Shown piece by piece: positions 1-64,000 of a stretch of 64,000 nt of DNA. The notes below the pieces were generated by a model, which was not told the origin of the DNA, searched no databases, and worked only from the letters and a program-made list of their open reading frames with translations. The translations under genes and the position numbers were made by a program. Within the stretch, counting starts at the first letter, position 1. Every line of letters begins with the position of its first letter. The stretch is from Trichobilharzia regenti. Its lineage: Eukaryota; Platyhelminthes; Trematoda; Strigeidida; Schistosomatidae. The stretch covers positions 21,071,379 to 21,135,378 of the forward strand of contig OX235263.1 of assembly GCA_944472135.2 (NCBI GenBank), given 5' to 3'.

Positions 1-347
1 TCTTTATTCGCCTGTAAAACAGACTTATTTATCTGTGTATTCTATCCTCTCCGTTTTATATGTGACCACTAATTTCCCTATCCCACACACTGTGTGAAAT
101 TTTATTTTGAATTCATACTAATTTTTATTCAAACACACAGAGAGAAAGTAGAGATTAATACAAGACATGTTATAGTCTCTCTCTTGTCTGTAATTTGTCT
201 ATATTGTTTCTGTTATACACACAAAGTTAATAAATGACATCTAAGTGACAGATAGTTCTTTTGATATTCATCCATTTGTTTGTTTTTTGTTAACAGATGT
301 TTTAACGCATCAGCATCATTTCCTGTCGCTTTGATGAATCACTCATA
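1..347. other. No gene seen
   Basis: AT-rich sequence with short simple runs. I see no convincing reading frame, tRNA or repeat family member. Confidence 0.5.
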
Positions 348-400
348 TTACTACTACTACTACTACTACTACTACTATTACTACTACTACGACGACGACG
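348..400. repeat. (TAC)n/(GAC)n microsatellite
   Basis: About 15 TAC-type triplets followed by four GAC-type triplets. An apparent reading frame through it is a tyrosine run followed by aspartates, which is a product of the triplet repeat and not a gene. Confidence 0.95.
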
Positions 401-771
401 CTTTCACACATATTCAGGTGTCTGTGTATGTATGTATGTGCGTGGATGAATGGATAGGTGTTGTAAAAGGCTTGTTTGTACACAAAGACTATCAATTATT
501 ATGGACAGATACGCGCATATGTGTAAAAATATGACAAACAAACTTAGTAATTATAAGTTTTAATCATATTTTTGTTAGATTTCGTTTTATTCTCCTCATC
601 ACTAAAAGATTGTTTACTTAGTAGGGGGAAAGTGTGACAAAGGCGTATACTGTACTGTAGGTGAGAAATTCAATCTTATATGTGAATTTTAATAATCCAC
701 ATTCTCACTTTTTTTAGGGGATACAGACTACACTATTGTATCCAAATGCTGGTTTGCAGGGAGTTGATTAA

Positions 772-1030
772 TTTCAGAATTTCATCATGAACTGACATCG
801 GTTAGAGAAGCAGTGGAAAATCAGCCAGGTAGTACTGGGAAGTTGTTTCGTCCTAGTTTAGAACTCTTCAGAAGTAGACACGCACCACCAGAGTTCAAAA
901 CAAAGACTTTCTGGCTATAAGATGGGCTTGTAGGCCATTAAGCCATTAGGACAAAACATTTGTCCACTACTCCTAGTTGGTTTTCTGATTATTCTCTAAT
1001 CTATGTGGGTTCATGATGAAATCCTGAATA
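772..1030. mobile_element. SINE-A (tRNA-derived), inverted pair, degenerate
   Basis: Positions 772-945 carry, in reverse, the family 3' end (TTTCATCATGA..CTGACAT..TTAGAGAA) and then the TGTTTCGTCCTAGTTT core and the degenerate tRNA-like head. At 950-1030 a second 3' end lies in the opposite orientation (TTCATGATGAAATCCTG). The same inverted arrangement recurs for this family elsewhere in the window. Confidence 0.75.
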
Positions 1031-1052
1031 CCCTCTGATCTCATTTTAATCT

Positions 1053-1420
1053 GTAAGGGGAATTCTTTTTAGTATACGATTGGTGGATGGTGGCTAGCAG
1101 TGGAATCCAGGATGAGCATTTCGCCCTATTTGGGACTCGTAAGCTGGATGTACCTGCATTTTTCCGTGAGTGATGATGTTCCAACTGAGGCTCGAACCCA
1201 GTGCCCATAGTTTCAAACGCCAAAGCGTTATCCACTAGACCACTTGGGCCACTGGATTCCACTGCTAGCCACCATCCACCAGTCGTATACTAATTAAATA
1301 CCCAGACATCGTCGAAGCATCTGCACAAGAAGCCGACACGTCGACCTGAGACCGAGCACTTCGGTCCAATCAATCGACGGGAAAATCAAAAATTCAATTC
1401 AGTAAGGGAATTCTTTTTAT
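1053..1420 (-). mobile_element. Small element with tRNA-like promoter, 41-bp inverted repeats and target duplication
   Basis: On the minus strand an A-box-like TGGTCTAGTGG and a B-box-like GGTTCGAGCC have tRNA spacing, indicating an RNA polymerase III type promoter. The core lies between inverted repeats at 1070-1110 and 1252-1292, which match at 40 of 41 positions by eye. A direct repeat of about 18 bp (GTAAGGG, then AATTCTTTTTA) at 1053-1071 and 1402-1420 looks like a target-site duplication bounding an insertion of about 330 bp. The direct repeat suggests LINE-driven insertion, while long inverted repeats are unusual for a SINE. Confidence 0.65.
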
Positions 1421-1489
1421 TGACTGTCGATATTCAAATTAATTATTTAACAATTTGAGAGGCAACAGTTTTGAAGCAACCAATGTTCA

Positions 1490-2012
1490 TAAACTGCAGT
1501 TCCTCGGTGACAACACCAGCGAAATAATAACACAGCGAGCGCCTGAATAATGCAATTAAAAGAGCTTATTATGCGGCAGAAGTACGTTGTCTATTCACAA
1601 CCACTCCTATTCTACGTTCGAGAAATAAGGATAAACTGCCTAAATTCGCCTCCTCTATGTGTATCTACCAGTTTGACTGCAGCTGCGGAGCCAGCCACAT
1701 TGCGCGTAAAATTAAGTAGGTTCATCATCGTATTTCCAAACATCATTCAGCATGGTTAAGCAGCAAGGGACAAACAAGATCTATTCGTAGCTAGCTCTAT
1801 TTTAGCACACCTTGTAGACAGTGAGCATAAGGTTGACGTTAATACTGCATTTAAAATTATTTATCGCATTACTACTAATCTTAATTTTGCTCTACGAGTT
1901 CGTTTTCTACAGACAGCTGAAGCAATCGGAATCCACATGAAGGAGCCATACCTGTGTGTTTAGAAGAAATTGGTGTACAGCCACTTTCCTTACCTTGGCC
2001 ATCGTTACATGA
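1490..2012 (+). pseudogene. Penelope-like element fragment, GIY-YIG region
   Basis: Conceptual translation gives the PLE linker MCIYQFDCSCGASHIAR, a degenerate version of the CxYxxxCxCGAxYIGR motif that begins the GIY-YIG endonuclease. Downstream are remnants of the HxxAWL, FLQTAEAI and C-terminal LSLPWP blocks. Several stops and frame changes break it and no reverse transcriptase core is present. It is a 5'-truncated dead copy; family members end at the LPW motif a few residues before the stop. Confidence 0.85.
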
Positions 2013-2739
2013 ATGTGTAAAGCGGACTACTTATACCCACTTCCATTAAACCTTTAAAAATTTTAAAAATTATAATTGTCCAAATTATTTTTTCTGACCA
2101 CTTCATCTTTAATTACGTGTTATCTTTGTAGAATTAATTTATTCTAACCATTTCTACCTTTTAAATCTGTATTGATTTTCTTCGTTAATTATCACCCGTC
2201 GCATTGACATTTTGACAGTGACTAATTATTGTTAACAAACATATCAGTGCCACTCGATGATTGGTAAACTGTTGTGTATTGTGATAAAAATGCTATAGGT
2301 GTATATTAGAGTAGAGCCAGAGATGAGGATCTAATTGAAAAGTAAATATTTATTCGCTCAATCTTTCTGTTTTCTAAAGTTCTGGGTGTCATCATCAGCC
2401 AGTAATGTTTCAGTAGGTTTATCAACGCTTCATGTTGCCTGTCCGTTGTAAAAAACCACTTAATTCTTGATAACTGAACAAGTCTTACCAGCATAAATTT
2501 GAATACAGTCCACAGAATGACTACTTGATGTCACCAAGAAACTTAACTTGAGGCTTTCCAACATCACTCAGACAAATATAGTTGAAGGATAGGATGTAAT
2601 AGGGAAGACGGGACCTGTGAATTTAGTAAACCATTTTAAGTCACTGAAATATACACTATATAATTAATCAAAATATTTATTTGAACTGTAGTTAAATGGA
2701 CAGGAGATTTCTTAATTCTAAAGTAGTCTTGATTTTGAT
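2013..2739. other. No gene seen
   Basis: AT-rich sequence downstream of the PLE remnant, probably including its 3' untranslated part. Short frames only. Confidence 0.5.
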
Positions 2740-2809
2740 GCGTCGGTAGTTTAGTGATAGGATATTCACCAGCCACGCACATTTTCCTGGTTCAATTCCC
2801 AGCTGAGGC
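2740..2809 (+). tRNA. tRNA-Gly(GCC)-like sequence, probably pseudogene
   Basis: The first 20 bases (GCGTCGGTAGTTTAGTGATA) closely resemble eukaryotic tRNA-Gly. A CAGCCAC anticodon loop with GCC and a TTCAATTCCCAG T-arm follow at the right distances. The acceptor stem pairs with one mismatch and one wobble. The anticodon stem is mostly unpaired and no intron is seen. I read it as a decayed tRNA or the head of a tRNA-derived SINE. Confidence 0.5.
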
Positions 2810-3150
2810 TGTTTAAAATCATGCTTAGTTTATTAACCGGTGTTAAGCCTGGAGAAAAGAGGTGGATTTAATCATTTGTGATCATTGAAGCATAATTCAC
2901 TAAAATGTTTACATCGTATGAAGTTTTATTGTTTTGAAAAAATTTATTTTCTTTCAACAATTTTATGTCTACAATGAATAAAAACATTTGCCGAACTGTG
3001 AACTTTTGATATTCCTGTTCCTGCTGATAGGTATATTTATCTGGCGTATGATACACTTCAATACAGTGTTAACATAAACAGTTCTTAACATTTCGGATGC
3101 TAAGAATAACATGCTGATAGCTTTGTAATAAGAATTTATTGTCACTAAAG
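2810..3150. other. No gene seen
   Basis: AT-rich, with short frames that show no recognisable motif. Confidence 0.5.
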
Positions 3151-3240
3151 TCGTGCGTTGATGGCACAGCGGTTGGGACTCTTGCCGACCATGTATATGG
3201 TTCGGGGTTCAATCCCCGGTCACAGACGCACTCCTTTACC
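3151..3240 (+). mobile_element. SINE-B head (tRNA-derived)
   Basis: TGGCACAGCGG (A box) and GGTTCAATCCCC (B box) have tRNA spacing, followed by the family sequence CAGACGCACTCCTTTACCTC. The LINE-derived tail seen in complete copies is not attached; a CR1 coding fragment follows directly. Confidence 0.75.
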
Positions 3241-3249
3241 TCGCTAAGC

Positions 3250-4174
3250 CAGAAATAATGCTGACCTACAGCAACTAGTTAGCTCACATGGCCCCACTAT
3301 CATTGACGGCATAGAGGTTGAAAATACATCTAATGTCAAGTACCTTGAGCTGAGTTTTTCCACCGATCTTTCCTGGTCCTCCCACATCTTGCTAGTTACC
3401 ACAAAGATGTTTTGCTTAACGTTCTACATTGGGAAATTTAGACAGCCTGGCATAAAGCAGTCTTTGCTTTCTCGGTTTGTAAATTCTTGCATTCTACCCA
3501 TCCTTCTTTACTGCTCCCCATTAATCTTTCCTGGACTACTTAAGAAAGACTTTGCTTTGTTGAGAAGGGCACTAAAAGCCGTTAGTAGGGCAAGTGGGAT
3601 ATTGTTAAAGTAACCAACTGGTCAACACCATTGTGGATAGACATATAATGTCATGTAAGAAACTAGCGAATACAATATTGTCGGACCCCGAGCATCCTAT
3701 CTATACGCAGCTGTCGCCTTGCATTTCATCTGGTAGAAATAGAAGCAGCTATAGGAAGGAGGCTATATGCTAGGACTACCAAATACAAAAACTCCACAAT
3801 ACCATATCTGACACAGCTGTTATGTGATGAGAAATCCGTTAGGTGTGACACGATCAACTCACTGCGGCACTCTAACAAATAGTCCCATTAGTTTTTGTTT
3901 TCCTTTCCTCGTTACTATTACACTGTTGTTCTTATCTTCTATTTTACACCAATTTTATACTTCATATCCTGTGGTACACTGTTTAAAATGTAAACGCTAC
4001 GCTGTTTCGTTTTCTTTTTATTTATCTTCTTTTTTTGGGTGTTACTTCTTGATTTTAAAATCTTATAAAATTTATGAGGTAATTAGATGCAATATATTGT
4101 AATGCACGCTGAAAATTCCATACCTGTACTACAAATACTGTTTGGAATAAAGCTGTTATTATTATTATTATTAA
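3250..4174 (+). pseudogene. SR1/CR1-like non-LTR retrotransposon, 3' end
   Basis: The frame at 3389-3613 encodes the region after the reverse transcriptase active site: FYIGKFRQPGIKQSLLSRFV, then the NSCILPILLYCSPL block and FPGLLKKDFALLRRALKAVS. It is homologous to the minus-strand copy at 60336-61560. Reading begins in degraded sequence near 3250 and breaks at 3613. The 3' end (4109-4174) has CTGAAAATTCCATACC, then GGAATAAAGCTG and a short (TTA)n tail. It is a 5'-truncated dead insertion. Confidence 0.85.
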
Positions 4175-4440
4175 AGAGGAAAGGTTGCACATGAGGCTAG
4201 CAACTCAATCCTGTAAAAATAAACACTGCTACAGAAACGTGAAATCTCTACTTTGAAGCCCTATGTTCCACTGGGAACGTGAAGGAAAAAAAAATGTCAC
4301 TAAAGTATGTGTACTTTTTATTAAAATAGAATAAATGCTTATTACAAAAGTATATTATTACTGTCTTCGTTGAAGATCATCCTGTTTGTGCTTAACTTGG
4401 GATGCAACAAAATGAAATGTCGTTTGAACCACCTTATTAG
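4175..4440. other. Unassigned, RTE-tail-like
   Basis: Contains a CCCTATGTTCCACTGGGAAC segment that recurs in related form at the 3' ends of the RTE copies in this window and inverted near 5745. No gene seen. Confidence 0.4.
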
Positions 4441-5400
4441 GTTTTCATTATTATTATTATTATTCTTTTGGGTTCTTTCTTCATTTTGTCCTATTTTCTA
4501 CTGTCCTCTTCAGATATGTCGACGATTGCCCAGAGTTTTTCATCTCCTCCATGTCACCCTTCCTTGTGACAATCTAATCATTGCTCCTCACTGGGATTCA
4601 ACTCGAGCAATGCCTACCTGCCTGCACTGAGCACGATTTCATTCGACTGCCTCCTCAACGTTTGCCCGATCCGTCGCTATTTCCTCCTACATATTTGCTG
4701 AGTGATCGACTCTTGCTTTTTGGTTTGTCCCCGGCTATAGTTTCTTGTTACTAATTCTTCCTCGATATATGGCCATTTTATCTTCAGAATGAAACCAGAA
4801 AAGTGGGCAGCTGGTTAAAGAAAGTCTGCAGTAGTATCTTGGAAATGCTCCTCATGACGCCGGCACCAATTTTTTGACCCACATAGAAGAACTGACTGAC
4901 TTAACATTTGTGCTGAAAATTTGAATCTTGTTCATCATCCTACAAAGTGCAGAAGATGCTCAAACTTGTTTCACTTTGATGAAGGGGTATCTTGCATTTT
5001 TGTCGATTCTGACTGGCTTTGATATCTTTATCAGTTGAAACGATGCTTTCTAAATAAGTGAAGGAAGTAATCTCTGTTAAATCTGTTCCGTTGATAGTGA
5101 CTGGTGCTGGTTGTTTTTGTTGCTGTTGCTGTTCGTTGGTTAATCTTCATCACCTCCTTCCGTATTCTCTTTGTTCATCTGGAGTCCTTTCTTCACTGCC
5201 TGTCAGCTTCTTCAGCTAGTTTGTTGGGTTTTCGCCTGTAAGTCTTCGAGTTTGTGTTACACTAAACAGTAATCATCCACAGGTGAAATTCGGATCCGTT
5301 AGATAAAGTCTTCTTAACAGTCCAACGTGTTTCTGAATTTTCACTCCCTGTGCACAGTCTTCCGCATAATCCAGTCCACCAGAATTAAGAGTATCATAAT
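4440..5400 (-). pseudogene. SR2/RTE-like retrotransposon, 3' fragment
   Basis: On the minus strand this aligns with the copies at 18326-19440 and 20112-21835. It has the EVMKI motif followed by a CAA/CAG-rich stretch and then degraded versions of the IRIFNxNVKS and LLYGxETW region. An (ATT)n tract at its left end is the likely 3' tail. Heavily mutated, with no usable frame. Confidence 0.75.
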
Positions 5401-5439
5401 GGGTGATAACAGTCAATCTGGCGCTCAAACTAATCAGCG

Positions 5440-5655
5440 ATTAAAAAAACATGTTAATATACATCAAATTTAACGACTAATAAAAAGTAAATCACCACAC
5501 ATGACAAGAAAGTTCAAATTCCAAGTCAATAAAAAATGATCAATACAGATGTAAGTCGACTACCAGTCACGAAGATTGCTAGCATAGAAGGATGACGAAA
5601 GCTCTGGAACTAAACCAAACAGCTCAGAGAACACAACTAATTATGGATTTCCATT
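5440..5655 (+). repeat. PLE terminal (pseudo-LTR-like) segment
   Basis: Shares GATCAATACA, ATGACGAAAGCTC and AACCAAACAGCTCAGAGAAC-type blocks, in the same order, with the inverted flanks of the PLE at 12960-13985 and the segment at 21860-22070. Penelope elements carry such terminal repeats. No coding part is attached. Confidence 0.55.
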
Positions 5656-6234
5656 TATCTTTTCCACAAACTCTTCAAAATAACTTCCGTAGTATATCAC
5701 TGTGACTGTGTTTTTTATTTATTTTTTTATTTCCTTCTCGTTTTTCCCAGTGGAACATAGAGATTCAAGCTGGAGGTTTGAAGTTTCTGTAGCAGTGTTT
5801 ATTTTCACACGATTGGGTTGCTAGCCTGCCTCATGCCCAGCCTTCCCTCTTTACCAATCTTATTACTGGGTAAGTGAGGTAAAGGAGTGCGTCTGTGGCC
5901 GATGATCGAACTCCGGACCATGTGAATGGTCGGCGAGCATGCATGTGACTGTGAAACAGTTTTACTGTTTTGTCTGTCTGTTTAACAGCGGACATTAGAT
6001 TACGAAATAATAACGGGGAGTCGATGACTATTATTCATTTCTTGAGTTTTGAGTAGAGCACAGGGCGTCATCCTAACATTTTCATCCCTTCCAGCTGGGT
6101 TCCAAGGCTACTCAGAAGTTTTCATCTCTTCCTAACCTGACTTCTGTGGATACGTACTCAAATTATCGCTTCCCATTTCGGCTCCACTGAAAACTCTGTC
6201 TGCAGTATGATTTCATTCTGTTTCTTCAGCACAT
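5656..6234. other. Degenerate repeats, no gene
   Basis: Contains a reverse SINE-B head (about 5860-5945, with reversed B and A boxes and the GGAGTGCGTCTG block). The rest has an RTE-tail-like piece near 5745 and unassigned sequence. Confidence 0.55.
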
Positions 6235-7225
6235 ATCCAATGCAATTCTGTTTGATTCTACAGAACAAACAAGGTTAAAATTTTCAATCAGTCAGACAAA
6301 CTTCTATACCAGGTATGTCGGTGACACTTTCGTTATTTGTAATTCTTTCAGTGATGCATCTCAAGTATCAAAAGTTTTGAACGGCGCCCTAATATTAAGT
6401 TTACAATGGATTATGAAAAAGAGAAGAAGTTCTATTTTTTTGACTTGGGTATCCAACGAGATAAAGACGGCAAAATCATAAGGTATATACACAGAAAAGA
6501 GACCTGGAGGGCGGTTTATCTTAACTTCAAAACCTTCTGCCCTATAAGTCACAAAAAGGTATTGGTGAGAACATTATTTGATCGTGTGAGGAAACTGTGT
6601 TCAAAAGAAAAGATTGAGGAAGAGCTATCCATTGTGGAGAAATGCCCACGCGACAACGGTTACCCACAAAAGTTCATCGAAAAGTATGGGAGATGTCATC
6701 TTGAAACAGTGAAATGCAGCACAGTAGATAAAAAACCTATCTTTCTGCAGCTTGCATTCAAAAGTGATGATACTGCTAGTAGAATAAGATGTAGACTGAA
6801 CGCTACCCTGAAAAGAACATATCCAGCCGCCAAGCTTGTATTTGTTTATCAAACATATAGTTGTTTGAGACAATCAAGAGTGGACAAATATCCACCTCAT
6901 GTTACCTCCAACTGTGTCTACCAATTTACATGTACATGCCAAAGCACATACATTGGAAGAACAGAGAGAAGGGTTAGTGTCCGCATCTATGAATACATAC
7001 CAAAGAACCTGAGACTGAAAGGTCCGCAAGCATTAAACAGTGCGATTGGTCGTCATCTATTGGACACTGGTCATATTGTAGACGACCTGAAGTCGTTCAA
7101 AATAATCAACAAGCGAAAGAAACCTAGCTTGCTACGCTTTGCTGAAGCAATTGCCATCAAACGACTTAAACCAAATCTATGTACGCAGAAAGAGACAGTG
7201 GTGAATCTTGCACTGCCCTGGTGAT
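6235..7225 (+). pseudogene. Penelope-like element, RT end plus GIY-YIG endonuclease
   Basis: The upstream frame (about 6300-6400) reads RYVGDTFVICNSFSDASQ, the PLE motif RYVDDT with the first catalytic aspartate changed to glycine. A frameshift near 6395 leads into the 272-residue frame at 6406-7224. Its order is: RT thumb (FFDLGIQRD, YIHRKETW, RVRKLCSKEKIEEELSIVEK), linker (CVYQFTCTCQSTYIGRTERR), then the GIY-YIG domain with the conserved DTGHIVDD, RFAEAIAI and terminal LALPW. The N-terminal RT is missing. The YVGD change and the frameshift mark it as dead, although the endonuclease half is open. Confidence 0.9.
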
Positions 7226-7689
7226 AACAAAAAAATATATACAACTTTCATGAGTCACCTTTTTCATGTTTCGGAAAACTCTACTCTCTCATCTAAACAT
7301 GACTCACCCTACCTTGTTTCTTTTCTTTCATTTTTTCTATTGACTATTAGATAAGACGTTTTCTTTAGTTACGCAATCTACTTTTTTGTTATGCTCTTCT
7401 AGCTAAACCTTGTTTGTATACACACATATAAACTGATTTGTTGGGCAGTAGATTCTTGGATGGCTTGCTGCTTGCTGGATTTACTTATTGTTTATGTTTT
7501 CTGGTCATCTAATGTTCATCAATGGTAAAAGGTAGTCATTGATTAAAGTCTTCAAATCGATGGAAATGCTTTTGGTAAACTGCACTACAATTTTTTAGAA
7601 TATATGTTGAAAATTCGACTTTTTTCTTGTGTAGAGTGGATTAAATTTCCGAAACAATTTCAGTGTAATAACTGCTTGTCTTATAACCC
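7226..7689. other. No gene seen
   Basis: AT-rich sequence after the PLE stop, probably its 3' untranslated part at first. Confidence 0.5.
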
Positions 7690-7925
7690 GGTCGTCGCTG
7701 GCCTTGACACCGTTATTCTTATCTCCCTGTATTTTAAACATTACTGTCTAAGTTAGTGAAAGCAACAACCTCCTTCATATTCCTCCCATTGGTGGTGATC
7801 GGCATTTGTTATTAGTTGGTCTGGTACCTTCTTCATGTCCATCTTCTCTGTGTTTACCTGAATTCCTGTCTTCGTTTCCTTCTCTGCCAACCGACCAAGG
7901 CACTCTACTCGAACTCATGCAACCA
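7690..7925 (-). pseudogene. SR2/RTE-like fragment
   Basis: Reverse-strand blocks match the copy at 20720-20930: GTTTACCTGAATTCCTGTC corresponds to its GTTCACCTGGAGTCCTGTC, and the CTCCCATTGGTGGTGAT block is shared. A short internal piece without a frame. Confidence 0.65.
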
Positions 7926-7959
7926 GCCAGGTGAAAGCCTACTGACAGTTGTCATTTGA

Positions 7960-9020
7960 AGTGGTGACAACCACCGGCTTTTAACAGGGATGCCCACTTT
8001 TCCTATTTCTGTTTAATTTCTTCAAAGATGTACTAATGGACCTAACCCTAACTGACATGAGCCACTCAGGGAATAATCTCGTTGACTCAAGATATGCAGA
8101 TGATGTAGTCCTCCCTGTTATGTGAAGACGCTGACAAAATAGAGACGAGTCTTCTGAACACCTTGAGGAGCAGCAACCTTCGAATGTTTGGCATGTGATT
8201 CGCTCCTGTGAAATATAGTATGATGCTATATGACTGGACTATATTGACTCCCAGTTTAAAGATAGGCAGTGAAGTGTTTCGTGGAGCCTGCTGACTACTT
8301 CGCTTATTTGAGTATTTGCATCAACCAGCTCCAATGGTCTGATTGCTGATGAAATTTCAACAGGGATACAGAAGACTCATTTGGCACATTCCAACCTGTA
8401 TCATCTTTGGCGTAGACGTGATGTCTGGTCGGCTGTCGACCAAAGGGCGTGTATACTATTAAGCAGCAGTTTCGCTCCGTCGTACTTTATGGCTGTGATT
8501 GAGACATGGCCATTAAAAAAGGAAGGCATGGAAACGCCGGCTAGTTGTCTTTGATCACAGGTGCCTGCGTTCTATCTTCAGTGTTAAGTGATTCAATACG
8601 GTGAGTGATATTGAGGTAAGGCACCTGTCGAGTGCTAGGTAAAGAGGAGAAATCAGTAGACGAGGTTGTGAGGCAATTGCATTGATTGAGATGGTTAGAA
8701 CATGTGTTGTGCATGCATACCTAGCAGTCGGTCACCTTCTCCGATGGAAAGTGTTAGCTGACTGACATAGGATGCGTCAGGTTGGAAAAGAACTAGTGGT
8801 GGTGATCAAACCAAAACATGACTTGATCAGTCAGTGGAGTCCATAACAGTTAGTTTAAGCCGGCCAGTACCATAGGGAGGTGCAGACTTCCTGGTTACTG
8901 TTCTTGGGCTGGTAAGAACCAATGGAGGCCGGAGGCAAAGGGTGATATGGCTCAAAATCGTTCTCAGTGATGGTGCAGATGGATCCACTCTTTGTGATTT
9001 ATATTTACATAGAGGGGGAG
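7960..9020 (+). pseudogene. RTE-type retrotransposon, RT active site to C-terminus
   Basis: Conceptual translation gives CPLFLFLFNFF followed by LVDSRYADDVVL, which contains the YADD catalytic motif of a reverse transcriptase. Then come GLIADEISTGIQKTHLAHSN, LYHLWRRRDVWSV, WPLKKEG and a C-terminal GWKRTSGGDQTKT region. Many stops and frame changes. It belongs to a different lineage from the minus-strand SR2-like copies in the window, judging by the LWRRRD block. Confidence 0.85.
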
Positions 9021-9079
9021 AGTGATAACTCGACCTGGTGCTCATCGTTGCAAAGTTCTACATTCAAACCAGTCAGTCA

Positions 9080-9170
9080 GTCAGTCTGCCAACTTGTTGG
9101 TTTTCGCCCGTATATTTGTAAGTGTATGCAGTATAAAACATAAATCATCCACGAAGTTCATAATTATGCT
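9080..9170 (-). pseudogene. SR2/RTE-like fragment, short
   Basis: TTGTTGGTTTTCGCCCGTA and ACATAAATCATCCACGAAG match the block at 20925-20990. A small isolated piece beside the plus-strand RTE. Confidence 0.55.
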
Positions 9171-9309
9171 TGATATTAGTTCTACAAAAATAACACACGA
9201 ATTATGACATTAGATAAATAACTTGGTCATGTAAATAGCAGCATTGAGGTGAGACTCAGAATTTAAACTTAGCAAATGAAATTTGAGTTTCTATCCAGCA
9301 AACCATTTT

Positions 9310-9500
9310 AAAGTTTTGGTGGCACAGTGGTTAAGACTGTCGCCGATCATGCATATGGTCCGAGGTTGGATCCCCTGCCGACGCACACCTGGTATCTATG
9401 GTCGGCCTGCGAAATTTGGGCTACCGATATCCACGCTGAAAATTCTATACTTGTACCAAAAGTACAGTGTGGAATCGAGCTGTAATCAGAATAAAAAAAA
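9310..9500 (+). mobile_element. SINE-B, complete copy with LINE-like tail
   Basis: tRNA-like head with A box TGGCACAGTGG and a degenerate B box near 9360. The body is followed at 9436-9486 by CTGAAAATTCTATACTTGTA, then GTGGAATCGAGCTGTAAT and an A-rich tail. The 3' part resembles the CR1 3' end at 4109-4174, which suggests the SINE borrows CR1 machinery. Confidence 0.8.
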
Positions 9501-10221
9501 AAAGAATAGATGGTATGATGACTACAAAACGAAACTACGAAATATGAATATAAAGGATCTAAATCTGAGATTCTATCTGTAGTGAACAGAAAGGATTTCT
9601 AAATATTTACTTACTGACTACTCTCTCTCTATTCCTAAGTGAAAACAGAATTTTCTTATTCAGCTAATTAAATCGACATACTAAATGTGGGATTTTAAAG
9701 TTTGCTTGTAAAGTATAAAACACACAACACGCATAACTTACAGAAGCTGATTAATTGCTATTGAAAATACTAATTACTATGAACATTGAACATTTTTCCA
9801 ACTTCTGCTGTTATGCATGTTATAATTAACACGATTAGATATGATTGACATTAGGAATGAATATTAAATTTCATGTCATTATCTTGTCCTATGTAGGAAA
9901 GAAAGCCTAGTGTATATGTGTAATGCATTTACATGCATAAGTGTAATGACCGGAAAATAAAATGTACAAATTCAGTTTAAATTTAAAAGGTGAAACGTCT
10001 AGAACAAGCTGTTATAGAGATTGAAAATTTTTCTGAATGCAGAGTTTCTCGAGTGAAAACTAAGCAAAGTATTGTGATATGAACTTATTGTTGTCTAGTT
10101 CTGTTGGTCACTGTGGTATTAGTAGGAGAACTAGACAAAGGTGAATTATTTACTGATGCCATCCTGAATAGACGACTGCTTCTTTCTAATTCATTTAGAA
10201 TACTAATAATAAAAGACTTAC
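9501..10221. other. No gene seen
   Basis: AT-rich with no recognisable coding, RNA or repeat signature. Confidence 0.5.
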
Positions 10222-10982
10222 AGGATTTCATCATGAGCTGACATTAGTTAGAGAACCATTGGAAAACCTGGAAGAGCTGGCCAGCTGTTTCGTCCTAGTT
10301 TGGGAATCTTAAGCAGTACTCACCCACCGGGGTCTAACCGAGGATCTTCTGGTTCAAAGGCGAGCTCGTATACCATTAAGCCACTGTGACTCGATCCAAT
10401 GGCCAGGCCATGAATTCTAACTTCTGCCAGTTCATCATATAGCGCAACCGTTGCCAATGTCTTCGGCGAGTATTTGTCCTCACACCCAACCTGCTGCACC
10501 CTACTAGTGATGACTTTCCACTAGAACCCCAGGTAACCTAACTGAATTGGGCCAGTCGCCAGTGAGCATCTCATTGATATTCAAGTATTGGTTTGTAGTG
10601 ACTTGGTTGATAAGTTACAGGATTCCATCATGATCTGACATCAATTAGAGAACCACTGGAGATAGTTATCTGGAGTTCCAGTGGGAAGTCGTGACTTGTG
10701 GGGTGCAGCAGGTCGGGTGTGAGGGCAAATACTCGCCGAAGACATTGGCAACGGTTGCGCTATATGATGAACTGGCAGAAGTTAGAATTCATGGCCTGGC
10801 CATTGGATCGGGTCACAGTGGCTTAATGGTATACGAGCTCGCCTTTGAACCAGAAGATCCTCGGTTAGACCCCGGTGGGTGAGTACTGCTTAAGATTCCC
10901 AAACTAGGACGAAACAGCTGGCCAGCTCTTCCAGGTTTTCCAATGGTTCTCTAACTAATGTCAGCTCATGATGAAATCCTGT
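10222..10982. mobile_element. SINE-A palindrome, about 280-bp arms
   Basis: Arms at 10222-10500 (minus) and 10706-10982 (plus) are near-perfect reverse complements around a spacer of about 205 bp. The spacer holds a further reverse 3'-end copy at 10617-10662. Each arm runs from a tRNA-like head (AGTGGCTTAATGGTATACGA and a weak B box) to the family 3' end (CTCATGATGAAATCCTG), and the homology continues beyond the head into the centre. A reading frame at 10691-10882 is a by-product. Confidence 0.85.
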
Positions 10983-11099
10983 AACCAATCAAATTCCTAC
11001 AAACGAACACTTGAATAAAAGACTTATTTTGGACAATATATCAACACATCGTAAAGAATTTTAAGCTTATTTAAATTACCAAATATTTATTATTCATAT

Positions 11100-11450
11100 A
11101 GGATCTTCAAGTGAAATAGTTGCATGTATCAGTACAACTGTTGTTGTAGAGCCCGGTACATTGGTCGTTCGATGCGTATCCTGTCCAAAAAGGTTCAAGA
11201 ACACTATACCGCATGGCTACAAAAAGGTAGTAGTGGCGGTATAAGCAGTGCGATAATTGGACATCTCCTCAACACTGGTCATTCTGTTATCTCAACAAAC
11301 GCCTCCTTCAAAGTGATCTACAAAGTGAAAACAACCTACCAAAGGTACTGCGCTTTCATCTCCTTTGTACTGCTGAAGACTTAGCCCCTCAGAAACAAGA
11401 GTTATGTATGAAAAGAAAATTATCCAACCACTTCTTCTATCTTGGTAACA
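11100..11450 (+). pseudogene. Penelope-like element fragment, GIY-YIG domain
   Basis: The frame at 11124-11384 reads YQYNCCCRARYIGRSMRILS, then EHYTAWLQKGSSGG, IIGHLLNTGHSV and FKVIYKVK. These are the linker and GIY-YIG signature blocks in order. A frame break near 11380 separates the C-terminal QPLLLSW end. 5'-truncated; closest in this window to the piece at 24800-25148. Confidence 0.85.
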
Positions 11451-11647
11451 ACTGTGTGAACTTCTACTGACTTGATAGTTGTGTGCCTGTTTTTTCTAAA
11501 TCCTTATAACATTTGTTATTTCCGGAACTCTTACATATCTCCATATTTTGCTTTGTTTCTATGTACATCCTATTGACAACTCACTTACTGAATTATTCGA
11601 GTTGTTACCTAACCGTATTACGTTCATTCAACTCCTTTTGAACCTCA
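11451..11647. other. PLE 3' flank, no gene
   Basis: T-rich sequence following the PLE C-terminus, similar in style to the sequence after 25148. No other signal. Confidence 0.4.
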
Positions 11648-12000
11648 ATAACCATCAGTTAGAGAACCACTGAAAATCAGGGAGTACTGCAGAGCTGTTT
11701 CATCCTAGTTTGGGAATCACTGGTAGTACAAACCCACTGCCACGGTTCGAACCCAGGACCTTCCGGTTATAAGGAAAGCTCGTATACCATTCAGCCAGTA
11801 AGACTGCATTAACTGGCCCATGGATTCTAAATTCAGTTGCTGAATGGTATACGATCTTGCCCTGTAGCCGGAAGGTCCTGGGTTCGAACCCTGGCAGTAG
11901 GTGTATACTGCCGATGATTCTCAGGCTAGGATGAAACAGCTGTCCAGTAGTCCCTGGTTTTCGCTGGTTCTCTAACTCATATCAGTCTGTGACTAACTCG
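11648..12000. mobile_element. SINE-A inverted pair
   Basis: The minus copy at 11648-11815 and plus copy at 11838-12000 face each other across about 20 bp. The plus copy has an A-box-like TGAATGGTATACG and a good B box (GGTTCGAACCC). Both carry the AGGATGAAACAGCTG core and the TTCTCTAACT 3' block. Confidence 0.85.
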
Positions 12001-12959
12001 TGAAAAATCAAAACTAATCCTTACAAATGAAGTATGAAGAAACTTAATAACTTTGTTTTTTGACAGCACATCTCCACTACCCTCTTATCAATATACGCCC
12101 ACTCATATGCCCTATTTCCACTTTGATTACACATCACATTTTTGAAATGTATTGACAGTAGTTACCATAGGTTATTTTCACTCTTATCAGACATACCTGA
12201 TGTACGCACACATATAAAAATAAGTATATATAATTGTGATTGTACAGTTGAGTGAGTGAATTCGCCTCTGAAGAGAGACTCTTCTCTGAACTAAGTGTTT
12301 TGTTTTCATTAATACCTGGATGGGGGTTATTCATGAAATAGTATTCAGTAGTACCTCATATGACTCTGTATTATTCCATCTGAAGCAGCATCAAATCCTC
12401 TACGATACTCTTCCCTTATTTCGTCTGTTAGATGTTCTCTATTACTCTGACAGCAGACTAAAATAGTTTGCGAGCTCATGTAGTCATCTAAAATTAGGAT
12501 TAGATGAATAAAACAATAAGAAATGGAGAAGAATTTATGTATTATACTGGAAGGAAATTTAGTTAGCCCGGAAATTCAAAGAGACCGCCAAACGAATATG
12601 AGATGCAATATGGACACACAAATGCTATTGTAGACTAGTAAAACTGAGGGATAAAAGTCAACATTGAATTAATAATTTACAGGACATTTAATCCCTCTTA
12701 TCATTTGTAAAGATTCACTTCTCGTAATATACTGAAAAGATCACTATTTGTTGACAAAGAACAGTCATTTTTGGACTTGCATCTGGTAATTGCAGATACA
12801 TCAGCTTACTATCCATTTTAGCCCATTCTTTTGAAGGTATTTCCGCATCATTCAAAACCTACAATATTAAATCACTAAAAACATCTCATACATGAATTCC
12901 CCTTAATAAATTTGAAAAATACATAATTTGAATATTAGGGAAGATTTGTAGCTCAGATG
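12001..12959. other. No gene seen
   Basis: AT-rich with scattered short frames. No motif or repeat family recognised. Confidence 0.5.
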
Positions 12960-13180
12960 GATGATTTGAAATTAGTTATGTTCTGTCAGCTGGTTGGTTT
13001 AGTTACAGAGCTTTCGTCATCCTTATGGACAACATATTCAGCACAAATTTCAGCATAAAGGGAACTGATTTAAATGTTCCATGAGTGGTAGAATTGCGTC
13101 TCCCCGTAAGCATCCTTACATATGTATTGATCGTTTTTTATTTACTCAGATTTTAAACTTTTGCGTCACATGATTTATAT
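12960..13180 (-). repeat. PLE inverted flank, left
   Basis: Reverse complement of 13760-13985: it shares the AGCTTTCGTCATCCTTATGG-type block (here AGAGCTTTCGTCATCC), the ATTGCGTCTCCC block and GATCG near TGTATTG. Together the two enclose a PLE coding fragment. Confidence 0.75.
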
Positions 13181-13189
13181 TTTATCAGT

Positions 13190-13768
13190 TGGTCTTCAAA
13201 AAGAATGGATGTCCTCACAATCTCATCAAAAAAGTGTTTAAATTTGAGTCATAGCACCAACAAGAAATCATCATCAAAGACTACCAGAAAATCCATCCTA
13301 CCATATATTAAAAAATATCTTTGAAATTACAGCTAGAATATTAAAACCGTTTGAAACAAATATAGCACACAAGCCACTCATCCAGCACAGTCACTTCATT
13401 CGATATTGTGCAAAACGAAATATCCAACAGAAAAAGGAGATAAAATTAATACCATTTACAAAATGAATTGTATGACCTGTAGCAGATATAACATAGGTCA
13501 AAGTGGGCATCCCCTTCGAATCAGAATCCAAGGACGCAAATTGGCTGTGAAAAGATATGAAATACATTCTTTCATATCAACGCATATAGATAATTATGGA
13601 CATCACTTTGATTGGGACAGTGTCGAAATTTTAAATAGGGGAAACACCAAAACAGGCAGACAATTCCTAGAAGTCTGGTACTCAAACGAATATGCAATTA
13701 ACAAACATGTTAATATAGACGAAATATACCAGCTAATGGAAAATGAATCATGTGACGAGAAAGTTTGA
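13190..13768 (+). pseudogene. Penelope-like element, GIY-YIG fragment of a divergent family
   Basis: The frame at 13406-13768 reads INTIYKMNCMTCSRYNIGQS, then LRIRIQGRKLAVKR, HIDNYGHHFDWDSVEILNRG and RQFLEVWYSNEYAINKHVNI. This is a GIY-YIG domain (YNIGQ in place of YIGR) followed by the HxFDWxxVxIL block and the catalytic-region glutamate LEVW/LE.WYS. It is open for 120 codons but lacks the RT. It belongs with the 59757-60079 copy, not with the LPLPW-ending copies. Confidence 0.85.
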
Positions 13769-13985
13769 AATCCGAGTCGATGAAAAACGATCAATACATG
13801 TGTAAGGATGGTTACCGGGAGACGCAATTCTACCACTCATGGAACATTTAAATCAGTTCCCTTTATGCTGAAAATTGCGCTGAATATGTTGTCCATAAGG
13901 ATGACGAAAGCTCCGCAGCTAAACCAACCAGCTGACAGAACACTACTAGTTACAAATGATTTGAATAAAGCAGTAACCATCTGTG
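13769..13985 (+). repeat. PLE inverted flank, right
   Basis: Inverted partner of 12960-13180. Begins within the last codons of the PLE frame and includes GGATGACGAAAGCTCCGCAG and AACCAACCAGCTGACAGAAC. Confidence 0.75.
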
Positions 13986-14329
13986 GTGCGGGATTCAAAT
14001 GGTAAGCTGTCAGTTGTATAAACCTTAAGAGTCCTATTAAAAATTATTGTAATTAGCGTCATTTCTCTTTCTAGCTCTGAAACTTGTGTTTTAACCTCAG
14101 TTGATCCTATTATTCTTTGTATGTATTGATTTTCCTTCGACACTGTTACTTAGTTACATCATCATTTAATAAATAGCACGCACCCTATGTCTGACGTCTA
14201 ATCAAATGAGCTAAACTCAAAATATTTCTGCATAGTTCATTTATGTACTGGCAGTTTTCTAGAGGCTTATGCGATCTCACTATCTTGTTGCTACCCATGT
14301 TCGCCAATGTTTTATTTTATTCAACAAAA
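13986..14329. other. No gene seen
   Basis: AT-rich sequence between the PLE flank and the next SINE. Confidence 0.45.
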
Positions 14330-14540
14330 ACTGATCACATTATACGTCAGTGGAACAGTGGTCACAACTCTCACCAACCATGCACATGGTCCAAGGTTCC
14401 ATCCCCTACCGACGGACACCTAATATCTATGGTCGGCCTGAAAAATTTTCGCTACCGATATCCATGCTGAAAATTACATACTTGTACCAAAAATACGGTG
14501 TGGAATCAAGCTGTAATAGAAAAAAAAATAAAAATACATA
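14330..14540 (+). mobile_element. SINE-B inserted in a PLE
   Basis: Full-length copy with an ACGTCAGTGGAACAGTGGTC head, GGTTCCATCCCC as a B-box variant, a body shared with 9310-9500 and the LINE-like tail CTGAAAATTACATACTTGTA, then GTGGAATCAAGCTGTAAT. Its A-rich end runs straight into the PLE sequence encoding the YIDD active site, so the SINE marks the 5' limit of that PLE copy. Confidence 0.85.
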
Positions 14541-15473
14541 GATGATACTTTAATCATATGTGACGACAATACCGACATCGAACTGATAACTAAGGAGTTC
14601 AACAGCTGCCATCATGCCATCAAGTTCACGTCGGAATCAGAGATTAACTCGGAATTCCATTTTTTGGATGTTTTTCTAAAGAGGAGATCTGATGGTTCTC
14701 TTCAAAGCTCGATCTACAGGAAACCAACATGGAATGGTCAATACCCAAATTTCCATAGCTGAGTCTCTTTAAGAAGAAAGAGAAATCTGATCCATTCTTT
14801 ATCTTCAAGAATAAGGAGGATATGTTCAAGTGATACAACCAATGGGGAACTGGGGCGACTCAGACAAGTTCTCATAGAGAATGGATATCCTCCAAGGTTT
14901 ATCGAGAAAAACATGAAGTTAAGGGAAAAGGCTGAAAGAATCCAGACGATGCCGAAGAAACTGCTCTTAATGAGTGTTGAATTTAAAGGTGATACTGCAG
15001 CTGAGATCCTGAAGAATCGCTTATGCAGATCACTGAGGCAAGCCTTCTTTATGGCTGAGCTACGTATCACATTCTACAGCCGACAAATGATCAACGGATG
15101 TGTGAAGGATAAACTGCCGCTTTGGGCCACCTTAATGTGTGTTTATAAATTCACCTGCTCGTGTGGAGCTAGTTATATTGGCCGCACAAAGCGCACGCTT
15201 TCCAAACGCATCTCTGAACATTATCCGGCATGGTTAGCAAAGGGACAATGTAAAACAATTACTAGCCCAATTCTCGAGCATTTGGTGAACTCAGGCCACG
15301 TAGCTCCACCAGAGTCGTCTTTCAACATCATCTACAAAGTGAAGCCAGATGGTAAAAAAAGCGTCAGGTTTCGGCTTTTGTGTATGGCGGAGGCGCTGGC
15401 AATTCATCAATACAACCTTCAACTCTGTATACAGAAAAAGTTTGTCCAGTCTCTTATTCTACCTTGGTCTTAA
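14541..15473 (+). pseudogene. Penelope-like element, near-intact RT active site to endonuclease end
   Basis: Reading begins KYIDDTLIICDDNTDIELI, the RT active-site motif with both aspartates. It continues through FHFLDVFLKR, SIYRKPTWNGQYPNFHS, one TGA stop at 14760-14762, and RIRRICSSDT, with the frame open to the end. After the stop come the linker CVYKFTCSCGASYIGRTKRT, the GIY-YIG domain (SKRISEHYPAWL, LEHLVNSGHVAPPESSFNII, RLLCMAEALAIH) and the terminal LILPWS. Apart from one stop and loss of the 5' RT this is the best-preserved PLE piece in the window, implying relatively recent insertion. Confidence 0.92.
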
Positions 15474-15771
15474 CCTCCCCACTAATCGTTGCCTGTAAAA
15501 AATTTTCGATTTTTCTTTTGTTCTTAATTTTTAATTTTACTTTTAGTTTGCTTTTGCTTTAACTATTATTTCACTATAATCACTCTCATATGCTCCTTCT
15601 GTACATTTCACGCCCTCTTCACACCTGTTAAATTTACACTCAACTGCCTTTATTCTCACTCAATGGCAATTTTAACCTTATCAAATTTCTATCTTTGTAC
15701 CGTTGAGTACCATGTAATTTACAACTTTTATTTTTTTTTTTACTTCTAAAGCTACTTCTTAGTAATTATTT
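15474..15771. other. T-rich PLE 3' flank
   Basis: Pyrimidine-rich, low-complexity sequence after the PLE stop, ending in T runs. Likely 3' untranslated sequence of the element. Confidence 0.45.
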
Positions 15772-15985
15772 TTTTTATATTTTTGATTACAGCTTGGTTC
15801 CACACCGTATTTTTGGTACAAGTATGAAATTTTCAGCATGGATATCGGTAGCGAAAATTTTTCAGGCCGACCATAGATATTAGGTGTCCGTCGGTAGGGG
15901 ATGGAACCTTGGACCATATGCATGGTTTGTGAGAGTTGTGACCACTGTTTCACTGACGTATAATGGGATCAGATATATTGCTATA
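15772..15985 (-). mobile_element. SINE-B
   Basis: Reverse copy of the element at 14330-14540, including the same head (ACGTCAGTGAAACAGTGGTC on the minus strand) and the LINE-like tail. With that copy it brackets the PLE in inverted orientation. Confidence 0.85.
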
Positions 15986-16499
15986 ACTCTGCATTTCGAA
16001 TTACATATGCCATAATCATCCTTAATTATTGTTTTACATTTAATCTCCGATGAATTTGAAGTATTTTAAAATTGTAACATGACTGTTGGATTTCTTTATT
16101 TAGTTTATAGGCAGCTGATGAGACACCAACGGGAAAAAATGGATCAGCACTATCCTGCACAACATGTGATTTATTAACCTTGTTCAAATAAAGTGAAAGT
16201 TTTAACACCCTTAAGAGTCACATAAATATACATATTTTTAGAACAATTAGTTCCCTTACTGAATTTATTCAAAGCAATTAGAAGACGTAATTTGTCTGAA
16301 TAGTGTAATATATTTGTGCAACACATTTCGAACAATCTGATCACACACGGACTTTTCAAAGGAATGTTTTTATTTGTACGAAAATAATAAAGGCTTAAGA
16401 GATGAGGAAATAGACTTAAATCAGGTTAAAAGGACGAAGTGAAGGTCTAAATAACAATGAAGATCACTTAAGCAAATAACAGAGGTAAAAGCTGGTATC
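15986..16499. other. No gene seen
   Basis: AT-rich. Two short overlapping minus-strand frames lack recognisable motifs. Confidence 0.45.
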
Positions 16500-16960
16500 A
16501 AAACAAACTTCACCAAGGAATTTTTAGTGTGATGAAGAATTGTTGCTTTGAATGCCCAAAGGTGGTTTCAACCTCCTAATTACCAGCTAGAGCTTCCACA
16601 AAACTTAGGATACGCCTCAAATACCTTTTATAGATGGGTTTAAAAGATCTGTTAACGTCAGTTTTATGTCCTGTCTCTATAAAGTGTTTCGCAATAGAGG
16701 AACTAGGTATCCTGTTCTCACCGTTAATAGGTTCTGAAGATTCCATTTGTTTCTGGAGCCATTTAGGAATATGCCCTGAAGCCCTTACTTGGGGAGATGG
16801 ATGAGTTCTACTTAGTTATGTGTGCCCACAAGTACATTCGAAGTGGTAAATACAGTGGGATATGACATTATTTTTTGCATGTTCTAAAGGCTTAAATAGA
16901 TATATTGGCTTCTCATTCTCAATTATTATGATATTAGCTGCATAAAAAGTCTCTTTAGCA
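16500..16960 (-). pseudogene. Penelope-like element fragment, GIY-YIG domain
   Basis: Minus-strand translation gives YLFKPLEHAKNNVISHC, IYHFECTCGHT, HIPKWLQKQMESSEPINGEN, AKHFIETGHKTDVNRSFKPI and RILSFVEALAGN. These are the linker cysteines and the GIY-YIG blocks in order. At least two stops interrupt it. The 3' side continues into degraded sequence. Confidence 0.85.
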
Positions 16961-16984
16961 GCAGTGATCAATCTTTGTCTAGTT

Positions 16985-17655
16985 GAAAATATTCTTTTCG
17001 ATAAATTCCTCTTCTGGCTCTACAGTTATATATATGTCTATATACCCAAAATATTGGTGTTTTTTTAAATAATGTCGATTTGTAAAGTATGATCAATGTA
17101 ATTACAATTCACTAAAAATACTTAAATTATAATAGTAATAAAGATATATAATAGCGAATAGAATATCAACTAAAATTGGGAAATTTCTACAAAAATTGAG
17201 GATCATTCAAACCTAGATGGCCAAGGTAAGGACAGTGTCTGAACTAACTTCCTTTGGACGCACAATTTAAGCCTTAAGAGTTCGATTAGTAAATATTTCT
17301 GAGGCTGTTGGGACAGACATTAAAAAGCCTAATTTGTGCGACCAAAAGAAGTTAGTTCAGACACTGTCCTTACCTTGGCCATCTAGGTTTGAATGATCCT
17401 CAATTTTTGTAGAAATTTCCTAATTTAAGTTGATATTCTGTTCGCTATTATATCTTTATTACTATTATAATTTAAGTATTTTTAGTGAACTGCAATTCCA
17501 TCGTGATCATACTTTACAAATCGATACTATTATTTAAAAAACACCAATATTGTTACTAACTACCAATCTTGAATATTTTGTGTATATAAACATGCATATA
17601 CATAATTGTAGAGCCGGAAGAGGAATTTATCGAAAAGAATATTCTTTGCTCGATG
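16985..17655. repeat. Palindrome of two PLE 3' ends
   Basis: Arms of about 250-300 bp (about 16985-17245 and 17340-17655) are inverted copies. At the centre both strands encode the same PLE C-terminus: plus reads NLCDQKKLVQTLSLPWPSRF, minus reads LCVQRKLVQTLSLPWPSRFE. Each is followed outward by the same 3' sequence, ending near a shared TTATCGAAAAGAATATTC block. Two truncated PLE tails are thus joined head to head. Confidence 0.85.
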
Positions 17656-18300
17656 ATTATTTTGTGTTTTATAGATGTCTGAATGAATATTTTTACTTTG
17701 TCTAGTTGTCAAGCTGCTATGGTCGCAGATATAGGGTAGCTATATGAACACGTCTTAATGGTGAGTTGGAGAGTGAGTCTTGGTGTTCTGCCGACTTAAT
17801 ATCTCTTAATGAACTTGTCTGAGTTTGTGTCAATATTTTTTCTTCTTCATCAAATGTGTCTTTAGTGCATATTCGTTGGATTCTACTGAAGAGGCACCTC
17901 ACTCACTAAGACACTCTTTTGTAACAAGTAGAGCAGAAACTGTGATAATTGAGATACTTTCCTTTTCAGGTGTATTTTCTATAAATGGAGCGTTCTACTG
18001 ATCTATCAAGCCGTTGACTAAGCAATATATCTAGGAAAGATAAACAGTTATCTTCCTCTTCTACAGACGTAAATAATATGCTATTCTGAACTTCACTGAT
18101 TCGATTTAAAATTGAGGTGACAGAACAAGGTTTATCACTTATGTGATTACAATGTCGTCTACATGTCTTCTATAAAGTGGCACATTTCCATTAAATCCTC
18201 TGATAAACTCTCATTGTACGACATATAGACATCTGCTAAAAGCAGCCTTAACAGACTTCACATAGTAACATTATCAACTTAACGGAAACAATTACCTGCA
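17656..18300 (-). pseudogene. Penelope-like element fragment, RT thumb region
   Basis: The minus-strand frame at 17717-17902 begins MRCLFSRIQRICTKDTFDEE, followed by KILTQT. This matches the PLE block RxRRICSKExxExE that follows the RT active site. Further right the frame is broken. It may be the 5' continuation of an element whose 3' end forms the adjacent palindrome. Confidence 0.7.
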
Positions 18301-18325
18301 AATGTAAACCTAGCATTGCTAGTAC

Positions 18326-19440
18326 ATTATTATTATTATTGTATCCTTTAGTTCCTAGAGGAACATAGGGCTTCAGCTGCGCACCTCCATTGCCTTCTGT
18401 TTTCTGACAAATTTTTCACCCCGCTCCAGGTCTGTCCACATGCTTTCATCTCCTCCTCACATGACCTCCTCCAAGTCACCCTTGAACGACCAATTCGCCG
18501 CCTCCCTTTCGGGTTCCACTAGAGCGATGGCTTGTCTAGTGATGTCACTTGATGGTTTGTTTTCTCAGAGTATGGCCAGCCAATCCATCTCCATTTCTTC
18601 CTGCCTATTTGTTTCACAATCGGTTCCTGCTGTGTTGGTTCGCTCATGGCCAGAGATCCCTGTTGCTGATCTTTTCTGGCCATCTGACCTTGAGCATTGA
18701 GCGAAGACAACTGTTAATGAAAGTCTGAAGTTTGTTTGAGATGCTCTTTATGACGCGCTGGCCAAGTCTCTGATCCTTACAGTAAGTAGCACTGACTGAC
18801 TTCACATTGGAGTTAAAAATCCGGATCTTATTTTTGATGGTGAGTGATGTTGACCTCCACACAGACTTGAGATTAATGAAAGCTTGTCTTGCTTTTCTGA
18901 TTCTGGCTTTGATATCCTCATCAGTTCCGCTGGTCTGTAGATGAAACCATACTTCCCAGGTAGGTTAAGGAGGTTGTTTCTTTCAGGTTCCTCCCACTCA
19001 TGCTGGCTGATTGTTGTCTGTTGTTGTTGCTGCTGTTGGTGTTGGCCAGGAATCTTCATCACCTCTGTTTTATCTATGTTCACTTAAAATATATCCTATC
19101 TTTGATGCTTCTTCCTCTGTCAACTTGTTGCTCTTCACTTGCATATCTTCCAGTTTGTGGGAAATCAGATATATATATGTTATCGGCGAAGTCCAGATCC
19201 TCCATGTTCGTTTTTTGTGTGAGTCCATTTTATGCCTGTTTCCTCATTGCCCGTTGTCTGTCTGTCGCGTTATCCAATCAATTGCAATCAGGAAGATCAT
19301 TGGTGATAGTAGACAGCCTTGTCGCACTCCCGTCCTAACTCCGAAGGATTCCGTAAGTTTCCCGTTGTGGATTACTTGGCATGCAGCATTGTCGTATAAC
19401 TGTTGGATGAGATGTATAATTGTCGATGGGACCCCGTAGT
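18326..19440 (-). pseudogene. SR2/RTE-like retrotransposon, 3' half
   Basis: Minus strand: a NIDKTEVMKIPGQH motif, a glutamine run, then frame-shifted IRIFNSNVKSV and the MLKVRWPEKISNRDLWP C-terminal block. The left end has the GGAACATAGGGCTTCA 3' sequence and an (ATT)n tail. At least three frame changes. Homologous to 20112-21835, which shares the same orientation. Confidence 0.85.
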
Positions 19441-20105
19441 AGCGAAGTAGTGCATAGAAGTAATAAATCTCTTAAATAGGATATGAGGAACAGAATGAAA
19501 AAGTTATGTGTGGTAATGTAATCATAGAAAATGTCAACTGTTTTAAGCAAAGGTGCATTAGTGAATAAAGAGTTTACGTCAAAAGAATACTTCTTCTTAT
19601 TCATAATATTAATATCATTAAGAAAATACATAAATCTTATCCCATAAGAGAGGAGAGGTTGTAAAGCGAATTCTATCACTATTGACTTAGTATGTTTACT
19701 TAAAACAAACAAAATAGCAATTTGACAGTTCACGGTTGAAAATCTTACATGAAAACTATGCATCTTTTTGAGAAAGTGTAGAGTTTATTGAGATTAATAT
19801 TTGTTTTGCTAGATCTCTTATGAATTTTATAGTCAGTAACAAGTTTGATCAGGCTTTTTTCACGGACCACACTATGATTATCAATTTTTACATCTTGTTC
19901 TGTCTAAGCAAATTTCGGTATGATATACTGGAAAAGATTAGTAAACAAACTCCTAAACATTAGTTTTCATTAACAAACTGAGACAATATTCTTGAGAGAA
20001 TTCAAGTTCCCTTAAAAATTCATATTTTGTCGCTTGTATATGCAGTCATAAAGTTTATTTTTAATCATTATACCCAGGAATAAACGCGTGTATTTTTAAG
20101 ACCGA
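19441..20105 (-). pseudogene. Penelope-like element fragment, RT palm motif A
   Basis: The minus-strand frame at 19335-19763 contains KYSFDVNSLFTNAPLLKTVD, the PLE reverse transcriptase block FDVxSLFTNVPL with the catalytic aspartate in place. It is preceded by IRFMYFLNDINIMNKKK. This is the only piece of the upstream RT palm seen in the window. It lies between two RTE copies. Confidence 0.8.
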
Positions 20106-20111
20106 GATGCA

Positions 20112-21835
20112 AGAATTATTATTATTACTCACTTGGGTTCCAACTGGAACATAGGGCTTCAAGTGCACGTCTCCACTTGCCACTTCTGTTTTCTGCTGTT
20201 CTTTCCACCTGCATCTATGTTAGTCCATACTGTTTCAACTCCTCTTCAAACGATCTCCTCCATGCCACCCTTGCACTGACGTCCCACTCGCCGCTTAACT
20301 TTCGGGTTCCACTCTAGGACTTGACGCGCGATGTCACCCAGTGGTCTCCTCAGCGAGTGTGCGATCCATCTCCACTTTCTCCTATATATTTGTTGGTTGG
20401 CGATTGGTTCTTGTTTTGTTTGTTTGTGTCCATAGTTTCTTGCTGGTGATTCTTTCCGGCCCGGCCATCTGATCTTCAGTATAGAGCCAGCGAAGACAGT
20501 TGTTGATAAAGGTCTGTAATAGGCTGTTGGAAATATTCTTTGTGACCCACCCGCCAAGTTTCTGATCCCTGTAGAAGAACTGACTGACTTGACGTTTGTA
20601 TCGAAAATCCGACTGAATTTTGTTGTTGATGTTGGCTGAGTGACGAAGATTTCCAGATTAACTTCAGGTTGATGAATGTGTGTGTTTCTCGCCTTCCCGA
20701 TTCTCGCTCGATTTGACATCCTCGTCCGTTCCTCCTGTAGTTGAGACAATGCTCAATGCTAGATAAGTGAACGAAGTAACCTCTCTCAAATCCCTCCCGT
20801 TGATGGTGATTGGTGATGGATGTTGTTGCTGATGCTGTTGTTGGCTGGTTCGTTGGTTATTTTCATCGCCTCCGTCTTGTCTATGTTCACCTGGAGTCCT
20901 GTCTTTGCCGACTGCTTCTTCAACCAGTTTGTCGGTTTTCACTGGTAAGTCTTCGATTTTTTTTGAGATGAAACATAAATCATCCACGCGCGGAATCCAG
21001 GTCTTCTAGGTTCTTCACGTCGGTCCAGGATATCCTTGTCTTCTCGTTTCCCACTCACTGTCTGACGCATAATCCAGTCAGTCCGCCACAATTAGGAATA
21101 TCATTGGTGATAATAAGCACCCTTGTCTGATTCCTGTGTTTACTCCAAACGCCTCGCTGAGTTTTCCGTTGTGGATCACTTGACATGTGCCGTTGTTGTC
21201 GTACAGCTATTGAATAAGGTTGATGAATGTTTGGGCGCTCCACGCCGTAGTACTCGAGTAGTTTCCAAATTACTTAGCGGTCAAAGCTGTCTGTTGAAGG
21301 CCTTCTCAAAGTTTATAAAGTTGAGGTAGAGACAGGTTTGATTGCCATTCCATGCTTTGTTCTGTGATGATGATTCGTAGGGTTGCAATTTGGTCAGTAC
21401 ATGATTTGCCTTTCCTGAATCCAGCTTGTTCTGGTTGGAGTTCTGTATCCAGTGCATCCTTTAATCTCTCCAGGATGATGCGACTCAGGATTTTACTTGG
21501 CGTCAACAGGAGCATGATTCCTCGCCAGTTCTTGCAGAGTGAGGCGTAGGTCGCCCTTCTTTGGTAGTATCACGAGGTCACCTTTCCTCCAGTCAGTAGG
21601 CACCTTTCCCTCCTTGCACACCTTTTGCAATAATGGAGTCAGCATGTCTGCTGTAGTCTCTGGGTCCGCTTTCAGTGCTTCAGGGGGTATTCCATCTGGT
21701 CCGGCTGCTTTTTCAACTTTCAGAATCTTGATTGCATTCAATAATTCAGCTCTCGTTGGAGGATTGGTGTCAACCTGCAGTTGTGTGCGTTGACACCAAA
21801 AATGTGCAAAAATGCTAACACTGATTTCAATCAAT
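20112..21835 (-). pseudogene. SR2/RTE-like retrotransposon, longest copy
   Basis: Minus strand, 5' to 3': RAELLNAIKILKVEKAAGPD, GIPPEALKAD, DWRKGDLVILPKKGDL (RT fingers, 21493-21834); a frameshift near 21545; LLLTPSKILSRIILERLKD and ELQPEQAGFRKGKSCTDQIA (21306-21515). Then broken LYDNNGTCQVIHNGKLSEAF and GIRQGCLLSP, a disrupted active site (VDDLCFISKKIEDLPVKTDK), ITINGRDLREVTSFTYL and DVKSS. The 3' end is an (ATT)n tract near 20112. Multiple frameshifts make it inactive. Confidence 0.9.
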
Positions 21836-21859
21836 CAGTTCCATATACTACTTAAATTG

Positions 21860-22070
21860 TTGTGTTCTATGAGTCGGTTGATTGAATTGCGAAGCTTTCG
21901 TTGTCCACTTCTGTACAGCGTCTTCAAAGCAGATTTTAGTACTAATGATGATATATGTGTATCTCATGGCAACCATTGTCGTGACTGTCTGTTAATTTAT
22001 ATCTCTATCGATCAAATTCTATTGACCTGGAGTTCAAACTTTCTTATCATGTGATTTACCTTTTATTAGC
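21860..22070 (-). repeat. PLE terminal (pseudo-LTR-like) segment
   Basis: Shares GCGAAGCTTTCGTTGTCCA, a GATCAA block and TTCAAACTTTCTTATCATGTG with the reverse-oriented PLE flank at 12960-13180. It abuts the RTE 5' end. Confidence 0.55.
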
Positions 22071-22440
22071 TAGTAAATGTGATATATATATGATATATAA
22101 TAATGTTAAAACAATTAGTGCTTTGATAAAATTGAGAAAGGCATTTAGAAGACAGATTTTGCGAGGTGATATCTTCATTTTGTAGTTTGTTTACAGCTGA
22201 TTTGCAACTAAAATGGTTCACAATAATAAAATAAAATTCATGACAATTTCAAAAGAATGGATACTGAACAAAGAGTACTCTTTTCGATAAATTCATCATC
22301 AGGCTCTACATTTATACATACATTATAGTGAATGAATGAATTAGTGTTATAAACGACATTAATGTTTAAATAACATCAAACCAATAATACTGATAGATTA
22401 CAGCATCATCATGAAATAAGCTGAATGTCAGATGAATTAG
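22071..22440 (-). other. PLE 3' untranslated sequence
   Basis: Contains TCTTTTCGATAAATTCATCA and GGCTCTACA, as in the outer arms of the 16985-17655 palindrome. This fits the 3' untranslated region of the PLE immediately to the right. Confidence 0.55.
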
Positions 22441-23190
22441 GAAGGATAATATCACAAATTCATGAGTTTATAGTTTCTTCTGAAGGCCAGGGCAATAATA
22501 GAGGTTGGCTGGACTTGCTTCTTTTGGATACAGAGCGCTGGTTGTTTGAGGCGAATCGCAATAGCCTCTGCTGTTTGGAGCCTGCGGTGCTTTGATGATT
22601 TTGGTAATTTATTTGGCACCCCGTATAATATAGAGAAGGATTCATCTACGCTGGCTTTGTGGCCTGTTTGCACCAGATGTTCCAATATTGAACTGTTCAT
22701 AGTTTTCACTACACCTTTACTTAGCCATGCTGGGAGATGTTCTCGAGGGAGCACGAAAAATCAAGTTTCTAGAGTAACGGACAATATAACTCGCTCCACA
22801 AGCGCAGTTGAATTGATAGATACAATTAGATGTGGCTAGTCTAGGTACTTCATCTTTCAGTCGAGAAATCACCATAAGTCTTGTGGAGAATAATACATGT
22901 AGTTCGCCAGCATTAAAAGTTATTTGAACTGATTTTCTTAATTTCTTCGCAACTATCTCGCTTGGTATATAACCCATGAATTGTAGTCGTATATAAAGAG
23001 GCTTCTTTTTTACAGATAGTGAGTAGTCCTTTTCCGTTTTCTTTGTCATGCGTTTCTTGATAAATTTTTCGTGATAGCTGTTTTCGATCAAAGTATCATA
23101 CACAATGCTTAATTCAACTTCAATTACTTCTTTTGAGCATATGGCTCTAACTCTGTGGCTTAGGGTCTTCACTAAATTTCTTTTGTACTC
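22440..23190 (-). pseudogene. Penelope-like element, RT thumb to GIY-YIG end
   Basis: The frame at 22717-23172 reads RVRAICSKEVIEVELSIVYD, KKPLYIRLQFMGYIPSEIVA, LRKSVQITFNAGELHVLFST and CIYQFNCACGASYIVR. A frameshift near 22740 leads to the frame at 22452-22754: REHLPAWLSKGVVKTMNSSI, LEHLVQTGHKASVDESFSIL and RLQTAEAIAIRLKQPALCIQ. The GIY-YIG arginine remains although the motif reads YIVR. One main frameshift; otherwise well preserved. Confidence 0.92.
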
Positions 23191-23336
23191 AAGAGGAGTG
23201 AAGCTGTGAAAATGTGTGTATTGTCCTGTCTAAGTGCTTTTTCTATGCAAATTTCTTTTTATGCTACCATCTGATTTTCGTGTAAGTGGGACAAGTATTC
23301 AGTTATATGAAACAAAAGCACCCTAACCAGTCATAT

Positions 23337-23760
23337 TTAAATGGGTAAAGTAGTCCATGGTAGGCGAAGGTTGCAGTCTACTGTTTTTTGTACACATAGT
23401 TTCGGATGTATCTGACTCATCCACAAAATGCTTCCATCACCTTCAATAACCAACCTTGAATTAGAGTAATGTGATGAGACGTTTGTGAAGCAGTCATTAA
23501 TATTGATTTCGTTACCTGACGTTAATAAGTACTTTGCATTAGATGATGATCCTGGATTTTTATTCAGATCAACTGGATTAGGATTTTCTATATGCTTTAA
23601 TAACCATTTCGCGACATGTTCTTTCCGATGACATTGCAACATTCTATTGGTTCTACTCATATAAGTGTCACCATAACTGAAGGTGAACTTGTAGATGCAA
23701 ATTGAAGTAGTTTCCACAGAATTTCCTCCTTTAATCCCATCTACAGGGATCAAAAATTTT
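23337..23760 (-). pseudogene. Penelope-like element fragment, GIY-YIG domain
   Basis: The 138-codon minus frame reads TSICIYKFTFSYGDTYMSRT, NRMLQCHRKEHVAKWLLKHI, KYLLTSGNEININDCFTNVS and a C-terminal HPKLCVQKTVDCNLRLPW. Open, but the linker cysteines are replaced (FTFSYG for CxCG) and the YIG motif reads YMS. A divergent, probably inactive copy directly upstream on the same strand as 22440-23190. Confidence 0.85.
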
Positions 23761-24639
23761 CAGCATGTGGGGGGAAAAGATGCGGCGTAGAATATGCATT
23801 TGATGGTTGACCGAAGTCTTTGAGCTGTCAACTGCATAATCCGGTCATCCTCCAAAGGTAGGTTAATAAAGATAGCTTTTTTTTGGTACAGAAACTGTCT
23901 CTAACCCAACTACAACTGGAAGTTGTAACTTTAAGCCCTATATTCCACTCAGGACATAAAGGAATAAAATGATTATAAAACCATGAATGCGTATTCCTGT
24001 TGTGTCTAAAATTAGAAGGAGACAGATGACTACTACTCCCTGGTCTTCCAGTTTTTCTCCAAATGATGATATCACTCCATGATCAGAAACTTGAAATCAA
24101 TCAAATCTCTGCTAACTAGCATTTGAAAACTAATCGAATTTATTAAATCCGAGTCATTCACGCATATACACCGCTTTTCAATGATCAATGATCTGTATTC
24201 ACTTAAATAATTGATGAAGTGAATCACTGCATCACACATCCTTATACTCATTGCTAATTAAATTATTTGCACACTTAGTTATTAGGATTAGTAATATTAG
24301 GGGGGGGGAATATTATTCATGTGTTAATTAGTTGACTAATATAGTAATCGGTATTAACAGTTAAACTTCATCAATACACAACTAACTACTTGTGTGGTAT
24401 TAGAAAGATCAACATAAGGTTAACCATCCTCATCCACCGATTTCCATTTATCGAACTTCTAGTCACTATTGGAATTATTGCTTCTGTACAAGAAATCATA
24501 CCACAGTGTACTAATTAGTGCATGACAGATTACATTAAGCTAATGAAATCTACACACAGAACAACACAATTCGCTTTCCACAGTACAGCATAACATGGCA
24601 TATTTTACCCTTTTACAGACTAAATCTTATTGGTGAATA
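23761..24639. other. No gene seen
   Basis: Includes a TATATTCCACTC piece near 23938 that resembles RTE tails and a G9 run at 24301. Otherwise unassigned AT-rich sequence. Confidence 0.45.
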
Positions 24640-25148
24640 GAAGTTGAATCCAAAATCTATAACAGTAGGTATGATACAAGCAGAAAGAAACGAAGATATT
24701 GAAACTCATTGTCAGCTATTAGAAAAACATGCAATATTGAAAAAAACAGTTGAAGGCAGTATCGGTGATATTTATTTAAATCCTTGTAACAACAGGACCG
24801 ATCACTTCTATGTGCATATAACAGTTCACCTCCTGCTGCCAAGCCAGGTACATCGGTCGTTCAACGCGCATCCTGTCCAAGAGGATTCAATAACACTATC
24901 CAGCATGGTTGCGAAAAGGCAGTAGTGGTGCAATAAGGAGTGCAATAATTGAACACTTGGTTAACACTGATCATTGCATTTCAACAAACGCCTCCTGCCT
25001 CAAAGTAATCTACAGAGTCAAGAATAACCTATCAAAGGCAATACGGTTTCGTCTTCTTTTTATCGCTGAAGCTCTGGACATTCACATAGAAAAACCGGAG
25101 CTGTGCATACAAAAGAAGATTACTCAACCACTTCTACTGTCATGGTAA
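24640..25148 (+). pseudogene. Penelope-like element fragment, GIY-YIG domain
   Basis: Translation from about 24820 gives SCCQARYIGRSTRILSKRIQ, a stop, then HYPAWLRKGSSGAIRSAIIE, HLVNTDHCISTNAS, KVIYRVKNNLSKAIRFRLLF, IAEALDIHIEKPELCIQKKI and QPLLLSW. One stop and one frame adjustment. Sister copy of 11100-11450. Confidence 0.88.
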
Positions 25149-25524
25149 CAACTATTTTTGTTTCGATTTGATTTGAGTTTTTTTTATTTCGATGACTTAA
25201 TTTTGTTTCTTTGCCTGTTTTTTAATTGCTTAGAATTCTTGTATTTATTTAGAACTCTTACGTAATCTCGTATTATCTACTTTGTTCCTCTGTGTATCCT
25301 GAGTAAAGCTCACTCATCAAACTATTCAGACTATTATATAACCTCTTTTAACAACTGTGTGACAACTCATCACCTTTGTTGCTACCCTAGTTTCATTATC
25401 ACCAATCTTCACCTGTTTACTTAAAAAAGCCGAATGTAATTTTGTTTGACAAACCTAATGAACACATATATACAAAATAACACATATATATTTGGGATCA
25501 GATTTGTTTTTACGAGTTGACGAC
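25149..25524. other. PLE 3' flank, no gene
   Basis: T-rich sequence resembling the flank after 11450, then unassigned. Confidence 0.4.
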
Positions 25525-25820
25525 AGATTGATATCAGTTAGAGAATCATTGAAAACCAGGGAGTACTGTTTCATCCTACTTCGGGAATCATCAGTAGTAT
25601 GCAACATTTGGGGCTTAAACACATGGCCTTCTGGTTACAAGACAAGCTCGTATACCATTCAGCCAATGGGACTCGATTCAATGACTAGTCCGTGAATTCT
25701 AACTTCTACCAATTCATGATTCAGAGCGTACTGCTAATGATTATCAAACTAAGATGAAACAGCTGCCCAGTATCCGGTAGTTTTCAATAGTTCTGTAATT
25801 TATATCAATTTGTGATCAAC
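25525..25820. mobile_element. SINE-A inverted pair, second copy partial
   Basis: Minus copy at 25525-25705 (TTAGAGAATCATTGAAAACC, TGTTTCATCCTACTTCGGGA, reversed GGTATACGAGC head). Plus partial copy at about 25720-25815 with AGATGAAACAGCTGCCCAGT and the 3' block. Confidence 0.75.
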
Positions 25821-26759
25821 TCGTAAAAACGAATTTACCAATAAATAGATTCGCTGAAAAGAGTCTCTTCGCTGAATATTGTGTGCTTAATTGAAACACT
25901 GTCAGTTGTGTAGACGTGTTAGACACATTCATTAGACTGTGCTTGAAAGTAGCACCAAGACTTAGAGACATCGCATCATGGAAGGGAAACCAGTCCCTTT
26001 CAGGTTACTGCTGCTCTTCCAAAAAAAGTGTAACCAGTCACGGAACCCTAGATTCAGACCATTCAAATGATTCCTAACAACCACCTAAAATCGGTTATTT
26101 ACCGTTCCCTGTTATGACTGAAAAGTCATTTGAAGATGTATAGGGTATTTACAACTACGGTCTAGGTATAGATACACTGGTTCAGCAAAAGTTATTTATA
26201 TTTTGTATACTGCCGTTTATTTGGTATGTATATATAAAATAATCCACTCTACTGCAGTTAGGAAGATTATCTGTGATCTCAGAAAGTTTTGCTCAACGGA
26301 TTTGTGAAATGCACAATAGTTCGCTGTGGCTTTACAGTTTTACGCCTGCTGGACTTAACCATTGAAAATGGAAGCCATTAACAGATTAACTGCGTGTCTG
26401 TGTCTGCGTCCTATCTCAATTATTAGTAACTGAGATGCGGTCAGTAATGGAGACATTGTGGGTAGAATAAATGCTAAGAAATGATGGAAATTCAATAGGT
26501 GGGCGTGTGAAGTTGTAGACTAGCAGAATATCTTTGTAAAGACATTAAGAATCAAAGACGGGAGACTTTGTATGAAATCTCTTCCCAGTCACAATAAAGA
26601 ATCTCATGATAATACCCTATTTTCGTCTCTGTTTAATCAAAGGGTAATATTTTCAACAACTCTAGTCTTCGACGTATATCCACTCACAAAATCCAGTTCA
26701 TTTCGGTTAAGTCCACATTCTTCTGAAATATCTAATACTCTAAATTTGTTTTATGCATG
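25821..26759. other. No gene seen
   Basis: No recognisable coding or repeat signature over about 0.9 kb. Confidence 0.45.
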
Positions 26760-27244
26760 ACAGTAGAGCAGATATAGTTACCAAATAAACGTGGAGTATT
26801 GATTACTGGTAACAGTCAATACCAGAGTTGGATAGGGGAAGACAATAAACAAAATGAAATTTCTGAACATTTCTGAACTATGCATTTTACCATTCATTAA
26901 CAAGTTACAACCACAATTTCCATGTGAACTCATGTTACTATCATGATTTGAATAAGCAAAAATCAGACTAATGAAGCTATTCAGAAAACATGTTATAGTC
27001 AGCATAGAAGGTCTACGATATATAACATGCATCTGGACACGTACCAAGATTGATGATGACATAGTGATCTGACGAATATGCAGGCACTGAACAAATAAAG
27101 GAATTCAGAAGAAGATTTATGGCGAATATAAGTGGAAATTATACAATATGAAAATATACGTGATCTAATATGATCGCCTGATATTGATATGCATGTGGCA
27201 GAGCGAACCAGTTAAAACAAAAGTGGGATAAAAAAAAATAATAA
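26760..27244. repeat. Diverged left edge of the knottin array
   Basis: Positions 26930-27090 align with 36905-37070 in the B/C centre: shared ATCATGATTTGAAT and ATCTGACGAATATGCAGG (there ATTCTGACGAGTATTCAGG). This is an older copy of array sequence beyond the limit of the young palindrome arm. Confidence 0.55.
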
Positions 27245-27513
27245 CGATCACAAAATAATAACACCAAAGCCTCCGAAACAACAGAGAGACAGTCATCACC
27301 AGTGTAAATGCGTTCAGGGTGAGGTGGAAACATTTGCTCACAGAATGACATCAACAATAGCTAGCTGACAAATGACTCCTAATATTCCACCCAGAACATG
27401 CTCCATTGCACAGCAAATACAACGGTCAATAGGAAAGTCTACTCATACTGCGTATTCCCACATTCACAAAATTAGTTACTTTAAATAGCATGAAGACAAG
27501 TATGCTGAAAATA

Positions 27514-27519
27514 TTTATT
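27514..27519 (-). other. Polyadenylation signal, gene A
   Basis: AATAAA on the minus strand about 230 bp beyond the stop codon, at the same place in A, B, C, D and F. Confidence 0.65.
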
Positions 27520-27751
27520 GAATGAATACAGTTAAAACGCCTAAATGTACAAGAAAATTAAAGAAAAAATTCAAAAGAGTTTATCGATAACAATGTAATC
27601 CATCGTGCAGATCAATGAGAATGGTATTGAGTATGTCCTCCAGATAGCCGTGTGTGGATATAGACAGAGCGGTGGAACAGGGAGACAGATAGACGAGAGA
27701 GATAGATAGATAGTTCGATGGATAGATAGATAGATAGTTGGACAGACGGAT

Positions 27752-28514
27752 CTATTTGTCTTTGCAATTCCCATCAACACAACTCTGGCTGCAACACTCA
27801 GCGTCACTCTGACACTGTGATTTCGGTGGAAGACACTCACTCTCGCCCCTGACACACGCACCTTCTCTCTCATTCAACATTTTGCATTCGTGTGGAGGAC
27901 AGCAGTTTCGCGATCCACTCATATCACAGAATTTACCCACTGTCCCACACTCGCCATCCACCTCGGTCGCCTTCACACTACCTGAAATGCAATTTCACAC
28001 AGACAAAATTAATTCCTCATCTCATCTCACCTCACCTCACATACACTCACATACTCACGCAATAATCACTGTCATCTCAGTCACCAGGACAACAACAATC
28101 ATCAATCAACCAACATCAACCAACCTCATCAATACTATCGACACATCCAATTTTCCAGTATACACATATTCACACATATACACATTGCACAGTGTAATGC
28201 ACATGTATCACACATTTGTTCAGTTCGCCTCATGTAGGATAGTAATCAGTCCACCGAAATATAATTCATTAACACCATACCTACATTCATACATGCAAAC
28301 ATACATACATGCACAACTTCACAAAATATGCCTACTTGTGCACATGAAATACCAAACACAAATCAGGAGAAATTGCAGACATCAACTCACAAGTGACAAT
28401 TCAGCGATTCTCACTCACTCACCCACTGACTCACTGACTGACTCACTCACCGTGTGTGCTGCAGACGACGATGACAAGGACAGTGAACAAGCTGAAGACC
28501 AGATAGTGTTGCAT
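27752..28514 (-). CDS. Knottin gene A: secreted double six-cysteine peptide
   Basis: Two exons, joined by inference: 28514-28451 (64 nt) and 27981-27752, with a 469-bp phase-1 GT-AG intron. The product is 97 residues. Residues 1-21 are a signal peptide with hydrophobic core YLVFSLFTVLVIVV. Residues 33-64 form module 1 (C-x6-C-x7-CC-x4-C-x9-C) and residues 71-94 module 2 (C-x6-C-x5-CC-x3-C-x4-C). Both have the cysteine order of an inhibitor cystine knot, so a secreted, disulphide-rich peptide is expected. Knottins elsewhere act as protease inhibitors, channel ligands or receptor ligands, and the sequence does not say which applies. A TATA box lies 61 bp upstream and AATAAA downstream. Precursor identical to B, C and D. 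The ATG was chosen because it alone gives a signal peptide in frame with exon 2. Confidence 0.85.
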
Positions 28515-28574
28515 CTCTCCTCCAACCGAAACAGCTATTCTTCGTGTTCTCTGGTTGAACAAGTCATTCACCCA

Positions 28575-28582
28575 CTTATATA
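28575..28582 (-). promoter_or_regulatory. TATA box, gene A
   Basis: TATATAAG on the minus strand, 61 bp before the ATG. Present at the same distance in B, C and D. Confidence 0.7.
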
Positions 28583-30977
28583 CCCATCACTCATCTACCA
28601 GAGTGTTCACGTATCAATCACTATATTTTGGATGCTTTGATTCACATGAACACGCTAATCTCGTCCATACTCATGTGACGATCATTGACACTGTCTTGTC
28701 GATGTCACTGTTTGTCAGACACTCGCTAATTTCTTACTCAACACACCACACCACACCACATCACGCCAAACTCCATCCACCACACCATCAATCATACTTC
28801 GTCTCGTGTGATTTCGTGTCCGAATTTCGTGCTCGGATTAACTGTCATCGTCTTAACTGCGCTCTTTGCATTATCCAGGAGGAAGCATTTGCACGTATGA
28901 CACGCTCACGTTATGGACTGACATTTACAGTCTTGATGGATTTACATAAAACTAATCACGTTGTATTAAGGTGGAACGTTCGCAAAGAAATAGCTTAATA
29001 TTATTATCAAAACATCTTCATTCGTCCTCGACAAATAATGTTACCTCATTGAAACATTCATACTGAGACACAAGAGACATTAAGATGAACAGGTTCGTCG
29101 CCATGGTTTATTGTACTGGACAAGGCGTTGAATTTGACAATACGTCAAATGTTTATTACACTGGCTCATGTCTTTACTCTGATATCTCCTGGTCTTCACC
29201 CACAGTGTCGTTTTCATGAAAATATTTCGTCTACACTTAACGCATTTAGGTGTGTTTCAAATCCTGGTTGATTTGAATATTTCCATAATATTACGATGAG
29301 GGGACGAATGATAAGCGCCATTTACTTAGTGTTTCACGGTATCTTACTGATTTCTTGTGTAAGAGGTTTCTTAGTAATTGTGTGTCAAATAAGATGTGGC
29401 GGAATCTTCGTGATTAGTTGTACAACCATGAAGTTTTCGAAACGCCTTCTAATTCAACGTGATTAGACGGAAGCAGATAGTTGTGTATAGACAGAATGCT
29501 TGGAGTTGAATAACATGGTATTCGATAACATCTTCTTCGAGTTCAGGTATGTGTATACACAGTAGTATGAACAACCTGATTGATCGCCGACCCATTCGAC
29601 CTCCCTTCTGCTTCTGAAGCATTTCACAGTGTAATAACACGCTTCTTAGATCACCGAGGAAAGATTCGGCTGGAGAAGTAATAAAGAGGAATAGCCAGAA
29701 TACATGAATCAATGAATGAATGTAAATGTAGACACTGAGTGATACCAGATTATGTCCACCTCTCGAAGTGTGATTTCAGATGAGGTGACGATGTAGAAAT
29801 TAGCACACTGCGGGAAGACCGAGAAGGATCGGCAGAAATAAACAATCGAATCTATTTATCATTTGACGCAGTTTCAACTTCAATACCTTCTGTAATGCGG
29901 GTATCACGGAATAGAACTGGTTCATGTATATCGAGCTTTGGTCTGAAAGAGAAATTTCGAAAATAGCTTAAGATCATTTGACAAGGATCACTGACAAATT
30001 TTGATTGTCAGATGTTGAATTTGGAACGATCTGAGTGAGATGTGATCAGCATTTGAAAAATGGGCTTACTGCTATCAGTGAGAGAATTCTATGTACCACT
30101 CGATCCTTCCGACGAGGCATGTTGAGGTGAGAAGAAGAGAGGACGTGAAATTCTTATAAGCCTGCCTATTTCGGACAAGAAATATCCAGTGGAATTTTGA
30201 TATTGATGTCATGCTGTATTTCTTGAGTAAATACGTCCCAGTGTGTATCTTATAACATGCTCCTGAATTTGTAGGTATTTTTCAGAATTTCACTTATTAC
30301 GTGTTTCCTTCTCGATGTGAGAGTAGAGTAGGTTGTTCGGTGCAGATTTCCATATATCTGTTTTCCGACTATTCGTATGATAAAATGGTGAGAATTTAGA
30401 AGTGGGGTTCTTTGCTGATCTGGACATATCCCGAAGTCATTTGTGAACAGCGAATCAAGAATGTTGTCTAGCTGAGCTGAGTTGAAACGTTGGTGTTATT
30501 CCCATCAATCAATCAATCATGTAAGGAAACCGCAGTCAGTGGGACTGAAACCTCCAATCGCTAGTGGTGAATCTTTTCCAAGGCAGGTGGCAGCAAAATG
30601 AGTGAATTCACCAGAAAATCACAATCGTTAGAACAGAGTAAAATCAGGTACGGTATAATTGTTCGTAGTGCAGGATGTGATTGTTCCCAGAGAGATATTT
30701 TGTCCCATATTTCACAGCGATGCAATTGATCATTTTACCTGAGGAGATAAAACTCACAGTTTTGGAAGAAGTCCACTGAGAACTGATGAAAGTGGCGATG
30801 CCAATATCGCGTGGGTAATCTGGAGCCATTGAGCCAGACTAAATTCTAACTGTAATTATTCCCGAATTGACAGCTTGATAAGGTAACCGTTAGTCCACTC
30901 GGAAGTTACACTCCGTATTCCACAGTCCTTCTGCAACACTGAAGCGAGGATTTCCGACGAGACCCATGATTCTGTCT

Positions 30978-31220
30978 TCAGAGCTTCCAGAAGCACAAAT
31001 CGCACTTTGTGTTACTGTTAACCTGACTGAATGTCGGTTGGACAGAGTCCAAATTGTTGTAAGCACTATAAGCAGTTGGAGAGACAGAGTGACTACTGAA
31101 TCCTGGTTCATTGAATCTACACCGAACATATGCAATAAAAGCGAATAGCAAAGATATGGAGGATATTATTACCAGTCGAATCAGAGGGTAATAAATAATC
31201 TTAGAATGTACTAAATCCAC
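30978..31220 (-). CDS. Hypothetical 80-residue membrane-anchored ORF, spacer copy 1
   Basis: The frame starts MDLVHSKIIYYPLIRLVIIS and has one strongly hydrophobic segment at about residues 8-30, then a polar tail ending in CDLCFWKL. The same frame is open in 43237-43479 (three substitutions) and, with an altered tail, in 54183-54401. Another frame across the same DNA (43319-43567) is equally open, so conservation may only reflect recent duplication. No splice or promoter evidence; a real gene is doubtful. Confidence 0.22.
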   Translation of the reverse strand: MDLVHSKIIYYPLIRLVIISSISLLFAFIAYVRCRFNEPGFSSHSVSPTAYSAYNNLDSVQPTFSQVNSNTKCDLCFWKL

Positions 31221-31353
31221 ATTGTAACGAGTTATTTATTTTACTACAAGAAAATGTATTGCCCATGTTATTGACGAACAACACTCGTCGTATGTGTGTT
31301 TCTGTGTTTTCAGGACACTGAACCTGGCACTGACTGCAATGACAATGCAACAG

Positions 31354-31402
31354 TCAGTGTCTCTCGTCGAAATCACACAGTCAGAGTGACGCTGATTGAA
31401 GT
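31354..31402 (+). pseudogene. Fossil of knottin exon 2 (module 2)
   Basis: In the knottin frame this reads QCLSSKSHSQSDAD followed by a stop, against ECLPPKSQCQSDAEC in intact copies; two cysteines are lost. An acceptor-like TGTGTTTTCAG lies about 40 bp upstream at 31305-31315. The same fossil recurs at 43055-43103 (minus) and 54534-54582 (plus). It shows the spacers descend from earlier gene units. Confidence 0.7.
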
Positions 31403-32699
31403 ATTAGGAATTCATGGACATTCGTCGTTTTCTCCGTGTTCACATTTTCAATGGTGATGACTGTTTCGCCGTTGTTTGTGAGACTCCGGTTTATTTTGTG
31501 ATCATCAGAACAGCAATCAGTTAGGAAGGAATGCGTGGTGACTTCATCAACATAAGAAGCATTGTTCCGAATGTTTGTGGTATAGGTTCGATAGGTTGAT
31601 GTTGAAACGTAGATAACACGTGACCTACTTCACTCCTTCAACGGACATCTCATCCACTGTCTTATATTCTCTCTCTAATTTCTGAATGCTTTCACTCAGT
31701 TTCCTAATCTCTCCTCATGAATGTTATACTTCACCGAAACCTCTGAATATAGCTCACAACAGTGAATGAGAATAAACTGCAAACAGCATGTTATTATGAA
31801 TCCTTATATGTGTAGCAGCATGACCAATACGGAATTTCGATCACCGGAACATTTAAAAGCTCCACCATACGTTCAAAGTTGACATTTAAAATTCGGTGGG
31901 TTTCATAATGTTTCTGGTAGCTTATAATTGATTGTATTATCCAAGGGATGGTAAATTGGTGTGTTGGATGTAAGTGCCTTATAAGATTCTATGAAGATGT
32001 TTTCTGATACGAATCAAATGACACTGTACTGGTTATCAAAATATTGTGGTCACAACAGTATACCCGGTTTGTCTGAGTGTTCCTGGAATCGCGATTATTT
32101 CATCGGATTACGAGAATAGAATTCGCCTTATATCATCGCCAACTACTGGCCAACATACAATCCGAGAAAAATAAGTTATGCAGAGGAATCTGTTCATGTT
32201 ATTGTCTCTTGTGATTCAGTATGAATGTTTCAATGAGGTAACATTATTTGTCGAGGACGAATGAAGATGTTTTGATAATAATATTAAGCTATTTCTTTGC
32301 GAACGTTCCACCTTAATACAACGTGATTAGTTTTATGTAAATCCATCAAGACTGTAAATGTCAGTCCATAACGTGAGCGTGTCATACGTGCAAATGCTTC
32401 CTCCTGGATAATGCAAAGAGCGCAGTTAAGACGATGACAGTTAATCCGAGCACGAAATTCGGACACGAAATCACACGAGACGAAGTATGATTGATGGTGT
32501 GGTGGATGGAGTTTGGCGTGATGTGGTGTGGTGTGGTGTGTTGAGTAAGAAATTAGCGAGTGTCTGACAAACAGTGACATCGACAAGACAGTGTCAATGA
32601 TCGTCACATGAGTATGGACGAGATTAGCGTGTTCATGTGAATCAAAGCATCCAAAATATAGTGATTGATACGTGAACACTCTGGTAGATGAGTGATGGG

Positions 32700-32707
32700 T
32701 ATATAAG
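32700..32707 (+). promoter_or_regulatory. TATA box, gene B
   Basis: TATATAAG, 61 bp before the ATG. Confidence 0.7.
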
Positions 32708-32767
32708 TGGGTGAATGACTTGTTCAACCAGAAAACACGAAGAATAGCTGTTTCGGTTGGAGGAGAG

Positions 32768-33530
32768 ATGCAACACTATCTGGTCTTCAGCTTGTTCACT
32801 GTCCTTGTCATCGTCGTCTGCAGCACACACGGTGAGTGAGTCAGTCAGTGAGTCAGTGGGTGAGTGAGTGAGAATCGCTGAATTGTCACTTGTGAGTTCA
32901 TGTCTGCAATTTCTCCTGATTTGTGTTTGGTATTTCATGTGCACAAGTAGGCATATTTTGTGAAGTTGTGCATGTATGTATGTTTGCATGTATGAATGTA
33001 GGTATGGTGTTAATGAATTATATTTCAGTGGACTGATTACTATCCTACATGAGGCGAACTGAACAAATGTGTGATACATGTGCATTACACTGTGCAATGT
33101 GTATATGTGTGAATATGTGTATACTGGAAAATTGGATGTGTCGATAGTATTGATGAGGTTGGTTGATGTTGGTTGATTGATGATTGTTGTTGTCCTGGTG
33201 ACTGAGATGACAGTGATTATTGCGTGAGTATGTGAGTGTATGTGAGGTGAGGTGAGATGAGATGAGGAATTAATTTTGTCTGTGTGAAATTGCATTTCAG
33301 GTAGTGTGAAGGCGACCGAGGTGGATGGCGAGTGTGGGACAGTGGGTAAATTCTGTGATATGAGTGGATCGCGAAACTGCTGTCCTCCACACGAATGCAA
33401 AATGTTGAATGAGAGAGAAGGTGCGTGTGTCAGGGGCGAGAGTGAGTGTCTTCCACCGAAATCACAGTGTCAGAGTGACGCTGAGTGTTGCAGCCAGAGT
33501 TGTGTTGATGGGAATTGCAAAGACAAATAG
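32768..33530 (+). CDS. Knottin gene B: secreted double six-cysteine peptide
   Basis: Exons 32768-32831 and 33301-33530 with a 469-bp phase-1 intron; same precursor as A (97 residues, 12 cysteines: 33, 40, 48, 49, 54, 64 and 71, 78, 84, 85, 89, 94). It is the divergent partner of A, with ATGs 4.25 kb apart, and converges with C. The intron opens with many GTGAG units directly after the donor and closes with GAGGT/GAGAT units before GCATTTCAG. The 3' untranslated region carries (CTAT)n. Intron length and the upstream CTGCGCTCTTTGC variant are shared only with A. Confidence 0.85.
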
Positions 33531-33537
33531 ATCCGTC

Positions 33538-33602
33538 TGTCCAACTATCTATCTATCTATCCATCGAACTATCTATCTATCTCTCTCGTCTATCTGTCTC
33601 CC
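33538..33602 (+). repeat. (CTAT)n tract in knottin 3' UTR
   Basis: Tetranucleotide CTAT/CCAT units just after the stop codon of B. The reverse-strand GATA equivalents occur after A, C and F. Unit number varies between copies. Confidence 0.85.
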
Positions 33603-33762
33603 TGTTCCACCGCTCTGTCTATATCCACACACGGCTATCTGGAGGAAATACTCAATACCATTCTCATTGATCTGCACGATGGATTACATTGTTATCGATA
33701 AACTCTTTTGAATTTTTTCTTTAATTTTCTTGTACATTTAGGCATTTTAACTGTATTCATTC

Positions 33763-33768
33763 AATAAA
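33763..33768 (+). other. Polyadenylation signal, gene B
   Basis: AATAAA 233 bp after the stop codon. Confidence 0.65.
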
Positions 33769-34037
33769 TATTTTCAGCATACTTGTCTTCATGCTATTTA
33801 AAGTAACTAATTTTGTGAATGTGGGAATACGCAGTATGAGTAGACTTTCCTATTGACCGTTGTATTTGCTGTCAATGGAGCATGTTCTGGGTGGAATATT
33901 AGGAGTCATTTGTCAGCTAGCTATTGTTGATGTCATTCTGTGAGCAAATGTTTCCACCTCACCCTGAACGCATTTACACTGGTGATGACTGTCTCTCTGT
34001 TGTTTCGGAGGCTCCGGTTCATTTTGTGGTCGTCAAA

Positions 34038-34682
34038 ATGCTTCCCAATGGAGGAATTGAATTATGGCTGACTTCATCCATATGCATATCACACTACTTT
34101 GAATGGATTCGCCATCCGTTCTACTGGCTGATGTTGATGTGTAGTTTACACTTCGACTTTCAGTTCGTTGAGTCGTCTTCGAATCAGAGGACAATCAGTT
34201 TATTTTAGATTAACAAGAGTAACCGTCCTGCGCTTTGAGGGAAGAAAAGTCAACCTAAACGCTTTGATTTAATACAGAAGACTCCTGAATACTCAAGTTT
34301 TCCATTGGGTTCCATGGTCACTTTTTTTCGCTAGATCAATGTGCTGTTGGCTGAAATGCCTCTCAAGCGGTGACATATTCCAGACGTTCCACAGTCCACT
34401 TTCCCATGGATTTCTGAATAATTTCGCGAAATTTCGTAACTTCTTCATGTGAACGTGTATACCCACCACACCCACACACACCCACACACACACACTCTCT
34501 CTCTGTCTCTCTCTCTGGAAATAGGTCGAAGTAGTCAATGAGATTCAAATGTAGGCAGAATTGTTTGATGAAATTGCTTTGAGTGTCGACATGACTAGAT
34601 GTGGAATTCGGTCACCGAAATATTTCAGTCTTCGTGTGTTTTTGGGAAATTGATGTTTTAGAAGGAGTGATTTCTTGTTTTG
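34038..34682 (+). repeat. B/C convergent inverted repeat, left part
   Basis: Continues the 3' flank of B. Reverse complement of 38043-38690, including a (CA)n/(GA)n-rich tract at 34466-34520. Homology ends sharply near GATTTCTTG at 34675. Confidence 0.88.
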
Positions 34683-37600
34683 TGTGACAAATCAGATTGG
34701 CTTTTGTTATTTGGGAAGTACTGTTGGTAATGAAGTTCAATTTATTCCACACTGGCATGAAGGTGTATTCTACCAGATAGCAAAGTTGACACTATACTCA
34801 TTATCAAAAAGCTGGTCTCACACATCTCCCTCCGTGTGCTTAGGTGTTCTCGAATCGGTGAATATTATGTCGGATATGGATACATTGAATAGACGAGAAG
34901 GTGATACACGTCATGGATTAATCTGCTGGTCAAAAACAGATCAACAATGAATGATATAACTCAAAACCGTGTTAGTCGGGAAATGTATAAACCGTAGGAC
35001 CCAACTACTCAATAGTGTATATCATCATACAAGAAATTGGTTCATAGTGTACAGTGAAAACAGATACTCGAAGATGACTGCTCCTTCATCATCACGTCCA
35101 TGAGGATTCGGAAGACCTAAGTTTCCCTCGTCATTAGGAAATGAAGTTTATTCTGCAAGGATATCAATGTGCGCACAATCAACTTGTAGTGAGTACTTTG
35201 ATGACGTTTAAGTTTGAGTTTCATTCAGATAAGTGCTATCTATTGGGATAACTCAATGCACAAAATTGTCGAGGAGTACTAAGGAAACACCATTTATGCG
35301 GTAGTGGGTGTGACCAGATAATCGTCAAGAATAAAGACAGATGGATTCTCTTAGACAGTAGACAGTAAGACAGACGAGAGTATCACTAAGGTAAACAAAG
35401 GAAGTTATTAGCCAGTATGCACTGAAGAGTCAGTCTTCTGAATAAACGATGTCGAAGATAATCTCATGTATATGAAATATACTATCTGTGTAGGATTTCA
35501 TCATGAGCTGACATCTGTTAGACAACCATTGGTCATAATCATGTAGGTGGCTTTCTAATTTCCATTGTGACGTCAAAATATGTGGGTCTAAACAGGTTGG
35601 GTGTGAAGACTAATTCTCAGCGCCAATGACTTTAGTTAATACCAGTCGCGCTGAGGTGTCTCGGCCACACTGCAGTGTATGATTAATAAATCTTATCCAT
35701 GTTAACATCAGTTGTTCACTGGGTTTTGATAGATGTGACGATGCACATAATTCGATCGATGACTTTTCATCTAGTTATGTGGCTTGTGTGAGACAAGAAA
35801 AAATTAAACAGGCGGAATATGCAATTACAGGATATATTTGTAGATCACAACGAGAGCGTGAATAATAATCACAATCAAATCCTCTGACATTATTTGGAAT
35901 TTCAGGTATCGGAAGTTGTTTGCTGCGCTCGAAACAGGTATATTCGACTGTGGACAGTTTGTCATAGGGCTTGGTGATGTATTCCTCAACAGTCTTCTCA
36001 ATCCTCAGTGCACATGCATTGCTAATCATTTATTTCTCCAAGTCTCCTGTTTGGAATTGCATGGCCAGATATCAAGTCTTCGCGATAACTGATTATCCTG
36101 CATATCAGGAATTCTTTATACTATCACAGGATACGTTTTACTATTGTTTAGCTTCTTGACTCCCGAGTGGAAAATAGGGTATTTGTAGACGTCTCTTTTG
36201 TACTCTGTTCACCACCAATAATATCAGCTGTCTACAAAACTACCAACATGCCTCCACTTCTCATTCACATTATGCCATCCATGTCAAACTCGGATGTAGC
36301 TGCAACTGGTCGTCTGTCAATCAGGTTATATCTGAGAGCATATTGTGTGGTGTCACTTGAAGATATCCTCAGAGTACATCAAGTGGATCACAACTTCCTT
36401 TTGAAGAATTGTTGAGCTGCAGGTTGTTCACCGGTTATCATCTGATCAGCTTTCTTTTTGATTTATCCGAATAATGATGTGGCCAAGGGAACTGTCCTCC
36501 AACAAACAATGCTCCTCCAGACATTGAAAATTGAAGACTAGCTACTATCACTGTAGTGTCAGACATTTTTCTACAGTCGCGAGGATGAATTCCCCACTAG
36601 ATCAGCTCCATCTCAATGCGAATTCTCATGAGTATCAATTTGATTGATCTTTCCTTATGGCCCCAGATAAACTGGAGTGGTGTCCACATGGTCACTACTC
36701 TACCCAGAAAATCCAGTCGATTTCTGTGAGGCTTCTCGGTTGAACAACATCTAATATACTGATGTTACGGTAGACATGGCGTCACATCAGAAGTTACTTC
36801 AAGATAAGCATGGAGTATGGATTTTTCTCAAGAATCAACAACTCAGCTGGATGTGAGAAGACAACTGGAGAAGTGGAAATAGCCGGTAGGCTGTTCGATT
36901 TCGATGCGAAATCATGTTCTCATCATGATTTGAATTCACAACACTTAGGTTACTGAAGCCATCAAGACAGAAAGTAACCATCGGTGAATAAGTCTAACAA
37001 CTCATAGTACATATTGAAACACATCAAACCTGAGTAATGACACATCATTCTGACGAGTATTCAGGAACCCTCAGACCCTAAATCTTACTGCAATTCGCTA
37101 TATCCACCACTTCTATCCAACCAGATTTATCACTGTCAAATATAACGAAAAGGAGCCGTCGCGAGTTGAAACTCACGAAAACAGGCTTTCCACAATCAAG
37201 AGAATTTATCAGGATTTCGACTTCACTGTGACTGTAACCTCTACAATCCAGGAGAATATATATGTGTTGACGCCGTCGTCTAGCAACAGTGGGCCTGTAA
37301 CCCAGTGAAATGTGTTGACTGGAATGAAAGCTTTTGCAAATCACATCAAGTAGTAAACACTGAACAGAGTACATTCTGATATAAACCCGACGATTCACAC
37401 TGTAGTTTGCATTGACAATGTCTCTGCTCTATTGGTGAGCAAGAAATTCGAGGGAAACAGGATATGTAGGCTATAAGAGAAAGCGTCGGACATTGTGACT
37501 ATATGAGAATACTTTTGAGACATTGATCAATCTAAAGATCGCATAACGCGTGAAACATCGCAACCGTATAATTGAAAGCTGCTGTCAAATAGTCCTTATT

Positions 37601-38042
37601 CGGTGATTTCACATATTCAACATACACTGAAGCATAACATAAGCAAAAGGGAGTCTGGTATAACAAACAATGATTTATTACTTGACAGTGAACAACAGAA
37701 ATACAGAATGAACAAGACACATGTCAATGGAACCCAGGTTACCACCTATATGATCAGGACCAATGGTTGTCTAACAGATGTCAGCTCATGATGAAATCCT
37801 ACACAGATAGTATATTTCATATACATGAGATTATCTTCGACATCGTTTATTCAGAAGACTGACTCTTCAATGCATACTGGCTAATAACCTCCTTTGGTTT
37901 ATTATGCGATACTTCGTCTGGCGTACTATCAAAGAGAATGGGATTGTCTTCATTCTTAACCACTAGCCGCTCACAGCCAGTACCTACCAAATATTGTAGC
38001 ATTAGTATGTTCCAAATTACAAAACACACTATTCACTCCAGC
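34683..38042. repeat. B/C centre region, duplicated between D and E
   Basis: 34785-34990 matches 47150-47355 and 61913-62115. 35003-37900 matches 48354-50960 directly. Within it, 35403-35533 and 37765-37895 form an inner inverted repeat ending in a SINE-A 3' end. The segment at about 36789-37105 is absent between D and E. The best open frame (35775-36029, minus, 84 residues) is changed at its end in the duplicate by a frameshift. No gene supported. Confidence 0.8.
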
Positions 38043-38619
38043 ACAAATCAAGAAATCACTCCTTCTAAAACATCAATTTCCCAAAAACACAAGAAGACTG
38101 AAATATTTCGGTGACCGAATTCCACATCTAGTCATGTCGACACTCAAAGCAATTTCATCAAACAATTCTGCCTACATTTGAATCTCATTGACTACTTCGA
38201 CCTATTTCCAGAGAGAGAGACAGAGAGAGAGTGTGTGTGTGTGGGTGTGTGTGGGTGTGGTGGGTATACACGTTCACATGAAGAAGTTACGAAATTTCGC
38301 GAAATTATTCAGAAATCCATGGGAAAGTGGACTGTGGAACGTCTGGAATATGTCACCGCTTGAGAGGCATTTCAGCCAACAGCACATTGATCTAGCGAAA
38401 AAAAGTGACCATGGAACCCAATGGAAAACTTGAGTATTCAGGAGTCTTCTGTATTAAATCAAAGCGTTTAGGTTGACTTTTCTTCCCTCAAAGCGCAGGA
38501 CGGTTACTCTTGTTAATCTAAAATAAACTGATTGTCCTCTGATTCGAAGACGACTCAACGAACTGAAAGTCGAAGTGTAAACTACACATCAACATCAGCC
38601 AGTAGAACGGATGGCGAAT
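38043..38619 (-). repeat. B/C convergent inverted repeat, right part
   Basis: Reverse complement of 34100-34682, forming the 3' flank of gene C. Confidence 0.88.
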
Positions 38620-38957
38620 CCATTCAAAGTAGTGTGATATGCATATGGATGAAGTCAGCCATAATTCAATTCCTCCATTGGGAAGCATTTGACGACCACA
38701 AAATGAACCGGAGCCTCCGAAACAACAGAGAGACAGTCATCACCAGTGTAAATGCGTTCAGGGTGAGGTGGAAACATTTGCTCACAGAATGACATCAACA
38801 ATAGCTAGCTGACAAATGACTCCTAATATTCCACCCAGAACATGCTCCATTGCACAGCAAATACAACGGTCAATAGGAAAGTCTACTCATACTGCGTATT
38901 CCCACATTCACAAAATTAGTTACTTTAAATAGCATGAAGACAAGTATGCTGAAAATA

Positions 38958-38963
38958 TTTATT
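38958..38963 (-). other. Polyadenylation signal, gene C
   Basis: AATAAA on the minus strand about 225 bp after the stop. Confidence 0.65.
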
Positions 38964-39187
38964 GAATGAATACAGTTAAAACGCCCAAATGTACAGGAAA
39001 ATTAAAGAAAAATTTCAAAAGAGTTTATCGATAACAATGTAATCCATCGAGCAGATCAATGAGAATGGTATTGAGTATGTCCTCCAGATAGCCGTGTGTG
39101 GATGTAGACAGAGCGGTGGAACAGGGAGACAGATAGACGACATAGTTGGAGAGATAGATAGGTAGATAGATAGATGGACAGACGGAT

Positions 39188-39970
39188 CTATTTGTCTTTG
39201 CAATTCCCATCAACACAACTCTGGCTGCAACACTCAGCGTCACTCTGACACTGTGATTTCGGTGGAAGACACTCACTCTCGCCCCTGACACACGCACCTT
39301 CTCTCTCATTCAACATTTTGCATTCGTGTGGAGGACAGCAGTTTCGCGATCCACTCATATCACAGAATTTACCCACTGTCCCACACTCGCCATCCACCTC
39401 GGTCGCCTTCACACTACCTGAAATGCAATTTCACACAGACAAAATTAATTCCTCATCTCATCTCATCTCATCCTATCTCAACTCACCTCACCTCACATAC
39501 ACTCACATACTCACGCAATAATCACTGTCATCTCCTTCATCAGGACAACAACAATCATCAATCAACCAACATCAACCAACCTCATCAATACTATCGACAC
39601 ATCCAATTTTCCAGTGTACACATATTCACACATATACACATTGCACAGTGTAATGCACATGTATCACACATTCGTTCAGTTCGCCTCATGTAGGATAGTA
39701 ATCAGTCCACCGAAACATAATTCATTAACACCATACCTACATTCATACATGCAAACATACATACATGCACAACTTCACAAAATATGCCTACTTGTGCACA
39801 TGAAATACCAAACACAAATCAGGAGAAATTGCAGACATCAACTCACAAGTGACAATTCAGCGATTCTCACTCACTCACCCACTGACTCACTGACTGACTC
39901 ACTCACCGTGTGTGCTGCAGACGACGATGACAAGGACAGTGAACAAGCTGAAGACCAGATAGTGTTGCAT
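39188..39970 (-). CDS. Knottin gene C: secreted double six-cysteine peptide
   Basis: Exons 39970-39907 and 39417-39188 with a 489-bp phase-1 intron, 20 bp longer than in A and B because of extra ATGAG-type units near the acceptor. The precursor is residue-for-residue the same as A, B and D. It converges with B (stop codons 5.7 kb apart) and diverges from D. The (GATA)n tract after the stop is shorter and differently arranged than in A. Confidence 0.85.
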
Positions 39971-40030
39971 CTCTCCTCCAACCGAAACAGCTATTCTTCG
40001 TGTTCTCTGGTTGAACAAGTCATTCACCCA

Positions 40031-40038
40031 CTTATATA
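40031..40038 (-). promoter_or_regulatory. TATA box, gene C
   Basis: TATATAAG on the minus strand, 61 bp before the ATG. Confidence 0.7.
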
Positions 40039-42026
40039 CCCATCACTCATCTACCAGAGTGTTCACGTATCAATCACTATATTTTGGATGCTTTGATTCA
40101 CATGAACGCGCTAATCTCGTCCATACTCATGTGACGATCATTGACACTGTCTTGTCGATGTCACTGTTTGTCAGACACTCGCTAATTTCTTACTCAACAC
40201 ACCACACCACACCACATCACGCCAAACTCCATCCACCACACCATCAATCATACTTCGTCTCGTGTGATTTCGTGTCCGAATTTCGTGCTCGGATTAACTG
40301 TCATCGTCTTAACTTTGGTTTTTGCATTATCCAGGAGGAAGCATTTGCACGTATGACACGCTCACGTTATGGACTGACATTTACAGTCTTGATGGATTTA
40401 CATAAAACTAATCACGTTGTATTAAGGTGGAACGTTCGCAAAGAAATAGCTTAATATTATTATCAAAACATCTTCATTCGTCCTCGACAAATAATGTTAC
40501 CTCATTGAAACATTCATACTGAGACACAAGAGACATTAAGATGAACAGGTTCGTCGCCATGGTTTATTGTACTGGACAAGGCGTTGAATTTGACAATACG
40601 TCAAATGTTTATTACACTGGCTCATGTCTTTACTCTGATCTCTGCTGGTCTTCACCCACAGTGTCGTTTTCATGAAAATATTTCGTCTACCCTTAACGTG
40701 ATTGAGTCAAGGAAGTTTGATATCACCCATTCTCTATGTTTACACGATAGCGATTCTTCTATTCTCACCATTATTTTTCAACACTTCCCCTAAAACTTTT
40801 CAACAGGCAAACAAAGAGAGCGCATTTACATTTCGATGAGCATCGGCCACGACAGTGATTCGTGATTTTAGAATAGACCAAAATAACATTAGACAATCAT
40901 CATCATTATTCAGTCAATTACAATTAGTAGGTGTGACAAATTGTCAGCGGTCATATTTCCTTGAGAGTGAAGTCTGATGCATGCACATGACAGAAGTCAT
41001 TGTGAGGCGATCCAACGGACCACATATCGTGTATCCCGATGGTGTTTGTCCTCAACAGATTTGCACATCCGGCGTTTGATTGCCATTTGGAATTCGGATA
41101 GGAATTTCCCTTTAGTTTTCAGAACCACATGACCAGTAATCTCAGTGAGAGGCGAGTCGACAGCTGGGACGACACCTTGAATTATTAGTGACCACGTGTA
41201 TTTCGCATTAGCGACGTGCAATTTTTATTTCTGGAGAATAGACATTACCGAGCATTATGGGTCTGTTGCAAACAAATTTTTAACAAGCGCTGGCCTGATA
41301 TGAAATTATGTTGTATTTTGCCTTAAGCGAATTACTAAGTGAATTCCTATTCTCGTTTTCCTGTAATGGGAACCAGACTGGTACTTTTGTCTGTTGATTA
41401 GCCACCTGACCCCTCAGTGGAAAACAGGGTGTTGGTGGAGGTAACTGTTGTACTCTGTTCACCATCAAATTTAACAAGATATCTCCAAAACTAACAACAT
41501 GCCTCTACTTCTCATTCACACAATCTCATCCATGTCACACTCGGATATAGCTGCAGCTGGTCGTCTGTCATTCGGGTCGTATCTGAGAGCACATTTTCTG
41601 GCGTTATTTGGAGATATGCTTATTGTGTTCCTGGTAAATTACAAATTTACTCGGAAGATTTCTTCACCTATGTGTTTCTGATCTGTTCGGATGTGATCAG
41701 TGTGATTTCTTGATTATCTATTATTGCTGGTCGTCTCATTTTGTTAATCATGTCAGCTAGTGGGTGTGTTGATGACAGTAAGCAGAATATACTCTCCCAA
41801 ACAAATTTATATCTCTTGAAAACACTGGGTCTCTGAGAGAGATCTATCGAGCCAATTACTGAACAAAATTCGTAAAATAATAAATCGCGATCACTATGCC
41901 ATTTTCCTAAACTATTTATATTGGCGACGCGGATTCCTGCTGTTCGTTTATTCGAGACGATGATATCCAGGTAGTTGAATATTGTGAATTTCGCATATTC
42001 CCCCAGTCATTGGTCTGGAATCCATC

Positions 42027-42305
42027 TTGTTTGTCATTATCTTCGTCTGTATACACATACTAGTATACACTATACTAGCCTTGTTCCAAAGAAATGTGAA
42101 ATGCAGAGAAGTTCCCTGTATCTATACAGTTTTACGACTGAAACACTTAACTATTGAAACAGAAGCAATGAACAGGCTCATCGTTTCTAAACATTGGTGT
42201 CTTCGTTTTATCCCATCTCAAACTGAGTGCAGTGAGGACATTTGTAGTGAGGCTGTGCGGAGAGTATCTCAAAATCGGCGAAATTTAGCTGGTACGGTTT
42301 CGTAG
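42027..42305 (+). CDS. Hypothetical 92-residue ORF with hydrophobic N-terminus
   Basis: Begins MFVIIFVCIHILVYTILALF, which could be a signal peptide or anchor, followed by a cysteine-bearing polar region (KCREVPCIY, TECSEDICSEAV). The duplicate at 55358-55636 (minus) encodes the same residues. The DNA of the two copies is nearly identical, so this does not show selection. A longer frame runs antisense over its 3' end. Function unknown; may be chance. Confidence 0.2.
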   Translation: MFVIIFVCIHILVYTILALFQRNVKCREVPCIYTVLRLKHLTIETEAMNRLIVSKHWCLRFIPSQTECSEDICSEAVRRVSQNRRNLAGTVS

Positions 42306-43054
42306 CTGTCTAACTTGAAATGACTGATTGACGTGATATGCATTCGAGGACATCGTCTCGCTGCAGCAGTGATACCAGAATGTGTATTGGATTCCCTGTC
42401 TTGCACTCGGAAATCGAGAATAGTGAAAACAAAAAATTGTGGCAATATCCTGTGAAAATACAAAGGCTTTCGGAAATTCATTGACCTGAATCCTACATTG
42501 GAATGATCCTTATTTTTATTCATGCCAAGAAATCGATCTGAATCAAGAGCTGAATCGGTTTGGAAATTGACGGCTGATATCATTATTTGAGAGTGGTGTA
42601 GAATGGTGTAGAAATAATGTTGTATATGTTGTGAAACTGAGTGCATCATAAGTATGATGACGGTAGGTAAGCTCTCCAATTGTTCATGTTTGCAATCATA
42701 TCAAAGTTGGATTGGATGTTGGTTGGCCAGTAGTTGACCAGCACATAAGGCGAATTCAAGTCTCATAATCCGATAAAACAATCGCGACTCCAGGAACATC
42801 CAGACAAACCGAGTCCTCTGATTCGAAGACAAGTCAACGAATTTAATGTTGAAATGTGAACTACACTTCAACATCAACCTGTCAAACCTGTACCACAAAC
42901 ATAATGTTGATGAATTCACCATCCATCCCTCTTTTACTGATTGGTGTTCTGATAATTACAAAAGAAACCGGAGTCTCACAAACAACGGCGAAACAGTCAT
43001 CACCATTGAACACGTGACTACAGAGAAAACAACGAATGTCCATGAATTCCTAAT

Positions 43055-43103
43055 ACTTCAATCAGCGTCACTCTGACTGTGTGATTTCGACGAGAGACAC
43101 TGA
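43055..43103 (-). pseudogene. Fossil of knottin exon 2 (module 2), C/D spacer
   Basis: Inverted copy of the relic at 31354-31402, with the same lost cysteines and stop. Confidence 0.7.
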
Positions 43104-43236
43104 CTGTTGCATTGTCATTGCAGTCAGTGCCAGGTTCAGTGTCCTGAAAACACAGAAACACACATACGACGAGTGTTGTTCGTCAATAACATGGGCAATA
43201 CATTTTCTTGTAGTAAAATAAATAACTCGTTACAAT

Positions 43237-43479
43237 GTGGATTTAGTACATTCTAAGATTATTTATTACCCTCTGATTCGACTGGTAATAATATCCTCCA
43301 TATCTTTGCTATTCGCTTTTGTTGCATATGTTCGGTGTAGATTCAATGAACCAGGATTCAGTAGTCACTCTGTCTCTCCAACTGCTTATAGAGATTACAA
43401 CAATTTGGACTCTGTCCAACCGACATTCAGTCAGGTTAACAGTAACACAAAGTGCGATTTGTGCTTCTGGAAGCTCTGA
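43237..43479 (+). CDS. Hypothetical 80-residue membrane-anchored ORF, spacer copy 2
   Basis: Partner of 30978-31220 with substitutions I to V in the hydrophobic segment and SA to RD further on. An overlapping frame in the same DNA is equally open. Doubtful gene. Confidence 0.22.
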   Translation: MDLVHSKIIYYPLIRLVIISSISLLFAFVAYVRCRFNEPGFSSHSVSPTAYRDYNNLDSVQPTFSQVNSNTKCDLCFWKL

Positions 43480-45727
43480 AGACAGAATCATGGGTCTCGT
43501 CGGAAATCCTCGCTTCAGTGTTGCAGAAGGACTGTGGAATACGGAGTGTAACTTCCGAGTTGACTAACGGTTACCTTATCAAGCTGTCAATTCGGGAATA
43601 ATTACAGTTAGAATTTAGTCTGGCTCAATGGCTCCAGATTACCTACGCGATATTGGCTTCGCCACTTTCATCAGTTCTCAGTGGACTTCTTCCAAAACTG
43701 TGAGTTTTATCTCCTCAGGTAAAATGATCAATTTCGTCCCTGTGGAATGTCGATTGAAACACCTCTCTGGGAACAATCACATCCTGCACTACGAACAATT
43801 TTACCGTACCTGATTTTACTCTGTTCTAACGATTGTGATTTTCTGGTGAATTCACTCATTTTGCTGCCACCTGCCTTGGAAAAGATTCACCACTAGCGAT
43901 TGGAGGTTTCAGTCCCACTGACTGCGGTTTCCTTACATGATTGATTGATTGATGGGAATAACACCAACGTTTCAACTCAGCTCAGCTAGACAACATTCTT
44001 GATTCGCTGTTCACAAATGACTTCGGGATATGTCCAGATCAGCGAAGAACCCCACTTCTAAATTCTCACCATTTTATCATACGAATAGTCGGAAAACAGA
44101 TATATGGAAATCTGCACCGAACAACCTGCTCCAATCTCACATTGTGGAGGAAACGTGAATTAGGGGTTATTCTGAGGACAATACCCACAAACTCAGGAGC
44201 ATGTTATAAGATACACACTGGAACGTATTTACTCAAGAAATACAGCATGACATCAATATCAAAATTCCACTGGATATTTCTTGTCTGAAATAGGCAGGCT
44301 TATAAGAATTTCACGTCCTCTCTTCTTCTCACCTCAACATGCCTCGTCGGAAGGATCGAGTGGTACATAGAATTCTCTCACTGATAGCAGTAAGCCCATT
44401 TTTCAAATGCTGATCACATCTCACTCAGATCGTTCCAAATTCAACATCTGACAATCAAAATTTGTCAGTGATCCTTGTCAAATGATCTTAAGCTATTTTC
44501 GAAATTTCTCTTTCAGACCAAAGCTCGATATACATGAACTAGTTCTTTACCGTGATACCCGCATTACAGAAGGTATTGAAGTTGAAACTGCGTCAAATGA
44601 TAAATAGATTCGATTGTTTATTTCTGCCGATCCTTCTCGGTCTTCCCGCAGTGTGCTAATTTCTACATCGTCACCTCATCTGAAATCACACTTCGAGAGG
44701 TGGACATAATCTGGTATCACTCAGTGTCTACATTTACGATTCATTGATTTCCCTTTAGTTTTTCGAACCACATGACCAATAATCTCAGTGCGAGGCGATG
44801 AAACACATACCTGAACTCGAGGAAGACATTATAGAATACCATCTTGTTCAATTCCAACCTCTCTGCCTATACACAACTATCTGCTTCCATCTAATCAGGT
44901 TGGATAAGAACGCATTTTAAAAACTTGATGATTGCACAAATAAACAAGAAGATTCCGCCACATCTTAATTGACACACAATTACTAAGAAACCCCTTACCG
45001 TGAAACATTAAGTAAATGACGCTGATCATTCGTCCCCCATCGTAATATTATGGAAATATTCAAATCAACCAAGATTTGAAACACACCTAGATGAGACACC
45101 ATGAGGAGTGAGACTAGGGAGAAGATTAGAAACACTGGTGATGAAGAAAGACATTTATCAAAAGTAAGTGGATTCAATTCACATGAGAACCAATTACATG
45201 AAGACATGGAGACGAAGCTGTTCATCTTAATGTCTCTTGTGTCTCAGTATGAATGTTTTAATGAGGTAACATTATTTGTCGAGGACGAATGAAGATGTTT
45301 TGATAATAATATTAAGCTATTTCTTTGCGAACGTTCCACCTTAATACAACGTGATTAGTTTTATGTAAATCCATCAAGACTGTAAATGTCAGTCCATAAC
45401 GTGAGCGTGTCATACGTGCAAATGCTTCCTCCTGGATAATGCAAAAACCAAAGTTAAGACGATGACAGTTAATCCGAGCACGAAATTCGGACACGAAATC
45501 ACACGAGACGAAGTATGATTGATGGTGTGGTGGATGGAGTTTGGCGTGAGGTGGTGTGGTGTGGTGTGTCGAGTAAGAGATTAGCGAGTGTCTGACAAAC
45601 AGTGACATCGACAAGACAGTGTCAATGATCGTCACATGAGTATGGACGAGATTAGCGCGTTCATGTGAATCAAAGCATCCAAAATATAGTGATTGATACG
45701 TGAACACTCTGGTAGATGAGTGATGGG

Positions 45728-45735
45728 TATATAAG
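45728..45735 (+). promoter_or_regulatory. TATA box, gene D
   Basis: TATATAAG, 61 bp before the ATG. Confidence 0.7.
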
Positions 45736-45795
45736 TGGGTGAATGACTTGTTCAACCAGAGAACACGAAGAATAGCTGTTTCGGTTGGAGGAGAG

Positions 45796-46578
45796 ATGCA
45801 ACACTATCTGGTCTTCAGCTTGTTCACTGTCCTTGTCATCGTCGTCTGCAGCACACACGGTGAGTGAGTCAGTCAGTGAGTCAGTGGGTGAGTGAGTGAG
45901 AATCGCTGAATTGTCACTTGTGAGTTGATGTCTGCAATTTCTCCTGATTTGTGTTTGGTATTTCATGTGCACAAGTAGGCATATTTTGTGAAGTTGTGCA
46001 TGTATGTATGTTTGCATGTATGAATGTAGGTATGGTGTTAATGAATTATGTTTCGGTGGACTGATTACTATCCTACATGAGGCGAACTGAACGAATGTGT
46101 GATACATGTGCATTACACTGTGCTATGTGTATATGTGTGAATATGTGTACACTGGAAAATTGGATGTGTCGATAGTATTGATGAGGTTGGTTGATGTTGG
46201 TTGATTGATGATTGTTGTTGTCCTGATGAAGGAGATGACAGTGATTATTGCGTGAGTATGTGAGTGTATGTGAGGTGAGGTGAGTTGAGATAGGATGAGA
46301 TGAGATGAGATGAGGAATTAATTTTGTCTGTGTGAAATTGCATTTCAGGTAGTGTGAAGGCGACCGAGGTGGATGGCGAGTGTGGGACAGTGGGTAAATT
46401 CTGTGATATGAGTGGATCGCGAAACTGCTGTCCTCCACACGAATGCAAAATGTTGAATGAGAGAGAAGGTGCGTGTGTCAGGGGCGAGAGTGAGTGTCTT
46501 CCACCGAAATCACAGTGTCAGAGTGACGCTGAGTGTTGCAGCCAGAGTTGTGTTGATGGGAATTGCAAAGACAAATAG
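45796..46578 (+). CDS. Knottin gene D: secreted double six-cysteine peptide
   Basis: Exons 45796-45859 and 46349-46578 with a 489-bp phase-1 intron like that of C. The precursor equals A-C, with a 21-residue signal peptide and two six-cysteine modules. It is the divergent partner of C (ATGs 5.8 kb apart) and converges with E. Downstream flank homology to B stops near 47146. Confidence 0.85.
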
Positions 46579-46802
46579 ATCCGTCTGTCCATCTATCTAT
46601 CTACCTATCTATCTCTCCAACTATGTCGTCTATCTGTCTCCCTGTTCCACCGCTCTGTCTACATCCACACACGGCTGTCTGGAGGACATACTCAATACCA
46701 TTCTCATTGATCTGCTCGATGGATTACATTGTTATCGATAAACTCTTTTGAAATTTTTCTTTAATTTTCCTGTACATTTGGGCGTTTTAACTGTATTCAT
46801 TC

Positions 46803-46808
46803 AATAAA
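46803..46808 (+). other. Polyadenylation signal, gene D
   Basis: AATAAA 225 bp after the stop codon. Confidence 0.65.
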
Positions 46809-47146
46809 TAATCTCAGCATACTTGTCTTCATGCTATTTAAAGTAACTAATTTTGTGAATGTGGGAATACGCAGTATGAGTAGACTTTCCTATTGACCGT
46901 TGTATTTGCTGTGCAATGGAGCATGTTCTGGTTGGAATATTAGGAGTCATTTGTCAGCTAGCTATTGTTGATGTCATTCTGTGAGCAAATGTTTCCACCT
47001 CACCCTGAACGCATTTACACTGGTGATGACTGTCTCTCTGTTGTTTCGGAGGCTCCGGTTCATTTTGTGGTCGTCAAAATGCTTCCCAATGGAGGAATTG
47101 AATTATGGCTGACTTCATCCATATGCATATCACACTACTTTGAATG

Positions 47147-47369
47147 CATTAGCCAAGTTGACACTATACTCATTATGAAAATGCTGGTCTCACACATCTT
47201 CCTCCGTGTGCTTAGGTGTTCTCGAATCGGTGAATATTATGCCGGATATGGATACATTGAATAGACGAGAAGGTGATACACGTCATGGATTAATCTGCTG
47301 GTCAAACACAAATCAACAATGAATGATATAACTCTAAACCGTGGTAGTCGGGAAATGTACAAACCGTAA
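47147..47369 (+). repeat. Shared block beginning AGTTGACACTATACTC
   Basis: The same block follows three different left contexts at about 34784, 47153 and 61912. The join point is the same in all three, marking a recurrent rearrangement boundary. Confidence 0.75.
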
Positions 47370-48353
47370 CCAGATATATTTTGTGAGCAGTTTCACAATA
47401 AAAATTGGATTATTTTGATGCAACCATTTCTCAGGCATTGAAACAAACAGTCATATTTCAAAGTTGATGAGTCAATAAAGTTCTCGTTCCAAATTAAGAT
47501 CACAGCATCGATCATTTTAATAATGATAAGAATAATTTGTATTTGAGTTTAGGCCTAAGAACTTCCAACTAGATCGAGTTTATTATGCACACGAATTCAG
47601 CGTGTTGATAGTGTCTCTTTCTAAATCAGTGTTCAAAACAATTCCATACAAACAGTGTGAATAACACTTCCACGGAATCAACCTCGTGGTTTGCTCTTTA
47701 AACTGTTCTAGGTATGATTTCTCCACAGTTTCACTTCGAAACCGAAATTAACCAGATCACAATATGTGGTTTGCTTGACAAGATTAATTATCATCACGGA
47801 GGAGAAGACAGATTCATACGGACATTTACAAATGGCTGACTGACTGACTGTCTGATATGAGTATTTGTATACCACTCTGATAATGCAGAATTGCTATGTG
47901 GCCAGATCGAGCCAGCCTACCCAAACACCTCAGGGCCTAAACATACCAGACCACCGTCTATTCCAAACATGCTACTTGATCACACGGGTAATATGTTGAA
48001 TGAAATTCGCTCACCTTGTAACTGGAAGCTCCCAGATTCGAATCACGGTGAGTGGAGTCAAACAGCTGACCAGCATATCCTGGTTTCTCCATGACTCCTC
48101 TAAACGATGACACACTCACACCAACACCGTAAGTAATCAAGTCGTTGAAAACCAACACTTAGTAATTAATCTGGTGAGCAGTCATGACCGCAATCAGCAG
48201 TATCCAGGACACTGACTCGCCGACGACGACACTGGCTGGTAGATTTTGATTTGAATATAGTTCGAGTTCACAGGCGATCTGATCCAGTTCAAGTGACCAT
48301 CGGGTGTTAAGGTCACTCCAGTCTGTCAACCAATACTACTGGTCGAAGTCAGT
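47370..48353 (+). repeat. About 1-kb segment present after D and G, absent after B
   Basis: Lies between AACCGTA and TACCCAACTACTC. After B these two edges are almost joined (about 35002). A second copy is at 62128-63040, slightly shorter. It contains a tRNA-like stretch with a B box ATTCGAATC at about 48035-48045. It could be an insertion, or B could carry the deletion. The 67-codon frame at 47891-48094 lies in this SINE-like part and is not taken as a gene. Confidence 0.75.
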
Positions 48354-51100
48354 AGTACCCAACTACTCAATAGTGTATATCATCATACAAGAAAGAGGTT
48401 CATAGTTTACAGTGAAAACAGATACTCGAAGATGACTGCTCCTTCATCATCACGTCCATGTGGATTCGGAACGAAATACTTTGAGCTAAGACCTAAGTTT
48501 CCCTCGTCATAAGGAAATGAAGTTTATTCTGCAAGGATATCAATGTGCGCAAAATCAACTTGTAGTGAGTACTTTGATGACGTTTAAGTTTGAGTTTCAT
48601 TCAGATAAGTGCTATCTATTGGGATAACTCAATGCACAAAATTGTCGAGGAGTACTAAGGAAACACCATTTATGCGGTAGTGGGTGTGACCAGATAATCG
48701 TCAAGAATAAAGACAGATGGATTCTCTTAGACAGTAGACAGTAAGACAGACGAGAGTATCACTAAGGTAAACAAAGGAAGTTATTAGCCAGTATGCACTG
48801 AAGAGTCAGTCTTCTGAATAAACGATGTCGAAGATAATCTCATGTATATGAAATATACTATCTGTGTAGGATTTCATAATGAGCTGACCTCTGTTAGACA
48901 ACCATTGGTCATAATCATGTAGGTGGCTTTCTAATTTCCATTGTGACGTCAAAATATGTGGGTCTAAACAGGTTGGGTGTGAAGACTAATTCTCAGCGCC
49001 AATGACTTTAGTTGATACCAGTCGCGCTGAGGTGTCTCTGTCACACTGCAGTGTATGATTAATAAATCTTATCCATGTTAACATCAGTTGTTCACTGGGT
49101 TTTGATAGATGTGACGATGCACATGATTCGATCGATGACTTTTCATCTAGTTATGTGGCTTGTGTGAGACAAGAGAAATTAAACAGGCGGAATATGCAAT
49201 TACAGGATATATTTGTAGATCACAACGAGAGCGTGAATAATAATCATGATCAAATCCTCTGACATTATTTGGAATTTCAGGTATCGGAAGTTGTTTGCTG
49301 CGCTCGAAACAGGTATATTCGACTGTGGACAGTTTGTCATAGGGCTTGGTGATGTATTCCTCAACAGTCTTCTCAATCCTCAGTGCACATGCATTGCTAA
49401 TCATTTATTTCTCCAAGTCTCCTGTTTGGAATTGCATGGCCAGATATCAAGTCTTCGCGATAACTGATTATCCTGCATATCAGGAATTGTTTATACTATC
49501 ACAGGATACGTTTTACTATTGTTTAGCTTCTTGACTCCCGAGTGGAAAATAGGGTATTTGTAGACTTCTCTTTTGTACTCTGTTCACCAACAATAATATC
49601 AGCTGTCTACAAAACTACCAACATGCCTCCACTTCTCATTCACATTATGCCATCCATGTCAAACTCGGATGTAGCTGGAACCGGTCGTCTGTCAATCAGG
49701 TTATATCTGAGAGCATATTGTGTGGTGTCACTTGAAGATATCCTCAGAGCACATCAAGTGGATCACAACTTCCTTTTGAAGATTTTTTGAGCTGCAGGTT
49801 GTTCACCGGTTATCATCTGATCAGCTTTCTTTTTGATTTATCCGAATAATGATGTGGCCAAGGGAACTGTCCTCCAACAAACAATGCTCATCCAGACATT
49901 GAAAATTGAAGACTAGCTACTATCACTGTAGTGTCAGACATTTTTCTACAGTCGCGAGGATAAATTCCCCACTAGATCAGCTCCATTTCAATGCGAATTC
50001 TCATGAGTATCGATTTGATTGATCTTTCCTTATGGCCCCAGATAAACTGGAGTGGTGTCCACATGGTCACTACTCTACCCAGAAAAACCAGTCCATTTCT
50101 GGTAAGGCTTCTCGGTTGAACAACATCTAATATACTGATGTTACGGTAGACATGGCGTCACACCACCACTTCTATCCAACCAGATTTATCACAGTCAAAT
50201 ATAACGAAGAGGAGCCGTCGAGAGTTGAAACTCACGAAAACAGGCTTTCCACAATCAAGAGAATTTATCAGGATTTCGACTTCACTGTGACTGTAACCTC
50301 TACAATCCTGGAGAATTTATATGTGTTGACGCCGTCGTCTAGCAACAGTGGGCCTGTAACCCAGTGAAACGTGTTGACTGGAATGAAAGTTTTTGCAAAT
50401 CACATCAAGTAGTAAACACTGGACAGAGTACATTCTGATATAAACCCGACGATTCACACTGTAGTTTGCATTGACAATGTCTCTGCTCTATTGGTGAGCA
50501 AGAAATTCGAGGGAAACAGGATATGTAGGCTATAAGAGAAAGCGTCGGACATTGTGACTATATGAGAATACCTTTGAGACATTCATCAATCTAAAGATCG
50601 CATAACGCGTGAAACATCGCAACCGTATAATTGAAAGCTGCTGTCAAACAGTCCTTATTCGGTGATTTCACATATTCAACATACACTGAAGCATAACATA
50701 AGCAAAAGGGAGTCTGGTATAACAAACAATGATTTATTACTTGACAGTGAACAACAGAAATACAGAATGAACAAGACACATGTCAATGGAACCCAGGTTA
50801 CCACCTATATGATTAGGACCAATGGTTGTCTAACAGATGTCAGCTCATTATGAAATCCTACACAGATAGTACATTTCATATACATGAGATTATCTTCGAC
50901 ATCGTTTATTCAGAAGACTGACTCTTCAGTGCATACTGGCTAATAACCTCCTTTGGTATATTATGCGATACTTCGTCTGGCGTACTGTCAAAGAGAATGG
51001 GTTTGTCTTCATTCCTAACCACTGGCCGTTCACAGCCAGTACCTCCCAAATATTTTAGCATGAGTATATGCCAAATTACAAAGCACACTATACATTGCAA
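48354..51100. repeat. D/E centre region
   Basis: Direct duplicate of about 35003-37900 with an internal deletion of about 300 bp at 50160. Inner inverted repeat 48780-48912 with 50815-50945, ending in a SINE-A 3' end. Open frames have no motif; the 85-codon frame at 49147-49404 shifts frame at its end relative to its partner. Confidence 0.8.
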
Positions 51101-51101
51101 C

Positions 51102-51787
51102 TCAAATCAAGAAATCAATTCTTTTAAAACAACTCGCGCCCCTGACACACGCGCCTTCTCTCTCATTCAACATTTTGCATTCGTGTGGAGGACAGCAGTT
51201 TCGCGATCCACTCATATCACAGAATTTACCCACTGTCCCACACTCGCCATCCACGTCGGTCGCCTTCACACTACCTGAAATGCAATTTCACACAGACAAA
51301 ATTAATTCCTCATCTCAACCCATCTAATCTCGAATATCCTTACATAACTACACAATAATCACTGTCATCTCAATCACCAGGACAACAACAATCATCAATC
51401 AACCAACATCAACCAACCTCATCAATACTATCGACACATCAAATTTTCCAGTGTACACATATTCACACATATACACATAACACAGTGTAATGCACATGTA
51501 TCACACATTCGTTCATTTCGCCTCATGTAGGATAGCAATCAGTCCACTGCACGATCATTCATTAACACCATAACTACATTCATACATGCAAACATACATA
51601 CATGCACAACTTCACCAAATATGCCTACTTGTGCACATGAAATACCAAACACAAATCAGGAGAAATTGCAGACATGAACACACAAGTGACAATTCAGCGA
51701 TTCTCGTTCACTCAATTACTCACCGAGTGTGCTGCAGGCGACGATGACAAGGACAGTGAACAAGCTGAAGACCAGATAGTGTTGCAT
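51102..51787 (-). CDS. Knottin gene E: shortened single-module copy
   Basis: Exons 51787-51724 and 51274-51102 with a 449-bp phase-1 GT-AG intron. The predicted product has 78 residues. The signal peptide carries V17A and H21L. Module 1 keeps all six cysteines (33, 40, 48, 49, 54, 64), with E28D. Array homology stops near 51134 and module 2 is replaced by a short new tail (ASCFKRIDFLI) that brings one extra cysteine before a TGA. The Ala at residue 68 is shared with F, so E derives from an F-like gene. The usual 3' untranslated region is lost; a minus-strand AATAAA at 50905-50910 is a possible substitute. It could be a working one-knottin variant or a decaying copy. Confidence 0.6.
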
Positions 51788-51890
51788 CTCGCTTCCAACC
51801 GAAACAGATATTCTTCGTGTTCTCTGGTTGAACAAGTCACTCGCTCACTCACTTACTCACTCCCCAAGCACTCACCAACTCTCTGACTCA

Positions 51891-51898
51891 CTTATATA
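51891..51898 (-). promoter_or_regulatory. TATA box, gene E
   Basis: TATATAAG on the minus strand, about 104 bp before the ATG. The spacing is longer than in A-D because of extra CACT-rich sequence. Confidence 0.6.
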
Positions 51899-54800
51899 CA
51901 CATCACTCATCTACCAGAATATTCATACACATCGCTCACCGGATTGTGTGTGTGAATTGATTCACGTGAACAGTCTTATCTCGTCGATAGTCATGTGACG
52001 ATCATTGACACTGTCTTGTCGATGTCACTGTTTGTCAGACACTCGCTAATCTCTTACTCAACACACCACACCACACCACATCACGCCAAACTCCATCCAC
52101 CACACCATCAATCATACTTCGTCTCGTGTGATTTCGTGTCCGAATTTCGTGCTCGGATTCACTGTCATCGTCTTAACTTTGGTTTTTGCATTATCCAGGA
52201 GGAAGCATTTGCACGTATGACACGCTCAAGTTATGGGCTGAAATTTATAGTCTTGATGGATTTACATAAAACTAATCACGTTGTATTAAGGTGGAACGTT
52301 CGCAAAGAAATAGCTTAATATTATTATCAAAACATCTTCATTCGTCCTCGACAAATAATGTTACCTCATTAAAACATTCATACTGAGACACAAGAGACAT
52401 TAAGATGAACAGCTTCGTCGCCATATCTTCATGTAATTGGTTCTCATGTGAGTTGAATCCACTTACTTTTGATAAATGTCTTTCTTCGTCACCAGTGTTT
52501 CTAATCTTCTCCCTAGTCTCACTCCTCATGGTGTCTCATCTAGGTGTGTTTCTAATCTTGGTTGATTTGAATATTTCCATAATATTACGATGGGGGACGA
52601 ATGATAAGCGTCATTTACCTAATGTTTCACGGTAAGAGGTTTCTTAGTAATTGTGTGTCAATTAAGATGTGGCGGAATCTTCTTGATTATTTGTGCAATC
52701 ATGAAGTCTTTGAAATGCCTTCTAATCCAACGTGATTAGACGGAAGCAGATAGTTTTGAATAGGCAGAGAGGTTGGAGTTGAATAAGATGGTATTCCATA
52801 AGGTCTTCTTCGAGTTCAGGTATGTGTTTCATCGCATCGCACTGAGATTATTGGTCATGTGGTTCGAAAAAAATCAATGAATCATAAATGTATACACAGA
52901 GTGATACCAGATTATGTCCACCTCTCGAAGTGTGATTTCAGATGAGGTGACGATGTAGAAATTAGCACACTGTGAGGAGACCGGGAAGGATGAGCTAAAA
53001 GAAATAATCCAATCTATTTATCATTTGACGCAGCTTCAACTTCAATACCTTCTATAAAGCGAGTGTCACGAAACAGAATTAGTTCATGTATATCGAGCTT
53101 TGGTCTGAAATAGAAAGTTTGAAAATAGCTTAAGATCATTTGACAAGGATCACTGAGAAATTTCTGATTGTCAGATGTTGAATTTGGAACGATCTGAGTG
53201 AGATGTGATCAGCATTTGAAAAATGGGCTTACTGCTATCAGTGAGAGAATTCTATGTACCACTCGATCCTTCCGACGAGGCATGTTGAGGTGAGAAGAAG
53301 AGAGGACGTGAAATTCTTATAAGCCTGCCTATTTCGGACAAGAAATATCCAGTGGAATTTTGATATTGATGTCATGCTGTATTTCTTGAGTAAATACGTT
53401 CCAGTGTGTATCTTATAACATGCTCCTGAGTTTGTGGGTATTGTCCTCAGAATAACCCCTAATTCACGTTTCCTCCACAATGTGAGATTGGAGTAGGTTG
53501 TTCGGTGCAGATTTCCATATATCTGTTTTCCGACTATTCGTATGATAAAATGGTGAGAATTTAGAAGTGGGGTTCTTTGCTGATCTGGACATAGCCCGAA
53601 GTCATTTGTGAACAGCGAATCAAGAATGTTGTCTAGCTGAGCTGAGTTGAAACGTTGGTGTTATTCCCATCAATCAATCAATCATGTAAGGAAACCGCAG
53701 TCAGTGGGACTGAAACCTCCAATCGCTAGTGGTGAATCTTTTCCAAGGCAGGTGGCAGCAAAATGAGTGAATTCACCAGCAAATCACAATCGTTAGAACA
53801 GACTACGAGCAGGTACGGTATAATTGTTCGCAGTGCGAGATGTGGTTGTTCCCAGAGAGGTATTTTGTCCCATATTTCACAGCGATGCAATTGATCATTT
53901 TACCTGAGGAGATAAAACTCACAGTTTTGGAAGAAGTTCACTGAGAACTGATGAAAGTGGCGATGCCAATATCGCGTGAGTAATCTGGAGCCATTGAGCC
54001 AGACTAAATTCTAACTGTAATTATTCCCGAATTGACAGCTTGATAAGGTAACCGTTAGTCCACTCGGAAGTTACACTCCGTATTCCACAGTCCTTCTGCA
54101 ACACTGAAGCGAGGATTTCCGACGAGACCCATGATTTTGTCTTCAGAGCTTCCAGAAGCACAAATCGCACTTTGTGTTACTGTTATCCTGACTGACTCTC
54201 GATATGACAAACATTTTTATGGGACAAAGTCCGATTGTTGTAAGCACTATAAGCAGTTGGAGAGACAGAGTGACTACTGAATCCTGGTTCATTGAATCTA
54301 CACCGAACATATGCAATAAAAGCGAATAGCAAAGATATGGAGGATATTATTACCAGTCGAATCAGAGGGTAATAAATAATCTTAGAATGTACTAAATCCA
54401 CATTGTAACGAGTTATTTATTTTACTACAAGAAAATGTATTGCCCATGTTATTGACGAACAACACTCGTCGTATGTGTGTTTCTGTGTTTTCAGGACACT
54501 GAACCTGGCACTGACTGCAATGACAATGCAACAGTCAGTGTCTCTCGTCGAAATCACACAGTCAGAGTGACGCTGATTGAAGTATTAGGAATTCTTTGAC
54601 AGATATTCGTGTTGTCAGCCAGTGAGCACATTCGTTGTTTTCTCTGTAGTCACGTGTTCAATGGTGATGACTGTTTCGCCGTTGTTTGTGAGACTCCGGT
54701 TTCTTTTGTAATTATCAGAACACCAATCAGTAAAAGAGGGATGGATGGTGAATTCATCAACATTATGTTTGTGGTACAGGTTCGACAGGTTGATGTTGAA

Positions 54801-57745
54801 GTGTAGTTCACATTTCAACATTAAATTCGTTGACTTGTCTTCGAATCAGAGGACTCGGTTTGTCTGGGTGTTCCTGAAGTCGCGATTGTTTTATCGGATT
54901 ATGAGACTTGAATTCGCCTTATGTGCTGGTCAACTACTGGCCAACATCCAATCCAACTTTGATATGATTGCAAACATGAACAATTGGAGAGCTTACCTAC
55001 CGTCATCATACTTATGATGCACTCAGTTTCACAACATATACAACATTATTTCTGCACCATTCTACACCACTCTCAAATAATGATATCAGCCGTCAATTTC
55101 CAAACCGATTCGGCTCTTGATTCAGATCGATTTCTTGGCATGAATAAAAATAAGGATCATTCCAATGTAGGATTCAGGTCAATGAATTTCCGAAAGCCTT
55201 TGTATTTTCACAGGATATTGCCACAATTTTTTGTTTTCACTATTCTCGATTTCCGAGTGCAAGACAGGGAATCCAATACACATTCTGGTATCACTGCTGC
55301 AGCGAGACGATGTCCTCGAATGCATATCACGTCAATCAGTCATTTCAAGTTAGACAGCTACGAAACCGTACCAGCTAAATTTCGCCGATTTTGAGATACT
55401 CTCCGCACAGCCTCACTACAAATGTCCTCACTGCACTCAGTTTGAGATGGGATAAAACGAAGACACCAATGTTTAGAAACGATGAGCCTGTTCATTGCTT
55501 CTGTTTCAATAGTTAAGTGTTTCAGTCGTAAAACTGTATAGATACAGGGAACTTCTCTGCATTTCACATTTCTTTGGAACAAGGCTAGTATAGTGTATAC
55601 TAGTATGTGTATACAGACGAAGATAATGACAAACAAGATGGATTCCAGACCAATGACTGGGGGAATATGCGAAATTCACAATATTCAACTACCTGGATAT
55701 CATCATCTCGAATAAACGAACAGCAGGAATCCGCGTCGCCAATATAAATATATACCTACTGAGACACAAGAGACATTTAGATGAAGTGGTACCTCTGCAT
55801 GTCTTAGTTTAGTCTGATTTCATATTGGCCAGTATTTGACGATGACATAAGGCGAATTCTCTTCTCGTAATCCGATGAAATATTGGCGATTCCAGGAACA
55901 CTCAGACTAACTGAGTGTACATTTCAGATACCAGCGATTTGATAACCGCTACAGTCTCATTTGATTCTTAGTAGAAGACCTCTTCGTAGGAGCTTAAAGG
56001 ACACTTACATCCAACGCACCAATTTACCATTCCTAGGAGAATACCATCAATTATATGCTACCAGACACAGTAGAGAAAGCACCGAATTTTAAACATCAAC
56101 TTTGAACGTATGGTGGAGCTTAGAAATATTCCGGTGATCGAAATTCCTAATTAGTCATGCTGCTACACATATAAGGATTCATAATAACATGCTGTTTGCA
56201 GTTTATTCTCATTCACTGTTGTGAGCTATATTCAGAGGTTTCGGTGAAGTATAACATTCATGAGGAGAGATTAGGAAACTGAGTGAAAGCGTTCAGAAAT
56301 TAGAGAGAGAATATAAGACAGTGGATGAGATGTCCGTTGAAAGAGTGTTATCTACGTTTCAAAATCAACCTATCGAAACTATACCACAAACATTCGGAAC
56401 AATGCTTCTTATGTTGATGAAGTCATCACGCACTACTCCATAAATGATTGGTGTTCTGATGATCACAATATAAATCGGAGTCTCATAAAACACGGCGAAA
56501 CAGTTATCACCATTGAAACATTTATCTGGAAAAATCACCTCTTGCAATGCGAACAATTATACCGTACCTGCTCGTAGTCTGTTCTAACGATTGTGATTTG
56601 CTGGTGAATTCACTCATTTTGCTGCCACCTGCCTTGGAAAAGATTCACCACTAGCGATTGGAGGTTTCAGTCCCAATGACTACAGTTTCCTCACATGATT
56701 GATTGATTGATGGGAATAACACCAACGTTTCAACTCAGCTCAGCTAGACAACATTCTTGATTCGCTGTTCACAAATGACTTCGGGCTATGTCCAGATCAG
56801 CAAAGAACCCCACTTCTAAATTCTCACCATTTTATCATACGAGTAGTCGGAAAACAGATATATGGAAATCTGCACCGAACAACCTACTCCAATCTCACAT
56901 TGTGGAGGAAACGTGAATTAGGGGTTATTCTGAGGACAATACCCACAAACTCAGGAGCATGTTATAAGATACACACTGGAACGTATTTACTCAAGAAATA
57001 CAGGATGATATCAATATCAAAATTCCACTGGATATTTCTTGTCCGAAATAGGCAGGCTTCTAGGAATTTCACGTCCTATTTTCTTCTGTCCTCAACATGT
57101 CTCGTTGGAAGGGTCAAGTGGTGCATAAAATTTTCTTAATAAAGGCAGTAAGCCGACTGTTTCAATGCCGATCACATCTCAGTCAGATCATTTCGAATTC
57201 AACAGCTGACCATCAGAAATACGTCAGTGATCTTTTTTATGTGGTCTTAAGTCAGTTTTGAAATTTCACTTTCAGACCCAAACTCGATATACATGAACAA
57301 GTTCTTTCCCGTGACACTCGCGTTACAGAAGGTATTGAAGTTGAAACTGCGTTAAATGATAAATAGATTGGATCCTTTATTTCCGCTGATCCTTCTCGGT
57401 CTTCCCGCAGTGTGCTAATTTCTACATCGTCACCTTATCTAAAATCCTACTACGGAAATTTGACATAATCTGGTATCACTCAGTGTCTACATTTACATTC
57501 ATTCATTGATTCGTGTATTCTGGCTATTCCTCTTTATTACTTCTCCAGCCGAATCTTTCCTCGGTGATCTAAGAAGCGTGTTATTACACTGTGAAATGCT
57601 TCAGAAGCAGAAGGGAGGTCGAATGGGTCGGCGATCAATCAGGTTGTTCAAATTACTGTGTATACACATACCTGAACTCGAAGAAGATGTTATCGAACAC
57701 CATGTTATTCAACTTCAAGCATTCTGTCTATACACAACTATCTGC
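51899..57745. repeat. E-F interval: inverted copies of the C/D and A/B spacers
   Basis: 51995-52330 is the gene-proximal upstream block. 52340-55750 is the C/D spacer reversed. 55755-57745 is the A/B spacer reversed, ending at ATCTGCT. This order predicts a plus-strand knottin gene to the right of 57745, but none is present. Contains the fossil exon at 54534-54582. No established gene. Confidence 0.78.
54534..54582 (+). pseudogene. Fossil of knottin exon 2 (module 2), E-F interval
   Basis: Same relic as 31354-31402, with the acceptor-like TGTGTTTTCAG upstream at about 54484-54494. Confidence 0.7.
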
Positions 57746-58013
57746 TGTAGCTGTTTTCGATGGTACCATAAAAACAACGATATATAGGAAAGCCACACAT
57801 TGTGGAAGATTCCTTGATTATAACTTAGCTCATCCACTCTCGGTGAAACGAGGATTAATACAAGGTCTTCCAGAAAGGATACGTAGACTTGCAACAGCAC
57901 CAGAGGACCAGCGTAAAGAAATAAAAGTCCGATTCAAAATGCTACTCGAAAACAACTACCCTAAAGAATTTATAAAAGATAATATAAAAAAGAGAAAAAA
58001 AAGGGTATAACCG
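57746..58013 (+). pseudogene. Penelope-like element fragment at a lost gene site
   Basis: Translation gives FDGTIKTTIYRKATHCGRFL, DYNLAHPLSVKRGLIQGL, RIRRLATAPEDQRKEIKVRF and LLENNYPKEFIKDNIKKRKK. This is the PLE RT thumb block (TxYRKxTHxxRxLxYxxxHPLxxKRGL). It is open but truncated at both ends. It sits exactly where spacer homology ends and where a plus-strand knottin copy is expected. Confidence 0.85.
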
Positions 58014-58100
58014 GCTGTTTGACTCCAATGACCGTGATTCGAATCTGGGAGATTCCAGTTACAAGGTGAGCGACTTTCATTCAACATATTACCCGACAGT
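58014..58100 (-). repeat. Inverted piece of the 1-kb D/G segment
   Basis: Reverse complement of about 47985-48070: GTGATTCGAATCTGGGAG and TTACAAGGTGAGCGA are shared. It joins the PLE fragment to the 3' flank of F. Confidence 0.75.
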
Positions 58101-58811
58101 TCTTCATTCTGAATGCAGGACGGTTACTCTTGTTAATATAGAATAAGCCGATTGTCCTCTGATTCGAAGACGAGTCAACGAACTGAAAGTCGAAGTGTAA
58201 ACTACACATCAACATCAGCCAGTAGAACGGATGGCGAATCCATTCAAAGTAGTGTGATATGCATATGGATGAAGTCAGCCATATTTCAATTCCTCCATGG
58301 GGAAGCATTTGACGATCACAAAATGAACCGCAGCCTCCGAAACAACAGAGAGACAGTCATCACCAGTGTAAATGCGTCCAGGGTGAAGCGGAAACATTTG
58401 CTCACAGAATGACATCAACAATAGCTAGCTGACAAATAACTCGTATTATTCCACCCAGAACATGCTCCATTGCACAGCAAATACAACGGTCAATAGGAAA
58501 GTCTACTCATACTGCGTATTCCCACATTCACAAAATTAGATATTTTAAATAGCATGAAGACAAGTATGTTGAAAATATTTATTGAATGAATACAGTTAAA
58601 ACGCCTGAATGTACAGGAAAATTAAAGAAAAAATTCAAAAGCGATTGCCAGTAACAATGTAATCCATCGTGCAGATCAATGTGAATGGTATTGAGTATGT
58701 CCTCCAGATAGTCGTGTGTGGATATAGACAGAGCGGTGGAACAGGGAGACAGATAGACGAGAGAGATACATAGACAGTTGGATGGATAGATAGATAGATG
58801 GACAGACGGAT
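58101..58811 (-). repeat. Gene F 3' flank
   Basis: Homologous to the 3' flanks of C (38500-39187) and, inverted, of B and D. Includes (GATA)n at 58786-58799 and a minus-strand AATAAA at 58578-58583. Confidence 0.85.
58578..58583 (-). other. Polyadenylation signal, gene F
   Basis: AATAAA on the minus strand about 230 bp after the stop. Confidence 0.65.
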
Positions 58812-59568
58812 CTATTTGTATTTGCAATTCCCATCAACACAACTCTGGCTGCAACAGTCAGCGTCACTCTGACACTGTGATTTCGGTTGAAGACACCCAC
58901 GCGCGCCCCTGACACACGCACCTTCTCTCTCATTCAACATTTTGCATTCGTGTGGAGGACAGCAGTTTCGCGATCCACTCATATCACAGAATTTACCCAC
59001 TGTCCCACACTCGCCATCCACCTCGGTCGCCTTCACACTACCTGAAATGCAATTTCACACAGACAAAATTAATACCTCATCTCATCTCATCTCATCTCAC
59101 GTCACCTCACATACACTCACATACTCACGCAATAATCACTGTCATCTCAATCACCAGGACAACAACAATCATCAATCAACCAACATCAACCAACCTCATC
59201 AATACTATCGACACATCAAATTTTCCAGTGTACACATATTCACACATATACACATTGCACAGTGTAATGCACATGTATCACACATTCGTTCAGTTCGCCT
59301 CATGTAGGATAGTATTCACTTCACTGCAACATCCTCGTTAACACCATATAACAGATACCTGCATAACTTCACAAAATACGCCTACTTGTGCACATGAAAT
59401 ACCAAACACAAATCAGGAGAAATTGCAGACATGAACACACAAGTGACAATTCAGCGATTCTCACTCAACCATTCACCCACTGACTCACTGACTGACTCAC
59501 TCACCGTGTGTGCTGCAGGCGACGATGACAAGGACAGTGAACAAGCTGAAGACCAGATAGTGTTGCAT
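58812..59568 (-). CDS. Knottin gene F: diverged double six-cysteine peptide
   Basis: Exons 59568-59505 and 59041-58812 with a 463-bp phase-1 intron; 97 residues. All 12 cysteines are kept. Compared with A-D it has V17A in the signal peptide and E68A, S69R, E70G, P73Q, E83D and D96Y, so the mature changes all fall in the inter-module link, module 2 or the tail, while module 1 is unchanged. Net charge of module 2 becomes more positive. Its divergent partner is the broken copy G. A PLE piece (59757 onward) lies just upstream of the promoter, about 80 bp beyond the TATA box. Confidence 0.82.
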
Positions 59569-59672
59569 CTCGCTTCCAACCGAAACAGCTATTCTTCGTG
59601 TTTTCTGGTTGAACAAGTCACTCGCTCGCTCGCTATCTCACTCAATTACTCACTCACCATCTCACTCACCCA

Positions 59673-59680
59673 CTTATATA
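59673..59680 (-). promoter_or_regulatory. TATA box, gene F
   Basis: TATATAAG on the minus strand, about 105 bp before the ATG, as in E. Confidence 0.6.
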
Positions 59681-59756
59681 CCCATCACCCATCTACCAGA
59701 ATATTCACACACATCACTCACCAGATTGTGTGTGCATTGTTTCACATGAACACTAA

Positions 59757-60155
59757 ATAGGAACTAAATATGTGGGTCAAACGTCCAGATCACTCAAAAT
59801 AAGAGTGAATGAACATAAACGCCTAACCAAATGTCAACCAACAGGAACACAAGCCTACAAAAATCTTGAAAAAATTCATCGATAGCTGCACATGCATGGG
59901 ACAAAAACCACAATATCGATTGGAACAATGTGTGTATTCTGAAAACAAATATGAACAAATGGAAAGAAATACTCATCACAGAATCGATATTCATTAAAGT
60001 CACACCGGATACATGTAACAAGGGTGACTCGGTACAATTATCAACAACTTGGAATATAATTCTAAATACAAACACATGAATGAATGTGGAATATAATACT
60101 GAACACACACACAAAACATGAATGAGCAAAAATAATAATAATAATAATAATGGAC
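59757..60155 (+). pseudogene. Penelope-like element fragment, GIY-YIG (divergent family)
   Basis: First frame: GTKYVGQTSRSLKIRVNEHK, RLTKCQPTGTQAYKNLEKIH, then a stop at 59883-59885. A +1/-2 shift restores IAAHAWDKNHNIDWNNVCIL and WKEILITESIFIKVTPDTC to about 60079. It has the GIY-YIG core (KYVGQT with RVNEH) and the HNIDWxxVxIL block, as in 13406-13768. An (AAT)n tract at 60130-60150 may be its 3' tail. Confidence 0.85.
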
Positions 60156-60335
60156 TATACATTTGAGTACAAATCATAAATGTGTGAATACAACAATTCC
60201 AAAAGTGGTGTGAACACGGGCATTAATTTTGCTCGAAATATTACCAATAACAAAACTTATCATTCTGTGTAAACTATTGAAATATAAATATACTTTATTT
60301 GATGTAATCCACTATGCCTAAACGTTTTACTGATA
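60156..60335. other. Unassigned, between two insertions
   Basis: AT-rich with an (AAT)n run at its right end. No gene seen. Confidence 0.4.
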
Positions 60336-61560
60336 TTAATAATAATAATATAATAATAATGATTTACTTTATTCCAAAAACAGTACTTGTGATACAGAAT
60401 GGAATTTTCAGCATTAATCACAATATTGCATCTAATTTCCTCAAATTGTAAATAAAATTAATCACACAGAAAATTTTCCACATTTTCAATAGAGGTAGTG
60501 TCAAAAACATGCAGCATATAAAATGGAAATAGCAATAATAATGATAACAGCTAGGGTAATAATAATAATAATAATACAAGTAAAAATTGCCGTTGGCTTG
60601 TGTCACACAATATTGTCAATGTGGTATAGAAATCTGAACATGTTTTAAAATATTGAATATGACGTTCTCTTTACATGATATGGTGAGGGGAAAAACAAAG
60701 ATTACAGCCGTTATGCAGATAAGTTAGTGTTTGCAGTTATGAGAGTAAAACAAAGAACCAACGGGATCATAAATATATTAGAAATAATAAAAGTAAAACT
60801 TGAAGGTATATAAGGATGGATGGAGTAAATTGTTTGTTTACTAGACAAAAACAGGTTACATGGAGGATTTAATCATGAGCTGACATCAATACTTGAAAAA
60901 AAAGAGGTTAGTTAATTCTCGCCTGACACTATTTTCACCACATAAAATACGTTCCAATTATGGTATCATAGAATTTTTATACTTAGACGTGCGAGCATAC
61001 AGTTTTCTGAAGTTACTCCTTGTTCTACCTGAGGAGATGCCAGGTGAATGCTGAGGGTAAAGCGGATGCTCCAAGTCAGATAAAATCCCTTTAGCAAATT
61101 TATTGCACGAAGTCAAGTGCCTATCGACAACGACGTTAACTATGTGGTCCACTGGGACACCACTCACCGTGCTGACAGTCTTTAGTATTCTGCGAATTGT
61201 GACATAGTCTTTTTTAAGCAAACCAGGAAAGAATAAGGGTGAGCAATAAAGAAGAATAGGTATGATGCAAGAGTTGACAAACTGTAAGATGAGGGGTTGA
61301 GTTATACCCGAGTGTCTTAACTTCTTAATGTAAAATGTCAGGCGGAATATTTTACTGGAGATCGCTAAGACGTTGGAAGTCCAGGAGAGATCAGAAGAGA
61401 GAATGAGTCCAAGATACTTAATTTCTGATTTGATTCCTATAACAATGTCGTCAATTTTACAACTGTCATGAGAATCGATGACTTCTTTTAACTGTCGCTT
61501 ACATCTTAAGCTGAAATCAACAGTTTGACACTTAGAAGGATTCAGTTTAAGACCGTTAGA
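60336..61560 (-). pseudogene. SR1/CR1-like retrotransposon inserted in knottin exon 1
   Basis: The minus-strand frame (60958-61559) reads NGLKLNPSKCQTVDFSLRCK, EIKYLGLILSSDLSW, FRLTFYIKKLRHSG, NSCIIPILLYCSPLFFPGLL and a C-terminal RSNFRKLYARTSKYKNSMIP: the RT region after the active site and the C-terminus, open for about 200 codons. The untranslated 3' part contains (AAT)n tracts and a SINE-A 3'-end scrap near 60862. The 3' end is the GCTGAAAATTCCATTCTGTA block and (TTA)n at 60336-60416. 5'-truncated; well preserved, so relatively young. Confidence 0.9.
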
Positions 61561-61912
61561 CTCAGCTTGTTCACTGTCATTGTCATCGTCGCCTGCAGCA
61601 CACACGGTGAGTGAGTCAGTGAGTGAGTCAGTGAGTGAATGGTTGAGTGTGTGAGAATCGCTGAATTGTCACTTGTGTGTTCATGTCTGCAATTTCTCCT
61701 GATTTGTGTTTTGTAATTCACGTGTACGAAAAGGCATATTTTGTGAAGTTGTGCATGTAAGTATGTTTGTATGTCTGAATGTAGTTATGGCGTTAGTGAA
61801 TGATGGTGCAGTGGACTGACTACTATCCTACATGAGGCGAACTGAACAAATCTGTGATACATGTGCATTACACTGTGCAATGTAGATATGTGTGAATATG
61901 TGTATACTGGAA
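61561..61912 (+). pseudogene. Knottin gene G: broken copy
   Basis: Exon 1 begins at the codon for residue 7/8 and runs to 61606 (SLFTVIVIVACSTH), followed by the donor GGTGAGTGAG and about 305 bp of the usual intron. Start codon and promoter are cut off by the CR1 insertion at 61560. The intron stops at TATACTGGAAA and joins AGTTGACACTATACTC; exon 2 and the 3' flank are missing. It carries V17A like E and F. It was the divergent partner of F. Confidence 0.85.
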
Positions 61913-63533
61913 AAGTTGACACTATACTCATTATCAAAAAGCTGGTCTCACACATCTCCCTCCGTGTTCTTAGGTCTTCTCGAATCGGTGAATATTATGC
62001 CGGATATGGATACATTGAATAGACGAGAAGGTGATACACGTCATGGATTAATCTGCTGGTCAAACACAAATCAACAATGAATGATATAACTCAAAAGCGT
62101 GTTATTTGGGAAATGTACAAACCGTAACCAGATATATGATGTGAGCAGTTTCACAATAGAAATTGGATTATTTTGATGCAACCATTTCTCAGGCATTGAA
62201 ACAAACAGTCATATTTCAAAGTTGATGAGTCAATAAAGTTCTCGTTCCAAATTAAGATCACAGCATCGATCATTTTAATAATGATAAGAATAATTTGTAT
62301 TTGAGTTTAGGCCTAAGAACTTCCAACTAGATCGAGTTTATTATGCACACGATTTCAGCGTGTTAATAGTGTCTCTTTCTATATCAGTCTTCAAAACAAT
62401 TCCATACAAACAGTGTGAATAACACTTCCACGGAATCAACCTCGTGGTTTGCTCTTTAAACTGTTCTAGGTATGATTTCTCCACAGTTTCACTTCGAAAC
62501 CGAAATTAACCAGATCACAATATGTGGTTTGCTTGACAAGATTAATTATCATCACGGAGGAGAAGACAGATTCATACGGACATTTACAAATGGCTGACTG
62601 ACTGACTGTCTGATATGAGTATTTGTATACCACTCTGATAATGCAGAATTGCTATGTGGCCAGATCGAGCCAGCCTACCCAAACACCTCAGGGCCTAAAC
62701 ATACCAGACCACCGTCTATTCCAAACATGCTACTTGATCACACGGGTAATATGTTGAATGAAATTCGCTCACCTTGTAACTGGAAGCTCCCAGATTCGAA
62801 TCACGGTGAGTGGAGTCAAACAGCTGACCAGCATATCCTGGTTTCGCCATGACTCCTCTAAACGATGAAACATTCACACCAACACCGTAAGTAATCAAGT
62901 CGTTGAAAACCAACACTTAGTAATTAATCTGGTGAGCAGTCATGACCACGACCAGCAGTATCCAAGACACTGACTCGCCGATGACGACACTGGCTCACTA
63001 CAGTCTGTCAACCAATACTACTCGGTCGAAGTCAGTAGTACCCAACTACTCAATAGTGTATATCGTCATACAAGAAAGAGGTTCATAGTTTACAGTGAAA
63101 ACAGATACTCGAAGATGACTGCTCATTCATCAACACGTCCATGTTGATTCGGAACGAAATACTTTGAGCTAAGACCTAAGTTTCCCTCGTCATTAGGAAA
63201 TGAAGTTTATTCTGCAAGGATATCAATGTGCGCAAAATCAACTTGTAGTGAGTACTTTGATGACGTTTAAGTTTGAGTTTCATTCAGATAAGTGCTATCT
63301 ATTGGGATAACTCAATGCACAAAATTGTCGAGGAGTACTAAGGCAACACCATTTATGCGGTAGTGGGTGTGACCAGATAATCGTCAAGAATAAAGACAGA
63401 TGGATTCTCTTAGACAGTAGACAGTAAGACAGACGAGAGTATCACTAAGGTAAACAAAGGAAGTTATTAGCCAGTATGCGCTGAAGAGTCAGTCTTCTGA
63501 ATAAACGATGTCTAAGATAATATCTTGTATATG
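61913..63533 (+). repeat. Downstream block of the G unit
   Basis: Matches 47153-48835 in order: the AGTTGACAC block, the 1-kb segment (62128-63040, about 75 bp shorter near its right end) and the TACCCAACTACTC to GAATAAACGATG block. Homology stops at about 63530 where a retrotransposon begins. No gene seen. Confidence 0.85.
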
Positions 63534-64000
63534 TACATGATGTATGTACTCCTAACGAATCTTTTATTTACTCTCCTTCAAATGCCATGCTTCCCAGGAT
63601 CACTTGTGTTAATAATAGCCCCTTTCCAGGTTTAAACACAAATGATGTTCAAAAGTGCCTTAAGTCTCTAAACCCATCCCAGAGCTTAGGTCCCGATTAT
63701 GTACCTAGTATTATTTTTAAAAAATGTTCTGATATTCTGTATCACCTTCTCACTGATCTATTTAACAAATCTTTTTCCGATAATATTGTGCCTGCCGTTT
63801 GGAAGGACATTAAAGTTGTACCCATACCTAAATTATCTACTGGAGCATGTGTCAAATTTAGACCCATTGCTATTACGTCTCCTTTTTTGAAAACTATGGA
63901 GAAATTACTATTACTTAGTCTTGAACCTTCGCTTAAATCCTTTAATGACCCTAAACAATTTGCCTATAAGCACAGTAGAAGCACTTTAGATGCAGCTGCC
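63534..64000 (+). pseudogene. CR1-like reverse transcriptase, cut by the window end
   Basis: A frame from about 63540 is open to the window edge: SQSLGPDYVPSIIFKKCSDI, LLTDLFNKSFSDNIVPAVWK, DIKVVPIPKLSTG, VKFRPIAITSPFLKTMEKLL and DPKQFAYKHSRSTLDAAA. These are RT fingers/palm blocks (GPDxVP, WKxxxVxPIPK, RPIAITSPxxKxMEK, QFAYxxxRST). It may be intact beyond the window. The opposite orientation shows it is a separate insertion from 60336-61560. Confidence 0.88.

Follow-up and report, generated by a model that had tools for sequence, protein, structure and literature searches.

An inverted array of UPF0506-like, predicted double-knottin genes in the bird schistosome Trichobilharzia regenti

Results

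A two-exon gene recurs within and beyond the window

The window, meaning the whole 64,000-nt stretch of DNA analysed here, covers C2:21,071,379-21,135,378 of the 954-Mb Trichobilharzia regenti assembly. A BLASTN scan of the window with one gene copy returned seven pieces of 353 to ~1,050 bases. The six pieces other than the reference copy c02 were 89.8-99.6% identical to it over 353 to 1,051 aligned bases, and a genome search with exon 2 gave matches down to E 2.3e-48, which together exclude chance likeness among the window pieces.

The reference copy c02 (32768-33530, + strand; piece 32690-33720) consists of exon 1 (32768-32831), a 469-nt GT..AG intron and exon 2 (33301-33530). Its neighbours c01 (27752-28514, - strand; piece 27562-28592; exon 1 28514-28451, exon 2 27981-27752), c03 (39188-39970, - strand; piece 39006-40048; exon 1 39970-39907, exon 2 39417-39188) and c04 (45796-46578, + strand; piece 45718-46760; exon 1 45796-45859, exon 2 46349-46578) are likewise intact, and all four copies carry a TATA box at -68. 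Further to the right, c06 (58812-59568, - strand; piece 58626-59623; exon 1 59568-59505, exon 2 59041-58812) has no TATA box at the usual place and keeps its 12 cysteines with several other residues altered. In each of these five pieces (c01-c04 and c06) an ATG and a GT..AG intron precede a full-length exon 2 that encodes 12 cysteines, and the two-exon structure proposed in the earlier note holds for all of them. The copy c05 (51102-51787, - strand; piece 51132-51849; exon 1 51787-51724, exon 2 51274-51102) also has no TATA box at the usual place; it retains start, splice sites and stop, and its exon 2 departs from the family sequence past module 1. Only partial exon 1 and intron are left of c07 (61562-61914, + strand), a fragment without ATG, acceptor or exon 2. 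The earlier note had counted seven copies, six with start and stop and one broken. These counts are correct, but only five of the six encode both knottin modules, c05 being limited to module 1.

Fragment c07 overlaps the end of an open frame (60958-61668, - strand) that we take, by its look, to be reverse-transcriptase-like. A Pfam search at E 0.01 gave no match for five long spacer or antisense frames, this one included. Several frames in the left part of the window are, judging by their motifs, presumably retroelement-like.

The seven pieces lie where the earlier note had placed a ~34-kb cluster, but the cluster is not limited to the window. Across the window and 170 kb to its right, we found 24 pieces in C2:21,098,940-21,274,992, of which 19 are intact in having ATG, donor, acceptor and a full exon 2. 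The array spans 176 kb, and the 36 kb inside the window are its left fifth. The five non-intact pieces are c05 (module 1 only), c07 and c22 (both without exon 2), c12 (without exon 1) and c24 (exon 1 disrupted). Canonical splice sites are present in 19 of 19 intact copies, and a TATA box lies 68 nt upstream of the ATG in 17 of the 21 ATG-bearing copies, the exceptions being c05, c06, c08 and c10.

The spliced product carries two six-cysteine modules

Joined exactly at the predicted splice sites, the c02 exons yield the public T. regenti protein A0AA85K3J7 (P0001; 97 residues), which is annotated as 'Uncharacterized protein' and was the sole return of a single-sequence protein search. Exon 1 encodes a hydrophobic leader, read from its sequence as a putative signal peptide. 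Exon 2 encodes ~75 residues comprising two six-cysteine modules and a six-residue linker. Module 1 has the spacing C-x6-C-x7-CC-x4-C-x9-C and module 2 C-x6-C-x5-CC-x3-C-x4-C, both as the earlier note had described them; each is an inhibitor-cystine-knot (ICK) spacing, and that of module 2 equals the spacing of the omega-atracotoxin-Hv1a variant 1hvw. All twelve cysteines are kept in 13 of 14 aligned family sequences, the fourteenth (L055) being short owing to the stretch taken. The leader, the twofold ICK spacing and the conserved cysteines support the earlier description of a probably secreted double knottin.

The mature window peptide is acidic, with a net charge of -4. Counted from the first module cysteine onward, the 14 aligned family members span net charges of -3 to +10, a spread suggesting that the UPF0506 superfamily, introduced below, may serve several targets.

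Neighbouring copies face each other

Within the window the strand order is - + - + - - +, so that five of six neighbouring pairs are opposite, in agreement with the alternating orientation noted before; over the whole array the figure is 17 of 23. The palindromic character of the cluster also proved real, in the form of two palindromes whose arms are 99% complementary. The first (27410-33872; arms 27410-29117 and 32165-33872) contains c01 and c02, the second (38688-47078; arms 38688-40571 and 45195-47078) c03 and c04.

In four mirror pairs (c01/c02, c03/c04, c06/c08 and c20/c21) each copy is the closest relative of the other, at 0.2-0.4% divergence, with c03/c04 0.19% apart and c06/c08 0.20% apart; c08 lies outside the window, with fragment c07 between the two. 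The other array copies differ by 0.8-7% from their nearest relative, and c12/c14 form a further reciprocal-nearest pair that is not adjacent. The near-identical mirror pairs fit either gene conversion between arms or recent inverted duplication. A shared palindrome breakpoint was considered as proof of gene conversion and rejected, since upstream homology between the same-strand copies c02 and c04 stops at roughly that point too, near 512 nt. Near-identical mirror twins are not general in the family: in the C3:101 Mb cluster the mirror pairs L024/L025 and L022/L023 are 2.6% and 21% apart.

Over 13 UPF0506 clusters, 98 of 134 neighbours are opposite (98 of 140 before three two-exon loci were collapsed), compared with 3 of 11 for cathepsins (4 clusters) and 13 of 24 for Kunitz genes (2 clusters). 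These fractions are rough, as clusters were grouped by hand from lists of matches and some places were left out, namely scattered UPF0506 places (e.g. C8, C2:3.47 Mb, C6:62.6 Mb and C3:105.8 Mb) and smaller Kunitz groups (C372, C1:154.9 Mb and others; mostly on one strand). For CAP genes, an additional control, there were just 3 matches and no cluster. The Kunitz clusters indicate that inverted duplication is not confined to UPF0506 genes, and set against the 98 of 134 they weaken alternating strand as a peculiarity of this family.

Exon 2 is constrained, with replacement changes only

Among the 19 intact copies, nucleotide diversity (pi) was 0.0104 for exon 2, rising to 0.0439 for the intron and 0.0828 for the 3' flank. 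The low exon value and a dN/dS of 0.33 between c02 and the paralogue L023 (one comparison, 65 codons) point to coding constraint on exon 2. Counter to simple constraint, all 13 variable sites in the 21 copies with exon 2 fall in residue-changing codons, and none of the 25 fourfold sites varies. Variation at silent sites therefore falls short of that in the intron (0 of 25 vs 72 of 469; one-sided Fisher P = 0.017). The imbalance of 13 replacement to 0 silent changes has P = 0.055 on the assumption of 20% silent sites and P = 0.024 on that of 25%, and several of the replacements fall in copies without a TATA box. Given this dependence on the assumed silent share and the replacements in TATA-less copies, strong positive selection is not established.

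The genes belong to a UPF0506-like branch of a flatworm family

UPF0506 (PF11703) was the top Pfam row for two window exons and for P0001, with profile positions 1-58 of 59 aligned. Scores of 20.2 bits for P0001, 21.1 for the c02 exon and 21.6 for the c06 exon lie below the gathering cut-off of 23.2 bits, which is a database threshold and no biological trait; for the one-module exon of c05 the Pfam scan did not list UPF0506. The paralogue L023 on contig C3, 75% identical to P0001, reaches 27.3 bits. Ten proteins were scanned against Pfam, of which P0001 alone fell under the UPF0506 cut-off and nine paralogues from the same genome exceeded it. We therefore file the window genes as UPF0506-like and not as Pfam-called members, their homology being established through the 75% paralogue L023. 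Toxin_7 (PF05980; cut-off 27 bits) was not reached by the window exons (17.7, 17.7 and 19.4 bits) or by P0001 (17.1), and neither was Dickkopf_N (PF04706; cut-off 25 bits) by three window exons (16.0-18.3) or P0001 (17.2). One paralogue, L027, exceeds two cut-offs, with 28.0 bits for Toxin_7 and 25.6 for UPF0506.

The earlier note had not recognised the family. Profile searches of a protein collection found double-module relatives in flukes and tapeworms, and the named relatives, down to P0029, come from these two groups, including Schistosoma, Heterobilharzia, Fasciola, Paragonimus, Taenia, Echinococcus, Hymenolepis and Schistocephalus. By spacing pattern the double module is present in 25 of the 28 named relatives (P0001-P0006 and P0008-P0029; the exceptions are P0006, P0028 and P0029); P0030-P0038 (E 0.0047 to 8.2), without the pattern, stand outside this count. 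Profile scores, paralogue L023 and these relatives lead us to reject an unknown family: on sequence criteria, the window genes are a UPF0506-like branch of a flatworm double-knottin family with no known function. They have in common with UPF0506 proteins the twelve-cysteine double module and the leader, and differ in the linker, which is six residues in P0001, three in P0002 and two in the other 23 double-module relatives.

Scoring 150 of 257 candidate places in the genome against the UPF0506 profile gave at least 126 matches at E 0.01 or below. The genome total is at least 170 UPF0506- or exon-2-like places (at least 126 by profile plus at least 70 by exon search, minus 26 common to both, counted by eye). 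Many of the places listed sit in inverted clusters; twelve, again by eye, contain stop codons, and some are partial. Some lie on small unplaced contigs (C97, C409 and C533) and are possibly haplotypic. Locus L053 differs from the T. regenti protein P0004 by one residue over the compared stretch, and L052 agrees with P0006, also from T. regenti, up to the tenth cysteine, after which the P0006 model departs. We claim no absence of the subfamily from T. szidati, because the T. regenti 75% group was likewise not returned as protein.

Structural matches suggest a possible tandem knot

The top match of a profile search against the PDB was the double-ICK peptide Xt3a (7rz3; E 4.1e-5). Structure models were weak (pLDDT 68.2 and 69.4; pTM 0.41 and 0.38), and their top Foldseek ranks, none at E 0.001, were mostly ICK peptides, with IGF-binding folds and a prokineticin-type toxin (1imt) also listed. 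The VIA search returned small disulphide-rich folds, chiefly ICK peptides, and tachystatin and MCh-1 were among the better rows of both searches. Taken with the cysteine spacing, these matches are compatible with a window peptide of two putative ICK modules, short of proving a knotted topology. By its spacing, encoded twice in one exon, the peptide would share the tandem architecture of double-ICK channel toxins such as DkTx and phi-Xibalbin3-Xt3a. The latter is reported to be a remipede crustacean venom peptide acting on ryanodine receptors, and its authors call its tandem ICK convergent with spider toxins (PMC9950431); the window peptide, in contrast, is acidic and comes from a fluke.

Discussion

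Our preferred interpretation, held with moderate confidence, is that the array comprises dose-amplified genes for a secreted double-ICK peptide acting at the host interface. The leader would route the peptide into the secretory pathway, where its twelve cysteines may form two protease-resistant knots. A host-contacting stage would then release it where worm meets host, and it could there engage a host target as a two-headed ligand. Amplification in an inverted array would raise the dose, and recent inverted duplication or gene conversion between arms would have left some mirror neighbours nearly identical.

The closest published parallel is a knottin of the tapeworm Schistocephalus solidus, A0A183TDP7, reported in the secretome of 4 of 5 worms but absent from all the proteomes (PMC8400842). 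Its motif is C-x6-C-x7-CC-x4-C-x9-C-x2-C-x6-C-x5-CC-x3-C-x4-C (PMC8400842), which matches the fluke peptide of the window at every spacing except the linker (x2 instead of x6); the accessible text of that paper makes no mention of amplification of its gene. In Schistosoma japonicum, a UPF0506 protein is reported as enriched in cercariae with a fold change of 15.1 (PMC5223471). We infer from these two relatives that a host-interface role is more plausible. The UPF0506 domain is also mentioned in a chromatin study of S. japonicum (PMC10878521) and in an expression study of Opisthorchis viverrini (PMC11396942).

Several observations count against our interpretation. Channel-binding knottins are typically basic, and the acidic charge of the mature peptide (-4) speaks against a copy of such binders. 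If the array simply met a demand for more of one product, residue changes at 13 of 13 variable sites would not be expected. The weak structure models and sub-cut-off Pfam scores also tell against it, as does the location of SmKK7. This Schistosoma mansoni protein, which we set beside the window peptide by description alone, was named after its homology to scorpion venom and is listed among the proteins released by transforming larvae. It is nevertheless reported to mark the nerve net and nerve endings of the worm itself, which is where its authors prefer to place its role. A venom-derived name can thus go with a place in the worm's nerve net, and a host target is not to be assumed for the window peptide.

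SmKK7 accordingly stands behind the main rival to a host-interface role, an endogenous neuronal, matrix or signalling knottin acting inside the worm, as proposed for SmKK7 itself. The 1imt and IGF-binding rows and the sub-threshold Dickkopf_N matches, which lead to signalling proteins, also favour it. We nonetheless consider an internal role rather unlikely: 19 intact copies and at least 170 listed exon places would be unusual for an internal signal, the S. solidus relative is found in secretomes and not in proteomes, and SmKK7 too is among released proteins. Knottin scaffolds widely serve as protease inhibitors and antimicrobials, and with tachystatin and MCh-1 among the better structural rows the peptide might instead protect gut, tegument or egg with no host receptor or channel as its ligand. 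All structural matches are weak, however, and net negative charge suits an antimicrobial poorly, which makes such a protective function unlikely in our estimate.

The remaining alternatives concern the copies themselves. They could be a decaying or selfish amplicon that spread with the surrounding repeats and is mostly silent, a view that draws on the 5 broken pieces of 24, the missing TATA box in 4 of 21 ATG-bearing copies, the presumably retroelement-like frames in the left part of the window, and the partly inverted Kunitz genes of the same genome. As 19 of 24 pieces retain their exons in full along with the splice sites, and variability in the intron is roughly four times that in exon 2, we judge this very improbable. 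Least credible of all is an assembly artefact in which haplotypes of a heterozygous worm pool were placed next to one another as spurious copies. Identities of 95-99.8% among many copies are within a possible haplotype range, and some relatives lie on the small unplaced contigs named above. Falsely duplicated blocks should all run in a single orientation, whereas in the array, which lies on a contig of 110.7 Mb, strand changes come at uneven distances and the spacers are partly dissimilar.

A bolder extension of the host-interface interpretation starts from the reported migration of this bird schistosome through the nervous system. T. regenti might possess a venom-like double-knot arsenal built by inverted amplification, with the window subfamily acting as a bivalent ligand of vertebrate neural channels or receptors that aids passage through spinal cord and brain; we consider this improbable.

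The kind of protein described here is already known, and its genomic architecture is new. What a specialist would find new is the extent of the expansion and its inverted arrangement in a neurotropic schistosome. UPF0506 is a named family without a function, and at least 170 listed exon places in a migrant through nervous tissue make the question of binding testable. With its near-identical mirror pairs, the array is also an example of inverted amplification that can be compared with sex-chromosome palindromes. If the peptides are host-directed, they may be candidate antigens for the diagnosis of bird schistosomes and swimmer's itch.

Literature searches gave no match for Trichobilharzia with knottin, no title on a schistosome peptide for inhibitor cystine knot with schistosomes, and nothing pertinent by title, among the matches listed, for palindromic or inverted gene clusters in schistosomes. 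Among the top 20 transcribed genes of T. regenti, orphans are reported to number 10 in cercariae and 8 in schistosomula (PMC4749378).

Variation among the array copies

Within the double-knottin gene array (contig C2, 21.10-21.27 Mb), all 13 variable sites of exon 2, which encodes both modules, fall in residue-changing codons and none of its 25 fourfold sites varies, against 72 of 469 varying sites in the intron. Four of the 21 ATG-bearing copies (c05, c06, c08 and c10) carry a GAGTGAG-type sequence in place of the TATA box and may be silent or otherwise regulated. Antisense to copy c01, a frame of 275 residues is open on the plus strand (window 27813-28640), for which a Pfam scan at E 0.01 returned no match. 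Across c02 the corresponding frame stays open over an equal length, and in c03 and c04 it is shorter. The spacers contain, at 31352-31398, 43059-43105 and 54533-54579, sequences 83% identical to a 47-nt segment of exon 2 that lies in module 2; these repeats are possible remnants of older, decayed copies.

Related clusters and neighboring elements

Elsewhere in the T. regenti assembly, strands mostly alternate in three hand-grouped clusters of the flatworm double-knottin family UPF0506, with opposite-strand neighbors, as rough fractions among the matches listed, in 29/43 (contig C6, 26.46-27.00 Mb), 20/26 (C6, 46.60-46.83 Mb) and 6/6 (C7, 29.89-29.93 Mb). Two Kunitz-domain gene clusters (C2, 48.0-48.9 Mb; C4, 23.68-23.75 Mb) are part inverted and part direct. 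The T. szidati relative P0002 has four knottin modules and is matched in T. regenti by two double-module exons (L051 and L059; C3, 92.6 Mb) whose starts lie 1.2 kb apart.

The left part of the window contains a Type I hammerhead ribozyme (1105-1149, minus strand; 54.5 bits vs a 34-bit cut-off), which is probably part of a retroelement, as known for schistosomes. Three long open frames (6355-7224 and 14763-15473, plus strand; 22717-23229, minus strand) resemble, by sequence motif, pieces of Penelope-type GIY-YIG endonucleases.
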